Part shown: in pieces, positions 1 to 64,000 of the stretch | Layout: the number at the start of each line of letters is the position of its first letter | Numbering within the stretch: the first letter of the stretch is position 1 | Assembly: GCF_000092205.1 (NCBI RefSeq) | Contig: NC_014216.1 | Location: forward strand, 1,369,742 to 1,433,741 | DNA: 64,000 nt | Reading direction: 5' to 3' | Source of the DNA: Desulfurivibrio alkaliphilus AHT 2 | GTDB lineage: Bacteria > Desulfobacterota > Desulfobulbia > Desulfobulbales > Desulfurivibrionaceae | Made by a program: the position numbers and the translations under genes | The notes under the pieces: generated by a model | Told to the model about the DNA's origin: nothing | Database searches by the model: none | The model's input: the letters and a program-made list of their open reading frames with translations, nothing else

Positions 1-715
1 TCCGGGCCGCCTTGATCTTACTCAGCATCCCACCGGTACCCACGGCACTGCCGACACTGCCGGCCATTTCTTCGATTTCCGAGGTAATGGCCGGCACCGT
101 CCGCAGCGGACGGGCGTCGGCATGGCAGCCGGGGTCGGCGTTGTACAGGGCATCCACGTCGGTGAGGCAGACGAAGAGATCGGCCTCCAGCAGATTGGTC
201 ACCATGGCCCCCAGGGTGTCGTTGTCGCCAAAGCGCAACTCCTCCACCGACACGGTGTCGTTTTCGTTGATCACCGGCACCAGGTGCCACTGCAACAAGG
301 TAAAGATGGTGTTGCGGGCATTGAGATAGCGATCGCGGCGGGAAAAGGCGTCATGGGTAAGCAGCACCTGGGCAACCTTGGTCCCCAGTTGTTCAAAGAT
401 TTTTTCGTACGCCCGCATCAAGCTGCTTTGCCCCACGGCGGCGGCGGCCTGTTTCTCGCGCAGGCTCAAAACGCGGTTGCCCAGGTCCAGCTTGCGCCGA
501 CCGGCGGCCACCGCCCCGGAGCTGACCAGAATGACCTCCCGGCCGTCGCGGCGCAACTGCTCGATCTGGGCGGCCAGGTTGTCCAGGACCTCATAGTTGA
601 GCCCTTCCCCGGTGGTCAACACCGCCGAGCCAACCTTGACCACCACCCGCCGGGCCTTGTCCAGGTGGCAGCGGCGGGTTTGGAGAGCGGCTCTGTTGTC
701 CTCCTGCCGGCTCAT
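1..715 (-). CDS. proB: Glutamate 5-kinase (partial, C-terminus outside window)
   Basis: Phosphorylates glutamate in the first step of proline synthesis, in the cytoplasm. About 238 N-terminal residues are readable from an ATG at 713-715; the frame is open to the window edge. Visible amino-acid-kinase features are KVGSAVLTT near the N-terminus, the ILVSSGAVAAG loop, and the VINENDTVSVEELRFGDNDTLGAMV block that binds glutamate and ATP. The C-terminal PUA domain, if present, lies outside the window. It follows obgE with a gap of only 16 bp on the same strand, so it is probably co-transcribed as the last visible gene of rplU-rpmA-obgE-proB. Family assignment is firm from motifs; the start is supported only by position. 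Confidence 0.93.
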   Translation of the reverse strand, partial: MSRQEDNRAALQTRRCHLDKARRVVVKVGSAVLTTGEGLNYEVLDNLAAQIEQLRRDGREVILVSSGAVAAGRRKLDLGNRVLSLREKQAAAAVGQSSLMRAYEKIFEQLGTKVAQVLLTHDAFSRRDRYLNARNTIFTLLQWHLVPVINENDTVSVEELRFGDNDTLGAMVTNLLEADLFVCLTDVDALYNADPGCHADARPLRTVPAITSEIEEMAGSVGSAVGTGGMLSKIKAAR

Positions 716-731
716 CTTACCGTTCTCCCCA

Positions 732-1868
732 TCACTGCTCCGGCTCTCCCTGCCCTTTTAGGTCCTCCTGGGCCGGGCCTGGCAAGTCGTCTTCTGAATC
801 CTGCTCATCGGCCACCGCCGGCAACTGGCCATCGATGGCCTTGATCAGCTCATCTAGGCCCTCTCCGGTAAGCGCGGAAACCGGCAGGAGTTGCACGTTT
901 TCCGCCGCAAAACGTTCTTTAAGCCGCGCCAGCTCGGCGGCCGCGGTGGCCCGCTCACCCTCCTCGGCAGCGGCCGGCGACGCCAGCAAATCGATCTTGT
1001 TGAGCACCACCAGCCGTGGCCGCTGCGCCAAATCATGGCTGTAAAGCCCCAGTTCCCGAGCCAGCAAATGATACTGAGCCAGCGGATCAGCGGCGGCATC
1101 GACCTCGGGGTCACCGCCCGGCGGCACGACGGCAATCACCTGCAGCAGCAGCCGGGTGCGTTCAATGTGGCGCAGGAAGGTATGGCCCAAACCGGCACCC
1201 TGGTGGGCATCTTCGATCAGGCCGGGGATATCGGCCAGGGTGCAGGGACGCTGGCCGGGAAGCAGCAGCACCCCCAACTGGGGAGACAAGGTGGTAAAGG
1301 GATAGTCGGCAATCTTGGGGGTGGCGGCGGTAAGGCTGGCCAGCAGGGTGGACTTGCCGGCGTTGGGCAGCCCGATCAGGCCCACATCGGCCAACAGCTT
1401 CAGCTCGATCTTGAGCCAGCGCTCCTGGCCCGTGGTGCCCTTGGTGGCAGTGCGCGGCGCCCGGTTGGTGGCCGAGGCGAAATGCACGTTACCCCGCCCC
1501 CCCTGGCCACCGCTGGCCACCAGCAACTGCTGGCCTTCGGCCACCAGGTCGGCCAGTACCTCGCCGCTTTCCGCATCGCGAATTACCGAGCCCACCGGCA
1601 CCTTTACCAGGCAATCGGCGCCGCTGCGGCCGTGCATCTTTTTGCCCCGGCCATGGGCGCCATTCTGGGCGATAAAGTGAGAACGGTACTTGAAGTCGAG
1701 CAGAGAATCGAGGCGGCCGGAAGCCTCCAGGACCACATCACCCCCCCGGCCGCCGTCGCCGCCGTCGGGGCCTCCTTTGGGGACAAATTTTTCCCGCCGG
1801 AAGCTGACGCAACCATTGCCGCCGTTGCCGGCCCGAACCAGAAATTTTGCCTCATCGATAAAAGACAT
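732..1868 (-). CDS. obgE: Obg/CgtA GTPase
   Basis: Ribosome-associated GTPase involved in 50S maturation and stress control. The 378-residue product has the glycine-rich Obg fold at the N-terminus (MSFIDEAKFLVRAGNGGNG, then repeated GGDGGRGGDV runs), followed by a GTPase domain with the G1 motif GLPNAGKST, DIPGLIE (G3) and NKID (G4). The C-terminal tail is acidic (EQDSEDD). The frame is open eleven codons further upstream to a TTG at 1901, but ATG at 1868 gives the family-typical MSFIDEAKF start and is preferred, although no strong ribosome-binding site precedes it. It lies between rpmA and proB, the usual order in many bacteria. Confidence 0.95.
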   Translation of the reverse strand: MSFIDEAKFLVRAGNGGNGCVSFRREKFVPKGGPDGGDGGRGGDVVLEASGRLDSLLDFKYRSHFIAQNGAHGRGKKMHGRSGADCLVKVPVGSVIRDAESGEVLADLVAEGQQLLVASGGQGGRGNVHFASATNRAPRTATKGTTGQERWLKIELKLLADVGLIGLPNAGKSTLLASLTAATPKIADYPFTTLSPQLGVLLLPGQRPCTLADIPGLIEDAHQGAGLGHTFLRHIERTRLLLQVIAVVPPGGDPEVDAAADPLAQYHLLARELGLYSHDLAQRPRLVVLNKIDLLASPAAAEEGERATAAAELARLKERFAAENVQLLPVSALTGEGLDELIKAIDGQLPAVADEQDSEDDLPGPAQEDLKGQGEPEQ

Positions 1869-1992
1869 GGTGTGGCCCGACGACAAACCGGTGATTGACA
1901 AAGAAACCGCACAGCCGCACCGCTGGCGACGGCTGCTCGGTTGAGACGCAAATGATCACACGGCACCCCGCTCTGGCGCTTACTCACCAAAA

Positions 1993-2041
1993 GTCCGTTG
2001 CAAAGCCATGCAAGGACCCAACCGCCAGCTTTGCAACGGAC
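1993..2041 (-). terminator. Hairpin after rpmA, probable intrinsic terminator
   Basis: A 14-bp perfect inverted repeat (GTCCGTTGCAAAGC at 1993-2006 and its complement at 2028-2041) with a 21-nt loop lies between rpmA and obgE. Read on the minus strand, the stem is followed directly by TTTT, as in a weak rho-independent terminator. It would partly separate rplU-rpmA from obgE-proB. It is nested inside a second, looser inverted repeat (around 1959-1968 and 2062-2074, cacggcaccc against ggagtgccgtg), so it may instead be a degenerate repeat element. Seen directly: the inverted repeats and the T run. Function is inferred. Confidence 0.5.
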
Positions 2042-2096
2042 GGCTATGAGCAGCGCACACTCGGAGTGCCGTGCGCAGTCACCCTAAGGGGTGGTT

Positions 2097-2360
2097 TCAG
2101 GCGGGATAGATGCTGACCCTTTTGCGACTGCGGCCGTTGCGGCGGAAGTCTTCGTAGGTCACCACTCCGTCAACTTTGGCAAACAGGGTGTAATCCCGGC
2201 CCACACCGACATTGGTCCCGGGATGGATCTTGGTGCCGAGCTGGCGCACCAGAATATTGCCGGCCTTGACCACCTGCCCGCCAAAGCGCTTGACGCCGCG
2301 GCGTTGGGCATTACTGTCGCGACCGTTTTTCGAGCTGCCGCCCGCTTTTTTATGTGCCAT
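2097..2360 (-). CDS. rpmA: 50S ribosomal protein L27
   Basis: Small basic protein of the 50S subunit near the peptidyl-transferase centre. The 87 residues begin [20 protein letters not shown], the diagnostic L27 N-terminus, and continue with the [22 protein letters not shown] core. Length and sequence are normal. It directly follows rplU (20 bp gap) and is almost certainly co-transcribed with it. No N-terminal cleavage extension of the Firmicutes type is present. Confidence 0.97.
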
Positions 2361-2380
2361 GACTCAATTCCTCGCGATAT

Positions 2381-2689
2381 CTACAGAATCTCTTTGATTT
2401 CAAGAGCGGTGTACGGCTGCCGGTGCCCCTTTTTCAGGCGGTAACCCTTGCGCCGTTTCTTCTTGAAGACCAGCACCTTCTTGGCTTTGTCCTGTTCAAC
2501 GATCCGGGCGGTAACCCGGGCGCCTTCCACCACCGGCCGACCGACCTTAACTTCATTGCCGTCAGCGACCAGCAGCACCTCGGACAACTCCACCGTATCT
2601 CCAACCTCGCCGGCAAGTTTCTCCACCCGCAGGCGGCTGCCCGCGGCTACCTGGTACTGTTTGCCGCCGGTGCGAACTATTGCGTACAT
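2381..2689 (-). CDS. rplU: 50S ribosomal protein L21
   Basis: Binds 23S rRNA in the 50S subunit. The product of 102 residues starts [14 protein letters not shown], the family signature, and ends with the [18 protein letters not shown] block. The frame is open four codons further up, but a clear GGAGG eight bases before the ATG at 2687-2689 fixes the start here. A well-formed promoter lies just upstream (2738-2766). First gene of the rplU-rpmA unit. Confidence 0.97.
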
Positions 2690-2737
2690 AACTTCCTCCA
2701 AATCCTGGTAGAAAACATTCCGAAAAAGAAACCGCTA

Positions 2738-2766
2738 CTTATAGCCTTAGCGGACTTTGTTGTCAA
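2738..2766 (-). promoter_or_regulatory. Sigma-70-type promoter of rplU
   Basis: On the minus strand a TTGACA (2761-2766) and TATAAG (2738-2743) are separated by exactly 17 bp. This is close to the housekeeping consensus and lies about 50 bp before the rplU ATG. It sits in the 69-bp gap between the rng stop and rplU, so ribosomal-protein expression is at least partly independent of rng. Confidence 0.75.
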
Positions 2767-2769
2767 GTC

Positions 2770-4305
2770 TTACTGCCAAGTAAACTCATATTTCTCGGGA
2801 TGAAAATCCTTGATGGGCATGATCTGAATCCGTTTACCGCATTTTTTTTCCAGGTAATCAACGGTGTGGGCCTCCTCCCGGAGCAGCAGTTCGGCCACCC
2901 GCGGATGGACCCGCACGACCACCGTTTCCGCCTGGCGGCGACAGGCCTCTCGCTCGATCTGGCGAAAGACATCGTAACACAGGCTGCGGCTGGAACGGAT
3001 CACCCCGGTGCCCTGGCAGCAATTACAAGGTTCGCACATCAGGTGTTCCAGGTCTTCCCGGTTGCGTTTGCGGGTCATCTGGACCAGACCGAACTCGGAA
3101 ACCCGCAGGATATTAAGCCGGCTCTTGTCTTTCTTGGCCGCCTCTTTCAAGGCGTTGAACACCGCTTCCCGGTGTTCTTCATCCTCCATGTCGATGAAAT
3201 CGACGATGATTATGCCGCCGATGTTGCGCAGCCGTAACTGGTAGGCGATCTCCTTGGCCGCCTCCATGTTGGTTTTGAAAATCGTCTCTTCCAGGCCGTT
3301 TTTGCCTACGTAACGGCCGGTATTGACATCAATCACGGTAAGGGCCTCGGTGGGCTCGATGATGATGTACCCGCCACAGCGCAGCCAGATTTTCCGCTCC
3401 AGGGCGCGGTTTACCTCCAGCTCCACGCCGTAGGCATCGAAAATGGGTGGATCTTCCGGGGCCAACTCCACCCGGCCCTTGAGGTGCGGGACAAAGGTTT
3501 CCACAAACTGCAGCACCCGCTGGTAGGTTTCCGGTTCATCCACCACTACCTGATCCACCTCGGGTGAGAAGACGTCGCGCACCACCCGCAGGGTGATATC
3601 GAGATCCTGGTAGATCAGCCCCGGCACCGGCGCGGTGGTGGCCCGGGCCTGGATCTCCTCCCAGGTGTGCAGCAAAAATTCCATGTCCGCTTCCAGATCC
3701 TCGTTGGTGGCCGTTTCCGCCACCGTGCGGACAATGAATCCGGCGCCGGCGGGGCGCAATGCCTCAATATCCTGCCGCAACATCTGCCGGACATCCTCGT
3801 CTTCGATTTTGCGGGAAATACCGATATGCTCGGTCCGCGGCATAAAGACCAGGTTGCGGCACGGCAGGGTGATATGGCAGGTCAGGCGGGCCCCCTTGCT
3901 GCCCAGGGGCTCCTTGCACACCTGCACCATGATATCCTGCCCTTCGCTGAGCAAATCTTCAATATTCTGGCCCGGATGCCGGCGGCAGAGGGGGTCGGTG
4001 TCATGGCCGCAGCAGGTGTCATGGCCGGTGCCGTCGCCCCGGTCACAACGGGCCAGCCGTTTCTCGACTTCGTTGGAGGTTACCAGCACATCATCGACAT
4101 AGAGAAAACCGGTGCGCTCCAGGCCCACATCGACAAAGGCGGCCTGCATCCCGGGCAGCACCCGCACCACCCGACCCCGGTAGACGTTGCCCACCAGCCC
4201 CTTTTCCGCCGGATGTTCAAGGTAAAACTCAGCCAGATTACCGTGTTCCAGCAGGGCGATACGGATTTCGTAAGGCGTGGCGTTGATCAGCAGTTGCGTG
4301 GACAA
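2770..4305 (-). CDS. rng: Ribonuclease E/G family endoribonuclease
   Basis: Endoribonuclease acting in rRNA maturation and mRNA decay. The 511 residues match an RNase G-sized enzyme: an S1 domain at about 35-130, then the catalytic core with LTVIDVNTGRYVG and IIIVDFIDMEDEEHR, whose aspartates bind the catalytic metal, and a CEPCNCC zinc-link region near residue 430. Start is a TTG at 4303-4305, preceded by AAGGAG at good spacing. An unusual Cys/His-rich stretch at about residues 87-110 (C87, H95, C98, C99, H101, C107, H110) is inserted in the S1 domain. Neighbours rplU, rpmA and the radical-SAM gene form a common bacterial cluster. Confidence 0.93.
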   Translation of the reverse strand: MSTQLLINATPYEIRIALLEHGNLAEFYLEHPAEKGLVGNVYRGRVVRVLPGMQAAFVDVGLERTGFLYVDDVLVTSNEVEKRLARCDRGDGTGHDTCCGHDTDPLCRRHPGQNIEDLLSEGQDIMVQVCKEPLGSKGARLTCHITLPCRNLVFMPRTEHIGISRKIEDEDVRQMLRQDIEALRPAGAGFIVRTVAETATNEDLEADMEFLLHTWEEIQARATTAPVPGLIYQDLDITLRVVRDVFSPEVDQVVVDEPETYQRVLQFVETFVPHLKGRVELAPEDPPIFDAYGVELEVNRALERKIWLRCGGYIIIEPTEALTVIDVNTGRYVGKNGLEETIFKTNMEAAKEIAYQLRLRNIGGIIIVDFIDMEDEEHREAVFNALKEAAKKDKSRLNILRVSEFGLVQMTRKRNREDLEHLMCEPCNCCQGTGVIRSSRSLCYDVFRQIEREACRRQAETVVVRVHPRVAELLLREEAHTVDYLEKKCGKRIQIMPIKDFHPEKYEFTWQ

Positions 4306-4362
4306 AACCTGGCTCCTTAAAAAACATTAAAATCAGTTAAAATAATTGCTGGTGGGTAACGC

Positions 4363-4471
4363 GTAAGCGGTCACGGGGTGCCCCAGATTGCGGCAAGCAG
4401 ACCGGCGCCGCGTACCTCAGTACGTAAGCCGGGCTGATCGCCGCAAGATGGGGTGCCCCGTGGCCGCTTAC
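4363..4471 (+). repeat. GTAA-hairpin element, type A, between rng and the radical-SAM gene
   Basis: A 109-bp imperfect palindrome from GTAAGCGGTCACGG to its complement. The arms contain the type-A blocks cacggggtgcccc, ttgcgg and accggc, with the conserved internal loop caag opposite atcg. The lead module is reduced to GTAACGC just before it (4356-4362). No convincing 8-bp duplication is seen. The right end supplies the TAA stop codon (4468-4470) of the radical-SAM gene on the minus strand. Confidence 0.85.
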
Positions 4472-7014
4472 GGCCGGGACCATAATTTCATCACCCGGGC
4501 TGCGGCCAACTGTTCCGGTTCCGGGGCGCAGGCGGCGGCTACCACTTCCAGGGGTTTTACCGTCGGCCGGCCGGCTTCCTGGACCATCACCAGCTCAAGT
4601 TCGCCGGGCGCCCGCAGGGCAAACTCCTTTACCACCGGACGAATATCCAGGGTGCGCGCCGCCCCTTTGCGGCGTACCGTCATAACAAATTCTTTAGCAG
4701 CCAGCAAGGCCGACGGCGCCCCGGGGTCGATTTTCCCAGGCAAGCTGATCCGGTAGGAGCTGAGCAGGCTTGGCGGTTGTTGCCGCCCTCCCGGCTCCAG
4801 CAAGAGCACCCGCAGGCCGGCAGGCAACTGCCGGTTCAACTCCTCTTTGGCCGCCGGCAAGTCGGTAAGCGGCGCCGTCAGCTCCAGCCAGAGAAACTCA
4901 TCCTGGCTTTCGGTGCCCAGCGGCAGTGCCGGGCCGAAGGATACCTTGGGCGAGGGGTTGAAGCCCTGACTGAAGGCCAGCGGCCAGCCGGCCCGGCGCA
5001 GGGCCCGGAAAAAGACCTGCAGCACCTCCAAGTGCCCCAGGAAACGGGCCTCCCCCAGCCGGGAATAACGCAGGCGATAACCAATCCCCACCTCCGGCCG
5101 CGCCATCTGATGCGCCCCCTCCTGTTCCGCGGCCTCCCGCCGCCCCCCGGAGTCGCCGGCATCCTGGCCAGTGGTGGCCTCCGGCCGGCGAAAAACCACC
5201 GGCTTAACGGTTTTGAAATCGCACAACCCGCATTTACTGCAACCGTGCAACCGGCAGTCGGGGGTATACTCTTCAGCCAGGGCCCGCTGATATTCCGCCG
5301 CCAGAAATTTCCGGCTCACCCCGGCATCCAGGTGGTCCCAGGGCAAAGGCTCCTCCGGCTCCCGGCGCCTGAGATAGCTATCGAGATCAAGACCCAAAGC
5401 GGCGGCGGCGGCCTGCCAACGCTCCAGGTTGAAATGGTCGGACCAGGCGTCCAGCCGGGCGCCATCCCGCCAGGCCCGCTCCACCAGCGCGGCAAGGCGC
5501 CGATCTCCCCGGCAGAAAACCCCCTCCAGGTAACTTTGGCGCGGATCATGCCATTTGAGTTTGAATTTTTTGTGCCGCAGCTGCTGCTTTAAAAAGTCAA
5601 TGCGGGCAAAGCCCTGCTCTATCGACAGTTGGGGCTCCCGCTCGAAGGGGGTGTGGGGCTTGGGGACAAAGACGGCGCTGCTCACCGTTACCTGGCAGCG
5701 GCCGGCCGGCCCGGTTTTTAATACCTTATGGGCCAACTCGACGATGGCCGCCAGGTCTTCTTCGGTTTCGGTGGGCAGCCCGAACATGAAGTAAAGCTTG
5801 ATCAACTTCCAGCCCAGCCCAAAGGCGCTGCGGCTAGCGGCCAGCAGATCTTCCTCGCTGATTCCCTTGTTGATCACCCGGCGCAACCGATCGCTGCCCG
5901 CCTCCGGGGCCAGGGTGAAGCCGGTCTTGCGCACCCGCTTGATCTGCTCCATCATCTCCGGGGTCAGGGACCCCACCCGCATGGAGGGGAGAGAGACGGA
6001 AACCCGGCGGCGTTCCAGGGCATCCATCAGTTGCCCCAGCAGTTCGTTGATACAGGCATAATCACCGCTGCTCAAGGAGAGCAGGGCCACCTCTTCAAAA
6101 CCGGTCTGTTCAATTTTACCCAGAATTTCCTGCAAAACCCGGGATGGCTCTCGCTCCCGCACCGGCCGGTAGATAACCCCGGCCTGGCAGAAGCGGCAGC
6201 CCCGGGTACAGCCCCGGGCGATCTCCACCCCCAAGCGGTCATGCACCACCCGGGTGGCCGGCACCAGCGGGGCAACGGCATGATCCACCTGTTCCAGGTC
6301 GGCCAGCACCCGGCGGCGAACCGGCGGCAAATCGGGCCGCCGGGCTTCGGTGCCGAGAAAACGGCCCGCCTGGTCATAACGGGGGGCAAAAAAGGAAGGT
6401 ACATAAACCCCCGGCACCGCTGCCAGAGCCGCCAGGATCTGCCCCCGGGCCAGCTTTTGCTCCCTGCCCCGCTGCACCACCGCCAGCATTGCCGGCAGGG
6501 CCTCCTCGCCGTCGCCCAATAAAACGGCATCAAAAAAATCGGCCACCGGCTCGGGGTGGAAGGCACAAGGACCACCTCCGAACACCAGGGGCTGATCTTC
6601 AGTGCGCTCTTCAGCGCGCAAAGGCAGCCCGGCCAGATCGAGGATGGTCAGGATATTGGTATAGCAGAGCTCATAGGGCAGGCTGATCCCCAGCACGTCA
6701 AATTCGCCCAGGGGACGGCGGGATTCCAGGGAAAACAGGGGCAGCCCGGCCTCGCGCAGGGCCTGTTCCAGATCAAGATCCGGGGCATAGACCCGTTCTG
6801 CCAGCCATTCCGGCCGGGCGTTGACCAGGTGGTAGAGAATCTGCAGACCCTGATGGGACATGCCGATTTCGTAAAGATCGGGAAAGGCCAGGGCCAGGCG
6901 CAGGCGGGCCTGCTGCCAGTCTTTCCTGACCACATTGAATTCGTTGGCGCAATAACGCCCGGGTCGGTTGACCCGGGACAACAGGGCATCGATATCCATA
7001 AAAATATTTACCAT
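4468..7014 (-). CDS. B12-binding radical SAM protein fused to a DUF2344-type domain
   Basis: The 848 residues combine a cobalamin-binding-like N-terminal domain, a radical SAM core with the CxxxCxxC cluster (RGCTRGCRFC, C269/C273/C276), a Cys-rich segment around residue 590 (CRLHGCSKCGLC), and a C-terminal domain of about 220 residues (RYSRLGEARFLGHLE...) of the TIGR03936/DUF2344 type. Such fusions (TIGR03960 plus TIGR03936) are commonly next to rng and are thought to modify RNA or ribosomal components; the reaction is not known to me. An alternative ATG at 6999 (MDIDALLSRV) matches the usual family start; neither start has a strong Shine-Dalgarno. The stop codon lies inside the adjacent repeat element. 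Confidence 0.87.
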   Translation of the reverse strand: MVNIFMDIDALLSRVNRPGRYCANEFNVVRKDWQQARLRLALAFPDLYEIGMSHQGLQILYHLVNARPEWLAERVYAPDLDLEQALREAGLPLFSLESRRPLGEFDVLGISLPYELCYTNILTILDLAGLPLRAEERTEDQPLVFGGGPCAFHPEPVADFFDAVLLGDGEEALPAMLAVVQRGREQKLARGQILAALAAVPGVYVPSFFAPRYDQAGRFLGTEARRPDLPPVRRRVLADLEQVDHAVAPLVPATRVVHDRLGVEIARGCTRGCRFCQAGVIYRPVREREPSRVLQEILGKIEQTGFEEVALLSLSSGDYACINELLGQLMDALERRRVSVSLPSMRVGSLTPEMMEQIKRVRKTGFTLAPEAGSDRLRRVINKGISEEDLLAASRSAFGLGWKLIKLYFMFGLPTETEEDLAAIVELAHKVLKTGPAGRCQVTVSSAVFVPKPHTPFEREPQLSIEQGFARIDFLKQQLRHKKFKLKWHDPRQSYLEGVFCRGDRRLAALVERAWRDGARLDAWSDHFNLERWQAAAAALGLDLDSYLRRREPEEPLPWDHLDAGVSRKFLAAEYQRALAEEYTPDCRLHGCSKCGLCDFKTVKPVVFRRPEATTGQDAGDSGGRREAAEQEGAHQMARPEVGIGYRLRYSRLGEARFLGHLEVLQVFFRALRRAGWPLAFSQGFNPSPKVSFGPALPLGTESQDEFLWLELTAPLTDLPAAKEELNRQLPAGLRVLLLEPGGRQQPPSLLSSYRISLPGKIDPGAPSALLAAKEFVMTVRRKGAARTLDIRPVVKEFALRAPGELELVMVQEAGRPTVKPLEVVAAACAPEPEQLAAARVMKLWSRP

Positions 7015-7034
7015 GCTATTAAGGGGGGGTACCC

Positions 7035-7964
7035 TTAGTCAACCGTTTCCAGGGTGTAACCGGCGGGGATGGGAAGCTGAAAATCCTCGGGCCGCAACGC
7101 GCAGTCGGCCAGCAAGTCGGACAGCAGCAGGCTCAGGCTCAATCCTTGATGACGGCGGGAATCCAACTCAATCCGATGGGGCAGCAGCCAGCCGGGCTCA
7201 TCGCCGACTTGCGGCACCGGGCGGTAATCATCGTAAATTATCTCCGCCGGCTGCCGCTGGTCCGGTTCAAAAAGCTGAATCCGCCGCACCAGGCCGGTGC
7301 CCGGGCGGAACGGCGGGTAGTGATCATCGTTGCCGACAACCTTCAGCGGCGGCTCAAGATCGAAAAGCGGCTCAAAAAGCAGCCGGGCCCGGGGGGGCTC
7401 GGCCACCTCCAGCCAGTAACCCCGCCCATCCGGCGCCCGGTAGACCGCCACGATCTCGGGCTCAAGCGGCATGCCGCCAAACAGCCAGGCAAACAGGCTC
7501 TCCGGCAGCCTTTCCGCCGGCAACCCCTGGGGCAGGTGTTGCCGGAATGCCTCGGCGGTGGTCGGACCCTGGTAAACCAGGGCCTGGTTAACCAGCAGCA
7601 GGCGAAAGGTTTCACCGTTGGTGGTCAGCGCCAGCGCCGGGCGCCCCAAGGGGTCCAGGCCGACAAACTTTAACCGGTTGGGCGCCATGGCCTGGAGATA
7701 ACCGGGCAGCACACCGGAGCGCAACCAACTGCGCCACTGGATTTCAGCTTCGGCATCCAGGCATTGCATCTGCCGGTGACGCTGCTCCATGGTCGCCAAA
7801 AACAGTTCTTCCACCCCCTGCCGTTCCCGGCCGGTTAGCTCTTCCCCCACCGGCGGCAGGCGGGTGGCGCATCCCGCCGGCAACAGCAAAAGCAAACACC
7901 ACAGCGGCAAGAGGAGCCGGAAGCAATCGCTTACCGGTGCCGTTTTTCTTCCGGCGGCCATCAT
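7035..7964 (-). CDS. Putative outer-membrane lipoprotein (LolB/DUF4292-like)
   Basis: A 309-residue product from the ATG at 7962-7964. A short basic N-terminus, a leucine-rich membrane segment and the lipobox LPAGC show it is a secreted lipoprotein. The body resembles the LolB/DUF4292 type of lipid-binding beta fold; this is a weak resemblance from residue pattern only. The frame runs further upstream through the neighbouring repeat element, which is not plausible coding sequence. A GTG at 7976 inside the element is another possible start. It originally overlapped the upstream TPR gene by an ATGA junction, now split by the element at 7965-8118. It probably works with that TPR lipoprotein in the envelope. 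Confidence 0.72.
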   Translation of the reverse strand: MMAAGRKTAPVSDCFRLLLPLWCLLLLLPAGCATRLPPVGEELTGRERQGVEELFLATMEQRHRQMQCLDAEAEIQWRSWLRSGVLPGYLQAMAPNRLKFVGLDPLGRPALALTTNGETFRLLLVNQALVYQGPTTAEAFRQHLPQGLPAERLPESLFAWLFGGMPLEPEIVAVYRAPDGRGYWLEVAEPPRARLLFEPLFDLEPPLKVVGNDDHYPPFRPGTGLVRRIQLFEPDQRQPAEIIYDDYRPVPQVGDEPGWLLPHRIELDSRRHQGLSLSLLLSDLLADCALRPEDFQLPIPAGYTLETVD

Positions 7965-8118
7965 GTAACTGTTCACGGGATACCCCCTGCGTGACGATCT
8001 TCCAAGGAGTAAGCGGTCACGGGGCACCCCAGATTGCGGCAAGCAGACCGGCGCAGCGTACACCGGGTACTCAAGCCGGGCTGATCGCCGCAAGGTGGGG
8101 TGCCCCGTGATCGCTTAC
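7965..8118 (+). mobile_element. GTAA-hairpin MITE, type A, with exact 8-bp target duplication
   Basis: Full copy of 154 bp: lead module starting GTAACTGTTCACGGG (7965) and hairpin 8009-8118 (GTAAGCGG...CGCTTAC). It is flanked by the exact 8-bp direct repeat GCCATCAT at 7957-7964 and 8119-8126. The repeat holds the lipoprotein start codon on one side and the TPR-gene stop codon on the other. Removing the element and one repeat restores an ATGA overlap between the two genes. The lead module is shared with the copy at 47833-48002 (ataccccctgcg, gacgatcttccaa). Confidence 0.9.
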
Positions 8119-8122
8119 GCCA

Positions 8123-9901
8123 TCATCCGTTGCGCTCTGCCGTCAGTTCTTTGATCTTTAATTCAATTTGTTCACGCAGTTCCGGATCACCATTGGGAGG
8201 CAGCAGCGCCAGGGCCCGCCGGTAAGCGGCCAAAGCCTCGGCAACGTAGCCCAGCCGGCGGTAGGCGTCCCCCAGGTGATCGTGGATCACCGGGTCGTCT
8301 TCCAGCAGTTGCACCGCCAGCTCAAGCTCCTCCATGGCGCGCTGGTATTTGCCCAACCGGTAATAAACCCAGCCCAGGCTGTCCCGGATGGCGCCGTCAT
8401 CGGGCTTCAGCCGCACCGCCTCCTCGATGTACTCCCGGGCCAGCTCCAGGTTCTCGCCCCGGTCGGCCCAGGTATAGCCCACATAATTCAAGGCATAGGG
8501 ATCGTGGGGATCCAGGGCGATAACCTCCTGCATTTTGGCCAGCGCCCCCTCACTGTCCCCGACCCGGTCAAGATAGACGGCATATTCAAAATATACTTCC
8601 GGTTCCGGTCCCAGGTCCTGCAGGGCGCGTTGAAATATCGCCAGCCCCTGGCCGGCGTCATGCCACTCGATATGCAGCAGCGCCAGGGTGACATAAAAAC
8701 TCAGGTAACGGTGCTGGGAATCGGCCAGGGCCCGCTCCAGTACCGCCTCGGCCGCCACCGGTTGGCCGCTGCCGTGGTATATCCGGGCCAGCATCAGTAC
8801 CGCCTCCTCATAACCGTAATCGCCGGGGCGGATCTCCTCCAGCAGGTTGCGGGCCAAATCGATTTTTCCCAGCCGATAATAGGCCAGCACCAGCAGTGAA
8901 CGAACCGCATCCAGCCGTGGTTCATCGGCAAGCAGCCCCTGCAACAAAACCACCGCTTCCTCGTAGCGCTGTTCATCCAGCAAAATCCTGGCCATGGTCA
9001 GATCGACCCGGTCCACATCCCGGCTGTATGGCCGTAAGGCGGTCAGTTCAGCCAGGGCCTCTTCCACCCGTTCCAACCGCAGATAAAGGTCGGCCAGCAG
9101 TGAGCGGGCCCGCTCATCGGCGGGATTTTTGGCCACCATCCGGCGAAGAAGCGCCAAACTATCTTCGTAAAGACCGGCCGCTTCGTAAATCGCCGCCAGC
9201 TCCTGGGCCAGAGGAGCGGACCAGTTCAGTTCCAGGGCCCGCTCATAAGCCCCCAGCGCCTGTTCAATCAGCCCCAAATCATGGTACAGTCGCGCCAGAT
9301 AATAATGTCCCAGGAAATAGGCCGGCTGGTCGGCCACCAGTTGCTCCAATATTTCACGGGCTTCCTGGCGGCGGTCACTGCTGCCGTAAATCACCGCCAG
9401 CATCAGCATGGCGTTGGCGTTGCCCGGATCAAGCGTGAGAATCTCCTGATAAACGGCAGCGGCCCGATCGGGATCATCAAGAGCGGTATAAAGCTTGGCC
9501 AATAGGGAACGGGCGGCAAGATCGGTCGGATCGATGGCGATGATCCGGCGCACCCAGTAAATGGCCTGCTCCCGCTCCTGTTGCTGAAGCAGCAGCATGG
9601 CCAGTCGGCGCATGACATGAACCGCCTTGCGGTCGCAAAGCAACGCCTGCTGGTAGGCATAGCGGGCCTCATCGTAGCGCCCGCCCAGCTCGGCACTTTT
9701 GCCCCAGGCAAACTGAAAATAAGCGCAAGCCAGGTCCACCGCTTCTTCGTAGGGCTCCAACTCCGCCGCGTAACGTGGCCCGGCAGGGGCAGCCTTAACC
9801 GGTTCCTCGGGAGGCACCGCCGGCCGCGACGCACAACCCCCGGTCAGCAGTAAAACCGCCGCCAATACGGTAGCCAGCGATAACAACCTAGTTGTGCCCA
9901 T
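8123..9901 (-). CDS. TPR-repeat lipoprotein
   Basis: A 592-residue protein from the ATG at 9899-9901 (an in-frame ATG at 9907 and GTG at 9913 are alternatives). The N-terminus has a hydrophobic stretch ending in the lipobox LTGGC, so it is exported and lipidated. The rest is a regular array of about 34-residue helix pairs with TPR signatures such as LDPGNANAMLMLAVIYG, DPHDPYALNYVGYTWADRG and PVIHDHLGDAYRRLGY; roughly 12-14 repeats can be counted. TPR arrays scaffold protein complexes; the partner is unknown. It was originally translationally coupled to the downstream lipoprotein gene, which suggests they act together. Confidence 0.83.
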   Translation of the reverse strand: MGTTRLLSLATVLAAVLLLTGGCASRPAVPPEEPVKAAPAGPRYAAELEPYEEAVDLACAYFQFAWGKSAELGGRYDEARYAYQQALLCDRKAVHVMRRLAMLLLQQQEREQAIYWVRRIIAIDPTDLAARSLLAKLYTALDDPDRAAAVYQEILTLDPGNANAMLMLAVIYGSSDRRQEAREILEQLVADQPAYFLGHYYLARLYHDLGLIEQALGAYERALELNWSAPLAQELAAIYEAAGLYEDSLALLRRMVAKNPADERARSLLADLYLRLERVEEALAELTALRPYSRDVDRVDLTMARILLDEQRYEEAVVLLQGLLADEPRLDAVRSLLVLAYYRLGKIDLARNLLEEIRPGDYGYEEAVLMLARIYHGSGQPVAAEAVLERALADSQHRYLSFYVTLALLHIEWHDAGQGLAIFQRALQDLGPEPEVYFEYAVYLDRVGDSEGALAKMQEVIALDPHDPYALNYVGYTWADRGENLELAREYIEEAVRLKPDDGAIRDSLGWVYYRLGKYQRAMEELELAVQLLEDDPVIHDHLGDAYRRLGYVAEALAAYRRALALLPPNGDPELREQIELKIKELTAERNG

Positions 9902-9925
9902 GACCATCCCCACTGATCATCGTTG

Positions 9926-10097
9926 GTAATCGTTCAGCCGCACCGCATCTTCGGGCGATCAGCCAGGCTTACGGAGGGGACAGTTTTAAAAACTGTCCCC
10001 GATTACGCTGCACCTGGCTGCTTGCCCGAACCTGCGGCACTGCTGAACGATTACAGCCCGTTATACCTGCAGGTTAGTACCCCCGGTAAACGGTTAC
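9926..10097 (-). mobile_element. GTAA-hairpin MITE, type B, with nested palindrome and 7/8-bp target duplication
   Basis: Inverted orientation relative to the copy at 17593. Hairpin 9926-10054 with type-B arms (cgttcag, ttcggg, gccagg blocks), followed by the lead module to GGTTAC at 10097. Flanking direct repeats are CATCGTTG (9918-9925) and CATTGTTG (10098-10105). The tip is replaced by a palindrome with GGGGACAGTTTT arms (9976-10000). Its end supplies the tmk stop codon; without the element tmk would stop one codon earlier. Confidence 0.88.
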
Positions 10098-10762
10098 CAT
10101 TGTTGGCAGATTTTCGCCGCGATCATTTTTTTGCTCATCAGCAACGCCTCGACCGCTTGCCAGATTTCGACCTGCACCTGCTCTATTGCCCCGGTGGCAT
10201 TGACCCGTACCAGACCGGGCGCGGAAAAACCGGCAAAAATCCCGGCCACCCGCCGGAGGTAATCCTCCTGCTCAAAGTCGTTGAGACTCTCACCCCGCCC
10301 TTCCTGCACCCGCCGCACCCCCACGGCGGGCGGCGCCTCCAGCAGCAGCACCAGATCAGGCCGGGGGGCAAAGCTCTCGTTGATGGCCAGAATGGCCGCC
10401 GGATCATGCCCGCTCGCCCCCTGGTAAGCGGCGGTGGAATAATAATAACGATCGGTAATCACCACCCGGCCGGCTTTAAGGGCCGGCTCGATGAGCTTGG
10501 CAACATGCTCCCGCCGGTCGGCAAGGAAAAGCTGCAACTCCTCTTCCGGCGACAGGGAAGCCCGGTTGAGAAAAAGCTCGCGCAGGCGGCGGCCGTATGG
10601 ACCGTCGGTGGGCTCCCGGGTGACCACCACCTCCAGCCCCAACTGGCGCAAACGCTGGGCCAACAGTTGCTGCTGGGTTGATTTGCCGGTGCCGTCAATC
10701 CCTTCAAGAGCGATCAAAACCCCCGCCCGGGCCGGCTGCTGTGGCTGCCTGTCTGTTTTCAC
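10094..10762 (-). CDS. tmk: Thymidylate kinase
   Basis: Phosphorylates dTMP to dTDP for DNA synthesis. The 222 residues from GTG 10762 carry the P-loop EGIDGTGKST, the DR(Y/E) motif in VITDRYYYSTAAYQG, and the TREPTDGPYGRR substrate loop. GTG at 10762 is preceded by AGAGGGG; a GTG at 10783 that overlaps the pdxA stop as GTGA is an equally possible coupled start. The last residue (Trp) and the TAA come from the neighbouring repeat element. It lies in one run with pdxA upstream. Confidence 0.94.
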   Translation of the reverse strand: MKTDRQPQQPARAGVLIALEGIDGTGKSTQQQLLAQRLRQLGLEVVVTREPTDGPYGRRLRELFLNRASLSPEEELQLFLADRREHVAKLIEPALKAGRVVITDRYYYSTAAYQGASGHDPAAILAINESFAPRPDLVLLLEAPPAVGVRRVQEGRGESLNDFEQEDYLRRVAGIFAGFSAPGLVRVNATGAIEQVQVEIWQAVEALLMSKKMIAAKICQQW

Positions 10763-10779
10763 TGCCGCCCCTCTCAACG

Positions 10780-11850
10780 TCACGCCGGTTCCGGCAGATT
10801 GCTGCTTCGATTGGCGGCTATTTCGGCGGCCAGCCAAAATGCCGCCCGCAGGCTGTCATGGTCGGCCACCCCGCGACCGGCAATATCGTAAGCGGTACCA
10901 TGATCCACCGAGGTACGAATTATGGGCAGGCCGATGGTGACATTGACGCCATCCTTAAAATGGAGCAATTTGAAAGGAATCAAGCCCTGATCATGGTACA
11001 TGGCCACCACCGCGTCAAAATCTCCTTGGCTGGCCTGATAAAAAACGGTATCCGGCGGCCGCGGACCCGAGATGGACACCTCCCGGCCCAACAGGGCCGC
11101 CGCCTGGGCCACCGCCGGCTCAATAACCCGCTTTTCCTCGTCGCCGAACATCCCCCCCTCCCCGGCATGGGGGTTGAGTGCCGCCACGGCAAGACGCGGC
11201 CGCAACACGGCAAAATCATGCTGCAATGAGCGAGCGGTAAGGCGAATCAACCGAACCACCGCCTCTTGGGTAACGGCCTCGGGCACCCGGGACAAGGGGC
11301 GGTGGATACTGACCAGGCTCACCCGCAGTCGCGCGCCGGCCATCATCATGGCATATTCCGAGCAGTTGCACAAGGTGGCAAGCATTTCGGTATGACCCGG
11401 ATAGTGGTAGCCGCCGGCGTTGAGCATATCCTTGCCGATGGGACAGGTAACCATGGCGGCCAGTTCACCGCTTTGCGCCAGAGCGACCGCCTGTTCGATG
11501 TACTCTCCCATGGCCCTGCCGGAGGCCACCGTGGGCCGCCCCGGGGACGGGAGTGGAGCCAGGCTGGTAACCGGCAGCACATTAAGCGCCCCGGAGCCAA
11601 GCGGCTGCCCTGGCTGCCAGGGATTGAGTTCTACTTTTACCCCCAACTGCCGAGCACATTGAGCCAGCACGCCAAGATCACCCAGCACCACCGCTGCCGC
11701 CGCCGGTTCCTGCCGGCCCGTCTCTGTCGTTCCGGCTTGCCGGGCCTGTTCCCGTTCCAGGTGCAGGCGGAGGATAATCTCCGGCCCAACCCCGGCAGGG
11801 CAACCCATGGTAATTCCGATCAAAGCTGGCCTGGGTGGTTGATTGGTCAT
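10780..11850 (-). CDS. pdxA: 4-hydroxythreonine-4-phosphate dehydrogenase
   Basis: Oxidises 4-phosphohydroxy-L-threonine in the DXP-dependent pyridoxal phosphate pathway. The 356 residues from ATG 11850 show the N-terminal GITMGCPAGVGPEI signature and the three metal-binding histidines in HYPGHTEMLA, NPHAGEGG and MYHDQGLIPFK. The first motif has Cys where many PdxA proteins have Asp. The frame is open to a GTG at 11871, but the ATG gives the family-typical start. It is sandwiched between yraN and tmk, overlapping or nearly touching both. Confidence 0.93.
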   Translation of the reverse strand: MTNQPPRPALIGITMGCPAGVGPEIILRLHLEREQARQAGTTETGRQEPAAAAVVLGDLGVLAQCARQLGVKVELNPWQPGQPLGSGALNVLPVTSLAPLPSPGRPTVASGRAMGEYIEQAVALAQSGELAAMVTCPIGKDMLNAGGYHYPGHTEMLATLCNCSEYAMMMAGARLRVSLVSIHRPLSRVPEAVTQEAVVRLIRLTARSLQHDFAVLRPRLAVAALNPHAGEGGMFGDEEKRVIEPAVAQAAALLGREVSISGPRPPDTVFYQASQGDFDAVVAMYHDQGLIPFKLLHFKDGVNVTIGLPIIRTSVDHGTAYDIAGRGVADHDSLRAAFWLAAEIAANRSSNLPEPA

Positions 11851-11882
11851 GGCAGGTTTCTCGTCGCTCACCGGGATGTTAT

Positions 11883-12245
11883 TCAGAGTTCAAAGGCATT
11901 GACCAGGTGATCGATTTCCGGTTTGCCGCCGCGGAAGGAAACCGCCACCACGTCAAACCGGGACGCCTGGTCGGACAGTCTTTCCCGCACCAGATACTCC
12001 TGGGCGGCCAGGGCAATCTTGCGCTGTTTGGCGGCGGTGATCGCCTCTAATGGTGAGCCGAAAGCCGTGCTGTTACGGCTTTTCACCTCGACAAAGACCA
12101 GCTCGTCGCGGCGGCGGGCAATAATATCCAACTCCGCCGCCCTGGTTCGGTAATTGCGGGCCACAATACGGTAACCGGCCTTTTCCAGGTAGGAGGCGGC
12201 CAGTTCTTCTCCCCGGCGCCCAAGCCCCTGGCGCTGCTTAGTCAT
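11883..12245 (-). CDS. yraN: UPF0102 / YraN family endonuclease-like protein
   Basis: A 120-residue protein with the restriction-endonuclease-like fold seen as GRRGEELAASYLEKAGYRIVARNYRT, AELDIIARRRDELVFVEVKSR and the following K/Q-rich helix; E, D and ExK residues of the nuclease-like site are present. Cellular role is uncertain. The true start is the ATG at 12243-12245, which overlaps the end of rnhB by 8 bp (ATGACTAA); longer readings run antisense to sense inside rnhB and were discarded. The rnhB-yraN pair is a common arrangement. Confidence 0.9.
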   Translation of the reverse strand: MTKQRQGLGRRGEELAASYLEKAGYRIVARNYRTRAAELDIIARRRDELVFVEVKSRNSTAFGSPLEAITAAKQRKIALAAQEYLVRERLSDQASRFDVVAVSFRGGKPEIDHLVNAFEL

Positions 12246-12894
12246 CACCGCCCCGCAGGCAGTCGCCCACCGGCTTGAAACTCCGGCGATGGATGGGGCA
12301 GGGTCCGTGTTGGCGCAGCAAATGCAGGTGTTCGGCGGTGCCGTAGCCTTTGTGCCGGTGAAAATTATACTGGGGATAACGCCGATGGTAGTCGGCCATG
12401 ATCTCGTCCCGCCGCACCTTGGCAATGATGGAGGCGGCGGCGATGGAAGCGCTGCGGGAATCACCCCGTACCAAGGCCTGTTGAGGCAGGGGAAGAGGAA
12501 GTTGGTGCTTGCCGTCGACCAGCAGAAAGTCCGGCTCGGCGGCCAAAGCGGCCACCGCCTTTTGCATGGCCAGCAGCGAGGCCTGGAGAATATTCAAGCG
12601 ATCGATCTCGGCCGGAGCAACCACCCCGACCCCCCAGTAAACCCCGGGCAGGGCTTCAATTTCCGCCGCCAACCGACAGCGCAACTCGGGCTTAAGCTGT
12701 TTGGAGTCACGGAATCGGCTTGCTTCGCAGCCGGCCGGCAGCACCACACAGGCGGCCACCACCGGCCCGGCCAGGGGACCGCGGCCGGCTTCATCTATTC
12801 CGGCCACCAGTCGATAGCCCTGGCTTTCAAGCGAACGCTCGAAGGCCAGGGAGTCGACAACCTCCGGCTCCCTTTGCCAAAGATGACTGCTCAC
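12238..12894 (-). CDS. rnhB: Ribonuclease HII
   Basis: Cleaves RNA in RNA-DNA hybrids and removes misincorporated ribonucleotides. The 218 residues contain the GIDEAGRGPLAGPVV motif with the catalytic Asp-Glu, DSKQLKPE, and the later Asp residues in DFLLVDG and SIIAKVRRD. The GTG at 12892-12894 is preceded by a GGGGG-type ribosome-binding site and gives a typical short N-terminus; the frame is open further upstream to 12945. It lies downstream of rplS and overlaps yraN. Confidence 0.94.
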   Translation of the reverse strand: MSSHLWQREPEVVDSLAFERSLESQGYRLVAGIDEAGRGPLAGPVVAACVVLPAGCEASRFRDSKQLKPELRCRLAAEIEALPGVYWGVGVVAPAEIDRLNILQASLLAMQKAVAALAAEPDFLLVDGKHQLPLPLPQQALVRGDSRSASIAAASIIAKVRRDEIMADYHRRYPQYNFHRHKGYGTAEHLHLLRQHGPCPIHRRSFKPVGDCLRGGDD

Positions 12895-12996
12895 GGGCAC
12901 CCCCGGGCACCACGATATCCCCAACCGCCGGCCCCGACGGGGCAACGTGGGTAGCGGTAGCCATGGAACAAGTGGTGCTGACAGACAAAGGTTAAA

Positions 12997-13344
12997 TCAG
13001 CGCACGTCGCGTTCGCGAATCCGGGCAGCCTTGCCGCGCAGATTGCGGAGATAGTAGAGGCGGGAGCGCCGTACCCGACCGTGGCTGACCACCTCGATTT
13101 TTTCGACCTGAGGAGTGTGCAGCGGGAAGGTCTTCTCCACGCCAACCCCGTGGGAAACCTTGCGCACGGTGACACTGGCACCGATGTTGCCACGGCAACG
13201 GCGAATGACTACGCCCTGAAATACCTGGACCCGTTCCTTGGTACCTTCAATAATCCGAAAATGGACCTTGATGGTGTCACCGGGCCGGAAATCCGGGTGG
13301 TCGTGGCGGAGTTGTTCCTGTTCAATCTGGGCAATAGCGTTCAT
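12997..13344 (-). CDS. rplS: 50S ribosomal protein L19
   Basis: Ribosomal protein at the 30S-50S interface. The 115 residues include [27 protein letters not shown] and [23 protein letters not shown], both diagnostic. It belongs to the rpsP-KH-rimM-trmD-(SPOUT)-rplS order found in many bacteria. The 137 bp before it hold no recognisable gene or strong terminator. Confidence 0.97.
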
Positions 13345-13481
13345 TGTACTTTTCCTTTAGCTACGGTTGCGGCCATGCCAGCAAGATCAGCTGCTGAAGT
13401 GGCCGGTTATTTCTAACAGTTATTAACCAACTAATCAAACTCTCAAAGCATCCGGCTGGTTTGCCCGACATGTTTGCCGGC

Positions 13482-14045
13482 TTAGCCGGTGGCCAGGAGG
13501 CGGTCCAGCAAAATCGCCGCCGCCGAGCGTACCGGCAGGTGGTTGTAATCTCCCGCCCCTTTAATGGGGGGGAGAAAGGCGTCCACCCCGGACAGGGCGG
13601 CAGGCGCCAGCCCCCAGGCCGTTCCCAGCAAAATCATGGCCGGTTTCCCGGCCCTCAGTTGCCGCCGAATATCGCCAAAATCGCGGGTTTGCGGCTGCTC
13701 CCTGGCGCTGGTGGCCAGTACCAGCGGCCGCTCACCTCGGTCGGCGCTCACCCGCTGATACAGGGTCGCCAGATCGGGCACCACCCTTACCAGGGTCAAA
13801 GCCTCCTTGCGCGCCGGGTTCAACTGCCCACCCCGGCCTTTTAACCAATGTTCCAGCAACTCCGCCACCAGTTGCTGCTGGTCCTCATACGGGGTAACCA
13901 GATAAAACCGTCTTACGCCGTAGGTTCTGGCGGTCCTGGCAATATCATGAATATCCAGGTTGGTCACCGCCGAACCGATCACTTCCCGGCGGCGGTTGAA
14001 CACCGGATAATGAACCAGGGCAACATCCAGCAGGGCGCCGCTCAC
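13482..14045 (-). CDS. SPOUT-type RNA methyltransferase (PF09936-like)
   Basis: The 187 residues start LLDVALVHYPVFNRRREVIGSAVTNLDIHDIARTARTYGV and end with a glycine-rich knot segment (PAMILLGTAWGLAPA, GAGDYNHLPVRSAAAILLDRLL), the pattern of the Methyltrn_RNA_4 (PF09936) branch of SPOUT enzymes. It should methylate RNA with S-adenosylmethionine, but the substrate is not established to my knowledge. The GTG start at 14043-14045 overlaps the trmD stop as GTGA, so it is translationally coupled to trmD, consistent with a tRNA or rRNA modification role. Confidence 0.82.
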   Translation of the reverse strand: MSGALLDVALVHYPVFNRRREVIGSAVTNLDIHDIARTARTYGVRRFYLVTPYEDQQQLVAELLEHWLKGRGGQLNPARKEALTLVRVVPDLATLYQRVSADRGERPLVLATSAREQPQTRDFGDIRRQLRAGKPAMILLGTAWGLAPAALSGVDAFLPPIKGAGDYNHLPVRSAAAILLDRLLATG

Positions 14046-14800
14046 TTGATTTCTATCCCGTGTTTGGCCAGCAGACGCAGTTCCGCCGGCGTGAAATCCG
14101 CCGCCTTGAGCAACTCCGGCCGCCGCCGGGCGGTACGCCGCACCGCTTGCACCAGACGCCAGTCGGCAATGGCGGCATGGTCGCCGGAGAGCAGCACCTC
14201 CGGCACCTCGCGATCTTCAAAGACCCGGGGTCGGGTGTACTGCGGGTATTTCAATCCGCCCCGGCTACCCGGGCTGAAGGTATCATTGGCCGCCGAAGCG
14301 TCACACCCCAGCACCCCGGGCAACAGCCGGGTGAGGCAATCAAGCAGCACCAGAGCGGCCGGCTCACCACCGGTGAGGATATAATCACCGATGGATACTT
14401 CACGGTCCACATAGGAGGCCCGGAAACGTTCATCCACCCCTTCGTAACGGCCGCAGACCAGGATCAAATGTCTTTCGGCGGCAAGTTCCGCGGCCAGCTC
14501 CTGGTTCAGGCTTTGCCCCTGGGGGCTCAGGAGCAGGACCTTGGCCGCTTCCGAGCCGCCGCCGGTGACCTGCCCGCGGGCATGGCGAACTGCGGCGGCC
14601 AGCGGTTCCGGCTTCATCACCATTCCTTCGCCGCCGCCAAACGGGCGGTCATCGGTCATGGCGTGCCGGTCTTCGGCAAAATCGCGGATATTATGGACGG
14701 CCAGGGTCACGATACCGTCCTGCACCGCCCGCCGGATCATCCCCTGGGCCAGAGGGGAATCAAAGAAATCCGGAAAAATAGTTAAGATATCAAAATGCAA
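14042..14800 (-). CDS. trmD: tRNA (guanine-N1)-methyltransferase
   Basis: Makes m1G37 in tRNA, preventing frameshifting. The 252 residues contain MHFDILTIFPDFFDSPL, the VCGRYEGVDERF and IGDYILTGGEPAAL knot motifs that bind S-adenosylmethionine, and the PQYTRPRVFEDREVPEVLLSG linker. Length is normal. It lies downstream of rimM, with a repeat remnant in the 77-bp gap, and its stop overlaps the next gene's GTG. Confidence 0.97.
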   Translation of the reverse strand: MHFDILTIFPDFFDSPLAQGMIRRAVQDGIVTLAVHNIRDFAEDRHAMTDDRPFGGGEGMVMKPEPLAAAVRHARGQVTGGGSEAAKVLLLSPQGQSLNQELAAELAAERHLILVCGRYEGVDERFRASYVDREVSIGDYILTGGEPAALVLLDCLTRLLPGVLGCDASAANDTFSPGSRGGLKYPQYTRPRVFEDREVPEVLLSGDHAAIADWRLVQAVRRTARRRPELLKAADFTPAELRLLAKHGIEIK

Positions 14801-14845
14801 AGTCTAACCAACCGTTCGCCCCGTTTACCCCACCAGCCATGTTCC

Positions 14846-14880
14846 ATGTTGCCCGAACCCGCGGTACTGCTAACCACTTA
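14846..14880 (-). repeat. One-arm remnant of the GTAA-hairpin element
   Basis: The stretch gttgcccgaacccgcggtac followed by tgctaaccacttac matches the right arm of the inverted type-B hairpins (compare 10020-10054). No partner arm is found. It supplies the TAA stop codon of rimM at 14878-14880. The loss of one arm implies an old, decayed insertion. Confidence 0.6.
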
Positions 14881-15435
14881 CCCCTCACCGAGCAAGCCGG
14901 GCGGGGGGGTCAGCAGCAGCCAGGCCGATTCACCCTCATGGTCGTGACGCAGGGCCATAAACTCCGGATGGACCGGGACCAGATATTCCCTATGTTGTTC
15001 GTCGACAATGACCAGCAACGGATGGGCAGCGGTCAACATAAAATCTGTCACCAGCCCGACTTTACGGCCCTCGGCGGTGTACGCCGCCAGGCCGGCCAAC
15101 TGGTGCCAGTAAATATCATCCGGTGCCAGGGGCGGCAATTCTCCCGCCGCCAACGCCACCACCCTATCCCGCAGGGCTTCCGCCTGATTCCGGTCGTCAA
15201 CCCCGGCCAGCCGAATTACCAGTGCCCCACCCTGCGAACGCACCGCCAACAGGGGGTACGCCAGGGGCGGACCGCCGCTTGCGGGCAACAGGAACAGCTC
15301 TTCCAGGCCGGAAAAATCCAGCGGCGCACCGGCCAGGGGCAGCACTTTCAGCTCCCCTTTTACCCCCTGGGGCTTGACAATCCGACCGATTTCCACCAGT
15401 TCGCCCCGGCGGGCGCCGGTAAAAATGATCCGCAA
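14878..15435 (-). CDS. rimM: 16S rRNA processing protein RimM
   Basis: Assists maturation of the 30S head with ribosomal protein S19. The 185 residues contain the N-terminal barrel EIGRIVKPQGVKGELKVLPL and the PRC-type barrel KVGLVTDFMLTAAHPLLVI with the EYLVPVHPEF segment. A TTG at 15433-15435 sits after GGAG from the KH gene end; a GTG at 15396 is an alternative. Its stop codon is inside a remnant of the repeat element. Operon with KH, rpsP and trmD. Confidence 0.94.
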   Translation of the reverse strand: MRIIFTGARRGELVEIGRIVKPQGVKGELKVLPLAGAPLDFSGLEELFLLPASGGPPLAYPLLAVRSQGGALVIRLAGVDDRNQAEALRDRVVALAAGELPPLAPDDIYWHQLAGLAAYTAEGRKVGLVTDFMLTAAHPLLVIVDEQHREYLVPVHPEFMALRHDHEGESAWLLLTPPPGLLGEG

Positions 15436-15438
15436 GGT

Positions 15439-15663
15439 TTACTCCACGATCTCCAGGCGGACTTTGCGCTCTCCGCCGGTCGCCGTCAGCAGGGTACGGA
15501 TGGTTCTGGCCGTCCGGCCCTGGCGGCCGATGACCTTGCCCAGATCACCCTGGTCTACCCGTAGCTCCAGCAACAGGGTATCATCCTGCGTGCTCTCGTC
15601 CACCGTCACCGCCTCGGGGTTATCCACCAGGCCCCGGGCGACAAACTCGACCAGTTCCCGCAT
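15439..15663 (-). CDS. khpA: KH-domain RNA-binding protein (KhpA/YlqC type)
   Basis: Small single-KH protein of 74 residues, MRELVEFVARGLVDNPEAV followed by the GxxG loop in DLGKVIGRQGRTARTIRTLL. KhpA proteins bind RNA, often with KhpB. The ATG at 15661-15663 follows an AGGTTGG stretch and is preferred over a TTG at 15669. It sits in its usual place between rpsP and rimM. Confidence 0.92.
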   Translation of the reverse strand: MRELVEFVARGLVDNPEAVTVDESTQDDTLLLELRVDQGDLGKVIGRQGRTARTIRTLLTATGGERKVRLEIVE

Positions 15664-15670
15664 GTCCAAC

Positions 15671-15931
15671 CTATTCCGCCGCCGCGGCCGGCTGAGCCTG
15701 GGCGCCCTTGAGCAGGCTGCGCACGGTATCGGTGGGCTTGGCTCCCTTGGCCAGCCAGTCGGCTACCCGGTCCTGCTTGATGTTAACCGCAGCCGGGTTC
15801 TGCATGGGATCGTAGGTACCGACCACTTCCAGGAAGCGGCCGTCACGCTTGGCTTCTGAATCCGCCACTACTATCCGGTAAAAGGGTTTCTTTTTCCTGC
15901 CCATACGGGTCAGACGGATACGTACTGCCAT
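15671..15931 (-). CDS. rpsP: 30S ribosomal protein S16
   Basis: The 86 residues begin [24 protein letters not shown] and include [18 protein letters not shown], standard S16 features. The C-terminus is alanine-rich. It lies 61 bp downstream of ffh, in the classic ffh-rpsP-KH-rimM-trmD-rplS order. Confidence 0.97.
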
Positions 15932-15992
15932 ATTATTTCCTCCACTTAATTAGGGTACTGAGCTTTTACGTTTATTTACTAACTCTGCCAGC

Positions 15993-17360
15993 TTAACGCG
16001 CCAGTCCTTTGGGCCGCTTGCGTTTCTTTTTGCCCCCGCCCATCAGACCGCCCAAGCCACCTGGCTTGCCGCGCATTTTTTTCATCATTTTCAGCATTTC
16101 GGTGTAACTTTTGATCACCTTGTTGACATCCTGCACCTGGGTGCCGCTGCCTTTGGCGATCCGGGCCCGGCGGGAGGCGTTGATGATGGCATGATTACGC
16201 CGTTCCTTTTTGGTCATGGAGTTGATCACCGCCTCCACCTTGGTCAGCTCCCGCTCGTCGGGTTTGGGCATGTTCTGCAATTGCTTGAGTCGCCCCATGC
16301 CGGGGATCATACCCATGATCTGCTCCAGGCTGCCCATCTTGCGCACCTGTTTGATCTGATCGAGAAAATCCTCCAGGGTAAAGCCATCCTGCCGGAGCTT
16401 GCGGTTTAAGTCCTCGGCCTTTTCCTTGTCGATGGCGGCCTCGGCTTTTTCGATCAGCGACAGGACATCGCCCTTGCCCAGGATCCGCGAGGCCATCCGG
16501 TCGGGATGAAAAACCTCGAGCGCATCCAGCCCCTCGCCCAGGCCCACAAACTTGATGGGCCGGCCGGTGGCCTTTTTGATCGATAGCGCCGCGCCGCCAC
16601 GGGCATCACCGTCAAGCTTGGTCAGCACCACCCCGGTAAGGGAGAGGTCCTGATGAAATTTGTCGGCCACCGCCACCGCGTCCTGGCCGGTCATGGCGTC
16701 GGCCACCAGCAGAATCTCGGCCGGTTGCAAAGCGGTCTTGATCCGGCTCAACTCCTCCATCAGTTCCTGGTCGACATGGAGCCGGCCAGCGGTATCGACC
16801 AGCAGGATATCGCAACCCAGTTCTCCGGCCCTGGCCACCGCCTGGCGGCAGATATCCACCGGGTCCTGGTCGGTGCGGGAGGGATGGACCGGTACTTCCA
16901 GTTCCCCAGCCAGCACCGTCAACTGATCGATGGCGGCCGGGCGGTAGACGTCGGCCGGGACCAGATAGGGTTTTTTGCCCTCCCCTTGCAGGCGCCGGGC
17001 CAGCTTGCCCGAGGTGGTGGTCTTGCCCGAACCTTGCAGGCCGACCATCATGATCACCACCGGCTTGCGGCCACCCAGCTCCAGCTCTACACTGCTGCCG
17101 CCCAGCAATTCCACCAGTTCCTGGTGGACAATCTTGATTACCTGCTGCCCCGGAGCCAGGCTCTTGAGCACCTCGCGCCCCACCGCCTTTTCGGTGACCG
17201 AGGCGATGAAGTCCTTGACCACCCGGAAGTTGACATCGGCCTCCAGCAGGGCCAGACGCACCTCCCGCATGGCCTCCCGGATGTTCTCTTCGGTGAGGGT
17301 CCCGTGGCCGCGCAGATTTTTAAAAACGTCCTGCAGACGCTGGGAAAGACTGTCAAACAT
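15993..17360 (-). CDS. ffh: Signal recognition particle GTPase
   Basis: Targets nascent membrane proteins to the translocon with 4.5S RNA and FtsY. The 455 residues have the N domain (MFDSLSQRLQDVFKNLRGHG), the GTPase G domain with GLQGSGKTT, DTAGRL and TKLDGDARGG, and the methionine-rich M domain near the end (QIMGMIPGMGR, MLKMMKKMRGK). Length is typical. It heads the ffh-rpsP-KH-rimM-trmD operon and has a near-consensus promoter 75-103 bp upstream. Confidence 0.97.
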   Translation of the reverse strand: MFDSLSQRLQDVFKNLRGHGTLTEENIREAMREVRLALLEADVNFRVVKDFIASVTEKAVGREVLKSLAPGQQVIKIVHQELVELLGGSSVELELGGRKPVVIMMVGLQGSGKTTTSGKLARRLQGEGKKPYLVPADVYRPAAIDQLTVLAGELEVPVHPSRTDQDPVDICRQAVARAGELGCDILLVDTAGRLHVDQELMEELSRIKTALQPAEILLVADAMTGQDAVAVADKFHQDLSLTGVVLTKLDGDARGGAALSIKKATGRPIKFVGLGEGLDALEVFHPDRMASRILGKGDVLSLIEKAEAAIDKEKAEDLNRKLRQDGFTLEDFLDQIKQVRKMGSLEQIMGMIPGMGRLKQLQNMPKPDERELTKVEAVINSMTKKERRNHAIINASRRARIAKGSGTQVQDVNKVIKSYTEMLKMMKKMRGKPGGLGGLMGGGKKKRKRPKGLAR

Positions 17361-17434
17361 GGTTTAAACCACCAACTCCAAGGAGGTTAAAGCCGGCGGC
17401 GCCCCACAACGGGTACACTGCCAGGAAACGGGCA

Positions 17435-17463
17435 AACATACTTGGTAGCAAGCACAATGTCAA
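17435..17463 (-). promoter_or_regulatory. Sigma-70-type promoter of the ffh operon
   Basis: On the minus strand TTGACA (17458-17463) and TATGTT (17435-17440) are 17 bp apart, about 75 bp before the ffh start. The rest of the 17361-17543 stretch holds no recognisable gene. Confidence 0.68.
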
Positions 17464-17543
17464 GAAACAAGAAACTGTACTTGTCCGGCGCCCCCCGATT
17501 ATGTAATGATTGGTCACGGCACCCGACCTGAACGGTTGTCGTG

Positions 17544-17582
17544 GTAAATGTTCTGCAGTTATTGGCCCTGGTGAACGCTTAC
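17544..17582 (-). repeat. Internally deleted 39-bp derivative of the GTAA element
   Basis: Starts GTAAATGTTCTGCA and ends TGGTGAACGCTTAC, so both ends match the termini of the full element (GTAA-GTTCA type) while the hairpin is missing. It lies 10 bp left of the full copy at 17593-17743, in opposite orientation. No 8-bp duplication was found around it. Confidence 0.55.
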
Positions 17583-17592
17583 TGTTATCAAG

Positions 17593-17743
17593 GTAACCGT
17601 TCACCAAGGGTATTAACTTACCGGTCTAACGGGCCGTAATCGTTCAGCAGTGCCGCAGATTCGGGTAAGCAGCCAGGCGCCGCGTACACCGGGTACTCAA
17701 GCCTGGCTGATCGCCCGAAGGTGCGGTGCTGCTGAACGATTAC
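17593..17743 (+). mobile_element. GTAA-hairpin MITE, type B, with exact 8-bp target duplication
   Basis: Best reference copy, 151 bp. Lead module GTAACCGTTCACCAAGGG... (17593-17635) and hairpin 17636-17743 (GTAATCGTTCAGCAG...CTGCTGAACGATTAC). It is flanked by exact TTATCAAG at 17585-17592 and 17744-17751. The hairpin arms pair over about 45 bp, with a conserved internal loop (taag opposite atcg). It sits in the divergent region between ffh and the secreted protein gene. Confidence 0.92.
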
Positions 17744-17767
17744 TTATCAAGCAAGCGAGGTAAAGCC

Positions 17768-19021
17768 ATGCCCCTGAAGCCCATCCTCATCCTGGTGCTG
17801 TTTACCCTGTTGACCATGCCGGCCTCTCTTGCCATGGGCCAGCGGCTGCAGCACCCCCTGCTCGACGAAATGCCCCCCGGTGAGGCCGCCCTGGTAAAAC
17901 AGGCGTTTGCCGCGCCAGCCGGCGAATTGCCCACCCTGCTCAGCGGCGAGGGGCACGGCAAGCTGGCCATCGCCCCACCCGACCGCTTTGTCTATGCCAT
18001 CATCGACGGCAAAGACCTCTCGTACCCTTACCGGGACGAAAACGGCGACCAGCGCCGGCAGCAGGCGTTCACCCAACTTACTGCTAAAGTCAGTTACCAG
18101 TCGCCCGAGCCTGGGGAAACCGGCGGCGAACTGTTCGCCGTGGCCCGTTACCGGCTGATCAACAATTACCGGGCCGACCTGTCGCATTACCCACCGGCGG
18201 CCGCTGATATTGACGCCGATTACAGCTACTCATTTGCCGAAGGCGGCCTGATCGACGGCTTGAGCCATGACCCGGCCCAGGAATTTTTGTTTGATTTCTC
18301 AACCGACCCGATCCCCGTCGGCATCAGCGACTTGACCCTGTATGTGGTTTTTCGGGGTGCGGCGGCGCAGCATGGACGGAACGGGAAGCTGGCAATGGGG
18401 GTGCGGGAGTTGAGCGAACCGGACCATCATGTTTTCTGGAACTCGTCGGACCAGGTGGTCATCGACAAACAACTCTATACCGCCGAGCAAATCAGGCGGG
18501 ATCCGGAGCTTTTCAGTTACGTCGACTTCAACAACAACGGCATCCTCAACGAAGAGGGTGAGCCTTATATCGACCCATATCCCGTGAGCTTTGAGGTCAT
18601 TTTCTCGGCCCGGGAGCCGCAAAAAGGGGCGGGACGGCACTACCTGGCCGCCGCCATCAGGGACCTGCCGCCGGCCAGGCACAGCCGCCTGATCGTGCTG
18701 ACCGACCAGCCGGCTCCCCAGACCAGTTGGATCACCGCTATCTCCTACGACGACCCCAGAGACCGCACGGCCTGGGTCGTCAACCACTACGCCTTTCAGA
18801 GCGCCGCCGTGCGCACCTCCCCGCGCTTCTTCGCTTCTCCCCTGAACCCGGAGGGTTACGCCTATCGGGGAATTCGGCAGCACCATTTCCTGGCGGAATT
18901 TCAGTGCAGCATCATTGATCGGCAGGTGGTTATGGACCCCGATCCCTGCCCCGATTTTGCCACCGAAAGACCGGCGCCAAAGAACCCGGCCCCCTACCCG
19001 GTACAAATTCACCAGCCGTAA
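17768..19021 (+). CDS. Secreted protein of unknown function
   Basis: A 417-residue product from ATG 17768, preceded by GAGG. The N-terminus (PLKPILILVLFTLLTMPASLAMG) is a clear signal peptide. I do not recognise the family. Visible features are acidic loops such as DFNNNGILNEEGE (about residue 258), which resembles a calcium-binding EF-hand or dockerin loop, a DENGDQ segment near 88, and alternating hydrophobic strands suggesting a beta-rich periplasmic or surface protein. Two cysteines occur near the C-terminus. It stands alone, facing fabD convergently; the two stop codons are within about 12 bp. The longer reading from 17726 uses repeat sequence and was dropped. Confidence 0.75.
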   Translation: MPLKPILILVLFTLLTMPASLAMGQRLQHPLLDEMPPGEAALVKQAFAAPAGELPTLLSGEGHGKLAIAPPDRFVYAIIDGKDLSYPYRDENGDQRRQQAFTQLTAKVSYQSPEPGETGGELFAVARYRLINNYRADLSHYPPAAADIDADYSYSFAEGGLIDGLSHDPAQEFLFDFSTDPIPVGISDLTLYVVFRGAAAQHGRNGKLAMGVRELSEPDHHVFWNSSDQVVIDKQLYTAEQIRRDPELFSYVDFNNNGILNEEGEPYIDPYPVSFEVIFSAREPQKGAGRHYLAAAIRDLPPARHSRLIVLTDQPAPQTSWITAISYDDPRDRTAWVVNHYAFQSAAVRTSPRFFASPLNPEGYAYRGIRQHHFLAEFQCSIIDRQVVMDPDPCPDFATERPAPKNPAPYPVQIHQP

Positions 19022-19025
19022 GCGA

Positions 19026-19961
19026 TCAGTTAGCCACGAGCTGCTCCACCCCCTGAGGGGTGTCCACCTGGATGACGGTGCACTCAACGTCGGCGGGGAT
19101 GATCTTTTTGAGCAGGCCGCTTAAGACATTTTTGGGGCCGACCTCGATAAAGCAGCGCACCTCTTCGGCCAGCAGCCGCTGCACAATTTCGTACCAGCGG
19201 ACGGAGGCAGCGATCTGGCGAGCCATGATGGCCCGGATTTCGGCAGGGTCGCTCTCCGGGGCGGCGGTGACATTGAACAGGATGGGGGCCTGCGGGGCGG
19301 CAACCGGCAGCTCGGCCAGCAGGGCGCTGAAATCATCCACCGCCCCGGCAATCAGTTCACTGTGCCAGGCGCCGCTGACCTTCAGGGGAATCGACTTACC
19401 TCCCTTTTCCTTGACCATCTCGGCGGCCGCCGCCAGGGCGGCGTTGTCGCCGGAGATTACCACCTGGGCGGCGGAGTTATGGTTGGCCACCGCCAGCCGA
19501 CCGTGGGCCCTGGCGTGGTCGACAATTTCCCGCACCGCTTCGATATCCAGTTTAACCACCGCCGCCATGCCGCCGGGGTTGGCCGCCGCTTCCCGCTCCA
19601 TCAGGCTGCCGCGATGGGTTACCAGCTTGATGGTGTCTTCAAAAGTCAACACCCCGGCGGCACTAAGGGCGGCGTACTCGCCCAGGCTATGGCCGACAAA
19701 ATAGTCCGCTCTTACCCCTTTTTTCGCCAGGGCCTGCCAGCAAATCAGGTTGACCGCGGTCAGGGCTGGCTGCAAGTGCAGGGTGCGGGTAAGTTCCTCC
19801 TCCGGCCCTTCCAGGCAAAGCCTTTTCAGCGGCAGCCCGCTGATCTCTTCGGCCCGGGCGAGCAGGGCGGCGGCCTCCGGATCGCGGTCCAGAAATTCCC
19901 GGCCCATGCCGATATACTGGGAGCCCTGACCGGGGAACATGACGGCGGTTTTATTAGGCAT
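19026..19961 (-). CDS. fabD: Malonyl-CoA:ACP transacylase
   Basis: Loads malonyl groups on acyl carrier protein for fatty-acid synthesis. The 311 residues contain FPGQGSQYIGMG, the active-site GHSLGEYAAL with the nucleophilic Ser, and the catalytic His in SGAWHSELI, followed by the GPKNVLSGLLKK end. Normal length. It follows lspA by 19 bp in an ileS-lspA-fabD unit. Confidence 0.96.
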   Translation of the reverse strand: MPNKTAVMFPGQGSQYIGMGREFLDRDPEAAALLARAEEISGLPLKRLCLEGPEEELTRTLHLQPALTAVNLICWQALAKKGVRADYFVGHSLGEYAALSAAGVLTFEDTIKLVTHRGSLMEREAAANPGGMAAVVKLDIEAVREIVDHARAHGRLAVANHNSAAQVVISGDNAALAAAAEMVKEKGGKSIPLKVSGAWHSELIAGAVDDFSALLAELPVAAPQAPILFNVTAAPESDPAEIRAIMARQIAASVRWYEIVQRLLAEEVRCFIEVGPKNVLSGLLKKIIPADVECTVIQVDTPQGVEQLVAN

Positions 19962-19979
19962 AACAATTCTCCTGCAATG

Positions 19980-20489
19980 CTAAACGACTTTATCGACTTG
20001 GGGTTCTTCCGGCGGATGACGCCAGGTGGCCACAAAAAAAAGCAGCACCCCGACGGTGATGGCGCTGTCGGCGATATTGAAGGCGGGCCAATGGTAATCC
20101 CGCCAGTAAAAATCGAGAAAATCGGTGACCTCGCCCAGCCGGATGCGGTCCAGCAGGTTGCCCAGGGCCCCGGAGGTGATCAGGGCCAGGGCATAAAGGT
20201 AGAGCCGCCCCTGGTAGCGAACATGGCGATAGAGCACGGCCAGCAGGATCAGCGCCAAAACGGTGGCGCCGATGAAGAAAAATCGCCGCCAGCCGGGATC
20301 ACCGTCGGCCAGCAAGCCGAAGGCGATGCCGGGGTTGGTGTAGTGGACCAGGTCGAAAAAACCGGGGATGATCTGCCGGCTTTCATAGAGGGCCAACTCG
20401 GCCCGGACCCACAATTTGCTGAGCTGGTCGACCGCCAGCAACAGCACCAGCACGGTCAGCGGGCCGCCATGGTGGCGCCGGCCGCTCAC
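19980..20489 (-). CDS. lspA: Lipoprotein signal peptidase
   Basis: Inner-membrane aspartic peptidase that cleaves lipoprotein signal peptides. The 169 residues hold four hydrophobic segments, the FDLVHYTNPGIAFGLL motif, and the catalytic aspartates in LGNLLDRIRLGEVTDFLDFYW and FNIADSAITVG. It overlaps the end of ileS by 4 bp. The ileS-lspA pairing is widespread. Its substrates would include the lipoproteins encoded at 7035-9901. Confidence 0.96.
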   Translation of the reverse strand: MSGRRHHGGPLTVLVLLLAVDQLSKLWVRAELALYESRQIIPGFFDLVHYTNPGIAFGLLADGDPGWRRFFFIGATVLALILLAVLYRHVRYQGRLYLYALALITSGALGNLLDRIRLGEVTDFLDFYWRDYHWPAFNIADSAITVGVLLFFVATWRHPPEEPQVDKVV

Positions 20490-23326
20490 CCGATGGCCTC
20501 GCTGCAGCGGTAGCAGATGCCGGGATGATTGGTGTTGTCGCCCACGCTTTCGGCCCGCATCCAGCAGCGCTCACATTTTTCGCCGGGGGCCGGGCGGACC
20601 AGAACCTGCAGGTCGGCGATCTCTTCGCCGTGGTAAATATTTTCCGCTCCGGCCGGCAGCGCTTCTTCCCGGCGCATGGCCGAGACGATTGTCACCAGTT
20701 GCAGGGTGTCCCAGTTGGCGGCGATGAACTCGGCCCACTGGCCCTGGGCGGCCACCACCACCTCGGCGTCCAGGGAGTGGCCGATTACTTTGTCCCGACG
20801 GGCAATCTCCAGGGCCCGGGTGAATTCCGAGCGCAGGGCGAGGATTTTGTCCCACTTGGCCAATAATTCCTGGTCGGCCAGGCGTTGGGGCCGGGCCTCC
20901 GGGAAGGAGGCGAGAAACACCGAAGCCTCCCGCTCCTGGTCGACGGGCAGATACTCCCAGGCCTCGGCGGCCAGGAAGGAGAGGATGGGCGCCAGCAGGC
21001 GCAGCAGGCCGTCGCAAATCTCGTACATCACCGCCTGGGCCGCCCGGCGCTGGGGGTGGTCGGCGGGCATGGTGTAGAGCCGGTCCTTGACGATATCCAG
21101 GTAGAGGGCGCTGAGGCTGACGGTGCAAAAGTTGTAAAGGCCGTGGTAGACCTGGTGGAACTCGAAGCTGTCGTAGCCGGTGCGGGTCTTTTCCTTGAGT
21201 TGTTCAAAACGGGCCAGAATCCAGCGGTCCAGTTCGTCCATTTCCGCCTCGGGCGGGGCGCCGGGGGCGGTGGGGTCGAAATCGTGCAGGTTGCCCAGCA
21301 GGAAGCGGACGGTGTTGCGGATCTTGCGGTAGGCGTCGGCCAGTTGCTTGAGGATGTTGTCTGAAATCCGGATATCGTCCCGGTAATCCTCCGAAGCCGC
21401 CCACAGGCGCAGGATCTCCGCCCCGTGCTTTTCAATGATCTGCCCCGGCGCGATGACGTTGCCGATGCTCTTGGACATTTTTTTACCCTTGCCATCCACC
21501 ACGAAGCCGTGGGTGAGCACCGCCTTGTAGGGAGCCGTCCCCCGGGTGCCCACCGCAGCCAGCAGGGCGCTTTGAAACCAGCCCCGGTGCTGGTCGCTGC
21601 CCTCAAGGTAAAGGTCGGCCGGGCTTTGCAATTCCCGACGCTGCTCCAGCACGGCGGCGTAGCTGACCCCGGAATCGAACCAGACATCCAGGATGTCCTC
21701 TTCCTTGGTGAGGTTGGTCGAGCCGCAGGTGCAACGGGCCTCGGGGCCGATGAAATCGGTCAGGGGCCGGGCAAACCAGGCGTCGGCGCCTTCTTGGGTA
21801 AAAAAATCGGTGATCCTGGCGGCGATCTTTTCATCGTTGAGCACCCGGCCGCAATCCTGGCACCAGACGGCGGTGATCGGCACCCCCCAAGCCCGCTGAC
21901 GGGAGAGGCACCAGTCCGGCCGGCCGGCCACCATGCCGTGGATGCGCTCCCGCCCCCAGCGGGGAATCCAGTCGGCGTTGTTGATGGCCTTGAGCGCCTT
22001 TTCCCGCAGAGTGGTTTGTTCGCCGGCAATGCCGGCCGGGATGTCCATGCCGATGAACCACTGCTCGGTGGCCCGGAAGATCACCGGCTTTTTGCAGCGC
22101 CAGCAGTGGGGATAGCTGTGGGAAATTTTCTGCTCCCCCAGCAGGGCGCCGCTTTGCTGCAGGTCGGCAATAATCTGCTTGTTGCCCTTGAGGATGAACA
22201 TGCCGGCATAGGGGCCTCCCTCGGCGGTGAAATGACCCCGGTCATCCACCGGCGAAAGCACCGGCAGGTCGTGCTTGAGACCGCTTAAGTAGTCCTCGCG
22301 GCCGTGGCCCGGAGCGGTGTGGACGCAGCCGGTACCGGCTTCCAGGGTGACATAATCGGCAGCGATGATCCGGGAATCGCGCCCCATAAAGGGGTGCAGG
22401 CAACTGTGGCCCAGCAGATCGGCGGCTGCCAGGGTGGTTACCACCCGGTATTCGCCGAGCCCGCAGGCGGCGGCCACCTGCTCCACCAGCTCCTCGGCCA
22501 TGATCAGGGTTTCACCGTTAACCTCGACGGCGGCGTAAGTGAAGTCCGGATGCAAGGCCACCGCCACGTTGGCCGGCAGGGTCCAGGGGGTAGTAGTCCA
22601 AATGACAAGGAAAAGATTCGGGAAAAGGTCCGGCGACAGGTTGGGGTGTTTTTCCGCCAGTGCTTTTGCTGCCGCCGGTTGCAGGGGGAATTTTACGTAG
22701 ATTGAGGGGGAGGTCTGGTCGGCGTATTCCACCTCGGCTTCGGCCAGGGCGGTGCGGCAGGAGGCGCACCAGTGCACGGGCTTGCGGCTGCGGCTGACCA
22801 GGCCGTTCAGCAGAAAATTGTTGAACTCGCGGGCGATGGCCGCCTCGTAGCGGTAGTCGATGGTGAGGTAGGGTTGTTGCCAGTGGCCCAGCACCCCCAG
22901 GCGCTGGAACTCTTCGCTTTGCACGGCGATCCATTGGTCGGCGTAGCGGCGGCATTTTTCCCGGAACTCCAGCTTGCCGATGGCGGCCTTTTGCTCCCCC
23001 AGCTCCTTGTCGACGTTGAGCTCGATGGGCAGGCCGTGGCAATCCCAGCCCGGCACGTAGGGGCAGTGGTAGCCGCTCATCCGTTTGGACTTGAGGATGA
23101 TATCCTTGAGGATCTTGTTGAGGGCATGGCCCATGTGCAAATGCCCGTTGGCGTATGGCGGGCCGTCGTGCAGCACGTAGAGGGGGCGATGGGCGGTGGC
23201 CCGGCAGAGGTTTTCATACAGCCCTTCTTCTGCCCATTTTTTCAGCATCTCCGGCTCGCGCCGGGCCAGGTTGGCCTTCATGGGAAAATCGGTTTGCGGC
23301 AAGTTGAGGGTGGAACGGTAATCCAT
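20486..23326 (-). CDS. ileS: Isoleucyl-tRNA synthetase
   Basis: Charges tRNA-Ile. The 946 residues show the class I signature PYANGHLHMGHALNK (HIGH type), the KMSKS signature in GKGKKMSKSIGN, the editing domain in the middle, and a C-terminal zinc finger (CERCWMRAESVGDN...CYRCSEAIG). This is the bacterial type with the C-terminal finger. The next gene, lspA, overlaps its stop. The 227 bp to cooC upstream contain no other gene. Confidence 0.97.
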   Translation of the reverse strand: MDYRSTLNLPQTDFPMKANLARREPEMLKKWAEEGLYENLCRATAHRPLYVLHDGPPYANGHLHMGHALNKILKDIILKSKRMSGYHCPYVPGWDCHGLPIELNVDKELGEQKAAIGKLEFREKCRRYADQWIAVQSEEFQRLGVLGHWQQPYLTIDYRYEAAIAREFNNFLLNGLVSRSRKPVHWCASCRTALAEAEVEYADQTSPSIYVKFPLQPAAAKALAEKHPNLSPDLFPNLFLVIWTTTPWTLPANVAVALHPDFTYAAVEVNGETLIMAEELVEQVAAACGLGEYRVVTTLAAADLLGHSCLHPFMGRDSRIIAADYVTLEAGTGCVHTAPGHGREDYLSGLKHDLPVLSPVDDRGHFTAEGGPYAGMFILKGNKQIIADLQQSGALLGEQKISHSYPHCWRCKKPVIFRATEQWFIGMDIPAGIAGEQTTLREKALKAINNADWIPRWGRERIHGMVAGRPDWCLSRQRAWGVPITAVWCQDCGRVLNDEKIAARITDFFTQEGADAWFARPLTDFIGPEARCTCGSTNLTKEEDILDVWFDSGVSYAAVLEQRRELQSPADLYLEGSDQHRGWFQSALLAAVGTRGTAPYKAVLTHGFVVDGKGKKMSKSIGNVIAPGQIIEKHGAEILRLWAASEDYRDDIRISDNILKQLADAYRKIRNTVRFLLGNLHDFDPTAPGAPPEAEMDELDRWILARFEQLKEKTRTGYDSFEFHQVYHGLYNFCTVSLSALYLDIVKDRLYTMPADHPQRRAAQAVMYEICDGLLRLLAPILSFLAAEAWEYLPVDQEREASVFLASFPEARPQRLADQELLAKWDKILALRSEFTRALEIARRDKVIGHSLDAEVVVAAQGQWAEFIAANWDTLQLVTIVSAMRREEALPAGAENIYHGEEIADLQVLVRPAPGEKCERCWMRAESVGDNTNHPGICYRCSEAIG

Positions 23327-23553
23327 AACGGTAACCTTGCATAAAGATGGTAAGGGCCCCGGCGGCAGACAATAACAGGTTATAGTGCCGGCCTTTTTGC
23401 CACTTCAGCGGCGGCGGCCCGGAAATTAAGCATGAAGCATGGAAAAGAATCAGGTAAAATACCAGCTTACCGCAAGTTTGCAAGGGCCAAGTTGGCGAGG
23501 GTCAACCTGGTAAAAGGAAAAAATATTTAAGACGCCACCCGGCGGAGGAAGCA

Positions 23554-24312
23554 ATGCCGAAGATAATCGCCATGGCCGGCAAAGGCGGAGTGGGCAAGAC
23601 CACGGTCACCGCCCTGCTGCTCAATTACCTGCTGGCCGAGAAAAAGACCCCGGTACTGGCGGTGGACGCCGACGCCAACGCCAACCTCAACGAACTGCTG
23701 GGCCTGGAGGTGGGGCTGACCATCGGCCAGGTACGCAAGGAGATGAAGGGTGATTTACCGCCGCATATCACCCGCGATCAGTACATGGAGATGAAGGTTC
23801 ACCAGGCCCTGGTGGAGGCCGGCGGTTTCGATCTGCTGACCATGGGCCAGCCCGACGGCCCCGGCTGCTACTGCTCAGCCAACCAGTTCCTGGCCATGAC
23901 CATGGATCACCTGGCCGGCAACTATGAATATATCCTGGTGGACAACGAGGCCGGGATGGAACACTTGAGCCGCATGAACCTGCGGGTCATCGATCTGCTG
24001 CTGGTGGTCTCCGACCCCTCGGCCCGGGGAATCATGACCGCCGGCCGGATCGCCGGGCTGACCGAGCCACTGGGGATCGCGCCGGGCAAAAAATGCCTGC
24101 TGGTCAATCGCGCCCCGGCCGCCCCGGAAGCGGCCCTGACCGCCAAAATCGACGAAACCACCCAAAGCAGCGGCCTGGAACTGGCCGGCCTGCTGCCCCA
24201 AAGCGAGTCGCTGGCGGCCTGGGAGCTGGCCGGCCGTTCCTACCTGGATTTACCCGCCGACGAGCCGGTGCTGCCCGCCGCCCGGGAGATTTTTGGCCGG
24301 ATTTTGCCCTAA
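23554..24312 (+). CDS. cooC: CooC/AcsF-type nickel-insertion ATPase
   Basis: A 252-residue P-loop protein of the MinD/CooC group. The deviant Walker A GKGGVGKTT, DADANANLNELLG and ILVDNEAGMEHLSR (Walker B region) are clear, and the GCYCSAN segment carries the CxC pair that CooC dimers use to bind nickel. CooC-family ATPases help activate carbon monoxide dehydrogenase or acetyl-CoA synthase. No such enzyme is in this window, so the target gene lies elsewhere. It stands alone, convergent with flgE. Confidence 0.85.
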   Translation: MPKIIAMAGKGGVGKTTVTALLLNYLLAEKKTPVLAVDADANANLNELLGLEVGLTIGQVRKEMKGDLPPHITRDQYMEMKVHQALVEAGGFDLLTMGQPDGPGCYCSANQFLAMTMDHLAGNYEYILVDNEAGMEHLSRMNLRVIDLLLVVSDPSARGIMTAGRIAGLTEPLGIAPGKKCLLVNRAPAAPEAALTAKIDETTQSSGLELAGLLPQSESLAAWELAGRSYLDLPADEPVLPAAREIFGRILP

Positions 24313-24375
24313 CAAAGACAACCTCAAGCTTTTCCGCCAACCACTTAGAGGTATGGCAAAGGAGCAGAGACAACA

Positions 24376-24407
24376 CGGCCCGGGCGGGATGATTCCCGGC
24401 CGGGCCG
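24376..24407. terminator. GC-rich hairpin between convergent cooC and flgE
   Basis: CGGCCCGG at 24376-24383 pairs with CCGGGCCG at 24400-24407. A second inverted repeat (ggcggg with ccccgcc) follows at about 24427-24446. Position between two gene ends suggests a bidirectional terminator, but long T runs are absent, so confidence is limited. Confidence 0.42.
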
Positions 24408-24465
24408 CGCTTGTTTGGTAAGCGGAGGCGGGTTGCAAACCCCGCCCCATGCTGAAAACGGTTTA

Positions 24466-26886
24466 TTACCGCTTGATGTTGATCAACTCGTTGAGCATCT
24501 CGTCGGTGGTGGTGATCATCTTGGAGTTGGCCTGGAAGCCTCGCTGGGTGGTGATCATCTTGACAAACTCGGTACCCAGATCGACGTTGGACATCTCCAA
24601 GGAGTTGGGGGCGATCTCGCCCAAGCCGTTGGTGCCGGGTTCACCGGTAACCGGCGCCCCGGACTGGGTGGTGGCCCGGAAGATATTGCCGCCCACCTTG
24701 TGCAGCCCCTGCAGGTTGGCAAAGTCGGCCAGGGCCACCTTGGCCTGCATCAGGACCTGACCGTTGGAGAAATTGCCGGTGATGATGCCGGCGGTATCCA
24801 CCGACACCGACTGCAGGAAGCCGGCGGCAAAACCGTTTTGGTCCTGGTAAATGGTGGTGGAACTGTTGGCGTACTGGGTGGTGAACATCGCCTCGGTATC
24901 GCCAAAGCGGTTGTCCACTGCCGTGCCCGTCTGGCTGCCATTACGCTCGGGGCTACCCGAGATGACGTGAAAATCACCAAAGTCATCCATATCCGCCGGG
25001 CCAAAAATCTCTTCCATATCGGTATATGCCATGATCCTGAAGTTCAACTGACTGGCCTCATCTCCCCCGGGATCAGCCACCCGATCACGGATCACCAACC
25101 GGCCGGTATTGTCGATGTAGGCATCAACGTCATATTCATTGGACAGGTGATCGAGAAAACCCTGCACGGTGCTGTCCGGGCTGGCCTCAAAATTACTGTA
25201 CTCACCCTCCAACAATGTCCCGTCACGGGTCATGATTGCATAACTTATGGCTGGATCACCGTCAAAATCGATGGCCGGATCAGGATTGCCATCAACATAC
25301 ACCGCATCCCAGCGGGTGGCGGCGCTAATCAGCGAAGGCGGATCGGTGTCGGTGGTGGTATCGTAAGGGGCGCTGTAAGTTTGCACCGGGGCCACAACCT
25401 CCTTCTTGGTGCTGCTGACATTGACCGCCCCACTGCCAAAAGGATTAACTGTGGTAAAGTCAGCAATTGCATCCACAAAATCAATGCCAGTGATGGCCAT
25501 CCGCGAGGCTCCCCCCGGGGCCCGCAGAGTCAACCTGCCATCGGCGTCGATGCCGGCGGAAACCGCGCCAAATTGGTTTGCAAGTTGACTTAGAAATTCA
25601 CCATCAGCCCCCAGCCTGGTGTTCCGATCCGGTATTTCATAAGTCAAGCTCACCGGCCGCCCTTCATGGTCAAAACCGGTCACGCTGATGGCAACATGAT
25701 CTTCAGACGGGTCAGCAGCCAGATTGGGGTCATAATCATCGGGAATAATCCGCCGCCCTTCACTGTCCCGCACGTCACGCCAGCGGGTTTCGGTGGTTAT
25801 GGGGTTGTCGGTGGTGATATCAATGGCCCCATCGTGGGAGACCAGAATCTGGGGCAGCAGGCTGCTGCCATCACTACGAGCACCGAAGTTGAGCGCGATG
25901 GTCTGCGGGTCGCCGGTAAAGTTGGCATCGAAAACCGGGTAGTTACCACTGTCATCAAGCCGATTGGAGCGGTTGGTGGTGCGGTCCGGATCGACCCGGC
26001 CGTCCGCCGGTACATCCCAGGTATCGATGGTGGTGATATTACCGTTATTGTCGAAATTGATCTTACCATACATCAGCGCCCCGGCCCCACGATGGGCCGG
26101 ATTCTGATAGTTGTATTGCTCATCCGGGGCATAGGTCTGCTTCTCCGCCTCACTCAACTCCCGCCGATCAGCCGCCGGATCGCTGGTTACCAGAAATTCC
26201 CACTCGTTTTCCTTGGCGGTACGATCAAAATAAATGGTTACATCGCGGGCCACCCCCTTGGAATCATAAACCTTGAGCGAGGTGGTGTACTGGTAGTTGG
26301 TGGCGGCAATGGGATCATCCGCCGTCCCGTTCCATGAATCGTACAGGGTGCTGGCAGAGGCCTGATCGACCCGGGCGTCGAGGTTGACGATCAGGTCGAT
26401 CTGCTCGGTTTGCACCGGCGGGGTGGAGCGATCCATTCTAATGTCGCCGATGGTGCCTTCAATCTGGCCGGTGTTCTTATCAACACTCCAGCCCTGGACA
26501 AAATGCCCGCCGGGGCTGGTTAAGAAGCCGTGCTGATCGAAGCGGAACTCGCCGGCCCGGGTGAACATGTCCGCCTCGGCGCTGTCGCCGCCCCGCAGCA
26601 TGAAAAAGCCCTCGCCGCCGATGGCCATATCGGTGGGGGTGGAGGTGGACTCAAAGGATCCCTGGGCAAAAAGCCCGTCCACCGTGGTCAGGGTGACCCC
26701 GCGGCCCACCTGGGCGGTGCCGGCGGCGGTGGATACCGACTGGGAAAGCACATCCTGAAAGGTGGAGCGGCTGGAGTTGAAGGCCACGGTGTTGACGTTG
26801 GCGATGTTGTCGCCCAGTACGCTCATGCCGTTGCCCATGGTTGAGAGTCCGCTGATACCGGCGTAAAGTGAACCTGAAAGACTCAT
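24466..26886 (-). CDS. flgE: Flagellar hook protein FlgE (large form)
   Basis: Builds the hook. The 806 residues begin SLSGSLYAGISGLSTMGNGMSVLGDNIANVNTVAF, the rod/hook N-terminal motif, and end NVDLGTEFVKMITTQRGFQANSKMITTTDEMLNELINI, the matching C-terminal coiled-coil region. About 400 residues longer than enteric FlgE: the middle is an acidic, Asp/Asn-rich insertion with many DxD patterns, predicted to form surface domains D2/D3. Last gene of the flagellar run, downstream of flgD. Large hook proteins are common in deltaproteobacteria. Confidence 0.95.
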   Translation of the reverse strand: MSLSGSLYAGISGLSTMGNGMSVLGDNIANVNTVAFNSSRSTFQDVLSQSVSTAAGTAQVGRGVTLTTVDGLFAQGSFESTSTPTDMAIGGEGFFMLRGGDSAEADMFTRAGEFRFDQHGFLTSPGGHFVQGWSVDKNTGQIEGTIGDIRMDRSTPPVQTEQIDLIVNLDARVDQASASTLYDSWNGTADDPIAATNYQYTTSLKVYDSKGVARDVTIYFDRTAKENEWEFLVTSDPAADRRELSEAEKQTYAPDEQYNYQNPAHRGAGALMYGKINFDNNGNITTIDTWDVPADGRVDPDRTTNRSNRLDDSGNYPVFDANFTGDPQTIALNFGARSDGSSLLPQILVSHDGAIDITTDNPITTETRWRDVRDSEGRRIIPDDYDPNLAADPSEDHVAISVTGFDHEGRPVSLTYEIPDRNTRLGADGEFLSQLANQFGAVSAGIDADGRLTLRAPGGASRMAITGIDFVDAIADFTTVNPFGSGAVNVSSTKKEVVAPVQTYSAPYDTTTDTDPPSLISAATRWDAVYVDGNPDPAIDFDGDPAISYAIMTRDGTLLEGEYSNFEASPDSTVQGFLDHLSNEYDVDAYIDNTGRLVIRDRVADPGGDEASQLNFRIMAYTDMEEIFGPADMDDFGDFHVISGSPERNGSQTGTAVDNRFGDTEAMFTTQYANSSTTIYQDQNGFAAGFLQSVSVDTAGIITGNFSNGQVLMQAKVALADFANLQGLHKVGGNIFRATTQSGAPVTGEPGTNGLGEIAPNSLEMSNVDLGTEFVKMITTQRGFQANSKMITTTDEMLNELINIKR

Positions 26887-26941
26887 GATCGTTCCTCCTG
26901 CTGTTTATCTGTCCCCTGGGGGGTAGTTGTTGGTTGTACTG

Positions 26942-27697
26942 CTAGCCCATTAAGTTCATATCGAATTCATCATCGTCGTCCTGGTCCGGACTTTCATCCT
27001 TGCCGGGCAAGCCGCTGCTGCTTTCATGGACGTTGATGATATCGCTGACAAATTTCTGGATATAACCGCTGACGGTGATGGCGGCCCGGCCGGAATCAAA
27101 TTCCAGCCCGGTGACCTTGCCGGAAGCGCGTTGCTCCACCGCCACCTTGCTGCCATCGCCGGCCAGGGCGTCAACCTTGTAGGTATACATGCCGTCGGGC
27201 ACCAGATTCCCGCTGTTATCCTTGCCGTCCCAGGCCAGGGTGTTCTGTCCGGCGCTCTGGTAGCCGTTGTCGATGGTCCGTACCAGTTGGCCGGCGGCGT
27301 CATGGATATAGACCACCGAGAAGGGGGCGTCCTGCTCCAGCACATAAGAGGTCCGGGCCACCTGGCCGTCGGTCACTCCGATCTCGTTGCCGTCGGTTTC
27401 AATGGTCTTACCGATCAAGCTCAGCAATTGCAGGTTGTTCTGGGACATCTGGTAGCTGAGCAGCTTCTCCATGTTGTCGCTCATCTGCATGGTAGCTTCC
27501 ATGCTGGAAAACTGGGCCAACTGGGAGGCCATCTCGTAGCTCTCCATGGGTTTCATGGGATCCTGATGCTGCAGTTGGGTGATGAACAGGGTCATGAAAT
27601 CCTGGCGATCAAGAGAACTGCTGCCCACCGGCTCGGGGTGGTTGGACTGGTTGGCCATGGGGATGTCGGGGCCGTATCCTGAGCTGATCATGGTCAT
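26942..27697 (-). CDS. flgD: Flagellar hook assembly protein FlgD
   Basis: Hook cap that guides FlgE assembly. The 251 residues carry the N-terminal LDRQDFMTLFITQLQHQDPMKPMESYEMASQLAQFSSMEA motif and a FlgD Ig-like/tudor region (VVYIHDAAGQLVRTI...YTYKVDAL). The C-terminus is acidic (DESPDQDDDDEFD), an unusual tail. Located between fliK and flgE, 20 bp after fliK. Confidence 0.93.
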   Translation of the reverse strand: MTMISSGYGPDIPMANQSNHPEPVGSSSLDRQDFMTLFITQLQHQDPMKPMESYEMASQLAQFSSMEATMQMSDNMEKLLSYQMSQNNLQLLSLIGKTIETDGNEIGVTDGQVARTSYVLEQDAPFSVVYIHDAAGQLVRTIDNGYQSAGQNTLAWDGKDNSGNLVPDGMYTYKVDALAGDGSKVAVEQRASGKVTGLEFDSGRAAITVSGYIQKFVSDIINVHESSSGLPGKDESPDQDDDDEFDMNLMG

Positions 27698-27716
27698 GGT
27701 CTGGTCTCCTTAATTT

Positions 27717-29579
27717 TCAGGCGAAAAGGTCGATGCCGCCGGGCCGGTCGGTGGTGGCGAGGCGCTGGTAAAGCACCTCTTGAGGCACTTCGGCCAGGGA
27801 CTCGCGACGGACCATGCCGCCGTTCTGGTTGGTCCAGGCGGCAGTGAAACGCTGCCAGGCCTCACCGGAGCTCCCCCGGTCCTGCTGATCGACGGACACC
27901 ATGCATTCGCCCAGCACAAAGCCCCGGCGCTCCAGGTTGTCTTTGAACATATCCATGTTTTTCTCGAGGATCTCCTTGACCCGGGTGTTTTCCATGGCGA
28001 AGTTGAGCGATACCTGGTTGTCGCGAACCAGCAATTCCACCCGCACCTCGCCCAACTCACGGGGGTAGAGGTGCATCACCAGGTGGTGCTCGTTACGATT
28101 CAAGCCGCCCACCACCCCGGAGGCGATGCGGTTGAAGACCTGCTGCTCCAGTTGCGCCTGCTGGCGCGGGGCCTGATTCAAGGCGCGCAGGATTTCCAGG
28201 CGGTTATTGTCGCTGGGGCTGTCGGCGGAACCGGCCAGGATTTCAGCGCCACGCTCATCACCCCGGGCCTCAAGTTTCATTTCGTTTAAGAAGAGGCGGC
28301 CGGAAACCAATTCATCGCCGTCTTTGCTGCCGACCAGGCCGGCTTCGGCCAAGGCCTGGCGCACTTCCGCCCGTGCAACACCTTCCTTATTCAGGGCGGC
28401 AATTTTTGCCTTTTTATCAAGGAGAGCCAAATCATCCTTGAGGGTGAGTTTTTGCTCAGCGCCCACCTTCTCCAACCTAACAGCAGCCAGATCGACGCTT
28501 TCCAGCAGCTTTTCGTAAACCTTGGCGGCGGCGGCCTGCACCGCCGGGTTCCAGCCCGGCCGCTGCTCGTTGAAGCCGGCCTGCTGGAAGATCTTTTTCA
28601 GCTGGGCCAGAAAGGCGGGAATTTCGGCCCGGGGCCTGGACTCTTCAATCTCGGCAATCCCTTGGGCCAACAACTGCCGAAAACGCTCCAGGTCAAGTTC
28701 CAACGGCTGATTGGGGCGCTGGGGCTGGTCCCAGGGGGCATGCAACTCCGGCAGCAACTCCCGCTGCAGGGCCCGGGAAACCCCGGCATGCTCCAGCACC
28801 GCCAGCAACTGCTCGGCATCCCAGCCTTGCAGCACAATTTTGCCCTCGGGGTGTGATTTGGCGATTTCCTCCAAATCCAATTCTTCCAGGCCACTGAGGA
28901 AAGCGGCCAAATCCAGGGTGTTGTCGCCTTGTACCGCCTGCTCGCCGATCTTCTCCACCGCCTCGGAATCAAGGCCCAACTTGCCAAGCAGCATCTGCAA
29001 ATAGGGCAGATCGGTTTCCGGCACCGGCACGGGCTGATCTTGTTCCATGGCCAAAAAATGGCGGGAAAAGACGTTCAAAAATTCCGCAATCTCAAACTCA
29101 CCGCCACCGGCGGCAAATTTTTCCAGCAGCGCCGCGCTATCTTTCTCGCCCATACCGGCCAGGGCGGCCAGCAGACTGAGTTCGGCGGCATCTTCAATCT
29201 TAAAAGTCCATTCGCCGGGGCCGGTGGCCACATCCCGGGCCTGATCACCGATCAACCCAAGATACTCACCCAGCAAGGCAAGCAGTTCGACCTGAGCGGT
29301 TTCAAGGTTCTTACCACCGCTCTCTTTGCCTTCTTGACTTGCTTTACTGCCGCCTTTACCCTGGACATCGCCGGCCCTGGTCGCGCTGGCTTCGTTGGCC
29401 ACCGCCCGGGCTTTGCCCTGGCCACTCCCCAGAACATTGCGCTCCTCACGCTGGCGGTCGGCCAGCTTACGATCCAGGTGGCCGGCAAAGTTGGCCTCAT
29501 CGGCGGAACGCGCCCCCCGGGGACGCCCTCCGATCTCCAGCCCGTCGGCTTTAGCCATTGGAATCATCAAGGTTTTCAC
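27717..29579 (-). CDS. fliK: Flagellar hook-length control protein FliK
   Basis: Controls hook length and export switching. The 620 residues have a long, charged, low-complexity N-terminal part and a conserved C-terminal domain (LNRNEHHLVMHLYPRELGEVRVELLVRDNQVSLNFAMENTRVKEILE...) that contacts FlhB in known systems. GTG at 29577-29579 is preceded by GGAG; an ATG four codons in is an alternative. A consensus sigma-54 promoter lies 73 bp upstream, so fliK-flgD-flgE probably form their own sigma-54 transcript. Confidence 0.92.
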   Translation of the reverse strand: MKTLMIPMAKADGLEIGGRPRGARSADEANFAGHLDRKLADRQREERNVLGSGQGKARAVANEASATRAGDVQGKGGSKASQEGKESGGKNLETAQVELLALLGEYLGLIGDQARDVATGPGEWTFKIEDAAELSLLAALAGMGEKDSAALLEKFAAGGGEFEIAEFLNVFSRHFLAMEQDQPVPVPETDLPYLQMLLGKLGLDSEAVEKIGEQAVQGDNTLDLAAFLSGLEELDLEEIAKSHPEGKIVLQGWDAEQLLAVLEHAGVSRALQRELLPELHAPWDQPQRPNQPLELDLERFRQLLAQGIAEIEESRPRAEIPAFLAQLKKIFQQAGFNEQRPGWNPAVQAAAAKVYEKLLESVDLAAVRLEKVGAEQKLTLKDDLALLDKKAKIAALNKEGVARAEVRQALAEAGLVGSKDGDELVSGRLFLNEMKLEARGDERGAEILAGSADSPSDNNRLEILRALNQAPRQQAQLEQQVFNRIASGVVGGLNRNEHHLVMHLYPRELGEVRVELLVRDNQVSLNFAMENTRVKEILEKNMDMFKDNLERRGFVLGECMVSVDQQDRGSSGEAWQRFTAAWTNQNGGMVRRESLAEVPQEVLYQRLATTDRPGGIDLFA

Positions 29580-29651
29580 AATTCAAAACTCCGTTGGTTA
29601 AAAGTTTGCCGGCTCACCCCAACCGGCCTGCCACTCTTGCCCAGCCCCAAA

Positions 29652-29666
29652 AGCAACCTTCGTGCC
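29652..29666 (-). promoter_or_regulatory. Sigma-54 promoter of fliK-flgD-flgE
   Basis: On the minus strand the sequence reads TGGCACGAAGGTTGC, a perfect TGGCAC-N5-TTGC sigma-54 core, 73 bp before the fliK start. It fits regulation by the NtrC-type regulators encoded at 37408-43201. Confidence 0.8.
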
Positions 29667-29908
29667 AACCACCAAATAAAACCCAAACCAGGCACCCAAC
29701 TAGCTGTAATTGCACAGATAAAAAAATGAACAAAAAAAGCGACCACCTCCCGGCCAGGCGTTACCCAAAGCCTTTCAGCCCTTAAGCAACACTAACAGGA
29801 CATTTTTGCCGGTAAGCGATCCTAAGGCGAAACATCAGCACCACAAAAACCGAGACCAAAGAAGGACAAAGCTGGTGAAAACAAAGAAAAGATAGAGAAA
29901 AGGGAAAA

Positions 29909-29931
29909 TAGGTAGGTAGGTAGGTAGGTAG
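29909..29931. repeat. Tetranucleotide tandem repeat (TAGG)5
   Basis: Five units of TAGG plus TAG, inside a purine-rich low-complexity stretch (about 29860-29966, mostly A and G). It lies in the 495-bp gap between fliK and the MotE-like gene, some 245 bp upstream of the fliK sigma-54 promoter. No reading frame covers it. Such repeats can change length by slippage. Confidence 0.9.
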
Positions 29932-29966
29932 AAAAAGAAAAAAAGAAGAAAAGCAAAGCAAACAAA

Positions 29967-30075
29967 GGAAAACGTTCAGCAGTGCCGCAGCTTGCGGCAA
30001 GCGGACCGGCGCCGCGTACATCAGTACGCAAGCCGGGCCGATCGCCGCAAGATGCGGTGCTGCTGAACGTTTTCC
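29967..30075 (+). repeat. GTAA-hairpin element, hybrid arms, hairpin only
   Basis: Imperfect palindrome from GGAAAACGTTCAGCAG to its complement CTGCTGAACGTTTTCC. Outer stem is type B (gttcagcag) and inner stem is type A (ttgcgg, accggc). The usual GTAA/TTAC ends have changed to GAAA/TTTC on both sides, keeping the pairing. No lead module or target duplication is visible. The last base overlaps the TAG stop of the MotE-like gene. Confidence 0.82.
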
Positions 30076-30560
30076 TAGAGGAGGCCGAGTTGGCGGCTCA
30101 GCCTCACCGCCTTGGCCCGCTCCAGCCGGGGAAGAATATCGGCCACCAGATCATTGGGCAGCCCCCGCATAATCTCCAGGGCGTCGCGATCGTCCATTTC
30201 ATCCAGCAGTTCCGCCACCCGGGCGGGTCGCATTTCCCGGTAGACCCGGATTAAATCGCGAAATGCCTGATCTTTGGCGGCAGTCAGCCCATCCAGGGTG
30301 GCCCGGGCCTCCTTTTGCAACTCCAGCAGACGCTCCAGTTCGGCCCTGACCTCGGCCTCCATCTCGGCCAGCTCTTGCTCCCGGCGGGTAATTTTTTCCT
30401 CCCGCGCCTCCAACTCCCTTTCCTTATCCCGAAAACGGGCGGAGTGGGCAAGTTCTTCCTGGCCGGCCCGCACCGGCCGGGTCTGGGCCTCCAAGGCGGC
30501 AATCTCCAGCAGGCAAAAGGCCGGCAGCAGCCCTATGATGACAAGTAATTTCAGCTTCAA
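30075..30560 (-). CDS. MotE-like flagellar chaperone with MgtE N-like domain
   Basis: A 161-residue protein with a hydrophobic N-terminus (LKLLVIIGLLPAFCLLEIAAL), a long Glu/Arg-rich coiled coil at about 40-100, and a C-terminal MgtE-N-like helical domain (YREMRPARVAELLDEMDDRDALEIMRGLPNDLVADILPRL). This layout matches MotE, the periplasmic chaperone of motor proteins, usually encoded next to fliJ. Reads in the same direction as fliJ with a 10-bp gap. Confidence 0.83.
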   Translation of the reverse strand: MKLKLLVIIGLLPAFCLLEIAALEAQTRPVRAGQEELAHSARFRDKERELEAREEKITRREQELAEMEAEVRAELERLLELQKEARATLDGLTAAKDQAFRDLIRVYREMRPARVAELLDEMDDRDALEIMRGLPNDLVADILPRLERAKAVRLSRQLGLL

Positions 30561-30570
30561 AAGCTCACCT

Positions 30571-31008
30571 CTAGCGTCGTTTAAAGCGCAGGATCATCTG
30601 TTCGTCAAGCTCGTTCTGCTCCCGCAGACGCTCTTCCTGGAGATATTTTTCATAATCCCGCTCCCGGGCCTTTTCCATCACTTTGCGCTGTTGCACTTTC
30701 TCCTGCAACTCCCGGCGGGCCTGCTCCACCACCTCAACCTGGGTGGTCACGGCCCTTTGCTGGTTGACCAGATCCCGCTCCAAGCGCTCGATCCCCTCAG
30801 CATACATGCCGTAAAAAGGGGCGGCCATGGGCTTTCGTTTGCGCTCTTCAAAGGCGTCGATGGCTGCCGCCAGTTCCTTTTCCATCTCCTGCAAGCGTTC
30901 CTGCTGGCGCAACAACTGGGTTTGGGCCCGAACCATCTTCTGGCGGGCCAGTTCTTCCAGGTTGCGGCGATAACCAAGTACGCTCTCAAAACGAAACCGG
31001 TAAGCCAT
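30571..31008 (-). CDS. fliJ: Flagellar export protein FliJ
   Basis: Small coiled-coil subunit of the flagellar export ATPase. The 145 residues begin AYRFRFESVLGYRRNLEELARQKMVRAQ and are nearly entirely helical with high Glu, Gln and Arg, as in FliJ. It follows fliI by 12 bp. Confidence 0.92.
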   Translation of the reverse strand: MAYRFRFESVLGYRRNLEELARQKMVRAQTQLLRQQERLQEMEKELAAAIDAFEERKRKPMAAPFYGMYAEGIERLERDLVNQQRAVTTQVEVVEQARRELQEKVQQRKVMEKARERDYEKYLQEERLREQNELDEQMILRFKRR

Positions 31009-31020
31009 TGCTCAAGCCGC

Positions 31021-32337
31021 CTATTTTTTGAACAGGGCCTGGAGTTGCGCGGCGCTGTCTGAAAAGGTTACCCGGTCGTTGACCGCTTGTCGCAAATAGC
31101 CGTTAAGCTTGTCAATCATGGCGATGGCACCGTCGATTTTAGGATTGCTGCCCTTGGCATAAGCCCCGATATTGATCAGATCTTCAGAGCGACGATAGAG
31201 GGCGAGAACTTCCAGGAAGCGGTGGGCGGCCCGGACCTGCTCCTCGGGCACCACATCGCTCATGCAGCGGCTGACACTGCCCATTACCTCGATGGCCGGG
31301 TAGTGGCCCTGGCTGGCCAGGTCGCGGCTGAGCACGATATGGCCGTCGACGATGGAGCGCACCGCGTCGGCAATGGGCTCGTTCATATCATCACCCTCCA
31401 CCAGGACGGTGAAAATACCGGTGATACTGCCCTTGCCCTGGCAGGTGCCGGCCCGTTCCAGCAGTTTGGGCAACTGGCCGAATACCGAAGGGGTATAACC
31501 CCGGCTGGTGGGAGGCTCGCCGATGGCCAGGCCCACTTCACGGCCACTCATGGCGTACCTGGTCACCGAATCCATCATCAGCACCACGTCCCGGCCCAGG
31601 TCGCGGAAATATTCGGCCACCGCCATGGCCAGATAAGCACCTCGCATCCGCACCAGAGGCGGCTGGTCCGAAGTGGCCACCACCACCACCGAGCGGGCCA
31701 GGCCCTCGGGCCCCAGGTCGCGTTCGATGAAATCCTTGAGTTCCCGACCCCGCTCACCGATCAGGGCGATCACACTGATATCGGCGGCGGTGTGGCGGGC
31801 GATCATCCCCATCAGGGTACTCTTGCCCACCCCGCTGCCGGCCATAATCCCAATCCGTTGCCCTTTGCCCAGGGTAAGCAGGCCGTTGATGGCCCGCACC
31901 CCCACGTCCACCGGATCGGTGATCCGCTCGCGGGTCATGGGATTTAACGGTTCGGCATAGAGGGGATAAAACGACTCGCCGGGCAAGGGGCCGTTGCCAT
32001 CCATGGGCTGCCCCAGCCCGTCGATGATCCGGCCCAGCAGATCCTGGGAGACCGGCACCCGGGCGGCGCCCTCCACCAGGCGGATGGCCCCGCCGGGCTC
32101 GACCCCCCGCATTTCGCCCAGCGGCATCAGCAGCACCTTGCCCTCGCGGAACCCCACCACCTCCGCCGGCACCTTGGCTTGCCCGCGAAAAACATCGATT
32201 TCGCAGATACTGCCCACCGGAATCCCGGGCCCCTCACTTTCGATGACCATGCCGATCACCTGACTGACCCGCCCCCCCACGGTAAACAGGGAGGTTTCAC
32301 GAGCGGCGGTGATTACAGGGCTGAGGTCCATGGGCAT
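31021..32337 (-). CDS. fliI: Flagellum-specific ATPase FliI
   Basis: Powers or gates flagellar protein export. The 438 residues have a beta-barrel N-terminal domain, the Walker A GIMAGSGVGKSTLMGMIAR, VVVATSDQPPLVRM, and the Walker B VLMMDSVTRYAMSGREVGLAIGEPP. Length is normal. It follows fliH with no gap. Confidence 0.97.
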   Translation of the reverse strand: MPMDLSPVITAARETSLFTVGGRVSQVIGMVIESEGPGIPVGSICEIDVFRGQAKVPAEVVGFREGKVLLMPLGEMRGVEPGGAIRLVEGAARVPVSQDLLGRIIDGLGQPMDGNGPLPGESFYPLYAEPLNPMTRERITDPVDVGVRAINGLLTLGKGQRIGIMAGSGVGKSTLMGMIARHTAADISVIALIGERGRELKDFIERDLGPEGLARSVVVVATSDQPPLVRMRGAYLAMAVAEYFRDLGRDVVLMMDSVTRYAMSGREVGLAIGEPPTSRGYTPSVFGQLPKLLERAGTCQGKGSITGIFTVLVEGDDMNEPIADAVRSIVDGHIVLSRDLASQGHYPAIEVMGSVSRCMSDVVPEEQVRAAHRFLEVLALYRRSEDLINIGAYAKGSNPKIDGAIAMIDKLNGYLRQAVNDRVTFSDSAAQLQALFKK

Positions 32338-32339
32338 GG

Positions 32340-33461
32340 CTATTGGAGTTCCGGGGCAGTTAGCGGTTTTTCCGGTGCGGGGGATGGTTTTTCCGGCTCG
32401 GGCTCAGCGGCATCCAGCTTGCTCCCGCCCGCTTCCGAGGTTGCCGCCACTTCCGCCGGCAACTCCTCGGGTGCAGCCTGCTCGTCCTGCTCCACCTGCT
32501 CCGATGCGTCAGCCGACGCCGCCGGTCCAGCCGGGTCAGAGTCAGCCGCCAGGACGGCTTCGTCACCTTCGCCGAGCGCCACTGCCGTCGCTTCCTCTGC
32601 TGCCGGCGCCGACTCTTCGGCCTCATCCTCCGGCCAGACGGCGGCAATTTCGGAGGCCGGCGGCGGCTCTTCATCTTCATCGGCATGAGCCGCCAGCACC
32701 GCCTGGAAAGACCGGCTCACCGCCTGGTAGAGTTTTTCTCGGCTGTTGTCCAGGGTGGCATCCACCTCGCCAAAGGCGCTTTTCAGCAGGCAACCGCCTC
32801 TGGCCAGGGCGGGATCCGCCACCAGTTCGATGCGATTTTTGCCGCCCAGCAGCGCCGGCTCCCGCAGACCGGCCTCGCGCAGATTACGCAGATCGTCGGG
32901 ATTGACAAAGGCCTGCACCGAGGAGTTTTCCACCACAAAGTCGGTGGCCTTCTGCAGACAGGCCCTGATCACCTGCGGATTGGTGGCGGTCTCATGGTGC
33001 ACCAGGCAATCGGTCATAACCTGAACCAGGGCCAGCAGGTCTTCACGGTAACGTTGAATGATCGCCCCCCGCTGGAGTTGGATCTCGGCCAGCAGTTTTT
33101 TCAACTCCGCCAGGCGGGCACTGTACTCTTTTTTGGCCTCCGCCCGGCCCTTCTTCTCTCCTTCCGCCCGACCTTTTTCCATCGCCTCCTGGTGCAGGCG
33201 TTCAGCCTCTTTTTGGGCTGCGGCCATAATCTCGGCCGCCTGTCGGCGGGCTTCTTCCACCGGGTCCGGCTCTTCCGGCTCCGGCTCCATCGCCAGCTCC
33301 CGGCTGCCTTCTTCTGTTTTGACGGCGGAAGCCTTCTCGCGGGTGCGCTGCCACAACTCAACAAAGCTGAGAAACTCCGAGGCGTCGGGGGGCGCCTGCC
33401 CCTGGTCGCCGGCCAACTCCACGAATTCGTCGTTGGCCGGTTTTTTGCGCTTATTAGACAA
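32340..33461 (-). CDS. fliH: Flagellar assembly protein FliH with long acidic tail
   Basis: Negative regulator and stator of FliI. The core (about residues 60-255) has the long helix with repeated Ala/Glu/Arg and the FliH/YscL C-terminal domain (GAIIQRYREDLLALVQVMTDCLVHHET...ELVADPALARGGCLLKSAFGEVDATLDNSREKLYQAV). After this a tail of more than 100 residues rich in Glu, Ala, Pro and Asp continues to the stop; it is not typical of FliH. The TTG at 33459-33461 has a GGGGAGG site five bases before it and overlaps the fliG stop by 8 bp. Confidence 0.9.
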   Translation of the reverse strand: MSNKRKKPANDEFVELAGDQGQAPPDASEFLSFVELWQRTREKASAVKTEEGSRELAMEPEPEEPDPVEEARRQAAEIMAAAQKEAERLHQEAMEKGRAEGEKKGRAEAKKEYSARLAELKKLLAEIQLQRGAIIQRYREDLLALVQVMTDCLVHHETATNPQVIRACLQKATDFVVENSSVQAFVNPDDLRNLREAGLREPALLGGKNRIELVADPALARGGCLLKSAFGEVDATLDNSREKLYQAVSRSFQAVLAAHADEDEEPPPASEIAAVWPEDEAEESAPAAEEATAVALGEGDEAVLAADSDPAGPAASADASEQVEQDEQAAPEELPAEVAATSEAGGSKLDAAEPEPEKPSPAPEKPLTAPELQ

Positions 33462-34488
33462 ACTCGTCCTCCCCGGCACCGACCATCAACTGCACCTTGC
33501 CTTCCTGCTCCAGGCGTTTGGCGATCTTGATAATGGCCTGCTGGGCCGCCTCCACATCCTTGATTCTGGTTGGCCCCATGATCTCCATGTCGTCCTTGAG
33601 CAGTTCCACCGCCCGGGAAGACATGCAACCGAAGACTTTTTCCTTGAGTTCATCGGAGGCGATCTTCAAGGCCACCTTAAGGTCATCGGTGCTGACCTCC
33701 TTAAGGATAGCCTGAATGCCGCGATCATCGACGCTGAGCAGATCCTCGAAGACGAACATCAGGCGCCGGATTTCCTCAGCCATGGCCTCGTGCTGCTCCT
33801 CAACCCCTTCCAGAATGGCCGCTTCCATGGCCCGCTCGGCGTTATTGAGCAATTCCGCCACCGCCTCGACCCCGCCCAGGCGCTGCCCCTCCATGCCTTC
33901 CACCGCCAGGAGTTCATCCTGCAGCACCCGGTCCACGTCCACCAGGATCTCCGGGCCCACCTTGTCCAGTTCGGCCATCCGCATCACCACCTCCACCTGG
34001 GTGGCTTCGGGCAATTCGGCCACCACCTGGGCCGCCTGGCTGGGCTCCAGCACCGACAGCACCAGAGCCACGGTCTGGGGGTGCTCGTTGCGCAGGAAGT
34101 TGACCAGAATTTTCGGCTCCAGCTTGCGGGCCTTCTGAAACAGGGTCAGCTTCCAGTCGGAGCGGATATCCTCCAGGATTTCCGTGGCTTTATCTCCGGT
34201 CAGGGCCTTTTTCAAGGCGTGCTCCAGCATATCGTTACCGGAAAGGAAGAGATCGGAACCGCCCACATCGGTTTTGAACTCCTGCAGCAGTGATTCCAAC
34301 TCCTCCTTGTCGATCTTGTCGACCTTGGCCATCTGCCGGCCCACCAGTTTGATCTCCTCCGGCGACAAGCGCTGGAACACTTGGGCGGTGAAGTCTTCGC
34401 CAACGGTGAGCAGAAAAATCGCCGCCTTTTCAGGCCCGGTCAAGTTGCTGCCACCGGCATCTTTTTTGCCTTTGCTGGTTACCGCCAT
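33454..34488 (-). CDS. fliG: Flagellar motor switch protein FliG
   Basis: C-ring protein contacting the stator. The 344 residues show LTGPEKAAIFLLTVGEDFTAQVFQRLSPEEI at the N-terminus, the EHPQTVALVLSVLEP ARM motif, and the torque domain with MFVFEDLLSVDDRGIQAILKEV and the charged helix ALKIASDELKEKVFGCMSSRAVELLKDDME. Complete. It starts 3 bp after the fliF stop. Confidence 0.97.
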   Translation of the reverse strand: MAVTSKGKKDAGGSNLTGPEKAAIFLLTVGEDFTAQVFQRLSPEEIKLVGRQMAKVDKIDKEELESLLQEFKTDVGGSDLFLSGNDMLEHALKKALTGDKATEILEDIRSDWKLTLFQKARKLEPKILVNFLRNEHPQTVALVLSVLEPSQAAQVVAELPEATQVEVVMRMAELDKVGPEILVDVDRVLQDELLAVEGMEGQRLGGVEAVAELLNNAERAMEAAILEGVEEQHEAMAEEIRRLMFVFEDLLSVDDRGIQAILKEVSTDDLKVALKIASDELKEKVFGCMSSRAVELLKDDMEIMGPTRIKDVEAAQQAIIKIAKRLEQEGKVQLMVGAGEDEFV

Positions 34489-34491
34489 AAT

Positions 34492-36088
34492 TTAAATCTC
34501 CTCACGCAGCCAACGCCGCACCAAATCTGCGGCCCGATCGGGATCGCTCTGAGCCAGCCGATAGATCCGCTCCTGATCGGTCAAGCCCTTGGGGCCCAAA
34601 GTCAAATCTTCTTCCTCCTGCTCTCCGGCCCCGGCTACGGCCCCGGCCGCCGCCATCTGCGCGGCCCGCTTGGCCTCGAGATCCTTGGCCGCCAGCAGGC
34701 GCAAAAACGGCCGGACGACAAAGAGAATCACCGCCAGAGCGATCAGCAGATAGACCATGGGCATGGCCAGCCACTCGGCCAGTTCTCGCCACTGCTCCAT
34801 GGGGTCGACCTCCGGATCTTCCAAGGCAGACAGGGCAAAGGCCATGGAGACCACCTCCACCTGATCCCCCCGTTCTTCATTGTAACCCACGGCATTTCGT
34901 ACCAGCCGTTCAAAGTATTCCATTTCTTCAGGAGCGCGTGGCCGATATTCTAAAGTCGTGCGGCCGTTTTCGTCAACCACCCTTTCATAGGTGCCGTCCA
35001 CCATGACGGCCACCGACAGGCGCCTGACCCCCCCCCCCCGCCTCCTGGACCTGCCGGGTCTGCCGGCTGATTTCATAATTGCGAGTAATATTGCTGCGCT
35101 CGTAAGAACTGCCGGTAACGGCGCCGTCCTCGCCGGCAAAGGTGGCCAACTCCCCCTTGACTCCGGGAATCCCCCGGGCTCGCTCACCGCGCTCGTCGGT
35201 CTCGGAGAGAATCTGCTCGCTCCTGACCACCTGTTCTTCCGGGTCAAAGATCTCCTCGGTGAGATTAACCCGGTTGAAGTCGATATCGGCCGTAACGCTG
35301 GCCCGCACCCGGTTGACTCCCACCACCTCTTCCAGCATGGATTCAATTTTGCGGCGGGCGGTGTTTTCCACGCTGTGCTGATACTCCAGCTGGGTGCCGG
35401 AAAGGACCGAGTCGAGATCGCCGCGCTTGCGGTACAGCAGGCGGCCGGCGGTATCCACCAAAGTAATGTTTTCATCGCTGAGCCCCGGCACCGCCGAGGC
35501 CACCAGGTTGACGATACTCTGGATCTGATGCTGGCTCAACTGCTCCCGCCCCCGCATCCGGACGCTGACCGACGCGGTGACCGGTTTTTCATCCTCGATG
35601 AAAACCGATTCCTTGGGGGTGGCAATATGCACCCGGGCTTCCTGGACCTGCTGAAACTGCCGGATGGTCCGCGCCAGCTCACCCTGCAGGGCGCGCTGAA
35701 AATTCAGCCGGTTGACAAAATCGGTGGTTCCCAGGCCGACTTCATCGAAAACCTCAAACCCCACCCCGCCCCCCCGGGGCAGACCATCGCCGGCCAGACC
35801 CAAGCGTACCTCGTACACCTGATCAGAGGGCACCATAATGGCCTCGCCGGTCTGGGACAGACGGTAAGGCACATTAAGTTCCCGCAGGCGCTGCACCACT
35901 TCGGCGGCATCTTCCTGGGTAAGGCCGGAGAAAAGCACCCGCTCATCAACCCTGGTCCCCATCGTGGTCAAGGCCACCAGCCCGCCGAAAACCACGGCCA
36001 CCACCACCCCGGCGGTGACCTTTTGTATGGTGCTCAATCCACTGAAAATGGAGACTAACTGTTCAAGTATTTCCCTGGGCCCAGCCAT
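34492..36088 (-). pseudogene. fliF: Flagellar MS-ring protein FliF, split by a poly-G frameshift
   Basis: FliF forms the membrane MS ring, the base of the flagellum. Two overlapping frames make one protein of about 532 residues. The upstream frame (36088 to about 35040) carries the first membrane segment, the ring-building motifs (VNLVASAVPGLSDENITLVDT) and NITRNYEISRQTRQVQEA. The downstream frame (from about 35040) continues GGVRRLSVAVMVDGTYE and includes the second membrane segment and the FliG-binding C-terminus. The frames meet at 12 G (minus strand). With 11 G the reading would be continuous. As read, translation stops shortly after the tract. This may be a sequencing error, a real mutation, slippage-based phase variation, or transcriptional slippage; both halves are otherwise intact. 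Confidence 0.88.
35028..35039 (-). repeat. Poly-G (12) tract within fliF
   Basis: A run of 12 C on the plus strand (12 G in the sense strand) located exactly where fliF changes frame. Removing one G or adding two restores the full frame. Poly-G of this length is a typical slipped-strand hot spot. Confidence 0.95.
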
Positions 36089-36173
36089 CCTTTTGGTCCT
36101 CTGGCAGATAATCGAGTGGCAACAGACAAAACGGCGAACCGGACATCAACCGTTGTCCGGCATCGCCTGAAAA

Positions 36174-36482
36174 CTACAGCTGCATCCGCATCATTTCCTG
36201 GTATGCATCCAGCCCCTTCTGGTGCACCTTGGTCATCAGGCGCATGGAGATACTGGATTTCTCCACCGCGATCATGGTTTCATGGATATTGGCATGCTGG
36301 CCGCTGACCAGCCCTTCGGAAAGATGATTGGCTTCAGCCTGGCGCGCGCTGACCACGTCCACCGCCTTGTTGAGGATCTCACCAAAACCGGAGACCGCAT
36401 CTTTGACCGGCGGCTGGGGCGACACCCCGAGCTCTCCCACGCCCACCGGCATCACCGGCTGCAAGTTCATACCCTTAATCAT
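36174..36482 (-). CDS. fliE: Flagellar hook-basal body protein FliE
   Basis: Links the MS ring to the rod. The 102 residues include SGFGEILNKAVDVVSARQAEANHLSEGLVSGQHANIHETMIAVEKSSISMRLMTKVHQKGLDAYQEMMRMQL, the typical FliE body. It follows flgC by 32 bp and precedes fliF by 85 bp. Confidence 0.95.
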   Translation of the reverse strand: MIKGMNLQPVMPVGVGELGVSPQPPVKDAVSGFGEILNKAVDVVSARQAEANHLSEGLVSGQHANIHETMIAVEKSSISMRLMTKVHQKGLDAYQEMMRMQL

Positions 36483-36514
36483 AATCGATTCCCTCGTCTA
36501 TCTTCTGTCTTCTA

Positions 36515-36949
36515 CTACCGACTGATATCCATGGCCCGGGCCGCCATTTCTTTGACAGCCTCCAGGGCGGCCACGTTGGCCTCGTAAGAGCGGCGGGCAT
36601 TCATCATGTCCACCATCTGCTCGGCCACATTGACGTTGGGGTAACGGACGATCCCGTTCTCATCGGCATCGGGATGGGCCGGATCATAAACCTCCCGGAA
36701 CGGGGCCTGGTCTTCCACCACTTCCACCACCTCCACCTTGCGCAGGCGGGAAGCGGCGCCCTGCAGGGCCGCCCCGAAATCACGGTCCAGGGGCTTGGCC
36801 TCGAACACCACCGATTTGGCCCGGTAAGGTCCGCCTTCCATGGTCCGGGTGGTATTGGCGTTGGCCAGGTTCATCGAGGCGACATTGAGCCGACTGCGCT
36901 CGGCCTTAAGGGCCGAACCGCTGATTTTCATCGCTGTCAAAATATCCAT
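36515..36949 (-). CDS. flgC: Flagellar basal-body rod protein FlgC
   Basis: Proximal rod protein. The 144 residues begin LTAMKISGSALKAERSRLNVASMNLANANTT and end NVNVAEQMVDMMNARRSYEANVAALEAVKEM, the paired rod motifs. The stop of flgB lies 2 bp upstream. Confidence 0.96.
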   Translation of the reverse strand: MDILTAMKISGSALKAERSRLNVASMNLANANTTRTMEGGPYRAKSVVFEAKPLDRDFGAALQGAASRLRKVEVVEVVEDQAPFREVYDPAHPDADENGIVRYPNVNVAEQMVDMMNARRSYEANVAALEAVKEMAARAMDISR

Positions 36950-36951
36950 GG

Positions 36952-37338
36952 CTATTTCGCTCCTTCGTCAATTATATGACGCAACCCTTCAAATTTTTTG
37001 GCGATCAGTTGCGCCGCCACCTGATACATCATCTGATTTTCCGACAGTTTCAGCATCTCTTCATCCAGATCCACCGGCCGCTCTTCCTCGCGGAAACGCC
37101 CGGCCCGGGCCGCTTCCACCGGATCAATGGCGAGATGGCGGGGGTTGGTCCGGGCTACTTGGCCCTGACCGCTGACCACCTGCGCCATCACCCGCTCAAA
37201 GGGAAAATCCTGGACCTTGTAACCTGGGGTTTCGAGGTTGGCGATGTTGGACTGAATCATGCCCTGGCGCTCGTTGCGCAGATTCAGGGAGTGATGCATC
37301 ACTTCAATGGTACCGCCGAACAGTTTATTGATGGGCAT
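36952..37338 (-). CDS. flgB: Flagellar basal-body rod protein FlgB
   Basis: Proximal rod protein, 128 residues: HHSLNLRNERQGMIQSNIANLETPGYKVQDFPFERVM and LSENQMMYQVAAQLIAKKFEGLRHII. First structural gene of the flagellar operon. A consensus sigma-54 promoter is 53 bp upstream. Confidence 0.96.
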   Translation of the reverse strand: MPINKLFGGTIEVMHHSLNLRNERQGMIQSNIANLETPGYKVQDFPFERVMAQVVSGQGQVARTNPRHLAIDPVEAARAGRFREEERPVDLDEEMLKLSENQMMYQVAAQLIAKKFEGLRHIIDEGAK

Positions 37339-37390
37339 AACATCCTCCTTGCTGCCTACTACGGGGATTAACTGTTGCCCATTTTCACAT

Positions 37391-37405
37391 GCAAACCGTG
37401 TGCCA
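37391..37405 (-). promoter_or_regulatory. Sigma-54 promoter of flgB operon
   Basis: The minus strand reads TGGCACACGGTTTGC, a perfect TGGCAC-N5-TTGC core, in the 69-bp gap between the regulator gene and flgB. It should drive flgB through motE under the NtrC-type regulators encoded directly upstream. Confidence 0.85.
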
Positions 37406-37407
37406 GA

Positions 37408-38928
37408 TTAAAGAGAGCCTTGGTTGCGATACTCATTGAGTTTGTTGCGCAGGGTGCGCACACTGATTCCCAGCATTTTCGCGGCATGGGTACGATTGTC
37501 ATCGGTCTGCCGCAGGGCCTGCAGAATCATCTGCCGCTCCACCTCACGCAGACTGCGCCCGGCCAGGGCGCTATCAAGGGTCGCGGCCGAATCGGGCGAG
37601 CCGGAGGCCTCTGCTGCAACCGCCTCGGTGGCAACCGTGGGCGGTGAGGCCTCCGGCTCGGCAGCATCGACGGGCTCGGCGTCGGCCGGCCCCGAAGGTT
37701 CCGGAAGCTCCGCTGACGCTGCCGGTTCCGGGGGCAGTTCATCATCCCAGAAGTCCCAGAGTTCCAGCTCATCACCATTGCTGAGCAGCACCCCCCGCTC
37801 CAGCAGATTTTCCATCTCCCGCACATTACCCGGCCAGTCGTAGTCAAGAAAACGCTGCCGGGCGGCGGCGGAGAGCTTTTTCAAGGGCTTGTTGTAGCGC
37901 CGGCTGTGTTTTTCAATAAAGAAATCCGCCAGCAGAAAGATATCATCGGGGCGCTCCCGCAGGGAGGGCAGGCGAATGGGGATAACATTGAGGCGGTAAT
38001 AGAGATCCTGGCGAAAGGTGCCATCTTTCACCGCTTCGGCCAAGTCACGGTTGGTGGTGGCCACCACATGCACGTCCACCTTGACCGGCTCCTTGCCGCC
38101 CAGCCGATCCACCTCCTCTTCCTGCAGCACCCGCAACAGCTTGGCCTGCAGATGCAGGGGCACTTCCCCGATTTCATCCAGCAGCAGGGTGCCGCCGTGG
38201 GCCAGTTCAAACTTGCCTTTTTTGGCCATCACCGCCCCGGTAAAGGCCCCCTTTTCATGCCCGAACAATTCGCTTTCCAGCAAGCCCTCCGGCAGGGCGG
38301 CACAGTTCAGGGCGACGAAAGGACCGGCCTTGCGATCGGAAACATGATGGATAAAGCGGGCAAAGACCTCTTTGCCGGTGCCTGATTCCCCCAGCACCAG
38401 GACCGTGGCCTTACTGGAAGCCACCGTCCGGGCCCGTTCCAGCAGCCGCAGAAAGTGGCGGTCGCGGCCGATCACCGTGCGGGACCCTTCATCGGTCCGA
38501 CCCGGCGGCGGCGAGCCGGTTTCGGCGGCCGGAGCAACGGCAGCCGGGCGCGGCTGCTGGCGCATAACCTTTTTGATGGTCTCTTCGATCACCTCAACCG
38601 GGAAAGGCTTGAGAATGTAATCCACCGCCCCCTGCTTCATGGCCTCCACCGCCGTCTCCACGGTGGCATACCCGGTGATGATCACCACCGGCAGGCCGGG
38701 CCGGACGGCCTGGATTTGCTGCAGCATGGCAATACCATCCATCTCCGGCATCCGGATATCGGTGACCACCAGGTCGGGGGCTTCGCTTTCCACCATCTCC
38801 AGGGCCATGCGCCCGTTTTCCGCCACCTTGACCTCGTAACCGCCACGGCTCAAGGCCTCGTAGAGGGCAACACGCATATTCTGTTCGTCGTCAACAACCA
38901 GTATTTTTCGGCCCATCGCGCCCATCAT
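37408..38928 (-). CDS. NtrC-type sigma-54 response regulator (FlrC/FleR-like)
   Basis: The 506 residues consist of a receiver domain (KILVVDDEQN, phospho-acceptor Asp in VVTDIRMPEMDG, LKPF), an AAA+ domain with GESGTGKE, the sigma-54 contact loop GAFTGA and the R-finger region, a Pro/Ala/Glu-rich linker of about 80 residues, and a Fis-type helix-turn-helix (NRTHAAKMLGISVRTLRNKLNEY). Context next to flgB and a sigma-54 promoter points to a class of flagellar regulator like FlrC or FleR. The linker before the DNA-binding domain is unusually long. ATG 38928 follows AGGA. Confidence 0.9.
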   Translation of the reverse strand: MMGAMGRKILVVDDEQNMRVALYEALSRGGYEVKVAENGRMALEMVESEAPDLVVTDIRMPEMDGIAMLQQIQAVRPGLPVVIITGYATVETAVEAMKQGAVDYILKPFPVEVIEETIKKVMRQQPRPAAVAPAAETGSPPPGRTDEGSRTVIGRDRHFLRLLERARTVASSKATVLVLGESGTGKEVFARFIHHVSDRKAGPFVALNCAALPEGLLESELFGHEKGAFTGAVMAKKGKFELAHGGTLLLDEIGEVPLHLQAKLLRVLQEEEVDRLGGKEPVKVDVHVVATTNRDLAEAVKDGTFRQDLYYRLNVIPIRLPSLRERPDDIFLLADFFIEKHSRRYNKPLKKLSAAARQRFLDYDWPGNVREMENLLERGVLLSNGDELELWDFWDDELPPEPAASAELPEPSGPADAEPVDAAEPEASPPTVATEAVAAEASGSPDSAATLDSALAGRSLREVERQMILQALRQTDDNRTHAAKMLGISVRTLRNKLNEYRNQGSL

Positions 38929-38929
38929 C

Positions 38930-40027
38930 TTATTCCTGAGTTACGTTGTCGGGCAAGAACACCTTGAACACCGAGCCGTGACCGGGGCTGCTGTCCACCC
39001 GGATAAAGCCCCGATGGCTTTCAACGATATGGTGGACAATGGCCAGCCCCAAGCCTTTGCCGCCATCTTTAGTGGTAAAAAAGGGGTCAAAGATCCTGTC
39101 CCGCTGGTCGGCGGCAATCCCCCGCCCCCGGTCGACCCAGCGGATTTCCAGCAACGGCGGGCTCTGGCGGCTGGCCGGCAGACTGCGGGTAACCAGTTCG
39201 ACCTCGCCTCCCTCGGGCATGCTTTCCAGGGCGTTGAGCCCCAGGTTAAGCATCATCTGCTCCAGCATCGCCGCATCACCGCAGATCTCCTTTTGCCGAT
39301 GGCCGTATCGGGCGGCAAAGCGCACCCCCGTCGCCTCACCCAGCGGGGCCAGGTCGGCCAGTACTTTATCCAGCCATGGCTTGACGGCCAGCGGCTTCAT
39401 TTCCGGCCGCGGCTGGACCGCAAAGGTCAGCACGTTGTCCAGCAGGTGATTCATGGTCTTGATGGCGGCCAGCATCCGGCCGGTGATCCGCCGGTAATCG
39501 GGATCATCCCCCAGGTCGCGCTCCAGCATGGAGGCGTACAACTCCAAGCCGCCCAAGGGGTTGCGCAACTCCTGACTCAGAGAAACGGCCAGCTCCTTGA
39601 TGGCGGCAAACCGCTTGCGGCGGTGCAAATGATCTTCCACCATGGCCGGGTAAGTTACATCTTCCAACGAGAGAAAAAAACCACCCACGTCAAAAAAAGG
39701 GCTCTGCAATTCATTACGGGCGATCAGCAGATAGCGGGGGCCACCACGATCCCGCCCCTCTTCCTGCTCGATGAGCAGTCGGCCGCCCGGCCGCCGCAAC
39801 GGCTCCAGGGCCGACTGTTCCAGTTCCAGGGCGCGCTCCAGCAACTCCCAGCAACTCCGCCCGATGATGGAGACCCCGGCCAAACCCAGCATGGCCCCGG
39901 CCTGCCGGTTGGCGGCCAAAAGCTGACCCTGGCGGTCGGCCAGCAGCAGGCCGCCGGGGATACTCTCCAGCATGGCAAAGAAAAATTCCCGCAACTGGTC
40001 GGCCTTATCAAACGATAACTGACTCAT
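38930..40027 (-). CDS. PAS-containing sensor kinase (FlrB/FleS-like) lacking the usual His
   Basis: The 365 residues have an N-terminal PAS-like domain (FAMLESIPGGLLLADRQGQLLAANRQAG) and an ATPase domain with N, G1 (VDRGRGIAADQ), F (IFDPFFTTKDGG) and G2 (GKGLGLAIVHHIV) boxes. In the dimerisation helix the H-box reads SLSQELRNPLGG: the residue normally His is Gln152 (codon 39572-39574, CAG). No membrane segments, so cytoplasmic. Its ATG overlaps the upstream TPR-gene stop as ATGA, and it is 1 bp from the regulator gene. Partner regulator is certainly the adjacent NtrC-type protein by context. Confidence 0.85.
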   Translation of the reverse strand: MSQLSFDKADQLREFFFAMLESIPGGLLLADRQGQLLAANRQAGAMLGLAGVSIIGRSCWELLERALELEQSALEPLRRPGGRLLIEQEEGRDRGGPRYLLIARNELQSPFFDVGGFFLSLEDVTYPAMVEDHLHRRKRFAAIKELAVSLSQELRNPLGGLELYASMLERDLGDDPDYRRITGRMLAAIKTMNHLLDNVLTFAVQPRPEMKPLAVKPWLDKVLADLAPLGEATGVRFAARYGHRQKEICGDAAMLEQMMLNLGLNALESMPEGGEVELVTRSLPASRQSPPLLEIRWVDRGRGIAADQRDRIFDPFFTTKDGGKGLGLAIVHHIVESHRGFIRVDSSPGHGSVFKVFLPDNVTQE

Positions 40028-42135
40028 TGAGCAAACAGGCTCTGCATCTCGGCCGTGGCCAGGTTGATTTCCAACTGGTTAAGATAGTTTTGGGCCATCC
40101 GGGCATACATCTGGTCGGGGCCGGCAATGGCGGCCTGCAAGTGCTCCCGGGCCGTCTCGGCCTCCCGGCGCTCGGCCAGCAGGCGACCGAGATACAAGTT
40201 GGCGGCCTGGTAATCCGGACCCGCCGTCGGCAGACCCTCGGCCAGAGCGTTTTGGTACGCGGCTTCAGCCTGCTCGCTCAGGCCCTGGCGGCGCAAACCA
40301 TCTCCGGTGCGGCGGAACCAGCGCTGCAAACCCTCGGGCTCCAGCCACTGCTCTTCCTGAAACCGCGCCATAACCCGGTTCATTTCCGCAAACCTGGCCA
40401 GGGCTTCCAGGGTAGCCAGGTAATTTCCGGCATGGGCGGCGCGCCGGCGTTCGGGAGGTTTCTGGGCAAAGGCCTGGCGATAAAACTCCAGGGCTTCATC
40501 ATAACGAAATTCAGCGGCTCGCAACCGGCCGCTGAGGTAATAAACCTCCGGCATCTCCGGCTCCCCGTCGTAAATCCGGCGCAGGTGCGCCAGCAGCCGG
40601 TCGGCGGTATCATAATCGGCCATGGCGAAATAGACCTCCACCCGGCGATAATAAAGATCAACCAGTTCTTCCCGGCTCATTTCGCCGGCCAGCGCCCGGT
40701 AATAGACCACCGCCGCCTGCGGGTAAAGGGCCAGCTCTTCCAAGGCCTGGCCGATCAGATAACGCAAGCGACCGGGTTCATAGGCGACCACATGGGGAAA
40801 TTCATTGAGATACAGTTGGTAGACCCGCTGATACTCCTCTTCCGCCAGCAGGGCCTCGACCAGGAAAACCAGCAGGTCGCCGGCCCGGTTGACCCCGGTG
40901 AGGGGATCCGGCCCCGGCTCGGCATGGCGCACATAACTGCGGGCCATCTCCCGCGCCAGGGTCTGGTCGTCGCGCTCCAGGTGACGCCGATACAGTGCGT
41001 AACGGGCATCATTGGCAATGGCTTCATGGCCGAACCGCTCGATCACCTGGTAGAAAACAGCATCGGTCTCCGGCCCCGGCACCTCTCGCCGGGTGGCAGT
41101 ATCATCGGGCCGGCGCCTGGCCTTATCCTGGTATTCAGCCAGCCGAAAGCGCGCCAGCAGCACGGCCCGTTCCCCGGGACTCCCTTCTTCCAGGATCCGG
41201 TTGTACAGGCGCCGCGCTGTTTCATGCTCGCCCTGGCGCCGCCGGCTTTCCCCCAGTTCAAATAGCGCCTCGGGCCGACGCGGCGAGTCCGGGGCCAGGT
41301 TGATAAAGGAAAAAACCTGCTGATACCCTTCCTGCTCGCGGCCGACCCGAAAATAAGCCTGCCCCAGCAGCAGCAAGAATTCAGGGTTTTGCAGGTGATA
41401 CTCCTCCGGCGCCACCCGTTGCAACTCCTGGAAGGTGGCTAAAGCCTCCCAGTAAGCCCCTTGCTGGTCGTACGCCAGCCCCAGGTTGGTCATGACCTCC
41501 AGCCGAAAAGCCAGCTCCGGCTCTTCGGTGAGTTCCTTGAAAATCTCGATGGCCTCATCCACCCTGGCCACTTCAATCAGGGTACGGGCCTGCCAGTGGC
41601 GGGCCCGGGGCACCAGTTCCGAATCTGGGTAGCGCTCGACAAAGAGGCGGAAATAGGTAAGGGCTTCACGCAGAAAGCGCATCTTGAAGTGAGCGATTCC
41701 CATCTCCAGGTAGGCCTCTTCCGCCTGCGGGGAGTCGGGGTATTCCACCGTGAAACGGCGAAAAAGATCTCTAATGCGTTCCCAGTCGGGATCGGGTTCG
41801 GTGGCGGCGATTTTCTTGCGCAGCGTGGCCGCCCGCCAGAGGGCCTCCTCGGCAAAGGGGGAAGTCGGGTGCTCGCGATGCAGGCGTTCAAAGTCGATGG
41901 CCGCCCGCCGCCAATCTTCACGCTCGGCCGCGCCGACGGCGCTCTGCCACAACTCCTGGCCCGCAGCGGCCGCCGCCTGGTGCGGAACCGTCAGCACCAG
42001 GCAGAGCACCACCGGCAGCAGCACCAGCAACCATTTAAGCCGGTCTTTCAACGCCAGCGGGCGCCCGGCTCTCTCTGGAGTCACGGCCAGAAGCCACCGC
42101 CTGGCCACTCTGCCCCGGCGTGCTGGCCTAAACAT
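40024..42135 (-). CDS. Large TPR-repeat protein of flagellar cluster
   Basis: A 703-residue protein with a basic N-terminus and one membrane anchor (LKWLLVLLPVVLCLVLTVP) that may be a signal peptide. The rest is TPR/Sel1-like helical repeats (SPFAEEALWRAATLRKK, SPQAEEAYLEMGIAHFKMRFLREAL, SELVPRARHWQARTL) of the BamD/YbgF kind, so it is likely periplasmic. The start ATG overlaps the stop of the sigma-54 activator gene and the stop overlaps the kinase start, so the four genes are translationally chained. The role is unknown; the position argues for flagellar assembly or envelope sensing. Confidence 0.8.
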   Translation of the reverse strand: MFRPARRGRVARRWLLAVTPERAGRPLALKDRLKWLLVLLPVVLCLVLTVPHQAAAAAGQELWQSAVGAAEREDWRRAAIDFERLHREHPTSPFAEEALWRAATLRKKIAATEPDPDWERIRDLFRRFTVEYPDSPQAEEAYLEMGIAHFKMRFLREALTYFRLFVERYPDSELVPRARHWQARTLIEVARVDEAIEIFKELTEEPELAFRLEVMTNLGLAYDQQGAYWEALATFQELQRVAPEEYHLQNPEFLLLLGQAYFRVGREQEGYQQVFSFINLAPDSPRRPEALFELGESRRRQGEHETARRLYNRILEEGSPGERAVLLARFRLAEYQDKARRRPDDTATRREVPGPETDAVFYQVIERFGHEAIANDARYALYRRHLERDDQTLAREMARSYVRHAEPGPDPLTGVNRAGDLLVFLVEALLAEEEYQRVYQLYLNEFPHVVAYEPGRLRYLIGQALEELALYPQAAVVYYRALAGEMSREELVDLYYRRVEVYFAMADYDTADRLLAHLRRIYDGEPEMPEVYYLSGRLRAAEFRYDEALEFYRQAFAQKPPERRRAAHAGNYLATLEALARFAEMNRVMARFQEEQWLEPEGLQRWFRRTGDGLRRQGLSEQAEAAYQNALAEGLPTAGPDYQAANLYLGRLLAERREAETAREHLQAAIAGPDQMYARMAQNYLNQLEINLATAEMQSLFAQ

Positions 42136-43201
42136 CTTCCGGGCCGTTGAGGCGATAGCGTTTCATCTTCTCCAGCAGGGTGGTACGGTTAACGTTGAGC
42201 AGCTTGGCTGCCCGATTTTTGACCCAGCCGGTCTGTTCCATGGCCTGGACAATCAGTCTTTTTTCAAACTCGGCCACCACCTCGCTCAAGACAAAGCCGG
42301 CCGGAGGGATCGGCCCCGCCGCGACCGTAGGCAAATCAGCTTGCGCCGCGGGGCCGGGGCTTTCCTGCCCCGCCGGCGCCGCACCCATCCCGGCCAGCAG
42401 GCGTTCGGGGATATCCTCCCGCCCCAACTCACGCCCGGCGGCCAGAATCACCATCCGCTCCACGGTGTTTTCCAGCTCCCGGACATTACCCGGCCAAGGG
42501 TAACGCTGCAGGCAATCCAGGGCCTCGGGCTTGATGCCCCGGATCTTCTTCCTGCGGTTGACATTGAAACGGGCGATGAAATGCTCCACCAGTAAAGGGA
42601 TGTCCGAGATCCGCTCCCGCAGGGGCGGAGCATCGACGGGAATGACATTGAGGCGGTAATAGAGGTCCTCCCTGAACCGCCCCTCTTTGACCTCGTGCTC
42701 CAGGTCCCGGTTGGTGGCCGCCACCACCCGAAAATCCGAACTGATGGTGCGGGTCCCCCCCACCCGTTCAAACTTTTTCTCCTGCAAAACCCGCAGCAGC
42801 TTCACCTGCAACATGGGGCTCATCTCGGCAATTTCATCCAGGAAGACCGTGCCGCCGTGGGCCAACTCAAAGCGGCCGGGGCGAGAACGCACCGCGTGGG
42901 TAAAGGCCCCCCGCTCGTGGCCGAAGAGTTCGCTTTCCAACAACTCCGCCGGGATGGCCCCGCAGTTGACGGCGATAAAGGGCCCCCGGCCGCGCCCCCC
43001 TTCCTGGTGCAAAGCCTGGGCCACCAGCTCTTTGCCGGTACCCGACTCGCCCCTGACCAGGACGGTGGTGTCGGCGTCGGCAACTTTGCGGATCAACACA
43101 AAAACCTGTCGGATCCGTTCACTGGTGCCGACGATGGCCGCGCAACCCTGCGCTTCTTCCCGCTCCCGGCACTGATTTCCGTCAGCTTGTTTTAACGCCA
43201 T
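42128..43201 (-). CDS. Sigma-54-dependent activator without receiver domain
   Basis: The 357 residues start directly with an AAA+ domain (VGTSERIRQVFVLIRKV, Walker A GESGTGKE, Walker B GGTVFLDEIAEM) and end with a Fis-type HTH (VKNRAAKLLNVNRTTLLEKMKRYRL). The sigma-54 contact loop reads GAFTHA rather than GAFTGA (His102, codon 42896-42898). No receiver domain, as in FleQ/FlrA-type masters that respond to other signals. It heads the regulatory block; ATG 43201 follows GGAGGG. It could be the master regulator of the flagellar genes or of another sigma-54 regulon. Confidence 0.87.
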   Translation of the reverse strand: MALKQADGNQCREREEAQGCAAIVGTSERIRQVFVLIRKVADADTTVLVRGESGTGKELVAQALHQEGGRGRGPFIAVNCGAIPAELLESELFGHERGAFTHAVRSRPGRFELAHGGTVFLDEIAEMSPMLQVKLLRVLQEKKFERVGGTRTISSDFRVVAATNRDLEHEVKEGRFREDLYYRLNVIPVDAPPLRERISDIPLLVEHFIARFNVNRRKKIRGIKPEALDCLQRYPWPGNVRELENTVERMVILAAGRELGREDIPERLLAGMGAAPAGQESPGPAAQADLPTVAAGPIPPAGFVLSEVVAEFEKRLIVQAMEQTGWVKNRAAKLLNVNRTTLLEKMKRYRLNGPEDV

Positions 43202-43246
43202 AAATCGCCATCCCTCCGCTCCTTACTCCATGAATTTCCCATGACT

Positions 43247-43275
43247 TTGCAAGATTTTGTCTGTATGTCTATACA
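43247..43275 (+). promoter_or_regulatory. Candidate sigma-70 promoter of ftsE-ftsX-envC
   Basis: TTGCAA (43247-43252) and TATACA (43270-43275) with a 17-bp spacer, 52 bp before the ftsE start. The gap with the divergent activator gene (43202-43326) has no other clear signal. Confidence 0.5.
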
Positions 43276-43326
43276 ATACCGACGAAAAGGGTGTCAATTT
43301 TTTTTCATCTTGGTTATATTTGCCGC

Positions 43327-44021
<695 letters not shown>

Positions 44022-44025
<4 letters not shown>

Positions 44026-44930
44026 AGAGCAAACCTCACCTCTCTACCTTTCTGGCCGCCATTCTGCAGCAAGCCGGCCGCAACCTGGCAAGATCCTGGC
44101 CCACCCAGTTGATGAGCCTGCTGACCGTTGCCCTGTCGGTGCTGATTTTTTCCTTTTTCCTGCTGATCCATCTCAACATGATGGCCGCCGGCGCCAAATT
44201 GGGTGATGACCTCAGGCTTACGGTATACTTGGCTGAAGAGATCCACCCCTCCATGCAGCCCCGGGTCCGGGAGCAGATTCACCAGTTCGGCGATATCGCC
44301 GAGGTCCGGTTTGTTTCCCGCCAACAGGCCATGACCCGCTTTGCCGAGCATTTGGGCGAGGAGCGGGAAATTTTGGTCGATCTTGAGCCGGACTTCCTGC
44401 CTCCCTCCATCGAAGTCATCCCCCGCCCCGGTTTGCTGGGGCTGGGCGAACTGGAGCAACTGGCCGACTTCCTCACCACCCTGCCCCATGTCAGCCGGGT
44501 GCAGTACGGCCAAGAGTGGTTGCTGCGCTTTAACAGCTTCAATCGCCTGCTGCGGGTGGTGGTGCTGATCAGCGCCACCCTGCTGACCCTGAACATGATT
44601 TTCACCGTTTCCCGCACCATCCAGCTCACCGTGGCAGCCCGCCGGGAGGAACTGGAGATCCTGCGCCTGCTGGGAGCCGACCGGGCCTTTGTCGGCACAC
44701 CATTCCTGGCGGAAGGGTTGCTGCAGGGCGGCCTGGGTTCCATGCTGGGCCTGGGTTTATTGTACCTGCTGTTTCAATGGGCCGCCGCCCAACTCGAAGG
44801 TGCCGGCGTCCTGGCCCTCTTCACTCCGGTCTTTGTGCCATCCTGGCTGCTGGTGCTGATCATCGGTGCCAGTGCCCTGCTCTGCCTTTTCAGCAGCCTG
44901 GCGGCAATCAATAAATCACTGCGGGTGTAA
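44022..44930 (+). CDS. ftsX: Cell-division permease-like protein FtsX
   Basis: Inner-membrane partner of FtsE. The 302 residues have an N-terminal membrane helix (LMSLLTVALSVLIFSFFLLIHLN), a periplasmic domain, and three further helices near the C-terminus, the standard FtsX topology. ATGA overlap with ftsE. It transmits ATP-driven change to EnvC, encoded next. Confidence 0.94.
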
Positions 44931-44935
44931 TCGGC

Positions 44936-46210
44936 ATGCCGGCAAGCAAGCACAGGATCGGCCTGAGCAACGATTGCGGGATGGTTGCAGCACTGCGCCG
45001 CTTCCCCCTGCGCACCCTGCTGCCCCTTTGTTTGCTGCTGCTTTTAAGCTGCCCGCTGAACGGCTTTGCCGCGGCCGATGAAACGGCCGATGAAGAGCAG
45101 CAAAAACTCGAGTCGTTGCGCCGCAACCTGGCAGAGCAGGAAGATCGTCTGGCCGCCGCCCGGGCCAGAGCCGAGGAGCTGCTGGCGGAACTGGCCGACT
45201 TGGACCGGCAGGTGGAACAGCAACAGACGGAACTGGCCACCCTCAGCCGGCACCTTGAAGAACACCAACAGACCAGAGCGCAGAAACAGGATCAACTGGC
45301 CCAGCTTAAAGCTGCCCACGAGCGAGCCGGGAAAAAAGTACAGCGTCGCCTCACGGCCGCCTACCAGACCGGGGAAGTGGCCATTCTCAACATCCTTTTC
45401 AGTGCCGAAAGCCTGCCTGACCTGCTGGAACTGCAGGATTATTTCCACTTTCTCCGGGAGCACGACCAGACTCTGATCAACGGCTATCGCGACCAGATCG
45501 CCACCCTGCAAGAGGCCCGGCAACACCTGGCCCAACTGGAAGAGGCGCTGCTGGCCGACAAGGCCATGGTCAAGAACCGGGAAGAGCAGCTCCAAGCTAC
45601 CCGCCGGGAACAGGCCGAGGTGCTGCGCCGGGTGCAAAACCAGCAACGGTTGCACCAGCAAGCCCAGCAGGAAATCAGCAAAGCCGTGGATCTGCTGGCC
45701 ATTGCCCTCACCGCTACCCTGACCGACCAGTCCAAACGGGTACCGGGAAGCGAGGGGGCCACGGCCCCTTCCCCGACCCCAACACCAGGCACCGGGGAGG
45801 ATGATTTTGCCAACCTGCGAGGCCTCGTCCGCTGGCCGGTTGAGGGCAAGGTGATCACCGGATTCGGGCAGACCATCCGGGGTCCGCTTGGGGAGGTTGG
45901 CGAAAGCCGCGGCATTATCATTAAAACCGACATCGGCGCGCCCGTAAGAGCCCTGGCCGCCGGCACCGTGGCCCATGTGGGGGAAATGCCCGGTTACGGC
46001 AAAATGATCATCGTTAATCATGGGCAGCGCTATTTCAGCCTGCTGGCCGGGCTGGCCGAAATCAACTCCCGGGAGGGCGCCCCGGCACGGCCGGGGCAGA
46101 TCATGGGCACCACCGCCGCAGCCGGTGGCGCTGAAGGCCGGCTTTACCTGGAGATCCGTCAGGGGGTCCAGACCCTGGATCCCATGGAATGGCTGCAAGA
46201 CAACCGGTAA
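44936..46210 (+). CDS. envC: EnvC-like murein hydrolase activator
   Basis: The 424 residues have a signal peptide (LRTLLPLCLLLLLSCPLNGFA), a long coiled coil (about 50-260) that binds FtsX, and a LytM/M23 domain at about 300-420. The M23 zinc ligands are missing: the HxxxD region reads SRGIIIKTD and the HxH region reads GRLYLEI, so it is a non-catalytic activator like E. coli EnvC, not a peptidase. The stop TAA is inside a decayed repeat element (46207 on). Coupled to ftsEX. Confidence 0.9.
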   Translation: MPASKHRIGLSNDCGMVAALRRFPLRTLLPLCLLLLLSCPLNGFAAADETADEEQQKLESLRRNLAEQEDRLAAARARAEELLAELADLDRQVEQQQTELATLSRHLEEHQQTRAQKQDQLAQLKAAHERAGKKVQRRLTAAYQTGEVAILNILFSAESLPDLLELQDYFHFLREHDQTLINGYRDQIATLQEARQHLAQLEEALLADKAMVKNREEQLQATRREQAEVLRRVQNQQRLHQQAQQEISKAVDLLAIALTATLTDQSKRVPGSEGATAPSPTPTPGTGEDDFANLRGLVRWPVEGKVITGFGQTIRGPLGEVGESRGIIIKTDIGAPVRALAAGTVAHVGEMPGYGKMIIVNHGQRYFSLLAGLAEINSREGAPARPGQIMGTTAAAGGAEGRLYLEIRQGVQTLDPMEWLQDNR

Positions 46211-46300
46211 GCGGTCACGGGGTGCGCATCTTGTGGCGATCAAACCCGGCTTGTGTACTGATGTACGCGGCACCGAGCCGGTACCACCCATGACCGGGCC
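46207..46300 (+). repeat. Decayed GTAA-hairpin element after envC
   Basis: Begins GTAAGCGGTCACGGGGTG, the start of the type-A hairpin, and later shows diverged inner parts (gtggcgatcaaacccgg, gtactgatgtacgcggcaccgagccgg). The right arm is eroded and no TTAC end is found. It supplies the envC stop codon. Confidence 0.6.
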
Positions 46301-46319
46301 GGCAGGGGAGGCAAAAATG

Positions 46320-46359
46320 GACAATTAATATTGTCTATAAGCCTGGAACATGATAGCAT
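46320..46359 (+). promoter_or_regulatory. Candidate promoter and operator of ctpA
   Basis: A perfect palindrome GACAAT-TAAT-ATTGTC (46320-46335) overlaps a TTGTCT (46331-46336) that is 17 bp from TAGCAT (46354-46359). A repressor site overlapping the -35 box is a reasonable reading, not proven. It is 74 bp upstream of ctpA. Confidence 0.38.
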
Positions 46360-46432
46360 TTACCGATAAAGACAAGTCATCTTGCAAGGTGGCTTGCCCG
46401 ATATTTTATTTTACCCTGGCTGAGATCGTACC

Positions 46433-47791
46433 ATGAAAATTACCCGCAAGCTGTTGACCCGCCTCGCCCTGCCCGGCCTGGGGGCCGTCTTTTTCCTTTT
46501 GCTGGCCTTCTATCATCTTCCGGACGGCCAGGCGGCCAAATCCCAGGATACTTACCGGCACCTGGAAACCTTTACCAACGTTCTGCATATCATTCAGCAA
46601 AGTTACGTGGACGAAGTGGACCCCGAGGAGGCCATTGAAGGGGCCATCCGGGGGATGCTCCAATCCCTTGACCCACATTCCTCATATCTGCGAGCCGACG
46701 ATTTCAAGGACCTGCAGATGGAAACCAAGGGGGCTTTCACCGGCATCGGTATTGAGATCAGCATGCGTGACGGGATGCTGACCGTGGTAGCCCCCATCGA
46801 AGGCACCCCGGCCGACAAAGCAGGACTGCGGGCCGCCGACCGGATTGTCGGCATCGACGGGGAAACCACCAAGGGTATTTCGCTGATGGAAGCGGTTAGA
46901 AAACTGCGCGGCCCAGAAGGCACCGAGGTCACCGTAACCATTCACCGCGATGGCTGGTCGGAGTTCCGGGATATCACCATTGTACGGGGGGTTATTCCCA
47001 TCTACAGTGTTAAGTCCGAACTGCTGGAGCCCGGTTACGCCCATATTCGGATCAGCAACTTCCAGGCCAAGACCACCAAAGACTTCCGCGAGGCGTTAAA
47101 CAACTTTCAAAAACAGGAAGAACTGAAGGGAGTAATCCTGGATTTGCGCAACAACCCCGGTGGACTGTTGGACCAGGCTGTACAGCTGGCCGACGTCTTT
47201 CTGGATGAAGGGGTGATTGTTTCCACCAAAGGCCGGATCCGGGAGCAGAACATGGTCTTTGAAGCCCGGAAAACCAGTGGCCGCGACCGTTACCGCTTTC
47301 CCTTGGTGGTACTGGTCAACGAGGGCAGCGCCAGCGCTTCGGAAATTGTGGCCGGAGCCCTGCAGGATCATCAGCGGGCGGTAATTCTGGGCACTCCCAC
47401 CTTCGGCAAAGGTTCGGTCCAGACCATTATCCCGCTCAACGATGGGGCCGGCTTGCGACTGACCACCGCCCGCTACTACACCCCCAGCGGCATTTCAATT
47501 CAGGCTAAGGGCATCACCCCCGATATCGAAGTACACAACGAGCCGCCCAACAACGCCACGACTGCCGCGGCGGAGAAAGATCAGCCCCCGCCCCATATGA
47601 CTTTCCGGGAACGCGACCTGCTCCACCACCTGGACAGCGATCGGCGGCAACCAAAAACGCCTGAAGCTGAAGAGAAAAAAGACGATAAAGACAAGGAATT
47701 ACGGGAAAAACTGGCCCGCGACCGCCAGTTGCAAACCGCCCTGACCTTGCTCAAAGGGCTCCAGGTTTTCAACCAGCGGGGCACTCCCTAA
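46433..47791 (+). CDS. ctpA: Carboxy-terminal processing protease (S41)
   Basis: Periplasmic serine protease. The 452 residues have a signal anchor (LALPGLGAVFFLLLAFYHL), a PDZ domain (GIGIEISMRDGMLTVVAPIEGTPADKAGL), and the S41 catalytic core with Ser in NEGSASASEIVAG and Lys in FGKGSVQT. The C-terminus is lysine- and glutamate-rich. Downstream of ftsEX-envC, which it may help to regulate by processing cell-wall hydrolases. Confidence 0.95.
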   Translation: MKITRKLLTRLALPGLGAVFFLLLAFYHLPDGQAAKSQDTYRHLETFTNVLHIIQQSYVDEVDPEEAIEGAIRGMLQSLDPHSSYLRADDFKDLQMETKGAFTGIGIEISMRDGMLTVVAPIEGTPADKAGLRAADRIVGIDGETTKGISLMEAVRKLRGPEGTEVTVTIHRDGWSEFRDITIVRGVIPIYSVKSELLEPGYAHIRISNFQAKTTKDFREALNNFQKQEELKGVILDLRNNPGGLLDQAVQLADVFLDEGVIVSTKGRIREQNMVFEARKTSGRDRYRFPLVVLVNEGSASASEIVAGALQDHQRAVILGTPTFGKGSVQTIIPLNDGAGLRLTTARYYTPSGISIQAKGITPDIEVHNEPPNNATTAAAEKDQPPPHMTFRERDLLHHLDSDRRQPKTPEAEEKKDDKDKELREKLARDRQLQTALTLLKGLQVFNQRGTP

Positions 47792-47832
47792 TCCCTACTT
47801 CGCAACCCCCGTGGTCAATCAGTTGCGACGGT

Positions 47833-48002
47833 GTAACTGAGAATACCCCCTGCGAGACGATCTTCCAAAGAGTAAGCGGCCACGGGGCACCCCAGATTGC
47901 GGCAAGCAGACCGGCGCAGCGTAATCGGGGACAGTTTTCAAAACTGTCCCCTCCTCAAGCCGGGCTGATCGCCGCAAGGTGGGGTGCCCCGTGATCGCTT
48001 AC
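47833..48002 (+). mobile_element. GTAA-hairpin MITE, type A, with nested palindrome, cutting the end of the fumarase gene
   Basis: Lead module from GTAACTGAGAATACC (47833) and hairpin 47872-48002. Direct repeats GCGACGGT (47825-47832) and GCGGCGGT (48003-48010) flank it. The tip carries a 24-bp GGGGACAGTTTT-type palindrome at 47927-47950. It lies inside the 3' end of the fumarase beta gene and replaces its original last codons. Confidence 0.88.
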
Positions 48003-48566
48003 GCGGCGGTAGAAATCGTTGCCGGCCAGGTCGTTGATCACCACCGCCGGAAAGTTTTCCACCTCGAAACGGAACATGGCTTCGGCTCCGGCATCGGCAA
48101 AAGCCACCAGTTCGCTTTTGCGGATGCAGCGGGAGAGCAGGGCACCGGCCCCGCCGATGGTGGCCAGATAAATGGCCCCATGGGCCAGCATGGCTTGGCG
48201 CACCTCCTCCGAGCGAGGGCCTTTCCCCATGGTGGCCGTCAGCCCCAACTCCAGTAACCGGGGAGTATAGGCGTCCATCCGATAACTGGTGGTGGGGCCG
48301 GCGGCTCCGATTACCCGGCCCGGCAGAGCCGGCGTCGGGCCCACGTAGTACAGCAGTTGCCCCCGCAGGTCCACCGGCAAAGGGCGCCCTTCATCAAGCA
48401 GCGCGCAGAGGCGCCGGTGGGTTTGATCCCGCCCGGTGTAGAGCACACCACTCAAACTTACCAGTTCCCCGGCCTTAAGTTCGGCCACCACGGCAGGATT
48501 AAACGGCACCTCCACCCGGCGCAACTGTTGCAAAAACTGGGAAACAGGGGATATCTTCGGCATCAT
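47955..48566 (-). CDS. Fumarate hydratase class I, beta (C-terminal) subunit
   Basis: Second subunit of the oxygen-sensitive iron-sulfur fumarase (interconverts fumarate and malate). The 203 residues include GELVSLSGVLYTGRDQTHRRL, GPTPALPGRVIGAAGPTTSYRMD and KGPRSEEV, the catalytic swivel-domain pattern. ATG 48566 follows GAGG. The last 15 residues (VSDHGAPHLAAISPA) come from an inserted repeat element; without it the protein would end ...FYRRN. Partner alpha gene is directly upstream, separated by another copy of the element. Confidence 0.9.
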   Translation of the reverse strand: MMPKISPVSQFLQQLRRVEVPFNPAVVAELKAGELVSLSGVLYTGRDQTHRRLCALLDEGRPLPVDLRGQLLYYVGPTPALPGRVIGAAGPTTSYRMDAYTPRLLELGLTATMGKGPRSEEVRQAMLAHGAIYLATIGGAGALLSRCIRKSELVAFADAGAEAMFRFEVENFPAVVINDLAGNDFYRRVSDHGAPHLAAISPA

Positions 48567-48592
48567 CAAACCTCGCAGCAACCAAATTACAG

Positions 48593-48743
48593 GTAAGCGT
48601 TCACCAAGGGCACTAACCTACCGGTTTAACGGGCTGTAACCGAACAGCCGTGCCGCAGGTTCGGGTAAGCAACCAGGCGCGGCGTACCCCCTGTACGTAA
48701 GCCTGGCTGATCGCCCGAAAATGCGGTGCGGCTGTTCGATTAC
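48593..48743 (+). mobile_element. GTAA-hairpin MITE, type B, with exact 8-bp target duplication
   Basis: Lead module GTAAGCGTTCACCAAGGG (48593) and hairpin 48636-48743. Flanked by exact AATTACAG at 48585-48592 and 48744-48751. The repeat on the right contains the stop codon of the fumarase alpha gene. It separates the two fumarase genes, originally about 20 bp apart. Confidence 0.92.
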
Positions 48744-48745
48744 AA

Positions 48746-49582
48746 TTACAGGGTGAGCTCTTTGTGGCGGTGGGCGTGGCATTGAATATTAACCGCCACC
48801 GGCAAGCTGGCGATATGGGAAGGAAACAGTTCCAGGTGCACCGCCAACGCCGTATTGTTGCCACCCATCCCGTGCACCCCTGCCCCCTGCTTATTGATTT
48901 CGGCCAGGATGGCAGCCTCCAGTTCAGCGGCATCCTGCCGGGCATGGGGCTGCCCCAGGGGGCGGCAAAGGGATTTCTTAGCCAGGTAAGCCGCTTTTTC
49001 AAAACTGCCCCCCACCCCCACCCCGACAATCACCGGCGGGCAAGGATTGGAACCGGCGGCCACCACCTGCTCCACCACGTAATCGATGATCCCCCGCTTA
49101 CCGGCAGACGGCGGCAGCATGGCCAACGCGCTCATGTTTTCACTGCCGCACCCCTTGGGCAGCAGCCGCAGGGTAAGGGAATCACCGGCCACCGGCTCCA
49201 GATGAACAACCGCCGGAGTGTTGTCGTTGGTGTTGACCCGGGTCAACGGATCACATACCGAATTGCGCAGATAACCATCCCGGTAGCCGCGGCGCACCCC
49301 TTCCTCGACGGCAGCCATCAGGTCGCCATCGACCTTTACCTCCTGCCCCAGTTCCACAAACACCACCGCGATCCCGGTGTCCTGGCAAACCGGCAACCGT
49401 TCCCGGCTGGCAATGTCCGCATTTTCCAGCAGCAACTCCAGCACATTACGGGCCAGTTCCGCCGACTCCCGGTCCCTGGCCTGCAGCAGGGCCTCCAGGA
49501 TGTCCGGTTCCAGGTCGCAGGCCGCCGCCACCACCAGCCCGCGTACCGCCGTCACAATTTCCTCGGCCTTAATTATCCGCAT
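48746..49582 (-). CDS. Fumarate hydratase class I, alpha (N-terminal) subunit
   Basis: Iron-sulfur subunit of class I fumarase or L(+)-tartrate dehydratase. The 278 residues contain the cluster cysteines in LPVCQDTGIAV, LPKGCGSENMSAL and GSNPCPPV, and the VGGSFEKAAYLAKKSL segment. ATG at 49582 overlaps the PilZ gene stop as TAATG. The tartrate dehydratase TtdA is a paralogue; the neighbouring beta gene and the reductive metabolism of such bacteria favour fumarase. Confidence 0.9.
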   Translation of the reverse strand: MRIIKAEEIVTAVRGLVVAAACDLEPDILEALLQARDRESAELARNVLELLLENADIASRERLPVCQDTGIAVVFVELGQEVKVDGDLMAAVEEGVRRGYRDGYLRNSVCDPLTRVNTNDNTPAVVHLEPVAGDSLTLRLLPKGCGSENMSALAMLPPSAGKRGIIDYVVEQVVAAGSNPCPPVIVGVGVGGSFEKAAYLAKKSLCRPLGQPHARQDAAELEAAILAEINKQGAGVHGMGGNNTALAVHLELFPSHIASLPVAVNIQCHAHRHKELTL

Positions 49583-50175
49583 TACTGGTCGTTCTCCGAA
49601 CGGCGGCTGCGCAAGGCCATACTCTGCTGCCTGAAGCTGTGCTGCACCAGCTTGTCACGATCTTCCTCCATCAGCAGGGCAAACTCAGACCCCACCCGGT
49701 AAATGGTTTTACCCTGGTGCTCGCCCTCGCTTTCACATTTGACCACCCGAACAAAGAAGTAAAGGAAGGTGTAGGCCGGCAGCAGGGCCAGATGCACCTC
49801 GATCAGATCACCGGGCTGAAAGGCCTCAAAGGAGTAAAAAGAGAGCCCTTTTCCGCTGAGGTTGACCTTCTGCATTTTGAGGGCGTCGAAAACACTGCGC
49901 TCACCTTTGACCCTTTTAAGCAGCAGGTTGATTTTGTTGTCCAGGTGCCGGAGAAAATCGGCCATATCCGGGTCCTTGGCCCGCAAGCGGTCCAGGGCGG
50001 CATGGGCCCCAACATACATTTGGATATCCGACAACCCTTCCTGGGTATAAATGGAGATTCCCTGCCGATAATCTTCGGCGATGTCTTCAAATTTTTCCGC
50101 CGAGACCTTTTTGTAGGCCAGCAGGACCCGATCCGTGGCCCGCACCGCCCCTCTCCGGTTTCGTCCGTCACTCAT
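49582..50175 (-). CDS. Atypical PilZ (tPilZ-like) domain protein
   Basis: A 197-residue protein: short N-terminus with RRGAVR (one possible RxxxR), two long helices (about 45-110, DFLRHLDNKINLLLKRV), then a PilZ barrel with NLSGKGLSF in place of the usual DxSxxG. This helix-plus-barrel layout matches the tPilZ (PF16823) group. ATG 50175 follows AGGAG; longer readings lack support. Location next to motB suggests a role in c-di-GMP control of motility; binding is not certain because the canonical motifs are altered. Confidence 0.75.
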   Translation of the reverse strand: MSDGRNRRGAVRATDRVLLAYKKVSAEKFEDIAEDYRQGISIYTQEGLSDIQMYVGAHAALDRLRAKDPDMADFLRHLDNKINLLLKRVKGERSVFDALKMQKVNLSGKGLSFYSFEAFQPGDLIEVHLALLPAYTFLYFFVRVVKCESEGEHQGKTIYRVGSEFALLMEEDRDKLVQHSFRQQSMALRSRRSENDQ

Positions 50176-50221
50176 AGCCCGCTCCTGTGCATAATGGTCG
50201 ACACCCCAACGGGCCGGCAAC

Positions 50222-50977
50222 TCACTGCCGGTCCAGGTCGATAAAGTCCTCGAAGCCCTCAAACACCCGCAAATCCTCCCCCGGCCTGATCCGAAATTCC
50301 ACCCGCCGGTTAGCCGCCCGCCCTTCGGCGGTATCGTTGGGTGCCACCGGCCGGCTGTCGGCGTAGGCTTCGGCGGCCAAGCGATCCCGGGGGATTTCAT
50401 AGTGTTCCAGCAGGTATTCCACCACCGCCACCGAACGCGCCGCCGACAGGGCCCAGTTGGAGGAAAAAGGCGCCCCCGGCCGCATGGGCACGTTATCAGT
50501 ATGGCCCTCCACCACCATGGTGGCCTGGCTGGTCACCAGGATCTCGCCCAGTTGGTCCAGCAGAGCCTTGAAATCTTCCTTCAAATCCGCCCGGCCGAAG
50601 GCAAAAGCCACCGAATCTCTGATCCGCACCGTCACCTCTCCGGCCTCATCTTCTTCAACGGTGACCAGGCCGGCATCTTCCAGTTCCCGAAAAAGCTGCT
50701 GGATCGGCTCCCGCACTTCAAAAGGGACGGTTTCAAACACCGTGGCAATAATTCTTTCTGCCTTTGGAATCTCGTGGGCCGGGGTAATCGCCTGCACCCC
50801 GAAGGCCCGCTTGATGGAACCGGTTACCTTGAGGAAACTCGGCTCATCCAGGGTGGAAAAAGAGAGAATCAACACCAGAAAGCAGAGCAGCAGAATGGCG
50901 ATATCGGCAAAGGTCGCCATCCACAGGGGCGCCCCCGGCGTCGGCGGCGGTCCTTTTTTGGTTCGCTTCCTAGCCAT
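50222..50977 (-). CDS. motB: Flagellar motor stator protein MotB
   Basis: Anchors the stator to the cell wall. The 251 residues have one membrane helix with the proton-binding Asp (WMATFADIAILLLCFLVLILSF) and a C-terminal OmpA-like peptidoglycan-binding domain (VVEGHTDNVPMRPGAPFSSNWALSAARSVAVVEYLLEH). It follows motA by 6 bp. Confidence 0.95.
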   Translation of the reverse strand: MARKRTKKGPPPTPGAPLWMATFADIAILLLCFLVLILSFSTLDEPSFLKVTGSIKRAFGVQAITPAHEIPKAERIIATVFETVPFEVREPIQQLFRELEDAGLVTVEEDEAGEVTVRIRDSVAFAFGRADLKEDFKALLDQLGEILVTSQATMVVEGHTDNVPMRPGAPFSSNWALSAARSVAVVEYLLEHYEIPRDRLAAEAYADSRPVAPNDTAEGRAANRRVEFRIRPGEDLRVFEGFEDFIDLDRQ

Positions 50978-50983
50978 TGCTGC

Positions 50984-51748
50984 TTACCGGTTGGCCATGC
51001 TGTTTTTACGATCCTTGGGCGGCAGAAAGGTTTCCAGAAATTCTTCCATCACCCGGGGATTAAGCCCTTTGAGGATCCCCAGCACCCCTTCAATGATCAA
51101 CTGCCGGTTTTGCTCCTCTTCCTGGCTGCGCAGGGCCAGCTTGTCGGCGATGGGAATAAAGAGGAAGTTGGCCAGCACCGCCCCATAAAGGGTGGTCAAC
51201 AGGGCCACCGCCATACCGGGCCCGATGGCCGCCGGATCATCCATGACCGACAGCATCTGCACCAGCCCCACCAGGGTGCCGATCATCCCAAAGGCCGGGG
51301 CCGAAGTTCCCATGCCGTTGAAAACCTGGTTGCCCACCAGGTGACGAGCCTGGGTGAGTTCCACCTCCTTTTGCAGCACCTCTTCGATGAACTCCGCCTC
51401 ATGCCCATCCACGCAGTACATGATCGCCTTTTTCAAAAACGGATCGGTAATCGGCTGCTGCTCCAGCACGATCAGGCCGTTTTTGCGGGCCACATGGGCC
51501 AGGTTGACGATCTCGGCAATCACCTCTTGGGGGTTGTTGACCCGCATGGTGAAAGCATTCATGGCGATCCTGGCGGAGTTGATCACATCGGCCATGCTGA
51601 AGCGGATCATGGCCGTCGCCAAGGTGCCACCGAAAACGATGAGTACCGACGGGGGGTTGAAAAAAATCCCGGGGGCATCACCCAACAAAATGGCTCCCAT
51701 CAGCAGCACGGAGCCCAGGATCACCCCTATTAAGGTTGCTAAATCCAT
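50984..51748 (-). CDS. motA: Flagellar motor stator protein MotA
   Basis: Ion-channel part of the stator. The 254 residues have four membrane segments, two at the N-terminus (LIGVILGSVLLMGAILLGD, PSVLIVFGGTLATAMI) and two after the cytoplasmic loop (APAFGMIGTLVGLVQML, GMAVALLTTLYGAVLANFLF). The loop charged residues that face FliG are present. First of the motAB pair. Confidence 0.95.
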   Translation of the reverse strand: MDLATLIGVILGSVLLMGAILLGDAPGIFFNPPSVLIVFGGTLATAMIRFSMADVINSARIAMNAFTMRVNNPQEVIAEIVNLAHVARKNGLIVLEQQPITDPFLKKAIMYCVDGHEAEFIEEVLQKEVELTQARHLVGNQVFNGMGTSAPAFGMIGTLVGLVQMLSVMDDPAAIGPGMAVALLTTLYGAVLANFLFIPIADKLALRSQEEEQNRQLIIEGVLGILKGLNPRVMEEFLETFLPPKDRKNSMANR

Positions 51749-51813
51749 AGATTAGACCTTTTTCACCTCTTTCTTAAGCGCCTCCGGCCAAGGCGGTGCA
51801 TGCGATCTTACGA

Positions 51814-52656
51814 CTACTTATCGGCCAGGCCGCCTTTTTCTTCAACCAGGGGCCCGAAAGAATGCTCGGCGGCGGGAAATTCGCCGGCCGTCACCTCCCG
51901 CTTAAAAGCGGCCAGGGCCTGATCCGCCTGGTCGGCCAGCCGGGCGTATTGCTTGGCAAACTTGGGGGTAAAGTCCCGGAAAAGACCCAGCAGATCATGG
52001 GTAACCAGCACCTGGCCATCACAATGGGGTCCGGCGCCGATACCGATGGTGGGAATTGCCAGCTCGGCGGTGATCCGCCCGGCCAGCAGAGCCGGCACAC
52101 ACTCCAGCACCAGGGCCGAGACTCCGGCGGCCGCCAGGGTCCGGGCATCATGCTCCAGCTTGGCCGCCGAGGCGGCATCCCTGCCCTGTACCTTAAAGCC
52201 CCCAAGTTGGCCGGCGGTTTGAGGCGTCAAACCAATGTGCCCCACCACCGGGATGCCGGCCCGGACCACGGCGGCGGCAATCGCCGCCACTTCGGCCCCG
52301 CCTTCCAGCTTCACTGCCGCGCAACCGGCTTCCTTGAGAAAGCGGCCGGCGTTGACGATGGCGTCCCGCTCTCCGGCCTGATAAGAAAGAAACGGCATAT
52401 CACCCACCAGCAGAGCCTCCCTGACCCCCCGGCGCACCGCTTTGGCATGATGAATCATCTCATCCATGGTCACCGGCACGGTGGAATCATGCCCCAGGGC
52501 CACCATGGCCAGGGAGTCTCCCACCAGCACCAGATCAACGCCGGCCCGGTCCACCAGAGCCCCAAAGGCGGCGTCATGGGCGGTAAGCATGGTAATTTTC
52601 TCGCCGGCGGCCTTTTTCGCCGCCAGGTCACAAACGGTCTTCACGGCTCGGCTCAT
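51814..52656 (-). CDS. panB: 3-methyl-2-oxobutanoate hydroxymethyltransferase
   Basis: First committed step of pantothenate synthesis. The 280 residues contain ITMLTAHDAAFGALVDRAGVDLVLVGDSLAMVALGHDSTVPVTMDEMI, AVKLEGG, the HIGLTPQ motif and ALVLECVPALLA (catalytic Glu region). Normal length. Just downstream of ruvB on the same strand, 8 bp apart. Confidence 0.95.
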   Translation of the reverse strand: MSRAVKTVCDLAAKKAAGEKITMLTAHDAAFGALVDRAGVDLVLVGDSLAMVALGHDSTVPVTMDEMIHHAKAVRRGVREALLVGDMPFLSYQAGERDAIVNAGRFLKEAGCAAVKLEGGAEVAAIAAAVVRAGIPVVGHIGLTPQTAGQLGGFKVQGRDAASAAKLEHDARTLAAAGVSALVLECVPALLAGRITAELAIPTIGIGAGPHCDGQVLVTHDLLGLFRDFTPKFAKQYARLADQADQALAAFKREVTAGEFPAAEHSFGPLVEEKGGLADK

Positions 52657-52664
52657 GCTGCCAC

Positions 52665-53756
52665 CTATTCTTCCTTGTGTTTTTGGGCCGCCTTGCGGAC
52701 CGCCAGCGACGGCGCATCGGTAAACAGTTCGGGGTTTGCGGCCGGTACCGCGGCAGCCGGGCGAAAATTGCGACCGAAATGTTCATAGGCGGCCCGGGTA
52801 GCCATCCGGCCCCGGGGAGTGCGGACCAGAAAGCCGGCCTGGATCAGAAAGGGTTCATAGACATCTTCCAGGGTGTTTTTTTCTTCGCAGACCATGGTGG
52901 CCAGGGTTTCCAGCCCAATGGGCCCCCCCTGGAAGCGGTCGATCAGGGCCAGCAGAATCCGGCGGTCCATTTCATCAAAACCCAGCAGGTCCACCCCCAG
53001 CATGCTGAGGGCGGCATCGGCGATCTCGGCGGTGATCTTGCCCCGACCCTTGACCTCGGCAAAATCCCGCAGGCGGCGCAGCAGCCGGTTGGCGATCCGG
53101 GGGGTGCCCCGGGAGCGGCGACCGATCTCCAAGGCGCCGGCCTGGTCAATGGGTACTCCCAGCAACTCCGCCGACCGCTTGACGATGGCCACCAGTTCTT
53201 CCGGGGCATAAAAGTCCAGGCGCAGGGAAAGACCGAAGCGATCCCGCAGCGGCGGGGTCAGCAGGCCGGTACGGGTGGTGGCCCCCACCAGGGTGAAGCG
53301 GGGCAAAGACATCTTCACGCTGCGCGCCCCCGGCCCCTGGCCGATCACCAGGTCCAGTTCAAAATCCTCCATGGCCGGGTACAGGATCTCTTCCACCACA
53401 TGGTTAAGGCGGTGAATTTCATCGATGAACAGCACATCCCCTTCCTGGAGACTGGTGAGAATGGCGGCCAGATCACCGGCCCGCTCAATGACCGGCCCGG
53501 AAGTAACCCGGATGCCGGCTCCCATCTCATTGGCGATCACGTAGGCCAAGGTGGTCTTGCCCAGGCCGGGAAAACCGTGAAAAAGGGTATGATCCAGGGC
53601 CTCCCCCCGGCCTTTGGCGGCGGCAATGGCGATCTCCAGGTTCTCCTTGACCTGCTCCTGGCCAATATACTGGTTCAGCAGCTTGGGCCGCAGGGCCACC
53701 TCGCAAAGATCCCCGGTAACCGCATCGGGGCTGACAACTCGCTCTTCCTGATTCAT
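52665..53756 (-). CDS. ruvB: Holliday junction branch migration helicase RuvB
   Basis: AAA+ motor that drives branch migration with RuvA. The 363 residues include the Walker [19 protein letters not shown] (Phe where Pro is usual), [11 protein letters not shown] (Walker B), [19 protein letters not shown], and the winged helix with [18 protein letters not shown] at 53754-53756 lies in the duplicated GATTCAT sequence made by the adjacent element; originally it overlapped the ruvA stop as ATGA. Confidence 0.96.
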
Positions 53757-53757
53757 A

Positions 53758-53909
53758 TTAACCGCTCACCAAGAGCAAATGACTTAACCAGACAACGGGC
53801 TGTAAACGTTCAGCGGTGCCGCAGGTTGCGGCAAGCGAACCGGCGCCGCGTACCTCAGGTACGCAAGCCGGGTCGATCGCCGCAAGATGCGGTGCTGCTG
53901 GACGTTTAC
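53758..53909 (+). mobile_element. GTAA-hairpin MITE at the ruvA/ruvB junction with 7/8-bp target duplication
   Basis: Starts TTAACCGCTCACCAAG (53758, first base changed from G) and has a hybrid hairpin 53802-53909: outer type B (cgttcagcgg) and inner type A (ttgcgg, accggc). Flanked by GATTCATA (53750-53757) and GATTCATG (53910-53917). On the minus strand both copies read ATGAATC: one is the ruvA stop (TGA), the other the ruvB start (ATG). The element therefore cut an ATGA overlap without damaging either gene. Confidence 0.9.
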
Positions 53910-53912
53910 GAT

Positions 53913-54560
53913 TCATGCCAAGGACCTCAAGGCTTGCCGCAACAACTCTTCCACCGGCAGTTCAAGGGAGACATCGGCAGCCGACCGCAGACCCTCCAGC
54001 GCCGCCCGGGCCTGGGAAGCCGGGTAGCCGAGGTTAAGAAGGGCGGAATAGGCGTCCTGAAAGGAAGGTTCATTGAAGTCGGCGGCGGCCGCCGAGGAGG
54101 GAGAAAGCGCGGCACCCGGCCCGACGACGGTACCAGCATCGGTGGTGGCCGTGGGAAAGAATTCCATTTTGTCGCCCAATTCCAGGCACAGTCGTTCGGC
54201 GGTTTTTTTCCCCACCCCGGGCAATTTTTTCAGAAAAACAATATCGCCGGCGATGATCGCCCGGCTCAGGGCAGCGGGCTCGGCGGCGGCGAGAATATTC
54301 ATGGCCAACCGCGGCCCCACCCCGGAAACCCCCAACAGCAGCTGAAACATTCTCTTCTCGCGACTATCGGGAAAGCCGTAAAGATTGAAGGAGTCCTCCC
54401 GGACCACGGTCTGAATATACAAAAAAAGCTCTTCGCCGACGGCCGGCAGGCGATCATGGCGGGAGGCGGGCAGAAAAACCTCATACCCTACGCCGCCCAC
54501 CTGGAGCACCAGACTGTCCGGCCCTTTATGGGCCAGTTTTCCCTGCAAAGAAGCAATCAC
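53913..54560 (-). CDS. ruvA: Holliday junction DNA-binding subunit RuvA
   Basis: Tetrameric junction-binding protein. The 215 residues have the OB-fold domain I (MIASLQGKLAHKGPDSLVLQVGGVGYEVFLP), helix-hairpin-helix motifs (LLGVSGVGPRLAMNIL, LKKLPGVGKKTAERLCLEL) and a C-terminal domain that binds RuvB (FQDAYSALLNLGYPASQARAALEGL). Its stop is at the edge of the element. Order ruvC-ruvA-ruvB is typical. Confidence 0.96.
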   Translation of the reverse strand: MIASLQGKLAHKGPDSLVLQVGGVGYEVFLPASRHDRLPAVGEELFLYIQTVVREDSFNLYGFPDSREKRMFQLLLGVSGVGPRLAMNILAAAEPAALSRAIIAGDIVFLKKLPGVGKKTAERLCLELGDKMEFFPTATTDAGTVVGPGAALSPSSAAAADFNEPSFQDAYSALLNLGYPASQARAALEGLRSAADVSLELPVEELLRQALRSLA

Positions 54561-54602
54561 TTATTCATCTCGCTTAAATTAACCCCATTTACCACTTGCA
54601 GC

Positions 54603-55088
54603 TTAACCGGCCGTAAAGGTTAACCAGTCGCTGCGATGGTTGGCACCGCAGATCGCCACGGCCAGGGCATCGGCGGCATCTTCCGATGGGCTGGCCGACA
54701 GGTTCAGCAGGGATCGCACCATCCGCTGCACCTGTTCCTTGCTGGCCCGCCCGTAACCGGCCACCGCCTGTTTGACCACCAGGGGGGTAAACTCCGCCAG
54801 CGGCAGGTTATGCTGCATGGCGGCCAGCAGAATCACTCCCCGGGCATGGCCAAGTTTCAAAGCCGCTTTGGGGTTGCCGGCTACAAACACCTCCTCCACC
54901 GCCATTCTGTGGGGCCGATGCAGGCTGATCACCTCACCCAGACCCTGGTGTATCCGGAGGATCCTGGCCGCCAGGGAACCGTAGCGCGCCACCCGCAGCA
55001 CCCCGCAAGTGATGAAACGCAACCTGGGACCATCCTGCTCGATAATTCCGTAGCCGGTGATTCGCGAACCGGGGTCCACCCCTAAAAT
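54603..55088 (-). CDS. ruvC: Holliday junction resolvase RuvC
   Basis: Endonuclease that resolves Holliday junctions. The product includes DPGSRITGYGII with the first catalytic Asp, MAVEEVFVAGNPKAALKLG, and DAADALAVAICGANH with the C-terminal Asp residues. The start is unusual. The first standard start in the family frame is GTG 55079, which would remove ILGV before the DPG motif. A GGAGG at 55096-55100 lies seven bases before an ATT at 55086-55088, which would encode MLGVDPG. ATT is used as start in a few genes (infC). I place the start at the ATT, with GTG 55079 as the safer alternative. Confidence 0.9.
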   Translation of the reverse strand: MLGVDPGSRITGYGIIEQDGPRLRFITCGVLRVARYGSLAARILRIHQGLGEVISLHRPHRMAVEEVFVAGNPKAALKLGHARGVILLAAMQHNLPLAEFTPLVVKQAVAGYGRASKEQVQRMVRSLLNLSASPSEDAADALAVAICGANHRSDWLTFTAG

Positions 55089-55102
55089 TCGTTCGCCTCC
55101 GC

Positions 55103-55852
55103 TCAGGAGATGGCCTCCATCACTGCATCGGGAATGTCGAAGTTGGCATGCACATGCTGAACATCATCGTTATCTTCCAGGCTGTCCAGCAACTTCATAA
55201 GTTGCCGGGCGGTTTGTTCATCGCCGACCTCCACGGTATTTTTGGGAATCATGGCAATGGAGGCCTCGAGAAAAGCAATCCCTTTGGCCTGCAGGGCCTC
55301 GCTCACCGCGGCAAAGTCGTCGGGTTCGGTGAGCACCTGGAAGGTGCTTTCTTCCACCACCACATCTTCGGCCCCGGCCTCAAGGGCGGCCTCCATCAGT
55401 TCATCTTCCGAAGTCGCCTCCCGCTCCACCAGGATCTGGCCCTTGCGGTCGAACATCCAGGAAACACAGTTGCTCTCTCCCAGGTTGCCGCCGGCCTTGC
55501 TGAACATAAAACGAACGTCGGCCACGGTGCGCACCCGGTTATCGGTCATGCACTCCACCATCACCGCCACGCCGCCGGGACCGTAGCCTTCATAGGTGAT
55601 CTCCTCGTAGGCGACCCCTTCCAGCTCACCGGTACCCTTCTTGATGGCCCGCTCGATATTATCCTTGGGCATGTTTTCCGCCTTGGCGGCGGCCACGGCG
55701 GTCCGCAGGCGGGGGTTGCCGTCGATGTCGCCGCCGCCCAGCCGGGCGGCCACCATGATTTCCTTGATCAGCCGGGTGAAGATCTTGCCCCGCTTGGCGT
55801 CCATCGCCCCCTTGCGGTGCTTGATGTTGGCCCATTTGGAATGTCCTGCCAT
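55103..55852 (-). CDS. yebC: YebC/PmpR family regulatory protein
   Basis: The 249 residues begin [32 protein letters not shown], the family hallmark, with [31 protein letters not shown] in domain II. Proteins of this group act as DNA-binding regulators and, in more recent work, assist translation of proline stretches. ATG 55852 follows GAGGAG. Upstream of ruvC in its usual place. Confidence 0.95.
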
Positions 55853-55904
55853 ATGCTCCTCTTAGCTCATGTTATTTTGTATATATGTATAGTGAGACCT
55901 GGTT

Positions 55905-56504
55905 TCACCCTTTATAGTCCATGGCCAGCAAGAAAACTTCCCGGCTTTCAGTACGTGAACTTTTGGGCTTGAACACCTTGACCTTGCCAAATGATCGGCG
56001 GACGTCGGCTACCAGTTCCTGGAAATCTTCGCCCTCAAAGACCTTGCAGTAGAGATGGCCGCCAGGCTGCAGCCAATTTGCCGCCAGTTCCAGCACCGTG
56101 CGGGCCAGGCGCAGAGATTGCTGCTGATCGGCCCAGCGATTGCCGGTGGTGCGAGGAGCCATGTCGCTGATCAGCACCCGGTAACGGGAGCAGATCCCCC
56201 GCACCTTTTCCTGCACCGACTCCCTGGTAATATCACCCAGCACAAAATGGAAGGGGGCCCCGCCCCGGGTCTTGATGGGACCGGCGGTGATATCCACCCC
56301 CACCACCAGCCCCTGGCGTCCTACCACCCGGGCGGCGTAGATGGACCAACTGCCCGGTTGGCACCCCAGATCCAACACCTTGTCGCCGGGCCGCAGCAGC
56401 TTGAATTTTTGCTGGGCCTCTTCCAGCTTATACACCGAACGAGCGGGGTACCCCTCTTTACGGGCCTTGCGAAAATAAAAATCCTGAACCTGTTTCATGG
56501 CCAA
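55905..56504 (-). CDS. rlmE: 23S rRNA 2'-O-methyltransferase RlmE (FtsJ)
   Basis: Methylates U2552 in 23S rRNA. The 199 residues contain DFYFRKARKEGYPARSVYKLEEAQQKFKLLRPGDKVLDLGCQPGSWSIYAA (SAM motif I), VLISDMAPRTTGNRW with catalytic Asp, and the late Lys and Glu of the KDKE tetrad (VFEGEDFQEL). Normal length. Followed downstream by yebC. Confidence 0.94.
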   Translation of the reverse strand: MAMKQVQDFYFRKARKEGYPARSVYKLEEAQQKFKLLRPGDKVLDLGCQPGSWSIYAARVVGRQGLVVGVDITAGPIKTRGGAPFHFVLGDITRESVQEKVRGICSRYRVLISDMAPRTTGNRWADQQQSLRLARTVLELAANWLQPGGHLYCKVFEGEDFQELVADVRRSFGKVKVFKPKSSRTESREVFLLAMDYKG

Positions 56505-56601
56505 AAATGCCCTGCCCCGACGACCGTTACCTGTTATAAAAAGGCTTTAATTTAGTCGGAAAACCGCTGCTTGACAAGCATAAAGCCCAAGCCGAACAAT
56601 G

Positions 56602-56752
56602 GTAAGCGAACAGCCGCACCGCATCTTCGGGCGATCAGCCAGGCTTACGTACAGAGGGTACGCTGCGCCTGGCTGCTTGCCCGAACCTGCGGCACGGCTG
56701 TTCGCTTACGGCCCGTGAGACCGGCAGCTTAGGACCCCTGGTGAACGGTTGT
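56602..56752 (-). mobile_element. GTAA-hairpin MITE, type B, overlapping the end of rsmI
   Basis: Hairpin 56602-56709 (GTAAGCGAACAGCCG...CGGCTGTTCGCTTAC) followed by the lead module to about 56752 (GGTGAACGGTTGT). No duplication remains, so it is probably an older insertion. Outer stem sequence differs from other type-B copies on both arms in matching ways. The lead module is read as the last seven codons and stop of rsmI. Confidence 0.85.
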
Positions 56753-57604
56753 CCAGAGTTCAAGCAGGCGGCGGTATACTTGGCTGCGGGGCAGGTCCAG
56801 GTCGATGGCCATTTGCCGGGCCGCGTCTTTCAAAGATAGACCGGCCTGGTCCCGGTACCAGGCCGCCAGTTGGGCAAAATCTTCCCCGGAGGGCCGCTCC
56901 GCCGCCAACGCCGCCGGCTCGGCCCCGGCCAGCAGCACCACAAATTCACCCTTGATAGCCGGGCGTTTTTGCAGCCGGGCCAGCAATGCCCCCAACTCAC
57001 CCACCAACACCTCTTCATGGATCTTGGTCAACTCCCGAGCCAGCACCACCCGGCGCTCACCCAGGACCGCCAGGACATCGGCCAGGCTTTTAAGCAGGCG
57101 GTGGGGGGATTCGTAAAAAACAAGCGGGTGCGGTTCCGTTGCCAGGCTTTGCAGCAGTTTGCGCCTCTCTCCACTGCGCCCCGGCAGAAACCCCAGAAAA
57201 AGGTGACTTGCCCCAGTCTGGCCCGCCACACTCAAAAAGGCCGCCAGGGCCGAGGCGCCGGGCAACGGCACCACCGGCAGGCCGGCCTCCCGTACCCGGT
57301 TGACCAGGCGCGCGCCGGGGTCGGCAATCCCCGGGGTGCCGGCGTCGGAAACCAAGGCCACCATCTGGCCGCTCAGCAACTTGGCCATGATCTCCTCGCC
57401 CCGCCGGGCCTCGTTTTCCCGGTAATAGCTAAGACAGGGGGTTTTAAGGGCGAAGTGATTAAGCAGCTTTCTGGTGCGCCGGGTATCTTCGGCGGCAATC
57501 AGGTCAACCTCGCCCAGAACACGCAGGGCCCGCAGGGTGATATCTTCGAGGTTACCGATGGGGGTTGCCACTACATATAGGGTGCCGCCGGTGGTCTCAG
57601 GCAT
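56729..57604 (-). CDS. rsmI: 16S rRNA (cytidine-2'-O)-methyltransferase RsmI
   Basis: Methylates C1402 of 16S rRNA. The 291 residues include GTLYVVATPIGNLEDITLRALRVLGEVDLIAAEDTR, LVSDAGTPGIADPGARLV and VVPLPGASALAAFLSVAG, all diagnostic. ATG 57604 overlaps the upstream kinase stop (ATGCCTGA). The C-terminal residues TTVHQGS are encoded by the adjacent repeat element, replacing the native end. Confidence 0.95.
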   Translation of the reverse strand: MPETTGGTLYVVATPIGNLEDITLRALRVLGEVDLIAAEDTRRTRKLLNHFALKTPCLSYYRENEARRGEEIMAKLLSGQMVALVSDAGTPGIADPGARLVNRVREAGLPVVPLPGASALAAFLSVAGQTGASHLFLGFLPGRSGERRKLLQSLATEPHPLVFYESPHRLLKSLADVLAVLGERRVVLARELTKIHEEVLVGELGALLARLQKRPAIKGEFVVLLAGAEPAALAAERPSGEDFAQLAAWYRDQAGLSLKDAARQMAIDLDLPRSQVYRRLLELWTTVHQGS

Positions 57605-58466
57605 CTCTACCGCCGTCACCAGCGGCCGTTAAACGACCGGCATCCGTTGCGGCAAAGGGCAGGCGAAGCTTGAAAGCGCCGCCGGGGCCGTCCAGGCAAA
57701 GCAACTCACCGCCACAGCCCCGCACCAACTTGCGCGCCAGGTACAAGCCAAGCCCCTGGTGATTGCTGCGGGTGGTAAAGAAAGGGGCAAAAATTTGGTC
57801 GCGCTGCTCCCCAGGGACTCCCGGGCCGCTGTCCCGAACCACCAGCTCCACCATTTCTCCATCAGTCAAGGTAAGGATCACCAGCGATGCCCGCTCACCC
57901 TCACGCACCGCCTCCAGGGCATTTTTCAGCAGGATATGCACCACTTCATGCACCACCACCAGGTCACCGACCAGGGCGGGCAGCTCGGGGGCCAGTTCAA
58001 GCTTGCGCTCCAGCTTGTGCTTATAAAAAGTGTCGGCGCAAAGAAATTCGTCTTCGCAGCGCACCACGTCATTGAGATTCCAGCCTCGAGGCTGCGGCCC
58101 TTCGGCGGGCAAAGCGGGCATGGTCAAGGCCCGGCGCAAAATCTCCGCTCCCTGCCCGATCCTCTCTTTGAACTGGGTCAGGCCCTTTTGCTGTTCCTCC
58201 AGCACCACCGCCAACTCACCCAGGGGTCCGGCCGCCTGAGCCGGGGTTTCGGCTGCTTTTACCTGGGCCAGTAAGTCGGCCGCCCTTTCCAGGGCGAGAC
58301 GGGACACATCACCATAAAATGAGGCCACCTGCATCACCCCGTTAAGGTTGTGAGTAATCCCCCGGAACAAACGCCCCACGGCGGCATCATAAGACCTGGC
58401 CAGATAGGCCTTCTCCCAGCAACGAAGCAACTCGTCGGCGGTTGAATTCTCAACTTGCGCAACCAT
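57597..58466 (-). CDS. Soluble histidine kinase-like protein
   Basis: A 289-residue protein without membrane helices or an input domain. A possible phospho-acceptor region reads RGITHNLNGVMQVASF (His about residue 33), followed by a helical linker and an ATPase domain with N box (HILLKNALEAV), G1 (VVRDSGPGVPGEQ) and F/G2 (FAPFFTTRSNHQGLGLYLARKLV). ATG 58466 follows GGAGG. It overlaps rsmI by 8 bp. No cognate regulator is next to it; its signal and target are unknown. Confidence 0.78.
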   Translation of the reverse strand: MVAQVENSTADELLRCWEKAYLARSYDAAVGRLFRGITHNLNGVMQVASFYGDVSRLALERAADLLAQVKAAETPAQAAGPLGELAVVLEEQQKGLTQFKERIGQGAEILRRALTMPALPAEGPQPRGWNLNDVVRCEDEFLCADTFYKHKLERKLELAPELPALVGDLVVVHEVVHILLKNALEAVREGERASLVILTLTDGEMVELVVRDSGPGVPGEQRDQIFAPFFTTRSNHQGLGLYLARKLVRGCGGELLCLDGPGGAFKLRLPFAATDAGRLTAAGDGGRDA

Positions 58467-58675
58467 AAAAAGAGGACCTCCTTGCCAATGGTTTCGACGG
58501 CCCATCATTTTCCTCAATGGCCGCCCATGGGGGGTGTCAACGGGGATTGTCCAGGGGCCACCAGCCGTCCTTTTCAAAGGGCTGCCAGCGCGGGGCCCGG
58601 ACAAAGGGACAGGCCGCACCGGCAAACCGGCACGTCCGTACTGCCAGCATAGCGGGAAAGCGTAAACTTGACAAG

Positions 58676-58704
58676 GTAAGCTAATAACCCTGGTGAACGG
58701 TTAC
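58676..58704 (-). mobile_element. 29-bp micro-element with exact 8-bp target duplication
   Basis: Reads GTAAGC to GGTGAACGGTTAC: left and right ends of the GTAA element with the hairpin deleted. Flanked by exact TTGACAAG at 58668-58675 and 58705-58712. The duplication makes two TTGACA boxes upstream of the TraB-family gene. The rest of the 58467-58808 gap holds no recognisable gene. Confidence 0.7.
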
Positions 58705-58808
58705 TTGACAAGAAGCCGCAGTGATTGGCTGAAAATAGATTGCCCCCGGCAGCGATTTTCGGTAAAAGGGCATGGTCCTTAATCCATCCACCAAGGCAGG
58801 AAAAGCAC

Positions 58809-60008
58809 GTGTCGACCCCCCCGAACACCACCCCCGAGAGCCACCTGCACCAGGACGTGCACCTGGTCAGCCTGGCCGGCCGGCAGATTTTTCTGATCGG
58901 CACCGCCCATGTCTCTCAAGAATCCGCCGACCTGGTTCACCAGGTCATAGACGAGTTGCGCCCTGATGCGGTCTGCCTGGAACTGGACGAAAAGCGCTAT
59001 CAATCTTTGGCCCACCGCAAAAAATGGGAACTGCTGGACCTCAAGGAAATTATGCGGCGCCGCCAGTTGGCCACCCTGTTGATCAACCTGCTGCTGGCCT
59101 CTTACCAGAAGAAGCTGGGCGACAAGCTGGGGGTGCAGCCGGGCAGCGAGTTGCTAAACGCCGCCCGCCAGGCGGAAGAGCTTAATATCCCCGTAGCGCT
59201 TTGCGACCGGGACGTCCGGATCACCATGCGCCGGGCCTGGCGGGCCACTCCCTGGTATCGCAAGATGATGCTGCTGGCCACCCTGCTGGCCGGCATGTTC
59301 GACCGCAGCGAAATCAGCGAGGCCGATCTGCGGGAGTTGCGCAACACCGACCTGCTCTCCGAGCTGATGGCCCAGCTGGGCCGGGAGCTGCCGGAGCTCA
59401 AAGAGGTGCTCATCGACGAGCGCGACACCTATCTGGCGGAAAAAATCAAGGCCACCAGCGGAGACAAGCTGGTGGCGGTGGTCGGGGCCGGCCATGTGGC
59501 CGGCTTGAAAAAAGCCCTCGCCCAGGACCGGCAGGAGCAAATGGCGACCATCAGCCGGATTCCGCCGGCCGCCAAAACCTGGAAAGCCCTGGCCTGGGCG
59601 GTACCGGCAATAATCTTGAGTGCACTGGCCTATATTGCCATCAGCAAGGGTATGGCCGTGGCCGGCCAGAATCTGATTTACTGGATTTTAGCCAACGGCA
59701 TTCCCGCCGCCATCGGCGCGGCTTTGGCTCTGGCCCATCCCCTGACCATTGCCGGGGCCTTTGTCGCCGCGCCGGTAACCAGCCTGACCCCGGTGATCGG
59801 GGCCGGTTACGTCACCGCCTTTCTCCAGGCCAATTTTCGCCCCCCCCTGGTGGTGGAATTTGAGCGCGTCCTGGATGACATGAACAGCCTGGGGGGCTGG
59901 TGGCGCAATCGCCTGCTGCGTATTTTTCTGGCCTTCATCCTGCCGGCCATCGGCAGCATGATCGGCACATGGGTCGGCGGCTACGAGATCCTTTCCAACG
60001 TTTTTTAG
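58809..60008 (+). CDS. TraB/PrgY family membrane protein
   Basis: The 399 residues contain the TraB-family motifs LIGTAHVSQESADLV, AVCLELDEKRY and VVGAGHVAGLKKAL, which place it in the TraB/GumN (Tiki-like) fold, possibly a metallopeptidase. Several membrane helices follow (KALAWAVPAIILSALAYIAI, LIYWILANGIPAAIGAALALA, LTIAGAFVAAPVTSLTPVIGAGYVTAF, IFLAFILPAIGSMIGTWVGG). GTG 58809 follows AGGA. Substrate unknown; founding members turn down pheromone signals. The G of its TAG stop belongs to the inserted repeat. Confidence 0.85.
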   Translation: MSTPPNTTPESHLHQDVHLVSLAGRQIFLIGTAHVSQESADLVHQVIDELRPDAVCLELDEKRYQSLAHRKKWELLDLKEIMRRRQLATLLINLLLASYQKKLGDKLGVQPGSELLNAARQAEELNIPVALCDRDVRITMRRAWRATPWYRKMMLLATLLAGMFDRSEISEADLRELRNTDLLSELMAQLGRELPELKEVLIDERDTYLAEKIKATSGDKLVAVVGAGHVAGLKKALAQDRQEQMATISRIPPAAKTWKALAWAVPAIILSALAYIAISKGMAVAGQNLIYWILANGIPAAIGAALALAHPLTIAGAFVAAPVTSLTPVIGAGYVTAFLQANFRPPLVVEFERVLDDMNSLGGWWRNRLLRIFLAFILPAIGSMIGTWVGGYEILSNVF

Positions 60009-60157
60009 TAAACGTTCAGCCGCACCGCATCTTCGGGCGATCAGCCAGGCTTACGTACAGGGGTACGCGGCGCCTGGCTGCTTGCCCGAACCTGCGGCAC
60101 GGCTGAACGTTTACGGCTCGTTAAACCGCCAGGTTAGTACCCTTGGTGAAAGCTTAT
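60008..60157 (-). mobile_element. GTAA-hairpin MITE, type B, after the TraB-family gene
   Basis: Hairpin 60008-60114 (GTAAACGTTCAGCCG...) followed by the lead module to about 60157 (ctttcaccaaggg read on the minus strand). Flanking sequences GTTTTTTA (60000-60007) and TTTTTTTA (60157-60164) look like a duplicated T-rich target, but the T run makes the exact boundary uncertain by one base. Confidence 0.82.
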
Positions 60158-60189
60158 TTTTTTAACCAACGACTACGGGAACCAGTCAG

Positions 60190-60663
60190 ATGCCAGAACA
60201 TGAAAATCTTTACCTGCGCGGCTCCCTGGCCCGCGAACTGCGGGCCCAGGGCCATCACCTCAACCCCACGGTGATGGTTGGCCGGGAAGGTCTTACGGCG
60301 GCGGTGCTGGCCGCCCTGGAGGCGGTGTTGACCGCGCACGAACTGGTGAAAATCAAAATTCAGGAAGGCTGCCCGGAGGACAAAACCACCGTGGCCCAAC
60401 AGCTGGCCGCCGACAGCAACAGCCGGATCGTCCAGATTATCGGCGGCACCATTCTGCTTTACCGCCGGCTACCGCCGGCCAAGCGTCACTCGGACGGCCC
60501 CCGCTGCGACCCCGGCCAGGGCGAATGCCCCAAAGGCAGCCGCCGGGGCCACCGGCGCGGGGGCAAAACGGCTGGCCCCGCCGGCAGCGGCAGCCCCAAG
60601 AGCGGGACAATCCGCTCGCTGTCCCGGCGGCGCAAAGCTTCCGGGCGAGGTAAAACCCGCTGA
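60190..60663 (+). CDS. yhbY: YhbY/CRS1-domain RNA-binding protein with basic tail
   Basis: The first 95 residues form a YhbY domain: LYLRGSLARELRAQGHHLNPTVMVGREGLTAAVLAALEAVLTAHELVKIKI with GxxG-type IVQIIGGTILLYRR. YhbY associates with pre-50S ribosomes. The remaining 60 residues are Arg/Lys/Gly/Ser-rich (RRGHRRGGKTAG, SLSRRRKASGRGKTR), longer than usual. It stands between the TraB-family gene and cmoA. Confidence 0.88.
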   Translation: MPEHENLYLRGSLARELRAQGHHLNPTVMVGREGLTAAVLAALEAVLTAHELVKIKIQEGCPEDKTTVAQQLAADSNSRIVQIIGGTILLYRRLPPAKRHSDGPRCDPGQGECPKGSRRGHRRGGKTAGPAGSGSPKSGTIRSLSRRRKASGRGKTR

Positions 60664-60686
60664 ACCAACCGAGCTGAACAGGTCCC

Positions 60687-61409
60687 ATGCCTAAAGATCA
60701 ACTGTTCAACCACGGCAAGGTCGCCAGCGACTTCCGGTTCACCGCCGAGGTGGCCGAGGTCTTCGACGACATGCTGCGCCGTTCGATCCCCAATTACGAG
60801 CAGGTCATTGAAATGAACGCCCTGCTGCTGGAGTGTTTTTTGCGGCCCGGCGACCGGCTATACGACCTGGGCTGCTCCACCGGCAACACCTTGCTGCACC
60901 TGGCCCGGCGCCTGCAGATCCCGGAGCTGCGCCTGATCGGGGTGGACAACTCAGCGGCAATGCTGGACAAGGCCCGGCGCAAGGCGGCCGGTTACGCCCC
61001 CGGCGAGGCCATCGAGTTTGTCGAGGGCGACATCGGCGACTTTAACGGCCAAAACGCCGGGGCGATCATTCTCAACTACACCATGCAATTCATCCGCCCC
61101 TTGCAGCGGCCGGACTTTGCCGCCACCCTGTACCGGGCCCTGCGCCCGGGCGGCATCCTGATTATGAGTGAGAAGATCATCTCCCACGACCCGGAACTAA
61201 ACCGCCATTTCATCGATTTTTATTTCGACTTCAAGCGTTCCCGGGGCTACTCGGAAATCGAGATCAGCAAAAAAAGGGAGGCCCTGGAAAACGTGCTCAT
61301 TCCCTTCTCTCTGGCAGAAAACCGCCAGTTGCTGGAACAGGCCGGCTTTAAGCGGGTGGAGAGCGTTTTTCAATGGTTCAACTTCGCTTCCCTGGTGGCG
61401 GTTAAGTAG
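60687..61409 (+). CDS. cmoA: Carboxy-SAM synthase CmoA
   Basis: Makes carboxy-S-adenosylmethionine from SAM and prephenate for wobble-uridine modification (cmo5U34). The 240 residues contain LYDLGCSTGNTLLHLARRL (SAM motif I), LIGVDNSAAMLDKARRKA and IILNYTMQFIRPLQR, matching CmoA. The partner cmoB follows directly. Confidence 0.93.
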   Translation: MPKDQLFNHGKVASDFRFTAEVAEVFDDMLRRSIPNYEQVIEMNALLLECFLRPGDRLYDLGCSTGNTLLHLARRLQIPELRLIGVDNSAAMLDKARRKAAGYAPGEAIEFVEGDIGDFNGQNAGAIILNYTMQFIRPLQRPDFAATLYRALRPGGILIMSEKIISHDPELNRHFIDFYFDFKRSRGYSEIEISKKREALENVLIPFSLAENRQLLEQAGFKRVESVFQWFNFASLVAVK

Positions 61410-61421
61410 CAAGCGCTCGTA

Positions 61422-61442
61422 AGCGTTCAGCCACGCAGTATC
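61422..61442 (+). repeat. Short remnant of the GTAA-hairpin element
   Basis: The sequence gtaagcgttcagccacgcag matches the outer left end of type-B hairpins (compare 60008-60030). No right arm is present. Low information; recorded as a probable decayed copy. Confidence 0.4.
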
Positions 61443-61462
61443 GACAAGTTTACAGGTTGCAA

Positions 61463-62440
61463 ATGGATATAAAAGCGGCGGATTATCTGGATCTGATGCC
61501 CAAGGCGGATGACGGGGCGGTGCGACGGTGGCGGGCCGACCACGAAAAACGCCTGGCCCGCCCCAAAAAAGGATTTCTGCGCTTCCAGGAGCCCTGGCGG
61601 CAAATTTGCACCCTGCCGCCGGCGGAGAGTTGCGATTTCAGCGGCGATGCGGTGCGCATCGGCCGATGCGGGGAACTTAACCACACGCAATACGACTTGC
61701 TGCACGAGTCATTACGGCGCTTCATGCCCTGGCGCAAGGGGCCTTTTTCCCTCTTCGGACTGGAGATTGACGCCGAGTGGCAAAGCTTTCGCAAATGGGA
61801 CCGGTTACTGCCCGGCCTGCCGGAGCTGGAAAACCGGATGGTGGCCGATATCGGCTGCAACAACGGCTATTACATGTTCCGCCTGCTGCCCCGCCGACCA
61901 GCCGCGGTGGTCGGCTTTGAGCCCGTGCTGCAGCATTATTACTGCTTCAAAAGCCTGCAGCACCTGGCCGGCCAGGCTGCCAAACCACTGTTTATCGAGC
62001 CCATGGGGGTGGAACAGATCGGGCTGTACCCCGCCTCTTTCGACGTGATTTTTCTAATGGGGGTGATCTATCACCGGCGTGACCCGCTGACCATGCTGCA
62101 ACAACTGCATGCGGCCCTGCGCCCCGGCGGCACGCTGGTCCTGGAGTCCCAGGCCATTCCGGGAACCGACAGCCTGGCCCTGTTCCCCGAGCGCACCTAC
62201 GCCAAAGCCCCGGGGGTATACTTTGTTCCCACCGCCGCCTGCCTGCACAACTGGCTCAGCCGCGCCGGCTTCAAAACAGTACACCTGCTCAGCCAGGTGC
62301 CCACCAGCCCCGAAGAACAGCGCCGCACCGAATGGATGACCTTCGAATCGTACAGCGACTTCCTCGACCCGGAAAATCCGGCCCGAACCATCGAGGGCTA
62401 CCCCGCCCCCGACCGGGTCATTTTCATCGCCAAAATCTAA
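61463..62440 (+). CDS. cmoB: tRNA U34 carboxymethyltransferase CmoB
   Basis: Transfers the carboxymethyl group to ho5U34 of tRNA. The 325 residues contain RKGPFSLFGLEIDAEWQSFRKWDRL, VADIGCNNGYYMFRLL (SAM motif I), VIFLMGVIYHRRDPLTML and FVPTAACLHNWLSRAGF. ATG 61463 gives a normal start; TTG 61457 is possible. Functions with cmoA immediately upstream. Confidence 0.95.
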   Translation: MDIKAADYLDLMPKADDGAVRRWRADHEKRLARPKKGFLRFQEPWRQICTLPPAESCDFSGDAVRIGRCGELNHTQYDLLHESLRRFMPWRKGPFSLFGLEIDAEWQSFRKWDRLLPGLPELENRMVADIGCNNGYYMFRLLPRRPAAVVGFEPVLQHYYCFKSLQHLAGQAAKPLFIEPMGVEQIGLYPASFDVIFLMGVIYHRRDPLTMLQQLHAALRPGGTLVLESQAIPGTDSLALFPERTYAKAPGVYFVPTAACLHNWLSRAGFKTVHLLSQVPTSPEEQRRTEWMTFESYSDFLDPENPARTIEGYPAPDRVIFIAKI

Positions 62441-62450
62441 AAAAACTACC

Positions 62451-64000
62451 TTAAATACTGCTTACGGTTTGCATTTTGCCGCCGGCCAGCGACTCGTTGA
62501 CGTTGATGATATGATCGCCCACCTTTTCCAGGCGATTGAGCAGGTCAAGGTACATCACCCCGATGCGGGGCGAATAGACCCCCTGCTCCAGGCGGCCGTA
62601 ATGGCGGTTGCGCAGACAATCACGCAGGTTGTTGATCCCCTTTTCCAGCTCGACGGCTTTTTGCATGTTCACCCGCACCGTGGTGTCCCGCAGGTTCTGG
62701 GTCATGAAAACCAGGGCCTCGTGCACCGCCCGCAGCATCTCGTGAAGCTCGTCCATCACGTCCTCGGGCACATCCAGGCCGTCTTCCAGGATACGCTCAT
62801 AGGTTCTGGACATCTCGTAATAGATATCACCCATCCGCTCCAGATCATGGAGCATGTTCTGCATGTGCCGGATCTGGTTTAACGAGGCCAGGGAAAGCGA
62901 GGCGTTCTCCTGGATCTGCACCAGATACTCGGCAATCTCCAGCTCCAGCTGATCGGTAATCTGTTCCCGTTTTTCGATCTTTTCCAGAAACCCCTTTTGC
63001 TTCTGCCTGTCTTTGAGCAGCAGGCCGGTAAAGGAAAAATGCATCTTGACGATGAGGGCGGCAAACTGCTGAATCTCGCGCTGGGCCTGCTCCAGCGACA
63101 GCTCGGCCGACGACATCAGGCCGGTGTGGATATAGCGCAACCGAAATCCTTCCCGCTCGCCTGCCTTTTCCGGCTGAATATACTCCACCAGCCGCACCAG
63201 CATGGGCACCAGGGCAAAGAGCAGCAGCACGTTTAAGATGTTGAATGTGGTGTGAAACAGTGCCAACGCCAGGGTGGCATTGGTCCGCGCCGCCGGATCG
63301 TCACTGAGCACCGAGACCCCACTGGCGGAAACGCTCTGCATTACCCAGTCGATGCCATGCAGAAAGGGGGTGATCACCAGCAGCATCCAGCAAACCCCGA
63401 TGACGTTGAAAAAAAAGTGGAAGCGCGCCGCCCGTTTGGCCTGCACATTGCCCACCAGAGCGGCGATATTGGCGGTTACCGTGGTGCCGATATTCTCCCC
63501 CAGAATCATCGCCGCGGCGATAGGGAAAGTAATCCAGCCCTGGGCCAGCATGACCAGGGTAATGGCGGTGGCGGCCGAGGAAGACTGGGTCAGCAGGGTC
63601 AGCACGGTGCCCACCACAATGAACAGCAGGGTGGAGGCAAAACCAAAATCGGCAAAGCTTTGGAGAAAGGCAAACATCTCCGGATTGGTGTCGATATCCG
63701 GCACTGAATTTTTAATAAAATCCAAGCCGATAAAGAGGATACCGAAGCCGATCATCGCCTCGGCCATATTGCGCAGTTTTTCGTTTTTTACAAAGAGAAA
63801 GGGGAAAAAGAGCCCGATCATGCTGATGGCCACGGGGGTGATCTGGAACTTGAAGCCGAAAACCGAAACCATCCAGGCAGTGACCGTGGTCCCGATATTG
63901 GCCCCCATAATCACCCCGGTGGATTCAACGAAGGTGATCAGGCCGGCATTGACAAAACCCACCACCATGACGGTGGTGGTGGTGGATGACTGGGTGATGG
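62451..64000 (-). CDS. Na+/phosphate cotransporter of NptA/PhoU-fusion type (partial)
   Basis: The 5' end lies outside the window; reading is open to base 64000 with ITQSSSTTTTVMVVGFVNAGL there. The visible 515 residues include two related Na/Pi halves with the QSSS motif (VLTLLTQSSSAATAITLVMLAQ), eight or more membrane segments, and a C-terminal PhoU-like helical domain (about 300-500). Such fusions mediate sodium-driven phosphate uptake or signal in phosphate control. Ends just after cmoB, convergent. Confidence 0.9.
   Translation of the reverse strand, partial: ITQSSTTTTVMVVGFVNAGLITFVESTGVIMGANIGTTVTAWMVSVFGFKFQITPVAISMIGLFFPFLFVKNEKLRNMAEAMIGFGILFIGLDFIKNSVPDIDTNPEMFAFLQSFADFGFASTLLFIVVGTVLTLLTQSSSAATAITLVMLAQGWITFPIAAAMILGENIGTTVTANIAALVGNVQAKRAARFHFFFNVIGVCWMLLVITPFLHGIDWVMQSVSASGVSVLSDDPAARTNATLALALFHTTFNILNVLLLFALVPMLVRLVEYIQPEKAGEREGFRLRYIHTGLMSSAELSLEQAQREIQQFAALIVKMHFSFTGLLLKDRQKQKGFLEKIEKREQITDQLELEIAEYLVQIQENASLSLASLNQIRHMQNMLHDLERMGDIYYEMSRTYERILEDGLDVPEDVMDELHEMLRAVHEALVFMTQNLRDTTVRVNMQKAVELEKGINNLRDCLRNRHYGRLEQGVYSPRIGVMYLDLLNRLEKVGDHIINVNESLAGGKMQTVSSI

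What the first reader, a model, noticed from the sequence alone, without database searches (positions are those of the whole stretch)
4356..61442. A GTAA-ended, 8-bp-duplicating hairpin element family fills gene junctions
At least twelve related copies or remnants occur (4363, 7965, 9926, 14846, 17544, 17593, 29967, 46207, 47833, 48593, 53758, 56602, 58676, 60008, 61422). The full unit is about 150 bp: lead module GTAAC-GTTCA... (43 bp) plus hairpin bounded by GTAA and TTAC (108 bp). Exact 8-bp flanking repeats are seen at 7965 (GCCATCAT), 17593 (TTATCAAG), 48593 (AATTACAG) and 58676 (TTGACAAG); 7 of 8 match at 9926, 47833 and 53758, and 60008 has a near match. From established knowledge, GTAA ends with 8-bp duplication are typical of IS66-family insertion sequences. 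I infer a non-autonomous IS66-type MITE; no transposase lies in the window.
Basis: partly seen in the sequence, partly recalled or inferred. Interest (0 to 1): 0.9.

Follow-up and report, generated by a model that had tools for sequence, protein, structure and literature searches.

The report
Mobile hairpins docked at stop codons
About 300 copies of a 150-base jumping DNA hairpin lie in this sulfur-cycling bacterium's genome, mostly glued in one orientation to gene ends (often supplying the stop codon), and older copies keep the hairpin by paired mutations, so a genomic parasite seems to have become a standard ending for messenger RNAs.

Summary
The unit is a 43-bp lead plus a 108-bp hairpin. 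Unit density in a 28% sample of the 3.1-Mb genome suggests 300-340 copies. Full units carry 8-bp target duplications (50 found versus 3.5 expected in permutations, 133 units). Sister species show clean empty sites. It is therefore a MITE. GTAA tips and 8-bp duplications fit IS66. Tips of subfamilies A and C match single-ORF (ISBst12-like) or DruA-associated IS66 elements of the same order by 12-13 of 13 bases. The own genome holds only one deleted classic IS66 copy, so the mover is absent or lost.

(1) Two classes exist: full units with duplications, and older hairpin-only units almost always without. (2) In Desulfurivibrio the hairpin end abuts a stop codon in one orientation: 57 of 73 units within 16 bp (null 6%, P about 1e-54); 24 use the tip's own TAA as stop. 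(3) Hairpin-only stems show heavy compensatory change (95% of cells paired versus 73% shuffled), also at orthologous sites, while internal mismatches stay fixed.

Best reading: an IS66-type MITE whose hairpins are kept as 3'-UTR structures, like REP and YPAL. The RNA role is inferred, not shown.

The parts
4363..4471 (+). hairpin-only unit, subfamily B tips (GTAAGCGGTCACGG)
   Evidence: no 8-bp duplication; tip TAA is the stop codon of the minus-strand gene on its right (distance -4)
7957..7964 (.). left target duplication GCCATCAT
7965..8118 (+). full unit, subfamily B (lead 44 bp + hairpin 110 bp)
8119..8126 (.). right target duplication GCCATCAT
9926..10097 (-). full unit, subfamily A, hairpin enlarged to 129 bp by an insert; 7/8 duplication (CAACAATG/CAACGATG)
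14846..14886 (-). fragment (one hairpin arm)
17549..17583 (-). lead-module fragment next to the 17593 copy
17585..17592 (.). left target duplication TTATCAAG
17593..17743 (+). full unit, subfamily A: lead 17593-17635, hairpin 17636-17743
17744..17751 (.). right target duplication TTATCAAG
29968..30074 (+). hairpin-only unit with GAAA/TTTC tips, adjacent to a stop codon, no duplication
46207..46316 (-). decayed hairpin-only unit (right boundary approximate)
47833..48003 (+). full unit, subfamily B, with an internal GGGGACAGTTTTCAAAACTGTCCCC insert; 7/8 duplication (GCGACGGT/GCGGCGGT); absent from the orthologous junction of sister species G002
48593..48743 (+). full unit, subfamily A, exact duplication AATTACAG
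53758..53909 (+). full unit, duplication GATTCATA/GATTCATG; clean empty site in sister species G002
56602..56752 (-). full unit, subfamily A, no recognisable duplication; absent from the G002 junction
58676..58704 (.). 29-bp internal-deletion remnant GTAAGCTAATAACCCTGGTGAACGGTTAC with exact duplication TTGACAAG
60008..60157 (-). full unit, subfamily A, 6/8 duplication
61419..61436 (.). single-tip fragment (GTAAGCGTTCAGCCACG)

Best explanation
The units are a non-autonomous IS66-type transposable element (MITE) that has amplified to about 300 copies. Shown: an IS66-like tip (GTAANCGTTCA and variants) at both outer ends, 8-bp duplication of the target, empty sites, recent bursts. Inferred: mobilisation in trans by an ISBst12-like or DruA-associated IS66 transposase that is no longer present. 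The unit carries three tips: lead GTAA, internal GTAA and terminal TTAC. The internal tip can apparently also act as an end, so the 108-bp hairpin can move alone (few cases). Shown: in Desulfurivibrio, insertions are found mostly at gene ends, with the hairpin end facing the upstream gene; the 8-bp target overlaps the stop codon, or the tip supplies an in-frame TAA. Shown: old copies that lost lead and duplication keep the paired stem through compensatory change. Inferred: the hairpin, transcribed as the start of the 3' UTR in a fixed sense, is retained because it ends or protects the mRNA.
For: Duplications: 50 observed against 3.5 permuted; 30 best copies nearly all duplicated; same architecture and duplications in other genera, G013 and G029, at about 70-80% identity. 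Recent burst in G003: all five complete copies read with both flanks have exact duplications. Empty sites in G001/G002 for units at window 53758 and L086:735, 2194 and 5249. Tips: C 13/13 to a single-ORF IS66, A 12/13 to a DruA+IS66 element; the transposases are IS66 by NCBIfam and Pfam; ISDge4, an active ISBst12-group element, has tips GTAACTGCTCAGCA and an 8-bp repeat (PMC12898284). Docking: 57 of 73 right ends within 16 bp of a facing stop, null 6.1%, P 1.4e-54; tandem pairs R:L 41:4, P 9e-9. For 13 of 22 duplicated units examined the target 8-mer overlaps the stop codon; seven of 9 inserted upstream of it have the tip TAA in frame. Pairing: 94.6% versus 72.8% shuffled and 27-43% slid; 23 of 30 pairs with two-sided change. 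Compensation at orthologous sites L076:7529, L086:13882, L122:17400. C-A, A-C and U-C mismatches fixed in 50-52 of 54.
Against: No IS66 transposase was found in 24 of 27 family genomes, including G013 with about 197 candidates and G003 with a recent burst; some of these genomes are incomplete. The own genome's classic IS66 has tips that match subfamily A by 10-12/13, so the subgroup of the mover is not settled; subfamily B tips match less well. Docking and orientation bias are nearly absent in G013 (4 of 22; tandem R:L 6:9), so they are not a property of the element everywhere, and the few full units of G001-G003 show no orientation bias (2:4). No expression data: the RNA role is inference. 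Compensatory change could partly come from template switching between arms.
Confidence: 0.72

Rival explanations
1. Plain selfish MITE: docking at stop codons only reflects where insertions are harmless in a gene-dense genome, and the hairpin does nothing for the host.
For: Genome about 85% coding with a median gap of 56 bp. The tip TAA is in frame in 7 of 9 insertions upstream of the stop, as expected if others were purged. Hardly any docking in G013, where gaps are longer.
Against: Tolerance does not predict orientation: both outer tips read GTAA inward, yet 41 of 45 tandem units face the same way. Right ends cluster within 7 bp of the stop although the gaps are longer, and 20 of 20 convergent units have the right end within 16 bp of a stop. 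Compensatory change continues in old hairpin-only units.
Confidence: 0.3
2. Target-site choice by the transposition machinery: the transposase prefers 3' gene ends (for example transcription-termination zones) and fixes the orientation, so docking is mechanistic, not selected.
For: Duplication-bearing units already show the docking (22 of 28), and the target 8-mer overlaps the stop codon in 13 of 22. YPAL elements are reported to behave alike (review PMC2229807, for duplications and dyad targets; 3'-end preference from my own knowledge of De Gregorio 2006).
Against: No shared target motif beyond weak preferences for A at positions 2 and 5. The same kind of full unit in G013 and G029 does not clearly dock.
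Confidence: 0.3
3. The stem stays paired because of template switching between the arms (quasi-palindrome correction), not because of selection.
For: Paired change is visible also in full, mobile units, whose two arms covary.
Against: Such correction should erase mismatches, yet C-A, A-C and U-C mismatches are kept in 50-52 of 54 hairpin-only copies in the middle of covarying stems.
Confidence: 0.15
4. REP-like element moved by a RAYT (Y1 transposase) without target duplication.
For: GTAA-footed hairpins at 3' ends resemble GTAG REPs, whose ends also give stop codons (PMC3733652). Most hairpin-only units lack duplications.
Against: 8-bp duplications and empty sites of full units; a hairpin-only unit with an exact duplication (G002 L092:2439, 8/8); unit length 108-151 bp versus 20-40 bp for REPs.
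Confidence: 0.05

Closest known systems
IS66 family, ISBst12 group (e.g. ISDge4, PMC12898284)
   Same: Ends of GTAACTGCTCAGCA type; 8-bp direct repeats; single-ORF or DruA-associated members in the same order share tips 12-13 of 13 with subfamilies A and C.
   Different: No coding capacity; 151 bp; an extra internal tip and a conserved mismatched hairpin; no ISBst12-like transposase found in the own family.
YPAL / RU-2 of Yersinia
   Same: Palindromic miniature insertion with empty sites; reported close downstream of stop codons and co-transcribed (review PMC2229807; 3' preference from own knowledge).
   Different: YPAL duplications vary from 3 to 26 bp and inverted repeats are internal; here the duplication is 8 bp with IS66-type tips. 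No homology tested.
GTAG-tagged REP / BIME
   Same: Predominantly in tandem and convergent gaps, next to 3' ends, tips often supplying a stop codon (PMC3733652).
   Different: REPs are 20-40 bp, RAYT-linked (own knowledge), without target duplication, footed by GTAG (TAG) rather than GTAA (TAA).
ERIC / RUP / Correia (NEMIS) MITEs
   Same: 100-160-bp mobile palindromes that can alter mRNA; orientation matters for ERIC (PMC2229807).
   Different: TA at the termini and TA targets, not 8-bp duplications.

Membership tests
MITE (miniature inverted-repeat transposable element) | terminal inverted repeats | tested here: met
   GTAANCGTTCA at both outer ends
MITE (miniature inverted-repeat transposable element) | target-site duplication of fixed length | tested here: met
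   8 bp, 50 versus 3.5 permuted
MITE (miniature inverted-repeat transposable element) | absent (empty) orthologous sites | tested here: met
   window 53758, L086:735/2194/5249
MITE (miniature inverted-repeat transposable element) | many near-identical non-coding copies | tested here: met
   283 candidates, best pairs 97-99%; burst in G003
IS66 family, ISBst12-like branch (as parent) | ends starting GTAA, sharing the branch's tip sequence | tested here: met
   A 12/13 to L186; C 13/13 to L183; subfamily B weaker (10-11/13)
IS66 family, ISBst12-like branch (as parent) | 8-bp duplication | tested here: met
   both for the IS elements and for the MITE
IS66 family, ISBst12-like branch (as parent) | autonomous partner with the same ends in the same genome | tested here: not met
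   only one IS66 gene in the genome, of the classic kind and 5'-deleted; none in most family genomes
IS66 family, ISBst12-like branch (as parent) | transposase acts on the ends | not testable with these tools
   needs a transposition assay
REP/RAYT | no target duplication and a 20-40-bp unit | tested here: not met
   8-bp duplications, 108-151 bp
REP/RAYT | RAYT (Y1) transposase partner | not tested
   no search for PF01797 was made
Known RNA family (Rfam) | match above gathering score | tested here: not met
   no match in the window; only sub-threshold miRNA-precursor matches

The most novel reading that the evidence does not exclude
Hairpin-only units are a new, widespread class of structured mRNA 3'-end element in Desulfurivibrio: domesticated MITE hairpins fused to stop codons, with a conserved mismatch pattern read in one sense, that end or stabilise transcripts of on the order of a hundred genes.
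Probability: 0.4. Interest if true: 0.78.

Novelty: new variant of a known kind. Interest (0 to 1): 0.6.

Why it matters
If right, one genome holds every stage of a transposable hairpin becoming a gene-end part: fresh insertions with target duplications, copies that donate the stop codon, and old copies that have lost all signs of mobility but keep the stem by compensatory change. That makes a long-standing question about REP, ERIC and YPAL elements testable: are repeated palindromes at gene ends merely tolerated, or selected as RNA? It also gives IS66 elements, whose transposition is poorly characterised, a high-copy MITE with three apparent ends.

Tried and rejected
The own genome's single IS66 as obvious parent: it is a 1532-bp deletion derivative without matching flanks, of a branch whose typical tips (GTAAGCGC..AACCCC) fit worse; not excluded for subfamily A. 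DruA gene as marker of the mover in relatives: found in only 4 of 58 genomes, and the G004 copies have different ends (GTAAATATTCGGCC). Rfam: nothing. Hairpins as substitutes for intrinsic terminators: by a crude hairpin+T-run scan such terminators are rare here, 5 of 71 convergent gaps without units and 0 of 18 with, so no power. One of the 40 sampled 20-kb stretches (1340001-1360000) was picked knowing it was rich in copies, so the copy estimate is slightly high. Literature on repeats or MITEs in Desulfurivibrio or Desulfobulbaceae: none found; the library lacks most subscription papers.
Full report
What was looked at. The window is positions 1369742-1433741 of a single-contig genome of 3,097,763 bases. 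Its size equals what I remember for Desulfurivibrio alkaliphilus AHT2 (own knowledge); the genus assignment is not otherwise tested, and relatives below are named by handle. G001-G004 are of the same genus, G005-G026 of the same family, G027 and above of the same order.

The observation. A 151-base query finds 283 first-look candidates in the own genome; the 40 scored are 87-100% identical. Of the best 30 copies nearly all have exact or near-exact 8-bp flanking repeats. With HMM-defined ends in 464 kb, full units have 6 or more matching bases of 8 in 22 of 37 cases (several of the rest are fragments), against 0.8% for mismatched flanks. In 133 units from seven genomes, 50 duplications are seen against a permuted mean of 3.5 and maximum of 7. 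Unit density is 11 per 100 kb in 864 kb, so about 300-340 units per genome by extrapolation.

Anatomy. The full unit is a lead of 42-48 bp starting GTAA, then a hairpin of about 108 bp that itself starts GTAA and ends TTAC. Lead tip and hairpin tips belong together: subfamily A GTAACCGTTCACC + GTAANCGTTCAGC; B GTAACTGATCACGG + GTAAGCGGTCACGG; C (in G013) GTAACTATCCAGCTCA + GTAACTATCCAGCAG. Hairpin-only units lack the lead. They lack duplications in nearly all cases (0 of 25 with 6/8 or more). Four of the larger set reach 6/8 or more, against 0.4 expected, one of them 8/8 in G002, so the internal tip can apparently serve as an end. Hairpin-only units are more diverged (median nearest-neighbour identity 0.89 versus 0.97), that is, probably older. 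A 29-bp remnant with an exact duplication at 58676 shows internal deletion after insertion.

Mobility. Orthologous junctions in G001 and G002 show clean empty sites with a single target copy for the units at window 53758 and at L086:735, 2194 and 5249. In G003, contigs end in near-identical copies and all five complete copies read with both flanks have exact duplications, a recent burst. The same architecture with duplications occurs in G013, G029 and G054.

The mover. The own genome has one IS66 transposase gene: a classic tnpA/tnpC element reduced to 1532 bp, without matching flanks. Only 3 of 27 family genomes ring at all, one of them (G004) only as broken fragments. In the wider order, classic IS66 elements have ends GTAAGCGC..AACCCC. 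Single-ORF IS66 elements have GTAACTATCCAGC, GTAACTATTCAGC, GTAACTACTCAGC and similar, with exact 8-bp duplications. One element in G167 with a DruA gene and an IS66 transposase has GTAACCGTTCAGC and GTAATCGTTCACC, though its flanks show no duplication. Tip matches are 13/13 for C and 12/13 for A. Published ISDge4, ISBst12 group, has GTAACTGCTCAGCA and an 8-bp repeat (PMC12898284). IS66 parentage is well supported; the exact branch and the acting transposase are inferred.

Docking at stop codons. I called genes with a simple codon scorer (stop positions exact, starts rough). In the own genome 57 of 73 units in gaps have the right (TTAC, hairpin) end within 16 bp of a facing stop codon. Uniform insertion in the same gaps gives 6.1% (P 1.4e-54). 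In tandem pairs the right end faces the upstream gene 41:4 (full 21:4, hairpin-only 20:0). In convergent gaps 20 of 20 right ends lie within 16 bp of a stop while left ends lie 6-257 bp from theirs apart from one slight overlap. Of the 57, 24 use the TAA of the tip GTAA as stop codon. Rebuilding the empty genes of duplication-bearing units places the insertion 0-7 bases after the old stop in 13 of 22. Of nine inserted upstream of the old stop, seven have the tip TAA in frame. In G001-G003 the docking holds (20 of 31, P 8e-16), mainly for hairpin-only units (16 of 22), but their few full units show no orientation bias; in G013 there is hardly any docking (4 of 22) and no orientation bias. So it is a feature of this genus, not of the element everywhere.

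The hairpin is conserved as a structure. In 54 hairpin-only units of the own genome, G001 and G002, read in the gene sense, 30 consensus pairs are 94.6% paired (72.8% in shuffles, 27-43% when slid), 23 pairs have two-sided changes, and the covariation score is 0.52 against 0.14. Sequence relatedness inflates such counts, and the alignment mixes tip subfamilies. The stronger evidence is orthologous. At L076:7529 the own stem base CTAAAGTTACAGC/GCTGCAACTTTAG is TTAAACGGGCAGC/GCTGACCGTTTAA in G002; L086:13882 and L122:17400 also show two-sided changes. Mismatches C-A, A-C and U-C are kept in 50-52 of 54, which arm-to-arm copying alone would erase.

Reading. Shown: a MITE with IS66-like ends; docking and orientation; paired change in old copies. 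Inferred: the transposase; retention of the hairpin as a 3'-UTR structure, whether as terminator or as protection. Not separable here: targeted insertion versus selection after insertion. The lack of docking in G013 speaks for selection or for a different transposase.

Known relatives. GTAG REPs lie next to 3' ends and often give the stop codon (PMC3733652). YPAL elements are 168-bp palindromes with duplications of 3-26 bp and empty sites (PMC2229807). ERIC acts on mRNA in an orientation-dependent way (same review). The present family works like these but is no member: length and 8-bp duplication differ from REP, fixed duplication and IS66 ends from YPAL, and 8 bp instead of TA from ERIC. Hence a new variant of a known kind.

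Noticed in passing
window about 47923-47950 and inside 9926-10097; L077:17683-17812, L085:614-740: Hairpin loops of several copies carry a ~20-26-bp insert; at 47.9 kb it is the palindrome GGGGACAGTTTTCAAAACTGTCCCC, and the 9926 copy holds a GGGGAC-containing insert; this resembles a REP-type sequence nested in the MITE.
   Followed up: no
L032:3532-5063: The own genome's only IS66 is a 1532-bp deletion derivative (TnpA start joined to the 3' part of the transposase gene) inside or next to a glycosyltransferase gene; no 8-bp duplication.
   Followed up: partly
L062:20-2690 (G002): The intact IS66 of G002 is flanked by a direct repeat of about 117 bp instead of an 8-bp duplication.
   Followed up: no
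L186:136-2575; L184; L242/L246/L248 (G004): DruA (PF14236, known from Druantia anti-phage systems) sits beside an IS66 transposase inside IS66-ended elements in several Desulfobulbales; in G004 three 99.9% identical copies have a broken transposase frame.
   Followed up: partly
L081:1043 versus L273; L081:14598 versus L274/L272; window 48593 and 60008 versus L262/L257: The same gene junction, once apparently the same stop codon, is occupied by different units in sister species.
   Followed up: partly
L122:13621 versus L271: Where the own genome has a hairpin-only unit at a convergent junction, G002 has a canonical intrinsic terminator (AAAAAAAACGGGGGCAAAAGCCCCCGTTTTTT).
   Followed up: no
L096:8043, L097:9159 (G013), L103:6530 (G054): Another palindromic repeat, around GAGCAGCTTGTCTGCTC with AGCTGAGTTGAGCAGC, lies beside or within units in other genera.
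   Followed up: no

Follow-up and report, generated by a model that had tools for sequence, protein, structure and literature searches.

Background

Small non-autonomous elements built around a hairpin include ERIC, RUP, NEMIS/Correia and the RPE of Rickettsia, and the element described here is alike in this respect. The termini of ERIC, RUP and Correia carry 5'-TA-3', which those of the present element lack. YPAL (RU-2) of Yersinia is likewise a hairpin MITE, similar in size and flanked by duplications. In De Gregorio 2006 these elements are said to tend to sit just past stop codons. YPAL has internal inverted repeats and duplications of variable length, 3 to 26 bp (PMC2229807), whereas the present element has a duplication fixed at 8 bp and terminal repeats. 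Some of the small hairpin elements can be translated in frame (PMC2229807), a property that recalls the in-frame elements found here in the lipoprotein orthologues of two congeners, G001 and G002.

The REP/RAYT group is defined by a GTAG or CGTC tetranucleotide tag, and the termini of GTAG-tagged REP palindromes "often provide" a TAG stop to flanking ORFs (PMC3733652). The present element is similar in that short palindromes adjoin genes and their termini can give the stop. However, it has GTAA, creates 8-bp duplications, is a 150-bp composite with an outer end and shows no link to RAYT loci. The IS66 insertion sequences and their MITEs share GTAA terminal repeats, an 8-bp duplication and a preference for AT-rich targets with the element, and a published IS66 terminal repeat starts GTAAGCG (PMC12888890). 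In contrast to IS66, the element has no transposase genes and has a long hairpin interior not seen in IS66, and the likeness of the ends extends over only about 11 nt.

In bacterial operons there is little room for mobile DNA to insert safely. The MITE family described here has found a spot that spares both neighbours, the stop codon. It follows measurable rules, with the stop inside the duplication, the reading frame fixed and the orientation biased, and these rules make it possible to test directly, on a single element, whether target choice or selection after insertion is at work.

Insertion at the TPR/lipoprotein junction

The window analysed here is a stretch of 64,000 nt from the genome of Desulfurivibrio alkaliphilus AHT 2 (3,097,763 bp, single contig). 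On the minus strand a TPR-repeat lipoprotein gene (8123-9913; an ORF matching Pfam TPR families) lies upstream of a second lipoprotein gene (7035-7964), which has no Pfam match and adjoins the TPR gene through the order. The two are separated by a 154-bp insert (7965-8118) that has GTAA at its start, TTAC at its end and a perfect 8-bp GCCATCAT (minus strand ATGATGGC) on both sides. An earlier sequence-only reading of this DNA had described an exact duplication holding the stop of one gene and the start of the other, and this is what is present. The right copy (8119-8126) carries the TGA of the TPR gene (8123-8125), which on the minus strand terminates GGA TGA within ATGATGGC. The left copy (7957-7964) retains ATG ATG GCC, where the lipoprotein gene picks up as ATG ATG GCC GCC. 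Both genes are intact despite the insert. When it is removed, the rejoined flanks read ...CGCAACGGATGATGGCCGCC... with a 4-bp ATGA overlap. The overlap is ancestral, because the pair is syntenic throughout the order and most same-family relatives keep a 4-bp ATGA or GTGA there. The element entered an ATGA stop/start overlap, and the duplication restored both genes.

The other insertion in a stop/start overlap that the reading had counted is also there. It is an F2-type element (53758-53909, minus strand) in the ATGA overlap of the ruvA stop and ruvB start, with a duplication, GATTCATA/GATTCATG, that agrees at 7 of 8 positions.

In the congeners G001 and G002 the TPR/lipoprotein junction holds GTAA-type elements that lie in frame a few codons into the lipoprotein gene, at differing positions, and in G013 it holds an unrelated repeat. 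As the positions of the former differ and the latter is unrelated, the junction was probably invaded repeatedly, and the orthologous junctions L064 (G002), L066 (G001) and L074 (G013) appear to be independent events. The in-frame element of G001 and G002 is a possible N-terminal extension of the lipoprotein.

Structural features of the element

The insert is a 154-bp non-autonomous mobile element of family F1, read on the minus strand from a hairpin end GTAAGCGATCACGGGG through a long hairpin to an unpaired outer end. In the gene direction, the TPR TGA in ATGATGGC is followed by GTAAGCGATCACGGGG..., a 110-base hairpin, a linker and the outer end AGGGGGTATCCCGTGAACAGTTAC, directly after which ATGATGGCC begins the lipoprotein gene. 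The palindromic part, GTAAGCGATCACGGGGCACCCC...GGGGTGCCCCGTGACCGCTTAC (8009-8118, minus strand), is recognised from its fold and from the inverted repeat 8006-8052/8075-8121, and it is also found alone elsewhere. The predicted RNA fold of 7957-8134 has an energy of -96.5 kcal/mol (z -6.7). The outer end and linker (7965-8008, minus strand; ...GCAGGGGGTATCCCGTGAACAGTTAC in the gene direction) contain a Shine-Dalgarno (SD)-like AGGGGG, and the computed anti-SD pairing of the outer end is -10.8 kcal/mol. A GTG at 7974-7976 precedes the lipoprotein ATG in the same frame, with the translation VNSYMMAAGRKT... The candidate starts of the lipoprotein are the ATG at 7962-7964 and this GTG (both minus strand), and we infer that the element GTG may serve as the start.

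Copies elsewhere are built alike, from an outer GTAA end, a linker of approximately 43 nt and a hairpin whose feet are GTAA/TTAC. They fall into at least three subfamilies, F1 (CACGGGG), F2 (CAGC/CACCAGGG) and F3 (CACAGGG). Identity reaches 98% in other 154-bp copies, and each of the other copies detected with a duplication has a different one. Pairs of GTAA/TTAC ends lying 26-330 bp apart are flanked by perfect 8-bp repeats in 37 cases, compared with an expectation of 0.5 from shifted flanks. These duplications, and the GTAA ends and 8-bp duplications of IS66 copies in the order, make for a firm classification by sequence as a MITE: it is non-autonomous, its ends are GTAA...TTAC and its target duplications are 8 bp long. 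An Rfam scan of the 64-kb window and a plasmid search with the element as query returned no match.

Relationship to IS66

The resident IS66 of the source genome has GTAAGCGCTCA at both ends. The element and this IS66 end have GTAANNGNTCA in common and nothing beyond. Elsewhere in the order, autonomous IS66 copies carry GTAA ends, perfect 8-bp duplications and mostly AT-rich targets. An IS66-type transposase is therefore the likely mover as judged from the ends. The transposase is present in the element-bearing genomes G000 and G002. An IS66 gene was not found in the other three of the five (G001, G003 and G013), which are all drafts of 77-95% completeness and may lack transposase genes for that reason. 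The sampled DNA yielded no autonomous parent whose ends matched within 4.5 kb. The sole IS66 copy of the genome (L002, genome 2115500-2124500) is not flanked by a target duplication, and the genes around it are broken ones of epimerase type, a setting that suggests a flanking deletion or rearrangement.

Insertions are concentrated at stop codons

The census sample of 1.23 Mb comprised the 64-kb window, approximately 370 kb around elements and approximately 800 kb chosen regardless of elements. Gene calls were made on the empty-site sequence by a simple caller that relies on codon usage and labelled 88% as coding; the published coding fraction of the genome is 90.6% (PMC5016858). All gene borders are those of this caller. 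Its start calls are poor and the lipoprotein start was missed, and start-dependent statements were therefore kept to individually read sites or handled conservatively. The offset d gives the position of the duplication's first base relative to that of the stop.

A whole stop codon lies within the duplication in 18 of 60 duplication-flanked insertions (0.3 expected), and d falls from -8 to +2 nt of a stop in 27 of the 60 (0.54 expected). The pattern is weaker in G001, G002, G003 and G013 pooled, with a stop in the duplication in 6 of 42 (0.21 expected) and d of -8 to +2 in 9 of 42 (0.40 expected). When duplications are ignored, 85 of 144 F2-type places (59%) have a stop -6 to 8 nt from the border, compared with 1.2% at random. 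This holds for full (44/67), hairpin-only (25/46) and partial (16/31) copies, and in 30 of the 144 places the stop is the element's own TAA.

The sequence-only reading had offered a target preference for stop/start overlaps as one of two explanations. The distribution of insertions does depart strongly from random, but the feature that it follows is the stop codon rather than the overlap. Overlaps of 4 bp make up 5 of 27 stop-site insertions versus 11% of all stops (Fisher p=0.22), and a special preference for ATGA overlaps is rejected. Both overlap insertions are true examples of the wider stop-codon rule. The target consensus is weak, with an AT-rich core that is clearest at duplication positions 2-7.

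A bias from demanding an intact duplication is also rejected. Perfect and imperfect duplications stand at 23:13 at stops and 43:23 elsewhere. The concentration is similar in the hairpin-only and partial copies, which were identified independently of any duplication. Of the full F2 copies, 32 of 68 lie at stops when every state of the duplication is included. Within these 68, however, copies with a decayed duplication are at stops less often than the others (4/19 vs 28/49). Loss of intergenic copies by decay is unsupported because partial copies are likewise at stops.

Several features point to selection. In 19 of the 22 insertions that lie between 6 and 60 nt upstream of a stop, the reading frame is the one that makes the terminal G-TAA an instant stop (p=4e-7). 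The hairpin end faces the upstream gene in 29 of the stop-site copies and faces away in 6 (p=1e-4), and hardly any copies lie deep within a gene. If no more than 10 nt separate the element from the next start, so that the ribosome-binding site of the next gene is severed, the outer end is downstream in 8 of 8 cases. The outer end resembles a ribosome-binding site and at the TPR/lipoprotein junction would supply AGGGGG and the in-frame GTG. Several oppositely oriented copies retain their own downstream ribosome-binding site (for example AGGAG in L106). The number of sites bearing on this idea is small (Fisher p=0.06).

Targeting and retention

The reading that we favour, with a probability of roughly 0.55, is that the element is a MITE probably moved by an IS66-type transposase and that the persisting copies are those with ends that fit gene borders. 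Insertions would land on AT-rich octamers and most would be lost, the survivors being copies whose ends suit gene borders. The terminal G-TAA would close the upstream frame where the duplication does not, and the hairpin would then keep the two genes apart. The unpaired outer end (GGTGAACGGTTAC; AGGGGG...GTG in the 7965-8118 copy) may replace the ribosome-binding site cut from the next gene. Survivor bias by itself, with random insertion, loss of the harmful copies and survival in overlaps because the duplication rebuilds both genes, had also been raised by the sequence-only reading, and we regard it as improbable. The near absence of deep intragenic copies, the frame rule (19/22) and the two intact genes at the TPR/lipoprotein junction all agree with it, and to this extent survivor bias is real. 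However, it expects intergenic DNA to be hit at least as densely as stops, and the observed density is at least 5-fold lower, which disfavours it unless most intergenic insertions are strongly harmful. It fails alone because stop sites account for 45% of intergenic plus stop-site insertions, while 6.6% is expected from a model of AT preference in which survival is neutral (p=2e-19). Preference for AT-rich targets is rejected as the sole cause, since it favours stop sites over intergenic DNA by a factor of only about 1.2. For stops followed by at least 60 nt of free DNA, the 8 stop positions hold 7 insertions and the 50 positions beyond them hold 8 (p=0.002). In the G003 burst, whose copies are 95-99% mutually identical, four of ten reconstructed sites are at stops and none is deep within a gene; 4 of 9 near-identical young copies are at stops versus 6.6% expected (p=0.002). 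Selection against gene disruption alone predicts neither stops richer than free intergenic DNA nor the pattern of these young copies.

The excess over the neutral model and the young G003 copies therefore call for either targeting by the mover of the MITE or strong positive retention of hairpins abutting a stop. The excess over intergenic DNA suggests either active favouring of such a hairpin or a preference of the insertion process for stop codons. Transposition directed by the stop codon or a linked DNA feature, in a fixed direction with the hairpin end towards the upstream gene, is a tentative alternative. It would account for a sharp peak centred on the stop that persists where at least 60 nt are free downstream, for the AT-corrected excess (45% vs 6.6%), for the orientation bias of 29:6 and for the early appearance of the pattern in G003, where 0 of 10 sites are deep in a gene. 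However, autonomous IS66 copies of the order lack the concentration seen in the element: 0 of 19 sites in other species are at a stop and many are within genes, although these copies are possibly younger and less filtered by selection. Intergenic stop triplets are not hit in proportion (16 of 30 targets contain one vs 37% of random windows), and the frame rule implies that selection shaped part of the peak. An element of this directed, fixed-orientation kind would be a portable intergenic spacer that carries a stop codon and a 3' hairpin and supplies the following gene with a ribosome-binding site, a proposal that we hold a little more loosely still. Spread of the palindromes by a REP-associated tyrosine transposase is very unlikely. 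The palindromic form, the conserved tetranucleotide at the hairpin foot and Y1-transposase genes (RAYT-like or IS200-like) in 5 of 5 genomes are in line with it, but the element has clean 8-bp duplications and its tetranucleotide is GTAA rather than GTAG. Duplications of this kind are not known from transposases of this class. A profile and BLAST search found a full or partial element in 0 of 10 Y1-transposase loci, and RAYT was rejected as the mover for want of any such association. Between selection or retention, as in the favoured reading, and targeting of the stop codon, the former is somewhat more likely. The family suggests a route by which tight gene pairs such as ruvA/ruvB are uncoupled, with the element providing new intergenic signals.

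Other copies in the window

The element at 53750-53917, counted with its duplications, uncouples the classic operon pair ruvA/ruvB. A further F2 element (48593-48743, minus strand) lies after a fumarate-hydratase-like alpha gene and before the beta gene, both named from their translations, and its perfect duplication AATTACAG contains the alpha stop. The beta gene is flanked by two elements, one at each end (47833-48002 and 48593-48743). A hairpin-only copy at 4363-4471 provides with its G-TAA the stop of the gene at 4468-7014 and is flanked by no clear duplication. A 29-bp mini-element GTAAGCTAATAACCCTGGTGAACGGTTAC (58676-58704) has a perfect duplication TTGACAAG, and two ends are apparently enough for movement. 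A separate small palindrome, GGGGACAGTTTT..AAAACTGTCCCC, occupies the loop of certain copies in a seemingly nested position (9976-10000 and 47927-47951), and seven were seen in the 1.23 Mb.

Follow-up and report, generated by a model that had tools for sequence, protein, structure and literature searches.

Palindromes at the tips of a hairpin family

The window, that is the whole stretch of 64,000 nucleotides analysed from the genome of Desulfurivibrio alkaliphilus AHT 2 (contig NC_014216.1, positions 1,369,742 to 1,433,741), contains ten hairpins of one family. Two of these, each about 130 nt long, carry at their tips a perfect 25-nt palindrome, GGGGACAGTTTT-N-AAAACTGTCCCC, here called PAL, and the other eight lack it (Table 1). 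The first copy is flanked by the genes of a TPR-repeat protein and a thymidylate kinase, and the second by those of a peptidase S41 and a fumarase C-terminus. The fumarase C-terminus ORF (47955-48581, minus strand) ends inside this second PAL hairpin: roughly its final 15 codons fall within the right arm (47955-48002), which also supplies the stop codon. The initial annotation had described a palindrome nested at the hairpin tip in two copies, one host being of type B and the other of type A. Both statements hold, as do its coordinates for the first copy; its end for the second, 47950, falls one base short.

Table 1. Window positions of the palindrome, its junction bases and the host hairpins
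Feature	Position	Strand	Sequence or remark
PAL copy 1	9976..10000	.	GGGGACAGTTTTAAAAACTGTCCCC
PAL copy 2	47927..47951	.	GGGGACAGTTTTCAAAACTGTCCCC
Junction bases GGA	9973..9975	-	TCC in cassette orientation
Junction bases GAT	10001..10003	-	ATC in cassette orientation
Host hairpin type B, PAL at tip	9926..10054	-	minus strand in cassette orientation: ..gcgtaatc-PAL-tccgtaagcc..
Host hairpin type A, PAL at tip	47872..48002	+	
PAL-less hairpin	4363..4471	+	
PAL-less hairpin	8009..8118	+	nearest empty relative of 47872-48002: left arm 98%, right arm 100%
PAL-less hairpin	17636..17743	+	
PAL-less hairpin	29967..30075	+	
PAL-less hairpin	48636..48743	+	
PAL-less hairpin	53802..53909	+	
PAL-less hairpin, type B	56602..56709	-	
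PAL-less hairpin, type B	60008..60114	-	

Allowing at most one mismatch, GGGGACAGTTTT occurs five times in the window against 0.43 expected, a count that none of 100 shuffles reached; a chance origin of PAL is excluded. In the 3,097,763-base single-contig genome the pattern GGGGACAGTTTN{0,20}AAACTGTCCCC gave 13 matches and its reversed control none, and 26 of the 28 genomic occurrences of the 11-mer GGGGACAGTTT lie within these 13 palindromes. Twelve of the palindromes belong to the hairpin family, nine by overlap with BLAST matches of a hairpin query (a search that scored 40 of 269 candidates) and three, L010, L016 and L018, by eye. The thirteenth (L015) is free; it lies downstream of a flagellin gene, between this gene and another ORF, and is followed by CTTTTTC. 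A genome of the same genus (G218) has a 26-nt version of PAL by its flagellin gene, at the place matching L015, and further free copies were found in other genomes (L174, L042, L055). A search for the palindrome alone, as the initial annotation had suggested, thus yields independent copies, and PAL is not confined to the hairpin family. A different palindrome of the same class, GGGGACGGATTTCAAATCCGTCCCC, was observed downstream of the corresponding flagellin gene in G328, a genome of the same taxonomic family (L185).

A covariance model (R1) built from the window hairpins revealed at least 150 genomic copies of the hairpin, which is about 108 nt long, and at least 149 of these are PAL-less. 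Since inserts lower the model score, only one PAL-bearing copy, the type B hairpin of the window, is among the 150 matches listed. All sampled PAL-less hairpins (60/60) have the tip form GCGTAC..GTAC, the sample being 60 of the 150 listed matches, to which the eight window copies were added. The outer stems differ between copies with pairing kept. As an imperfect hairpin of this length and copy number the host resembles MITEs and ERIC-like repeats, from which it differs in that nothing in the window matches an Rfam family and no transposase partner was found. Directly to the left of many hairpins lies another repeat (D1, D4, D14) together with sequence resembling TTAACGGGCC, e.g. at 17570-17635 and 48591-48635, and the hairpins may therefore belong to a larger composite repeat. 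The window also holds diverged coding repeats at 37784-38325 and 42444-42985, with a constant spacing of 4660 nt, that are likely paralogous genes.

In five PAL hairpins (L008, L010, L014, L016, L018), which are truncated or rearranged, one arm can be recognised. In three of them, L008, L016 and L018, PAL abuts GTAATC/GATTAC, a word that also ends many hairpins, and deletion between short direct repeats of this word could explain these copies.

Relation to GGGGWSAS terminal repeats and Y1 transposase genes

The sequence GGGGACAG is present on both arms in all 13 genomic palindromes. It fits GGGGWSAS, described as common to the terminal repeats of TIRYT genes, which form dimers (Di Nocera et al. 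2013, PMC3733652), and GGGG[AT][CG]A[CG], given for subclass 2.1 (Quentin et al. 2018, PMC6006769). The TIRs of TIRYT genes, or TIRtrons, as described in these two papers, share with PAL both this motif and the dispersed dimers, of which 13 in head-to-head arrangement occur in D. alkaliphilus and 20 in another genome, G112. TIRYT TIRs form inverted pairs around Y1 genes, whereas PAL is a perfect 25-nt dimer for which no cognate RAYT or Y1 gene was found in the D. alkaliphilus genome. The two Y1 genes of this genome are flanked by GGGGTCAAGTCTTGACATGACAG and GGGGACGGACTTAAAAACTT (sister repeats GGGGTCAAG.. and GGGGACGGA..), and their proteins combine Y1_Tnp with Bac_DnaA_C as in subclass 2.1, one of them scoring just under the Pfam cut-off. 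The expectation of the initial annotation that a RAYT gene would be flanked by the palindrome thus fails in this genome.

In other genomes, pairs of GGGGACAG enclose a Y1 domain (L142, L146, L148 and L152). The four GGGGACAG-associated Y1 proteins that were scanned (L146, L148, L152, L157) are short and match Y1_Tnp alone, and in this they differ from the Bac_DnaA_C-bearing proteins described for subclass 2.1 (PMC6006769). We surveyed 31 distinct Y1 loci, two from D. alkaliphilus and 29 from elsewhere, skipping two more at contig edges and leaving out duplicate-genome loci (L141, L151, L162, L165) and loci without a located ORF (L168, L170, L171). In this set, drawn from genomes that were mostly chosen for holding such palindromes, inward GGGG[AT]C stood within 150 nt on the left of 20 of the 31 loci (opposite orientation at one), on the right of 21 (opposite orientation at four) and on both sides of 14. 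Y1_Tnp genes are present in 11 of 12 genome handles with such palindromes, two of which (G281 and G298) apparently represent one genome. The Y1-flanking repeat types closest to PAL are GGGGACAGTTTACTT, GGGGACAGTATATA and GGGGACAGACCACG; the 12-base arm GGGGACAGTTTT itself was found at none of the Y1 loci read, here or elsewhere. In D. alkaliphilus the form found beside Y1 genes of Gammaproteobacteria, GGGGACAGTTTACTT, occurs singly among degenerate AATTACGG repeats near a GTCAAGTCTTGACATG motif (L020:1008-1022, genome position 2146807).

REPs and REPINs of GTAG-type RAYT genes, which a Y1 enzyme is presumed to move in trans, are short palindromes or dimers outside genes. PAL is likewise a short extragenic palindrome or dimer. 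REPs and REPINs have a GT[AG]G guide, hundreds of copies and a cognate RAYT, whereas PAL has 13 copies, no cognate RAYT was found, and the guide is absent 5' of the hairpin foot in all 13, the foot being AATC, AATCC or locus-specific. PAL is closer to the TIRYT class than to classical REPs. The comparison that the initial annotation drew with REP elements of RAYT genes is right in kind, as GGGGACAG fits GGGGWSAS and flanks RAYT-type genes elsewhere, and fails for a local RAYT partner. We infer that PAL has been mobilised by a Y1 transposase; here it is either an orphan or served in trans.

The pattern was found in four of 297 genomes of the phylum, this one included, and a scan of genome contigs gave at least 110 stretches containing it (loci L023-L132). 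Copies from Saccharopolyspora (nine in G329, three in G330) are probably of another class, their GTTTTCATGAAAAC core being common to a separate local palindrome family. This family, GAAGTTTTCATGAAAACTTC, includes GGGGACAG-capped variants, GGGGACAGTTTTCATGAAAACTGTCCCC (L203-L214).

Junctions, arms and the probable exchange of tips

Both window sites read gcgtaatc-PAL-tcc in a single orientation, so that the initial annotation was correct in giving them the same junction bases. ATC-PAL-TC stands in place of the 9-nt apex, CACCGGGTA or CCCTCTGTA, of the nearest PAL-less tips. Read in the common orientation, exact AATC-PAL-TC is found in nine of the 12 hairpin copies, and L011a is a near-match (AATCC-PAL-TCT). 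The junctions of L009 and L010 differ, PAL lying beside the tip in L009. Neither a target-site duplication nor a clean pre-insertion site is visible at the 13 PAL sites. Insertion by Y1 enzymes requires no such duplication.

In their arms the PAL hairpins have different PAL-less copies as closest relatives and are at most 86% alike among themselves. Exemplified by L013, whose arms are 98–100% like those of the empty hairpin at 8009, and by L012, 98% like L215, L216 and L237, this similarity to separate empty relatives is accompanied by rejection of a single clade of PAL hairpins (AU p=0.00025, five changes on the tree). The tree comprised 68 PAL-less copies and six PAL copies with both arms, from a short alignment with few resolved forks, L009 being excluded as the layout of its arms could not be established. 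The PAL hairpins are thus polyphyletic in their arms. Furthermore, L011b is an arm chimera with a left arm of type B and a right arm of type A. One cassette in arms of different types together with an arm chimera is what transfer of the tip cassette predicts, and these observations argue that the cassette crossed between subfamilies. They bear out the proposal of the initial annotation that the nested piece had passed between hairpin subtypes.

We consider it probable that PAL is a transposon-end dimer that landed at a hairpin tip, and that the resulting cassette spread between subfamilies by recombination or conversion. According to this model PAL would be a minimal head-to-head pair of GGGGWSAS (TIRYT/RAYT) terminal repeats, a non-autonomous end of a single-strand transposon whose own transposase is missing here. 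It would have landed at least once at the tip of the hairpin repeat, where about 9 nt of the apex were replaced, the apex being the only position at which both arms can still pair around an insert. Recombination or gene conversion between hairpin copies would then have carried the ATC-PAL-TC cassette into further subfamilies. Either the tips were exchanged in this way or the same insertion recurred, and repeated insertion in one orientation at one hot spot would also break up the clade. A symmetric element gives no reason for a constant orientation and an asymmetric junction in independent insertions, which favours recombination of the tips over repeated identical insertion.

A comparable arrangement was found in G112, where an unrelated repeat of about 250 nt gave 44 matches. 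The 30 copies that were read comprise 14 with PAL, 13 without and three partial ones. PAL occupies the apex of an inner hairpin whose left inner arm is missing; the PAL-less copies have a small hairpin, CCGCCGAACGAATCACA-CGA-TGTGATTCGCGGCGG, instead. A single clade of PAL copies was again rejected (p=0.0005). The contrast can be read either way, as gain of PAL or as derivation of the PAL-less hairpin.

Flank symmetry and alternative origins

A further property of these palindromes is the symmetry of their surroundings. At least five self-complementary bases lie directly outside 45 of 115 GGGGACAGTTT..AAACTGTCCCC palindromes from 45 assemblies, a set that includes five Saccharopolyspora rows probably of another class. 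In the 23 multi-copy assemblies such flanks were found in 39 of 93 cases against 125 of 892 mismatched flank pairings within the assembly, so that the symmetry is partly inherent to the element and partly locus-specific. By comparison, self-complementary outer flanks of at least five bases occur in none of the 18 Y1 units whose ends match (p=0.0004). The presence of locus-specific symmetry in many palindromes and its absence from the Y1 units suggests fold-back copying. PAL would enter as a single-strand hairpin and use its 3' end to prime copying of the neighbouring flank, leaving flanks that are self-complementary and arms that are later homogenised by template switching. Template switching at quasipalindromes has been described in E. 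coli (PMC7202029).

Two loci have flank palindromes that are half host and half new. In L009 the host contributes the flank TTGCGTAC, and the inverse of this flank, ACGCAA, is absent there from PAL-less hairpins; in L184 of G218, compared with the PAL-less L201, CTTCG was already present and CGAAG is new. In addition, four G112 copies differ at both bases of the outermost pair, with compensatory TGGGACAG..CTGTCCCA. Against this, the junctions of the common cassette AATC-PAL-TC are non-complementary, and in some assemblies a common flank (AATTAA) plainly belongs to the element. Moreover, L201 is a paralogue and not an orthologous empty site, and relatives of G305 and G300, searched for empty sites, yielded no intergenic site that could be aligned. 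We put fold-back copying forward tentatively, as a process that would act beside the transposition and tip exchange favoured above. Insertion into the centre of a pre-existing palindrome was also considered; it is weakened by the Y1 units, none of which has such flanks, and by L009 and L184, where only half of the palindrome existed beforehand in the PAL-less counterparts.

A more inclusive proposal, which we regard as somewhat less probable still, is that the hairpin repeats serve as interchangeable cassettes. PAL, entering as a single-strand hairpin, would settle at the apex of another hairpin repeat and re-copy its flank by fold-back, which preserves the hairpin structure. Gene conversion would then swap the apex between copies without regard to the arms. 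Two unrelated host repeats, in two genomes, would have undergone this process separately.

Repeated insertion targeted to the tips is unlikely. Here a transposase acting on single-stranded hairpins would place a fresh PAL at each exposed apex, at the same bases. Tip-nested PAL in two unrelated host repeats of two genomes is consistent with such targeting, L009 with its other junctions suggests a second event, and REP dimers inside palindromes have been reported for GTAG-15 of A. variabilis, GTAG-23 of T. roseum and CGTC-1 of H. neapolitanus (PMC3733652). However, the asymmetric junction shared, exactly or nearly, by 10 of the 12 hairpin copies in one orientation makes independent insertions of a symmetric element unlikely, and the Y1 gene units with the same end class show no palindromic target (0/18). 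A role for PAL as a regulatory operator or terminator, in place of a mobile end, is very improbable. The window copies are intergenic and the free copy follows a flagellin gene, as in G218, but a dispersed repeat contains 12 of the 13 copies. After neither window hairpin is there a T-run, which together with a G+C-rich stem characterises intrinsic terminators, and PAL, with its transposon-end arms, is found in unrelated lineages.

The nested dimers of GTAG-15, GTAG-23 and CGTC-1 resemble PAL in being palindromic dimers within palindromes and differ in belonging to another repeat class. The literature already contains REP dimers inside palindromes, so that a GGGGWSAS-type dimer in hairpin tips, with evidence of tip exchange, is a variant of this arrangement, and no account of PAL-type nesting in hairpin tips was found in the openly licensed PMC literature. 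The present system adds at least 149 coexisting PAL-less hosts and the exchange of tips, on which the section of PMC3733652 devoted to nested dimers is silent.

So far, little is understood of the means by which REP-like palindromes spread. The hairpin family of D. alkaliphilus offers natural before-and-after pairs, with at least 149 PAL-less hairpins beside 12 that carry PAL, and the unrelated repeat of G112 provides a second set of 13 against 14 copies. Such pairs make landing sites, and whether symmetry existed before or arose after insertion, directly testable. The exchange of tips among hairpin copies appears to be one way in which small genomic repeats become nested.

Follow-up and report, generated by a model that had tools for sequence, protein, structure and literature searches.

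The window, a 64,000-nt stretch of the Desulfurivibrio alkaliphilus AHT 2 genome (bases 1369742–1433741 of a single contig), carries a 108-nt hairpin on its plus strand at 17636–17743. The contig measures 3,097,763 bp, the genome length published for this strain (PMC5016858). As read directly from the letters, the hairpin is exactly the one described in a first-pass annotation of this DNA. Its paired part consists of three long stems, interrupted by two internal loops (2x2 and 3x3) and a tandem wobble. The left side of the 22-bp outer stem, which is supported by the fold and by covariation, occupies 17636–17657 and pairs with 17722–17743; within it, the tandem T.G/G.T wobble lies at 17651–17652 opposite 17727–17728. 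The 2x2 internal loop (17658–17659 opposite 17720–17721) leads into a second stem (17660–17666 paired with 17713–17719), followed by a 3x3 internal loop of AAG against ATC (17667–17669 opposite 17710–17712) and a third stem (17670–17678 paired with 17701–17709). In the folded structure the apical region, 17679–17700, contains a short GTAC/GTAC stem. The plus strand is predicted to fold at −77 kcal/mol (z = −11) and the minus strand at −69.5 kcal/mol, and the minus strand was the less stable one in 153 of 156 hairpin copies.

A 43-bp left arm precedes the hairpin on the same strand at 17593–17635. It starts with an IS66-like end, GTAACCGTTCACC, and is conserved 5' of most copies. The arm and hairpin together are bounded by two directly read copies of an 8-bp target-site duplication, TTATCAAG, at 17585–17592 and 17744–17751. 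A remnant left arm ending in GTAA adjoins this copy on the minus strand at 17571.

Ten hairpin copies and one degenerate copy were found in the window by blastn and inspection. The first-pass annotation had divided the copies into types A and B by matched stem segments and had reported matched outer-stem variants (cgttcag, cgaacag and cggtcac); these segments and variants proved to be real. Type A copies lie on the plus strand at 4363–4473 and at 8010–8120, the latter without the wobble (GGGGCACC/GGTGCCCC). Type B copies with a CGAACAG outer stem are present at 48636–48743 (plus strand, left arm at 48593–48635) and at 56602–56709 (minus strand). Another type B copy on the minus strand, 60008–60114, shares bases with the stop codon of the plus-strand gene that ends at 60008. 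The copy at 29967–30075 (plus strand) joins type B outer to type A inner stems, and the mixed-type copy at 53802–53909 (plus strand) is separated by 3 bp from the stop codon of a gene on the minus strand, 53913–54560. These two had been taken for hybrids; their mixed segments are genuine, but the combination is a recurrent subfamily genome-wide rather than a one-off event. The degenerate copy is an inverted type A copy with a GTAAGCGGTCACGGGGTGCG end at 46207–46285 (also delimited near 46207–46274).

Two copies of different type, the type B copy at 9926–10054 (minus strand) and the type A copy at 47873–48004 (plus strand), contain one and the same additional palindrome, GGGGACAGTTTT...AAAACTGTCCCC, in the apex at matching positions. 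Elsewhere in the window, direct repeats 4660 bp apart (37408–38928 and 42128–43201) encode paralogous proteins in which a ESELFGHEKGAFTGA motif, typical of sigma-54 activators, was recognized by eye.

A dispersed repeat family with a 151-bp mobile unit

A structure model gave at least 150 hairpin matches in the D. alkaliphilus genome, and the overall number is at least about 160 copies. A sequence-only nhmmer search of the stretches around the listed copies returned 167 places, some of them fragments. The two sets had 149 copies in common, all with identical strand, and nhmmer gave 18 further places, several of them fragments. This agreement rules out bias of the structure-model search as the source of the pattern. 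Other Desulfobulbales genomes contain from 4 to about 150 copies each, and among the matches listed in a core-pattern search of GTDB contigs, almost all were from Desulfobulbales.

The internal loop and tandem wobble had been claimed to persist in nearly all copies. Genome-wide, the wobble was retained in 141 of 156 copies in D. alkaliphilus and in nearly all copies in other genera, while the AAG/ATC loop was retained in 117 of 142 copies. The 2x2 loop is GA/GA in most other genera. The second stem occurs as matched variants, including TTCGGG/CCCGAA, TTGCGG/CCGCAA and TTTGGG/CCCAAA. Old copies can have wholly different outer stems that still pair, for example AAAAACGCG/CGCGTTTTT and CTAAAGTT/AACTTTAG, and recent bursts of near-identical copies are also present. 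A sublineage of about eight copies in the D. alkaliphilus genome (G000) carries TTTGGTCTTGCAG (e.g. at 1535003, 1934641 and 1585054); here TGGTCTTGC spans stem 2 (left side) and the 3x3 loop, and one pair is broken. In the fragmented assembly of a congener (G003), many contigs, including C9, C64, C65 and C69, begin or end within the repeat, which indicates that the repeat breaks assemblies.

The extent of the mobile unit was obtained by comparing the 8 bp 3' of each hairpin with every upstream offset. A single sharp peak was observed at offset 43, with an exact 8-bp match in 35 of 149 D. alkaliphilus copies (chance, about 0.002) and at least seven of eight positions matching in 50 of 149. The transposed unit, left arm (43 bp) and hairpin (108 nt) together, is therefore 151 bp long and is flanked by an 8-bp target duplication. 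No target-site motif was evident among 49 exact duplications. The unit is short and non-coding with terminal inverted repeats, GTAACCGTTCACC and GTAATCGTTCAGC. IS66-family ends start with GTAAGCG and the family generates 8-bp duplications (PMC11946415, PMC3916326); the ends of the unit match the IS66 rule in kind (PMC11946415 for the rule). With its IS66-like GTAA ends and 8-bp duplications, the 151-bp unit is a MITE, and the confidence in this mobile unit is high. Neither the unit nor its duplications had been part of the first-pass annotation.

The mobilizing enzyme may be of IS66 type. The unit ends resemble those of IS66 copies in D. alkaliphilus and one congener, being similar rather than identical. 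A transposase with matching ends, or an autonomous partner, was not found in the D. alkaliphilus genome or in partial searches of relatives. Matches to the IS66 transposase (PF03050) were detected in G000, G002 and G004, with a fragment in G054; there was no match in the copy-rich G001, G003, G013 and G029, some of which are incomplete assemblies. A single element of IS66 type, L031 (G000, 2117721–2121587), has the ends GTAAGCGCTCAGCAAACCCC and GTAAGCGCTCAATGAACCCC. The same genome contains tiny GTAA...TTAC palindromes of 31–37 bp at 1048211, 1580330 and 1583900, as well as left arms followed by hairpins cut at differing points (679359, 2612329, 2787864, 2984624 and 1984789).

Stop-codon placement and conservation in place

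With genes called by a simple codon-usage method, 143 of 149 copies were intergenic. In the sequence-only set, 121 of 155 copies point their right hairpin end at the 3' end of a gene on the opposite strand; the stop codon of that gene lies −15 to +12 bp from the hairpin end in 109 of these 121 D. alkaliphilus cases. In about a third of these adjoining genes the stop codon is the TAA within the element's own GTAA, and reconstructed empty sites had a native stop at or near the junction. This abutment, also new relative to the first-pass annotation, is assigned with high confidence. The placement recurred in G002 (42 of 46), partly in G013 (17 of 22, without orientation bias) and weakly in the small sample from G029, where orientation bias was absent.

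Beside stop codons, G000 and G002 show a strong orientation bias. At tandem-gene loci, antisense orientation prevailed by 71:16, and tandem-gene copies without an ungapped left arm were antisense by 38:0, or 32:2 with gapped arm detection. In this orientation the mRNA of the adjoining gene would carry the minus strand of the element, a further point that had gone unnoticed in the first-pass annotation.

Private change in the left arm increases with decay of the target duplication, from 0.059 to 0.093 per site, whereas that in the hairpin holds steady at 0.017 to 0.018. A search with the left arm alone gave 56 genome matches at up to three mismatches (control, 0); of these, 51 were followed by a full hairpin, 5 by a truncated one and none by a degenerate one. 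Selective finding of good hairpins is thus ruled out, since starting from the left arm gives the same picture.

Matching flanks in two Desulfurivibrio genomes defined 13 shared loci, 12 in G002 and 1 in G001. Mean hairpin identity at these loci was 0.88, compared with 0.56 for the adjacent 43 nt and 0.49 for shuffled sequences; the hairpin persists though the adjacent DNA is often randomized. At locus 603098, six paired exchanges and two G.U changes separate the species, with zero mismatches. At two shared loci the hairpins occupy the same position but belong to different subtypes, which shows that replacement or renewed insertion takes place too.

Covariation, probable arm copying and strand asymmetry

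The first-pass annotation had proposed covariation between the hairpin arms and that it be assessed on all genome copies. Over 24 aligned copies the covariation score was 0.171; shuffles scored 0.062 (0 of 500) and slid structures no more than 0.034. On a FastTree tree of 261 distinct copies from 13 genomes, 182 two-sided coincident changes were counted where 31.5 were expected (null maximum 45 in 300 runs), and parsimony on this tree placed 146 two-sided Watson–Crick exchanges across 30 of 36 pairs. The covariation, held with high confidence, stands above the phylogenetic null by which functional structured RNA is tested; nevertheless, arm copying yields the same signal.

Private G.U and A.C changes and tree events were counted in the three long stems only; private is relative to the sampled copies, and such changes may predate insertion. 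Private changes comprised 48 two-sided against about 100 one-sided events, a two-sided frequency too high for independent mutation; the unpaired arm had about 0.06 change per site. Transitions and transversions among two-sided changes numbered 24:24 and 28:32 in two genomes, compared with 99:89 in the left arm. A stepwise route through G.U intermediates would make transitions dominate, so the equal spectrum speaks for single-step copying. Moreover, the 3x3 loop had become fully paired in 12 D. alkaliphilus copies and both wobbles had been converted in 6. Single copies can have long perfect tracts, as in c1945287p. The spectrum of double changes is that of unpaired DNA, and tract conversion is the signature expected of quasi-palindrome correction, which is the probable mechanism. 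For the most part, two-sided changes resemble the copying of one arm onto the other in a single event.

One-sided changes gave a different picture of the two strands. Private one-sided changes read on the plus strand were G.U rather than A.C by 61:10, 44:9 and 14:2 in three genomes (61:10 or 60:10 for the first, depending on ties in neighbor choice), and tree events over the 261 copies by 179:39. One-sided transversions were depleted too. In these copies, equivalent transitions in the left arm, which is unpaired and serves as a control, numbered 46:53. The bias was reversed in no gene context, the counts in the divergent class being only 2:1, and it held for either replication orientation (39:3 and 18:5, origin and terminus being placed by GC skew). 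It was also kept by copies in which no left arm could be detected (30:4 and 31:8). A mutational strand bias was rejected as the cause because the left arm is unbiased and the bias does not reverse with gene context or replication strand.

Arm copying is blind to this distinction, since G.U and A.C both arise from ordinary duplex base pairs that differ only in which arm changed. An excess of G.U on the plus strand is predicted by selection for a single-stranded plus-strand fold, and such selection is proposed here with moderate confidence. Some of the excess could stem from a repair bias.

Interpretation and relation to known systems

The reading favored here, and judged somewhat more probable than not, is that of a MITE-type palindromic repeat family with IS66-type ends that is under structural selection on its plus strand and is also subject to arm correction. 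The 151-bp non-autonomous unit would insert with an 8-bp target duplication, and the copies that last would be those whose hairpin ends at the stop codon of a neighboring gene transcribed from the opposite strand. The left arm and target duplication would then erode while the hairpin is kept at its site. During DNA synthesis the palindrome would correct itself, one arm serving as template for the other to produce a two-sided change in one step. Copies whose plus strand does not fold would be lost and plus-strand G.U pairs tolerated, which would imply use of the plus strand in single-stranded form. Most likely this would be an RNA, either antisense to the adjoining gene or within the 3' UTR of a convergent neighbor; alternatively, the plus DNA strand may fold and serve mobility. 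Confidence in the identity of the folded molecule and in its job is low. Counting against the favored reading, the mRNA of the known gene would contain the minus strand at most loci, the searches of D. alkaliphilus and its relatives gave no transposase with matching ends, and the orientation bias was missing in G013 and the small G029 sample.

The first-pass annotation had offered an RNA fold read from one strand or a protein-bound cruciform, and had regarded gene conversion between arms alone as an explanation that would dispose of both. The one-strand fold agrees with the G.U excess and the unbiased left arm. A cruciform would suit the long palindrome and the internal bulges conserved in both strands, but it is strand-symmetric, G.T in one strand always accompanying A.C in the other, so the bias argues against it and it is considered highly improbable. 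Arm conversion would account for most two-sided changes and fails for the G.U:A.C ratio. Taken as the whole explanation, it would make the family a dead MITE whose arms are matched by quasi-palindrome correction with no single-strand fold selected. The excess of two-sided changes far above independent mutation, their raw mutation spectrum and the multi-base conversions that remove loops and wobble together would all follow. Nevertheless, correction alone predicts equal G.U and A.C leftovers, where about 6:1 was seen, replicated and unreversed by the orientation of transcription or replication, and the conserved loops and tandem wobble, retained from genus to genus, should have disappeared under it. 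This explanation is judged unlikely.

Selection acting during mobility only, with the plus strand folding as ssDNA or RNA for transposition and resident copies inheriting the pattern, fits the intact target duplications and the recent near-identical bursts. It also has precedent in the strand-specific ssDNA hairpins of the IS200/IS605 and integron attC systems. The use of ssDNA hairpins is not known for the DDE transposition route of IS66 type with 8-bp duplications. The bias in copies without a detectable left arm, and the conservation of shared-locus hairpins after the adjacent DNA has been randomized, also count against it, making it distinctly unlikely. A REP-like 3' mRNA element, in which a minus-strand hairpin in the adjoining mRNA stabilizes that mRNA or makes ribosomes stall at the stop codon, would explain why the stop codon lies a few nucleotides from the hairpin in most copies and why armless copies between tandem genes are almost all in one orientation. 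Selection for a minus-strand fold, however, predicts the opposite bias, as that strand has A.C where the plus strand has G.U, and the minus strand is the less stable in nearly every copy. On balance such an element is improbable.

Comparison with known systems set the family apart. No description of it was found in literature searches on IS66 MITEs and stop-codon hairpin repeats, and the repeat family is new. The 127-bp enterobacterial repeat ERIC (IRU, RU-1) is likewise short, palindromic, intergenic and MITE-like; its transcripts form one long stem-loop, and an orientation-dependent effect on mRNA has been reported (PMC2229807). It differs in sequence and hosts, and its ends are TA, unlike the GTAA ends and 8-bp duplications of the D. 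alkaliphilus repeat. No report of a G.U strand bias or of such stop-codon placement was found in the papers covered. Correia/NEMIS, RUP and YPAL/RU-2 are also MITE-type intergenic hairpins (PMC2229807), but belong with other IS types (RUP with IS630-Spn1) or have variable duplications (3–26 bp for YPAL). The end GTAACTGCTCAGCA of ISDge4, a member of the ISBst12 group of the IS66 family, resembles the right end of the repeat, GTAATCGTTCAGCA (PMC12898284); unlike IS66 elements, the repeat has no internal transposase. REP/RAYT systems share the many copies, the hairpin and the location at gene 3' ends. They were rejected because no copies lie beside the two Y1 transposases of the D. alkaliphilus genome and because 8-bp target duplications, not expected for REP/RAYT, are present. 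Dispersed copies that carry 8-bp duplications are at odds with integron attC sites, and inspection by eye showed no attC boxes (RYYYAAC...GTTRRRY) at the hairpin ends. A known Rfam family was likewise rejected; no match in the window exceeded the gathering cut-off, and the weak hairpin matches, mostly to microRNA precursors, scored well beneath it. A possible further comparison is the Desulfotalea-1 RNA motif candidate (Weinberg 2010, PMC2864571), named after Desulfotalea, which the published table queries as an RNA and lists without an Rfam number.

Covariation is the standard proof of RNA structure, and palindromic DNA can mimic it through arm-to-arm copying. In this family the two forces are separable owing to the hundreds of dispersed copies, the unpaired left arm as control and the loci shared between species: arm copying is read from the transition/transversion spectrum of double changes, and fold selection from the G.U:A.C ratio. 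A tentative and more specific proposal, to which less than even weight is given, is that a mobile element of Desulfobulbales has become a structured plus-strand RNA whose tandem wobble and internal loops (GA/GA and AAG/ATC) are conserved and whose arms repair one another, lying antisense at gene 3' ends at about a hundred loci in each genome. Should the folded plus strand prove to be RNA, a conserved antisense structure would lie at the stop codon of about a hundred genes per genome.
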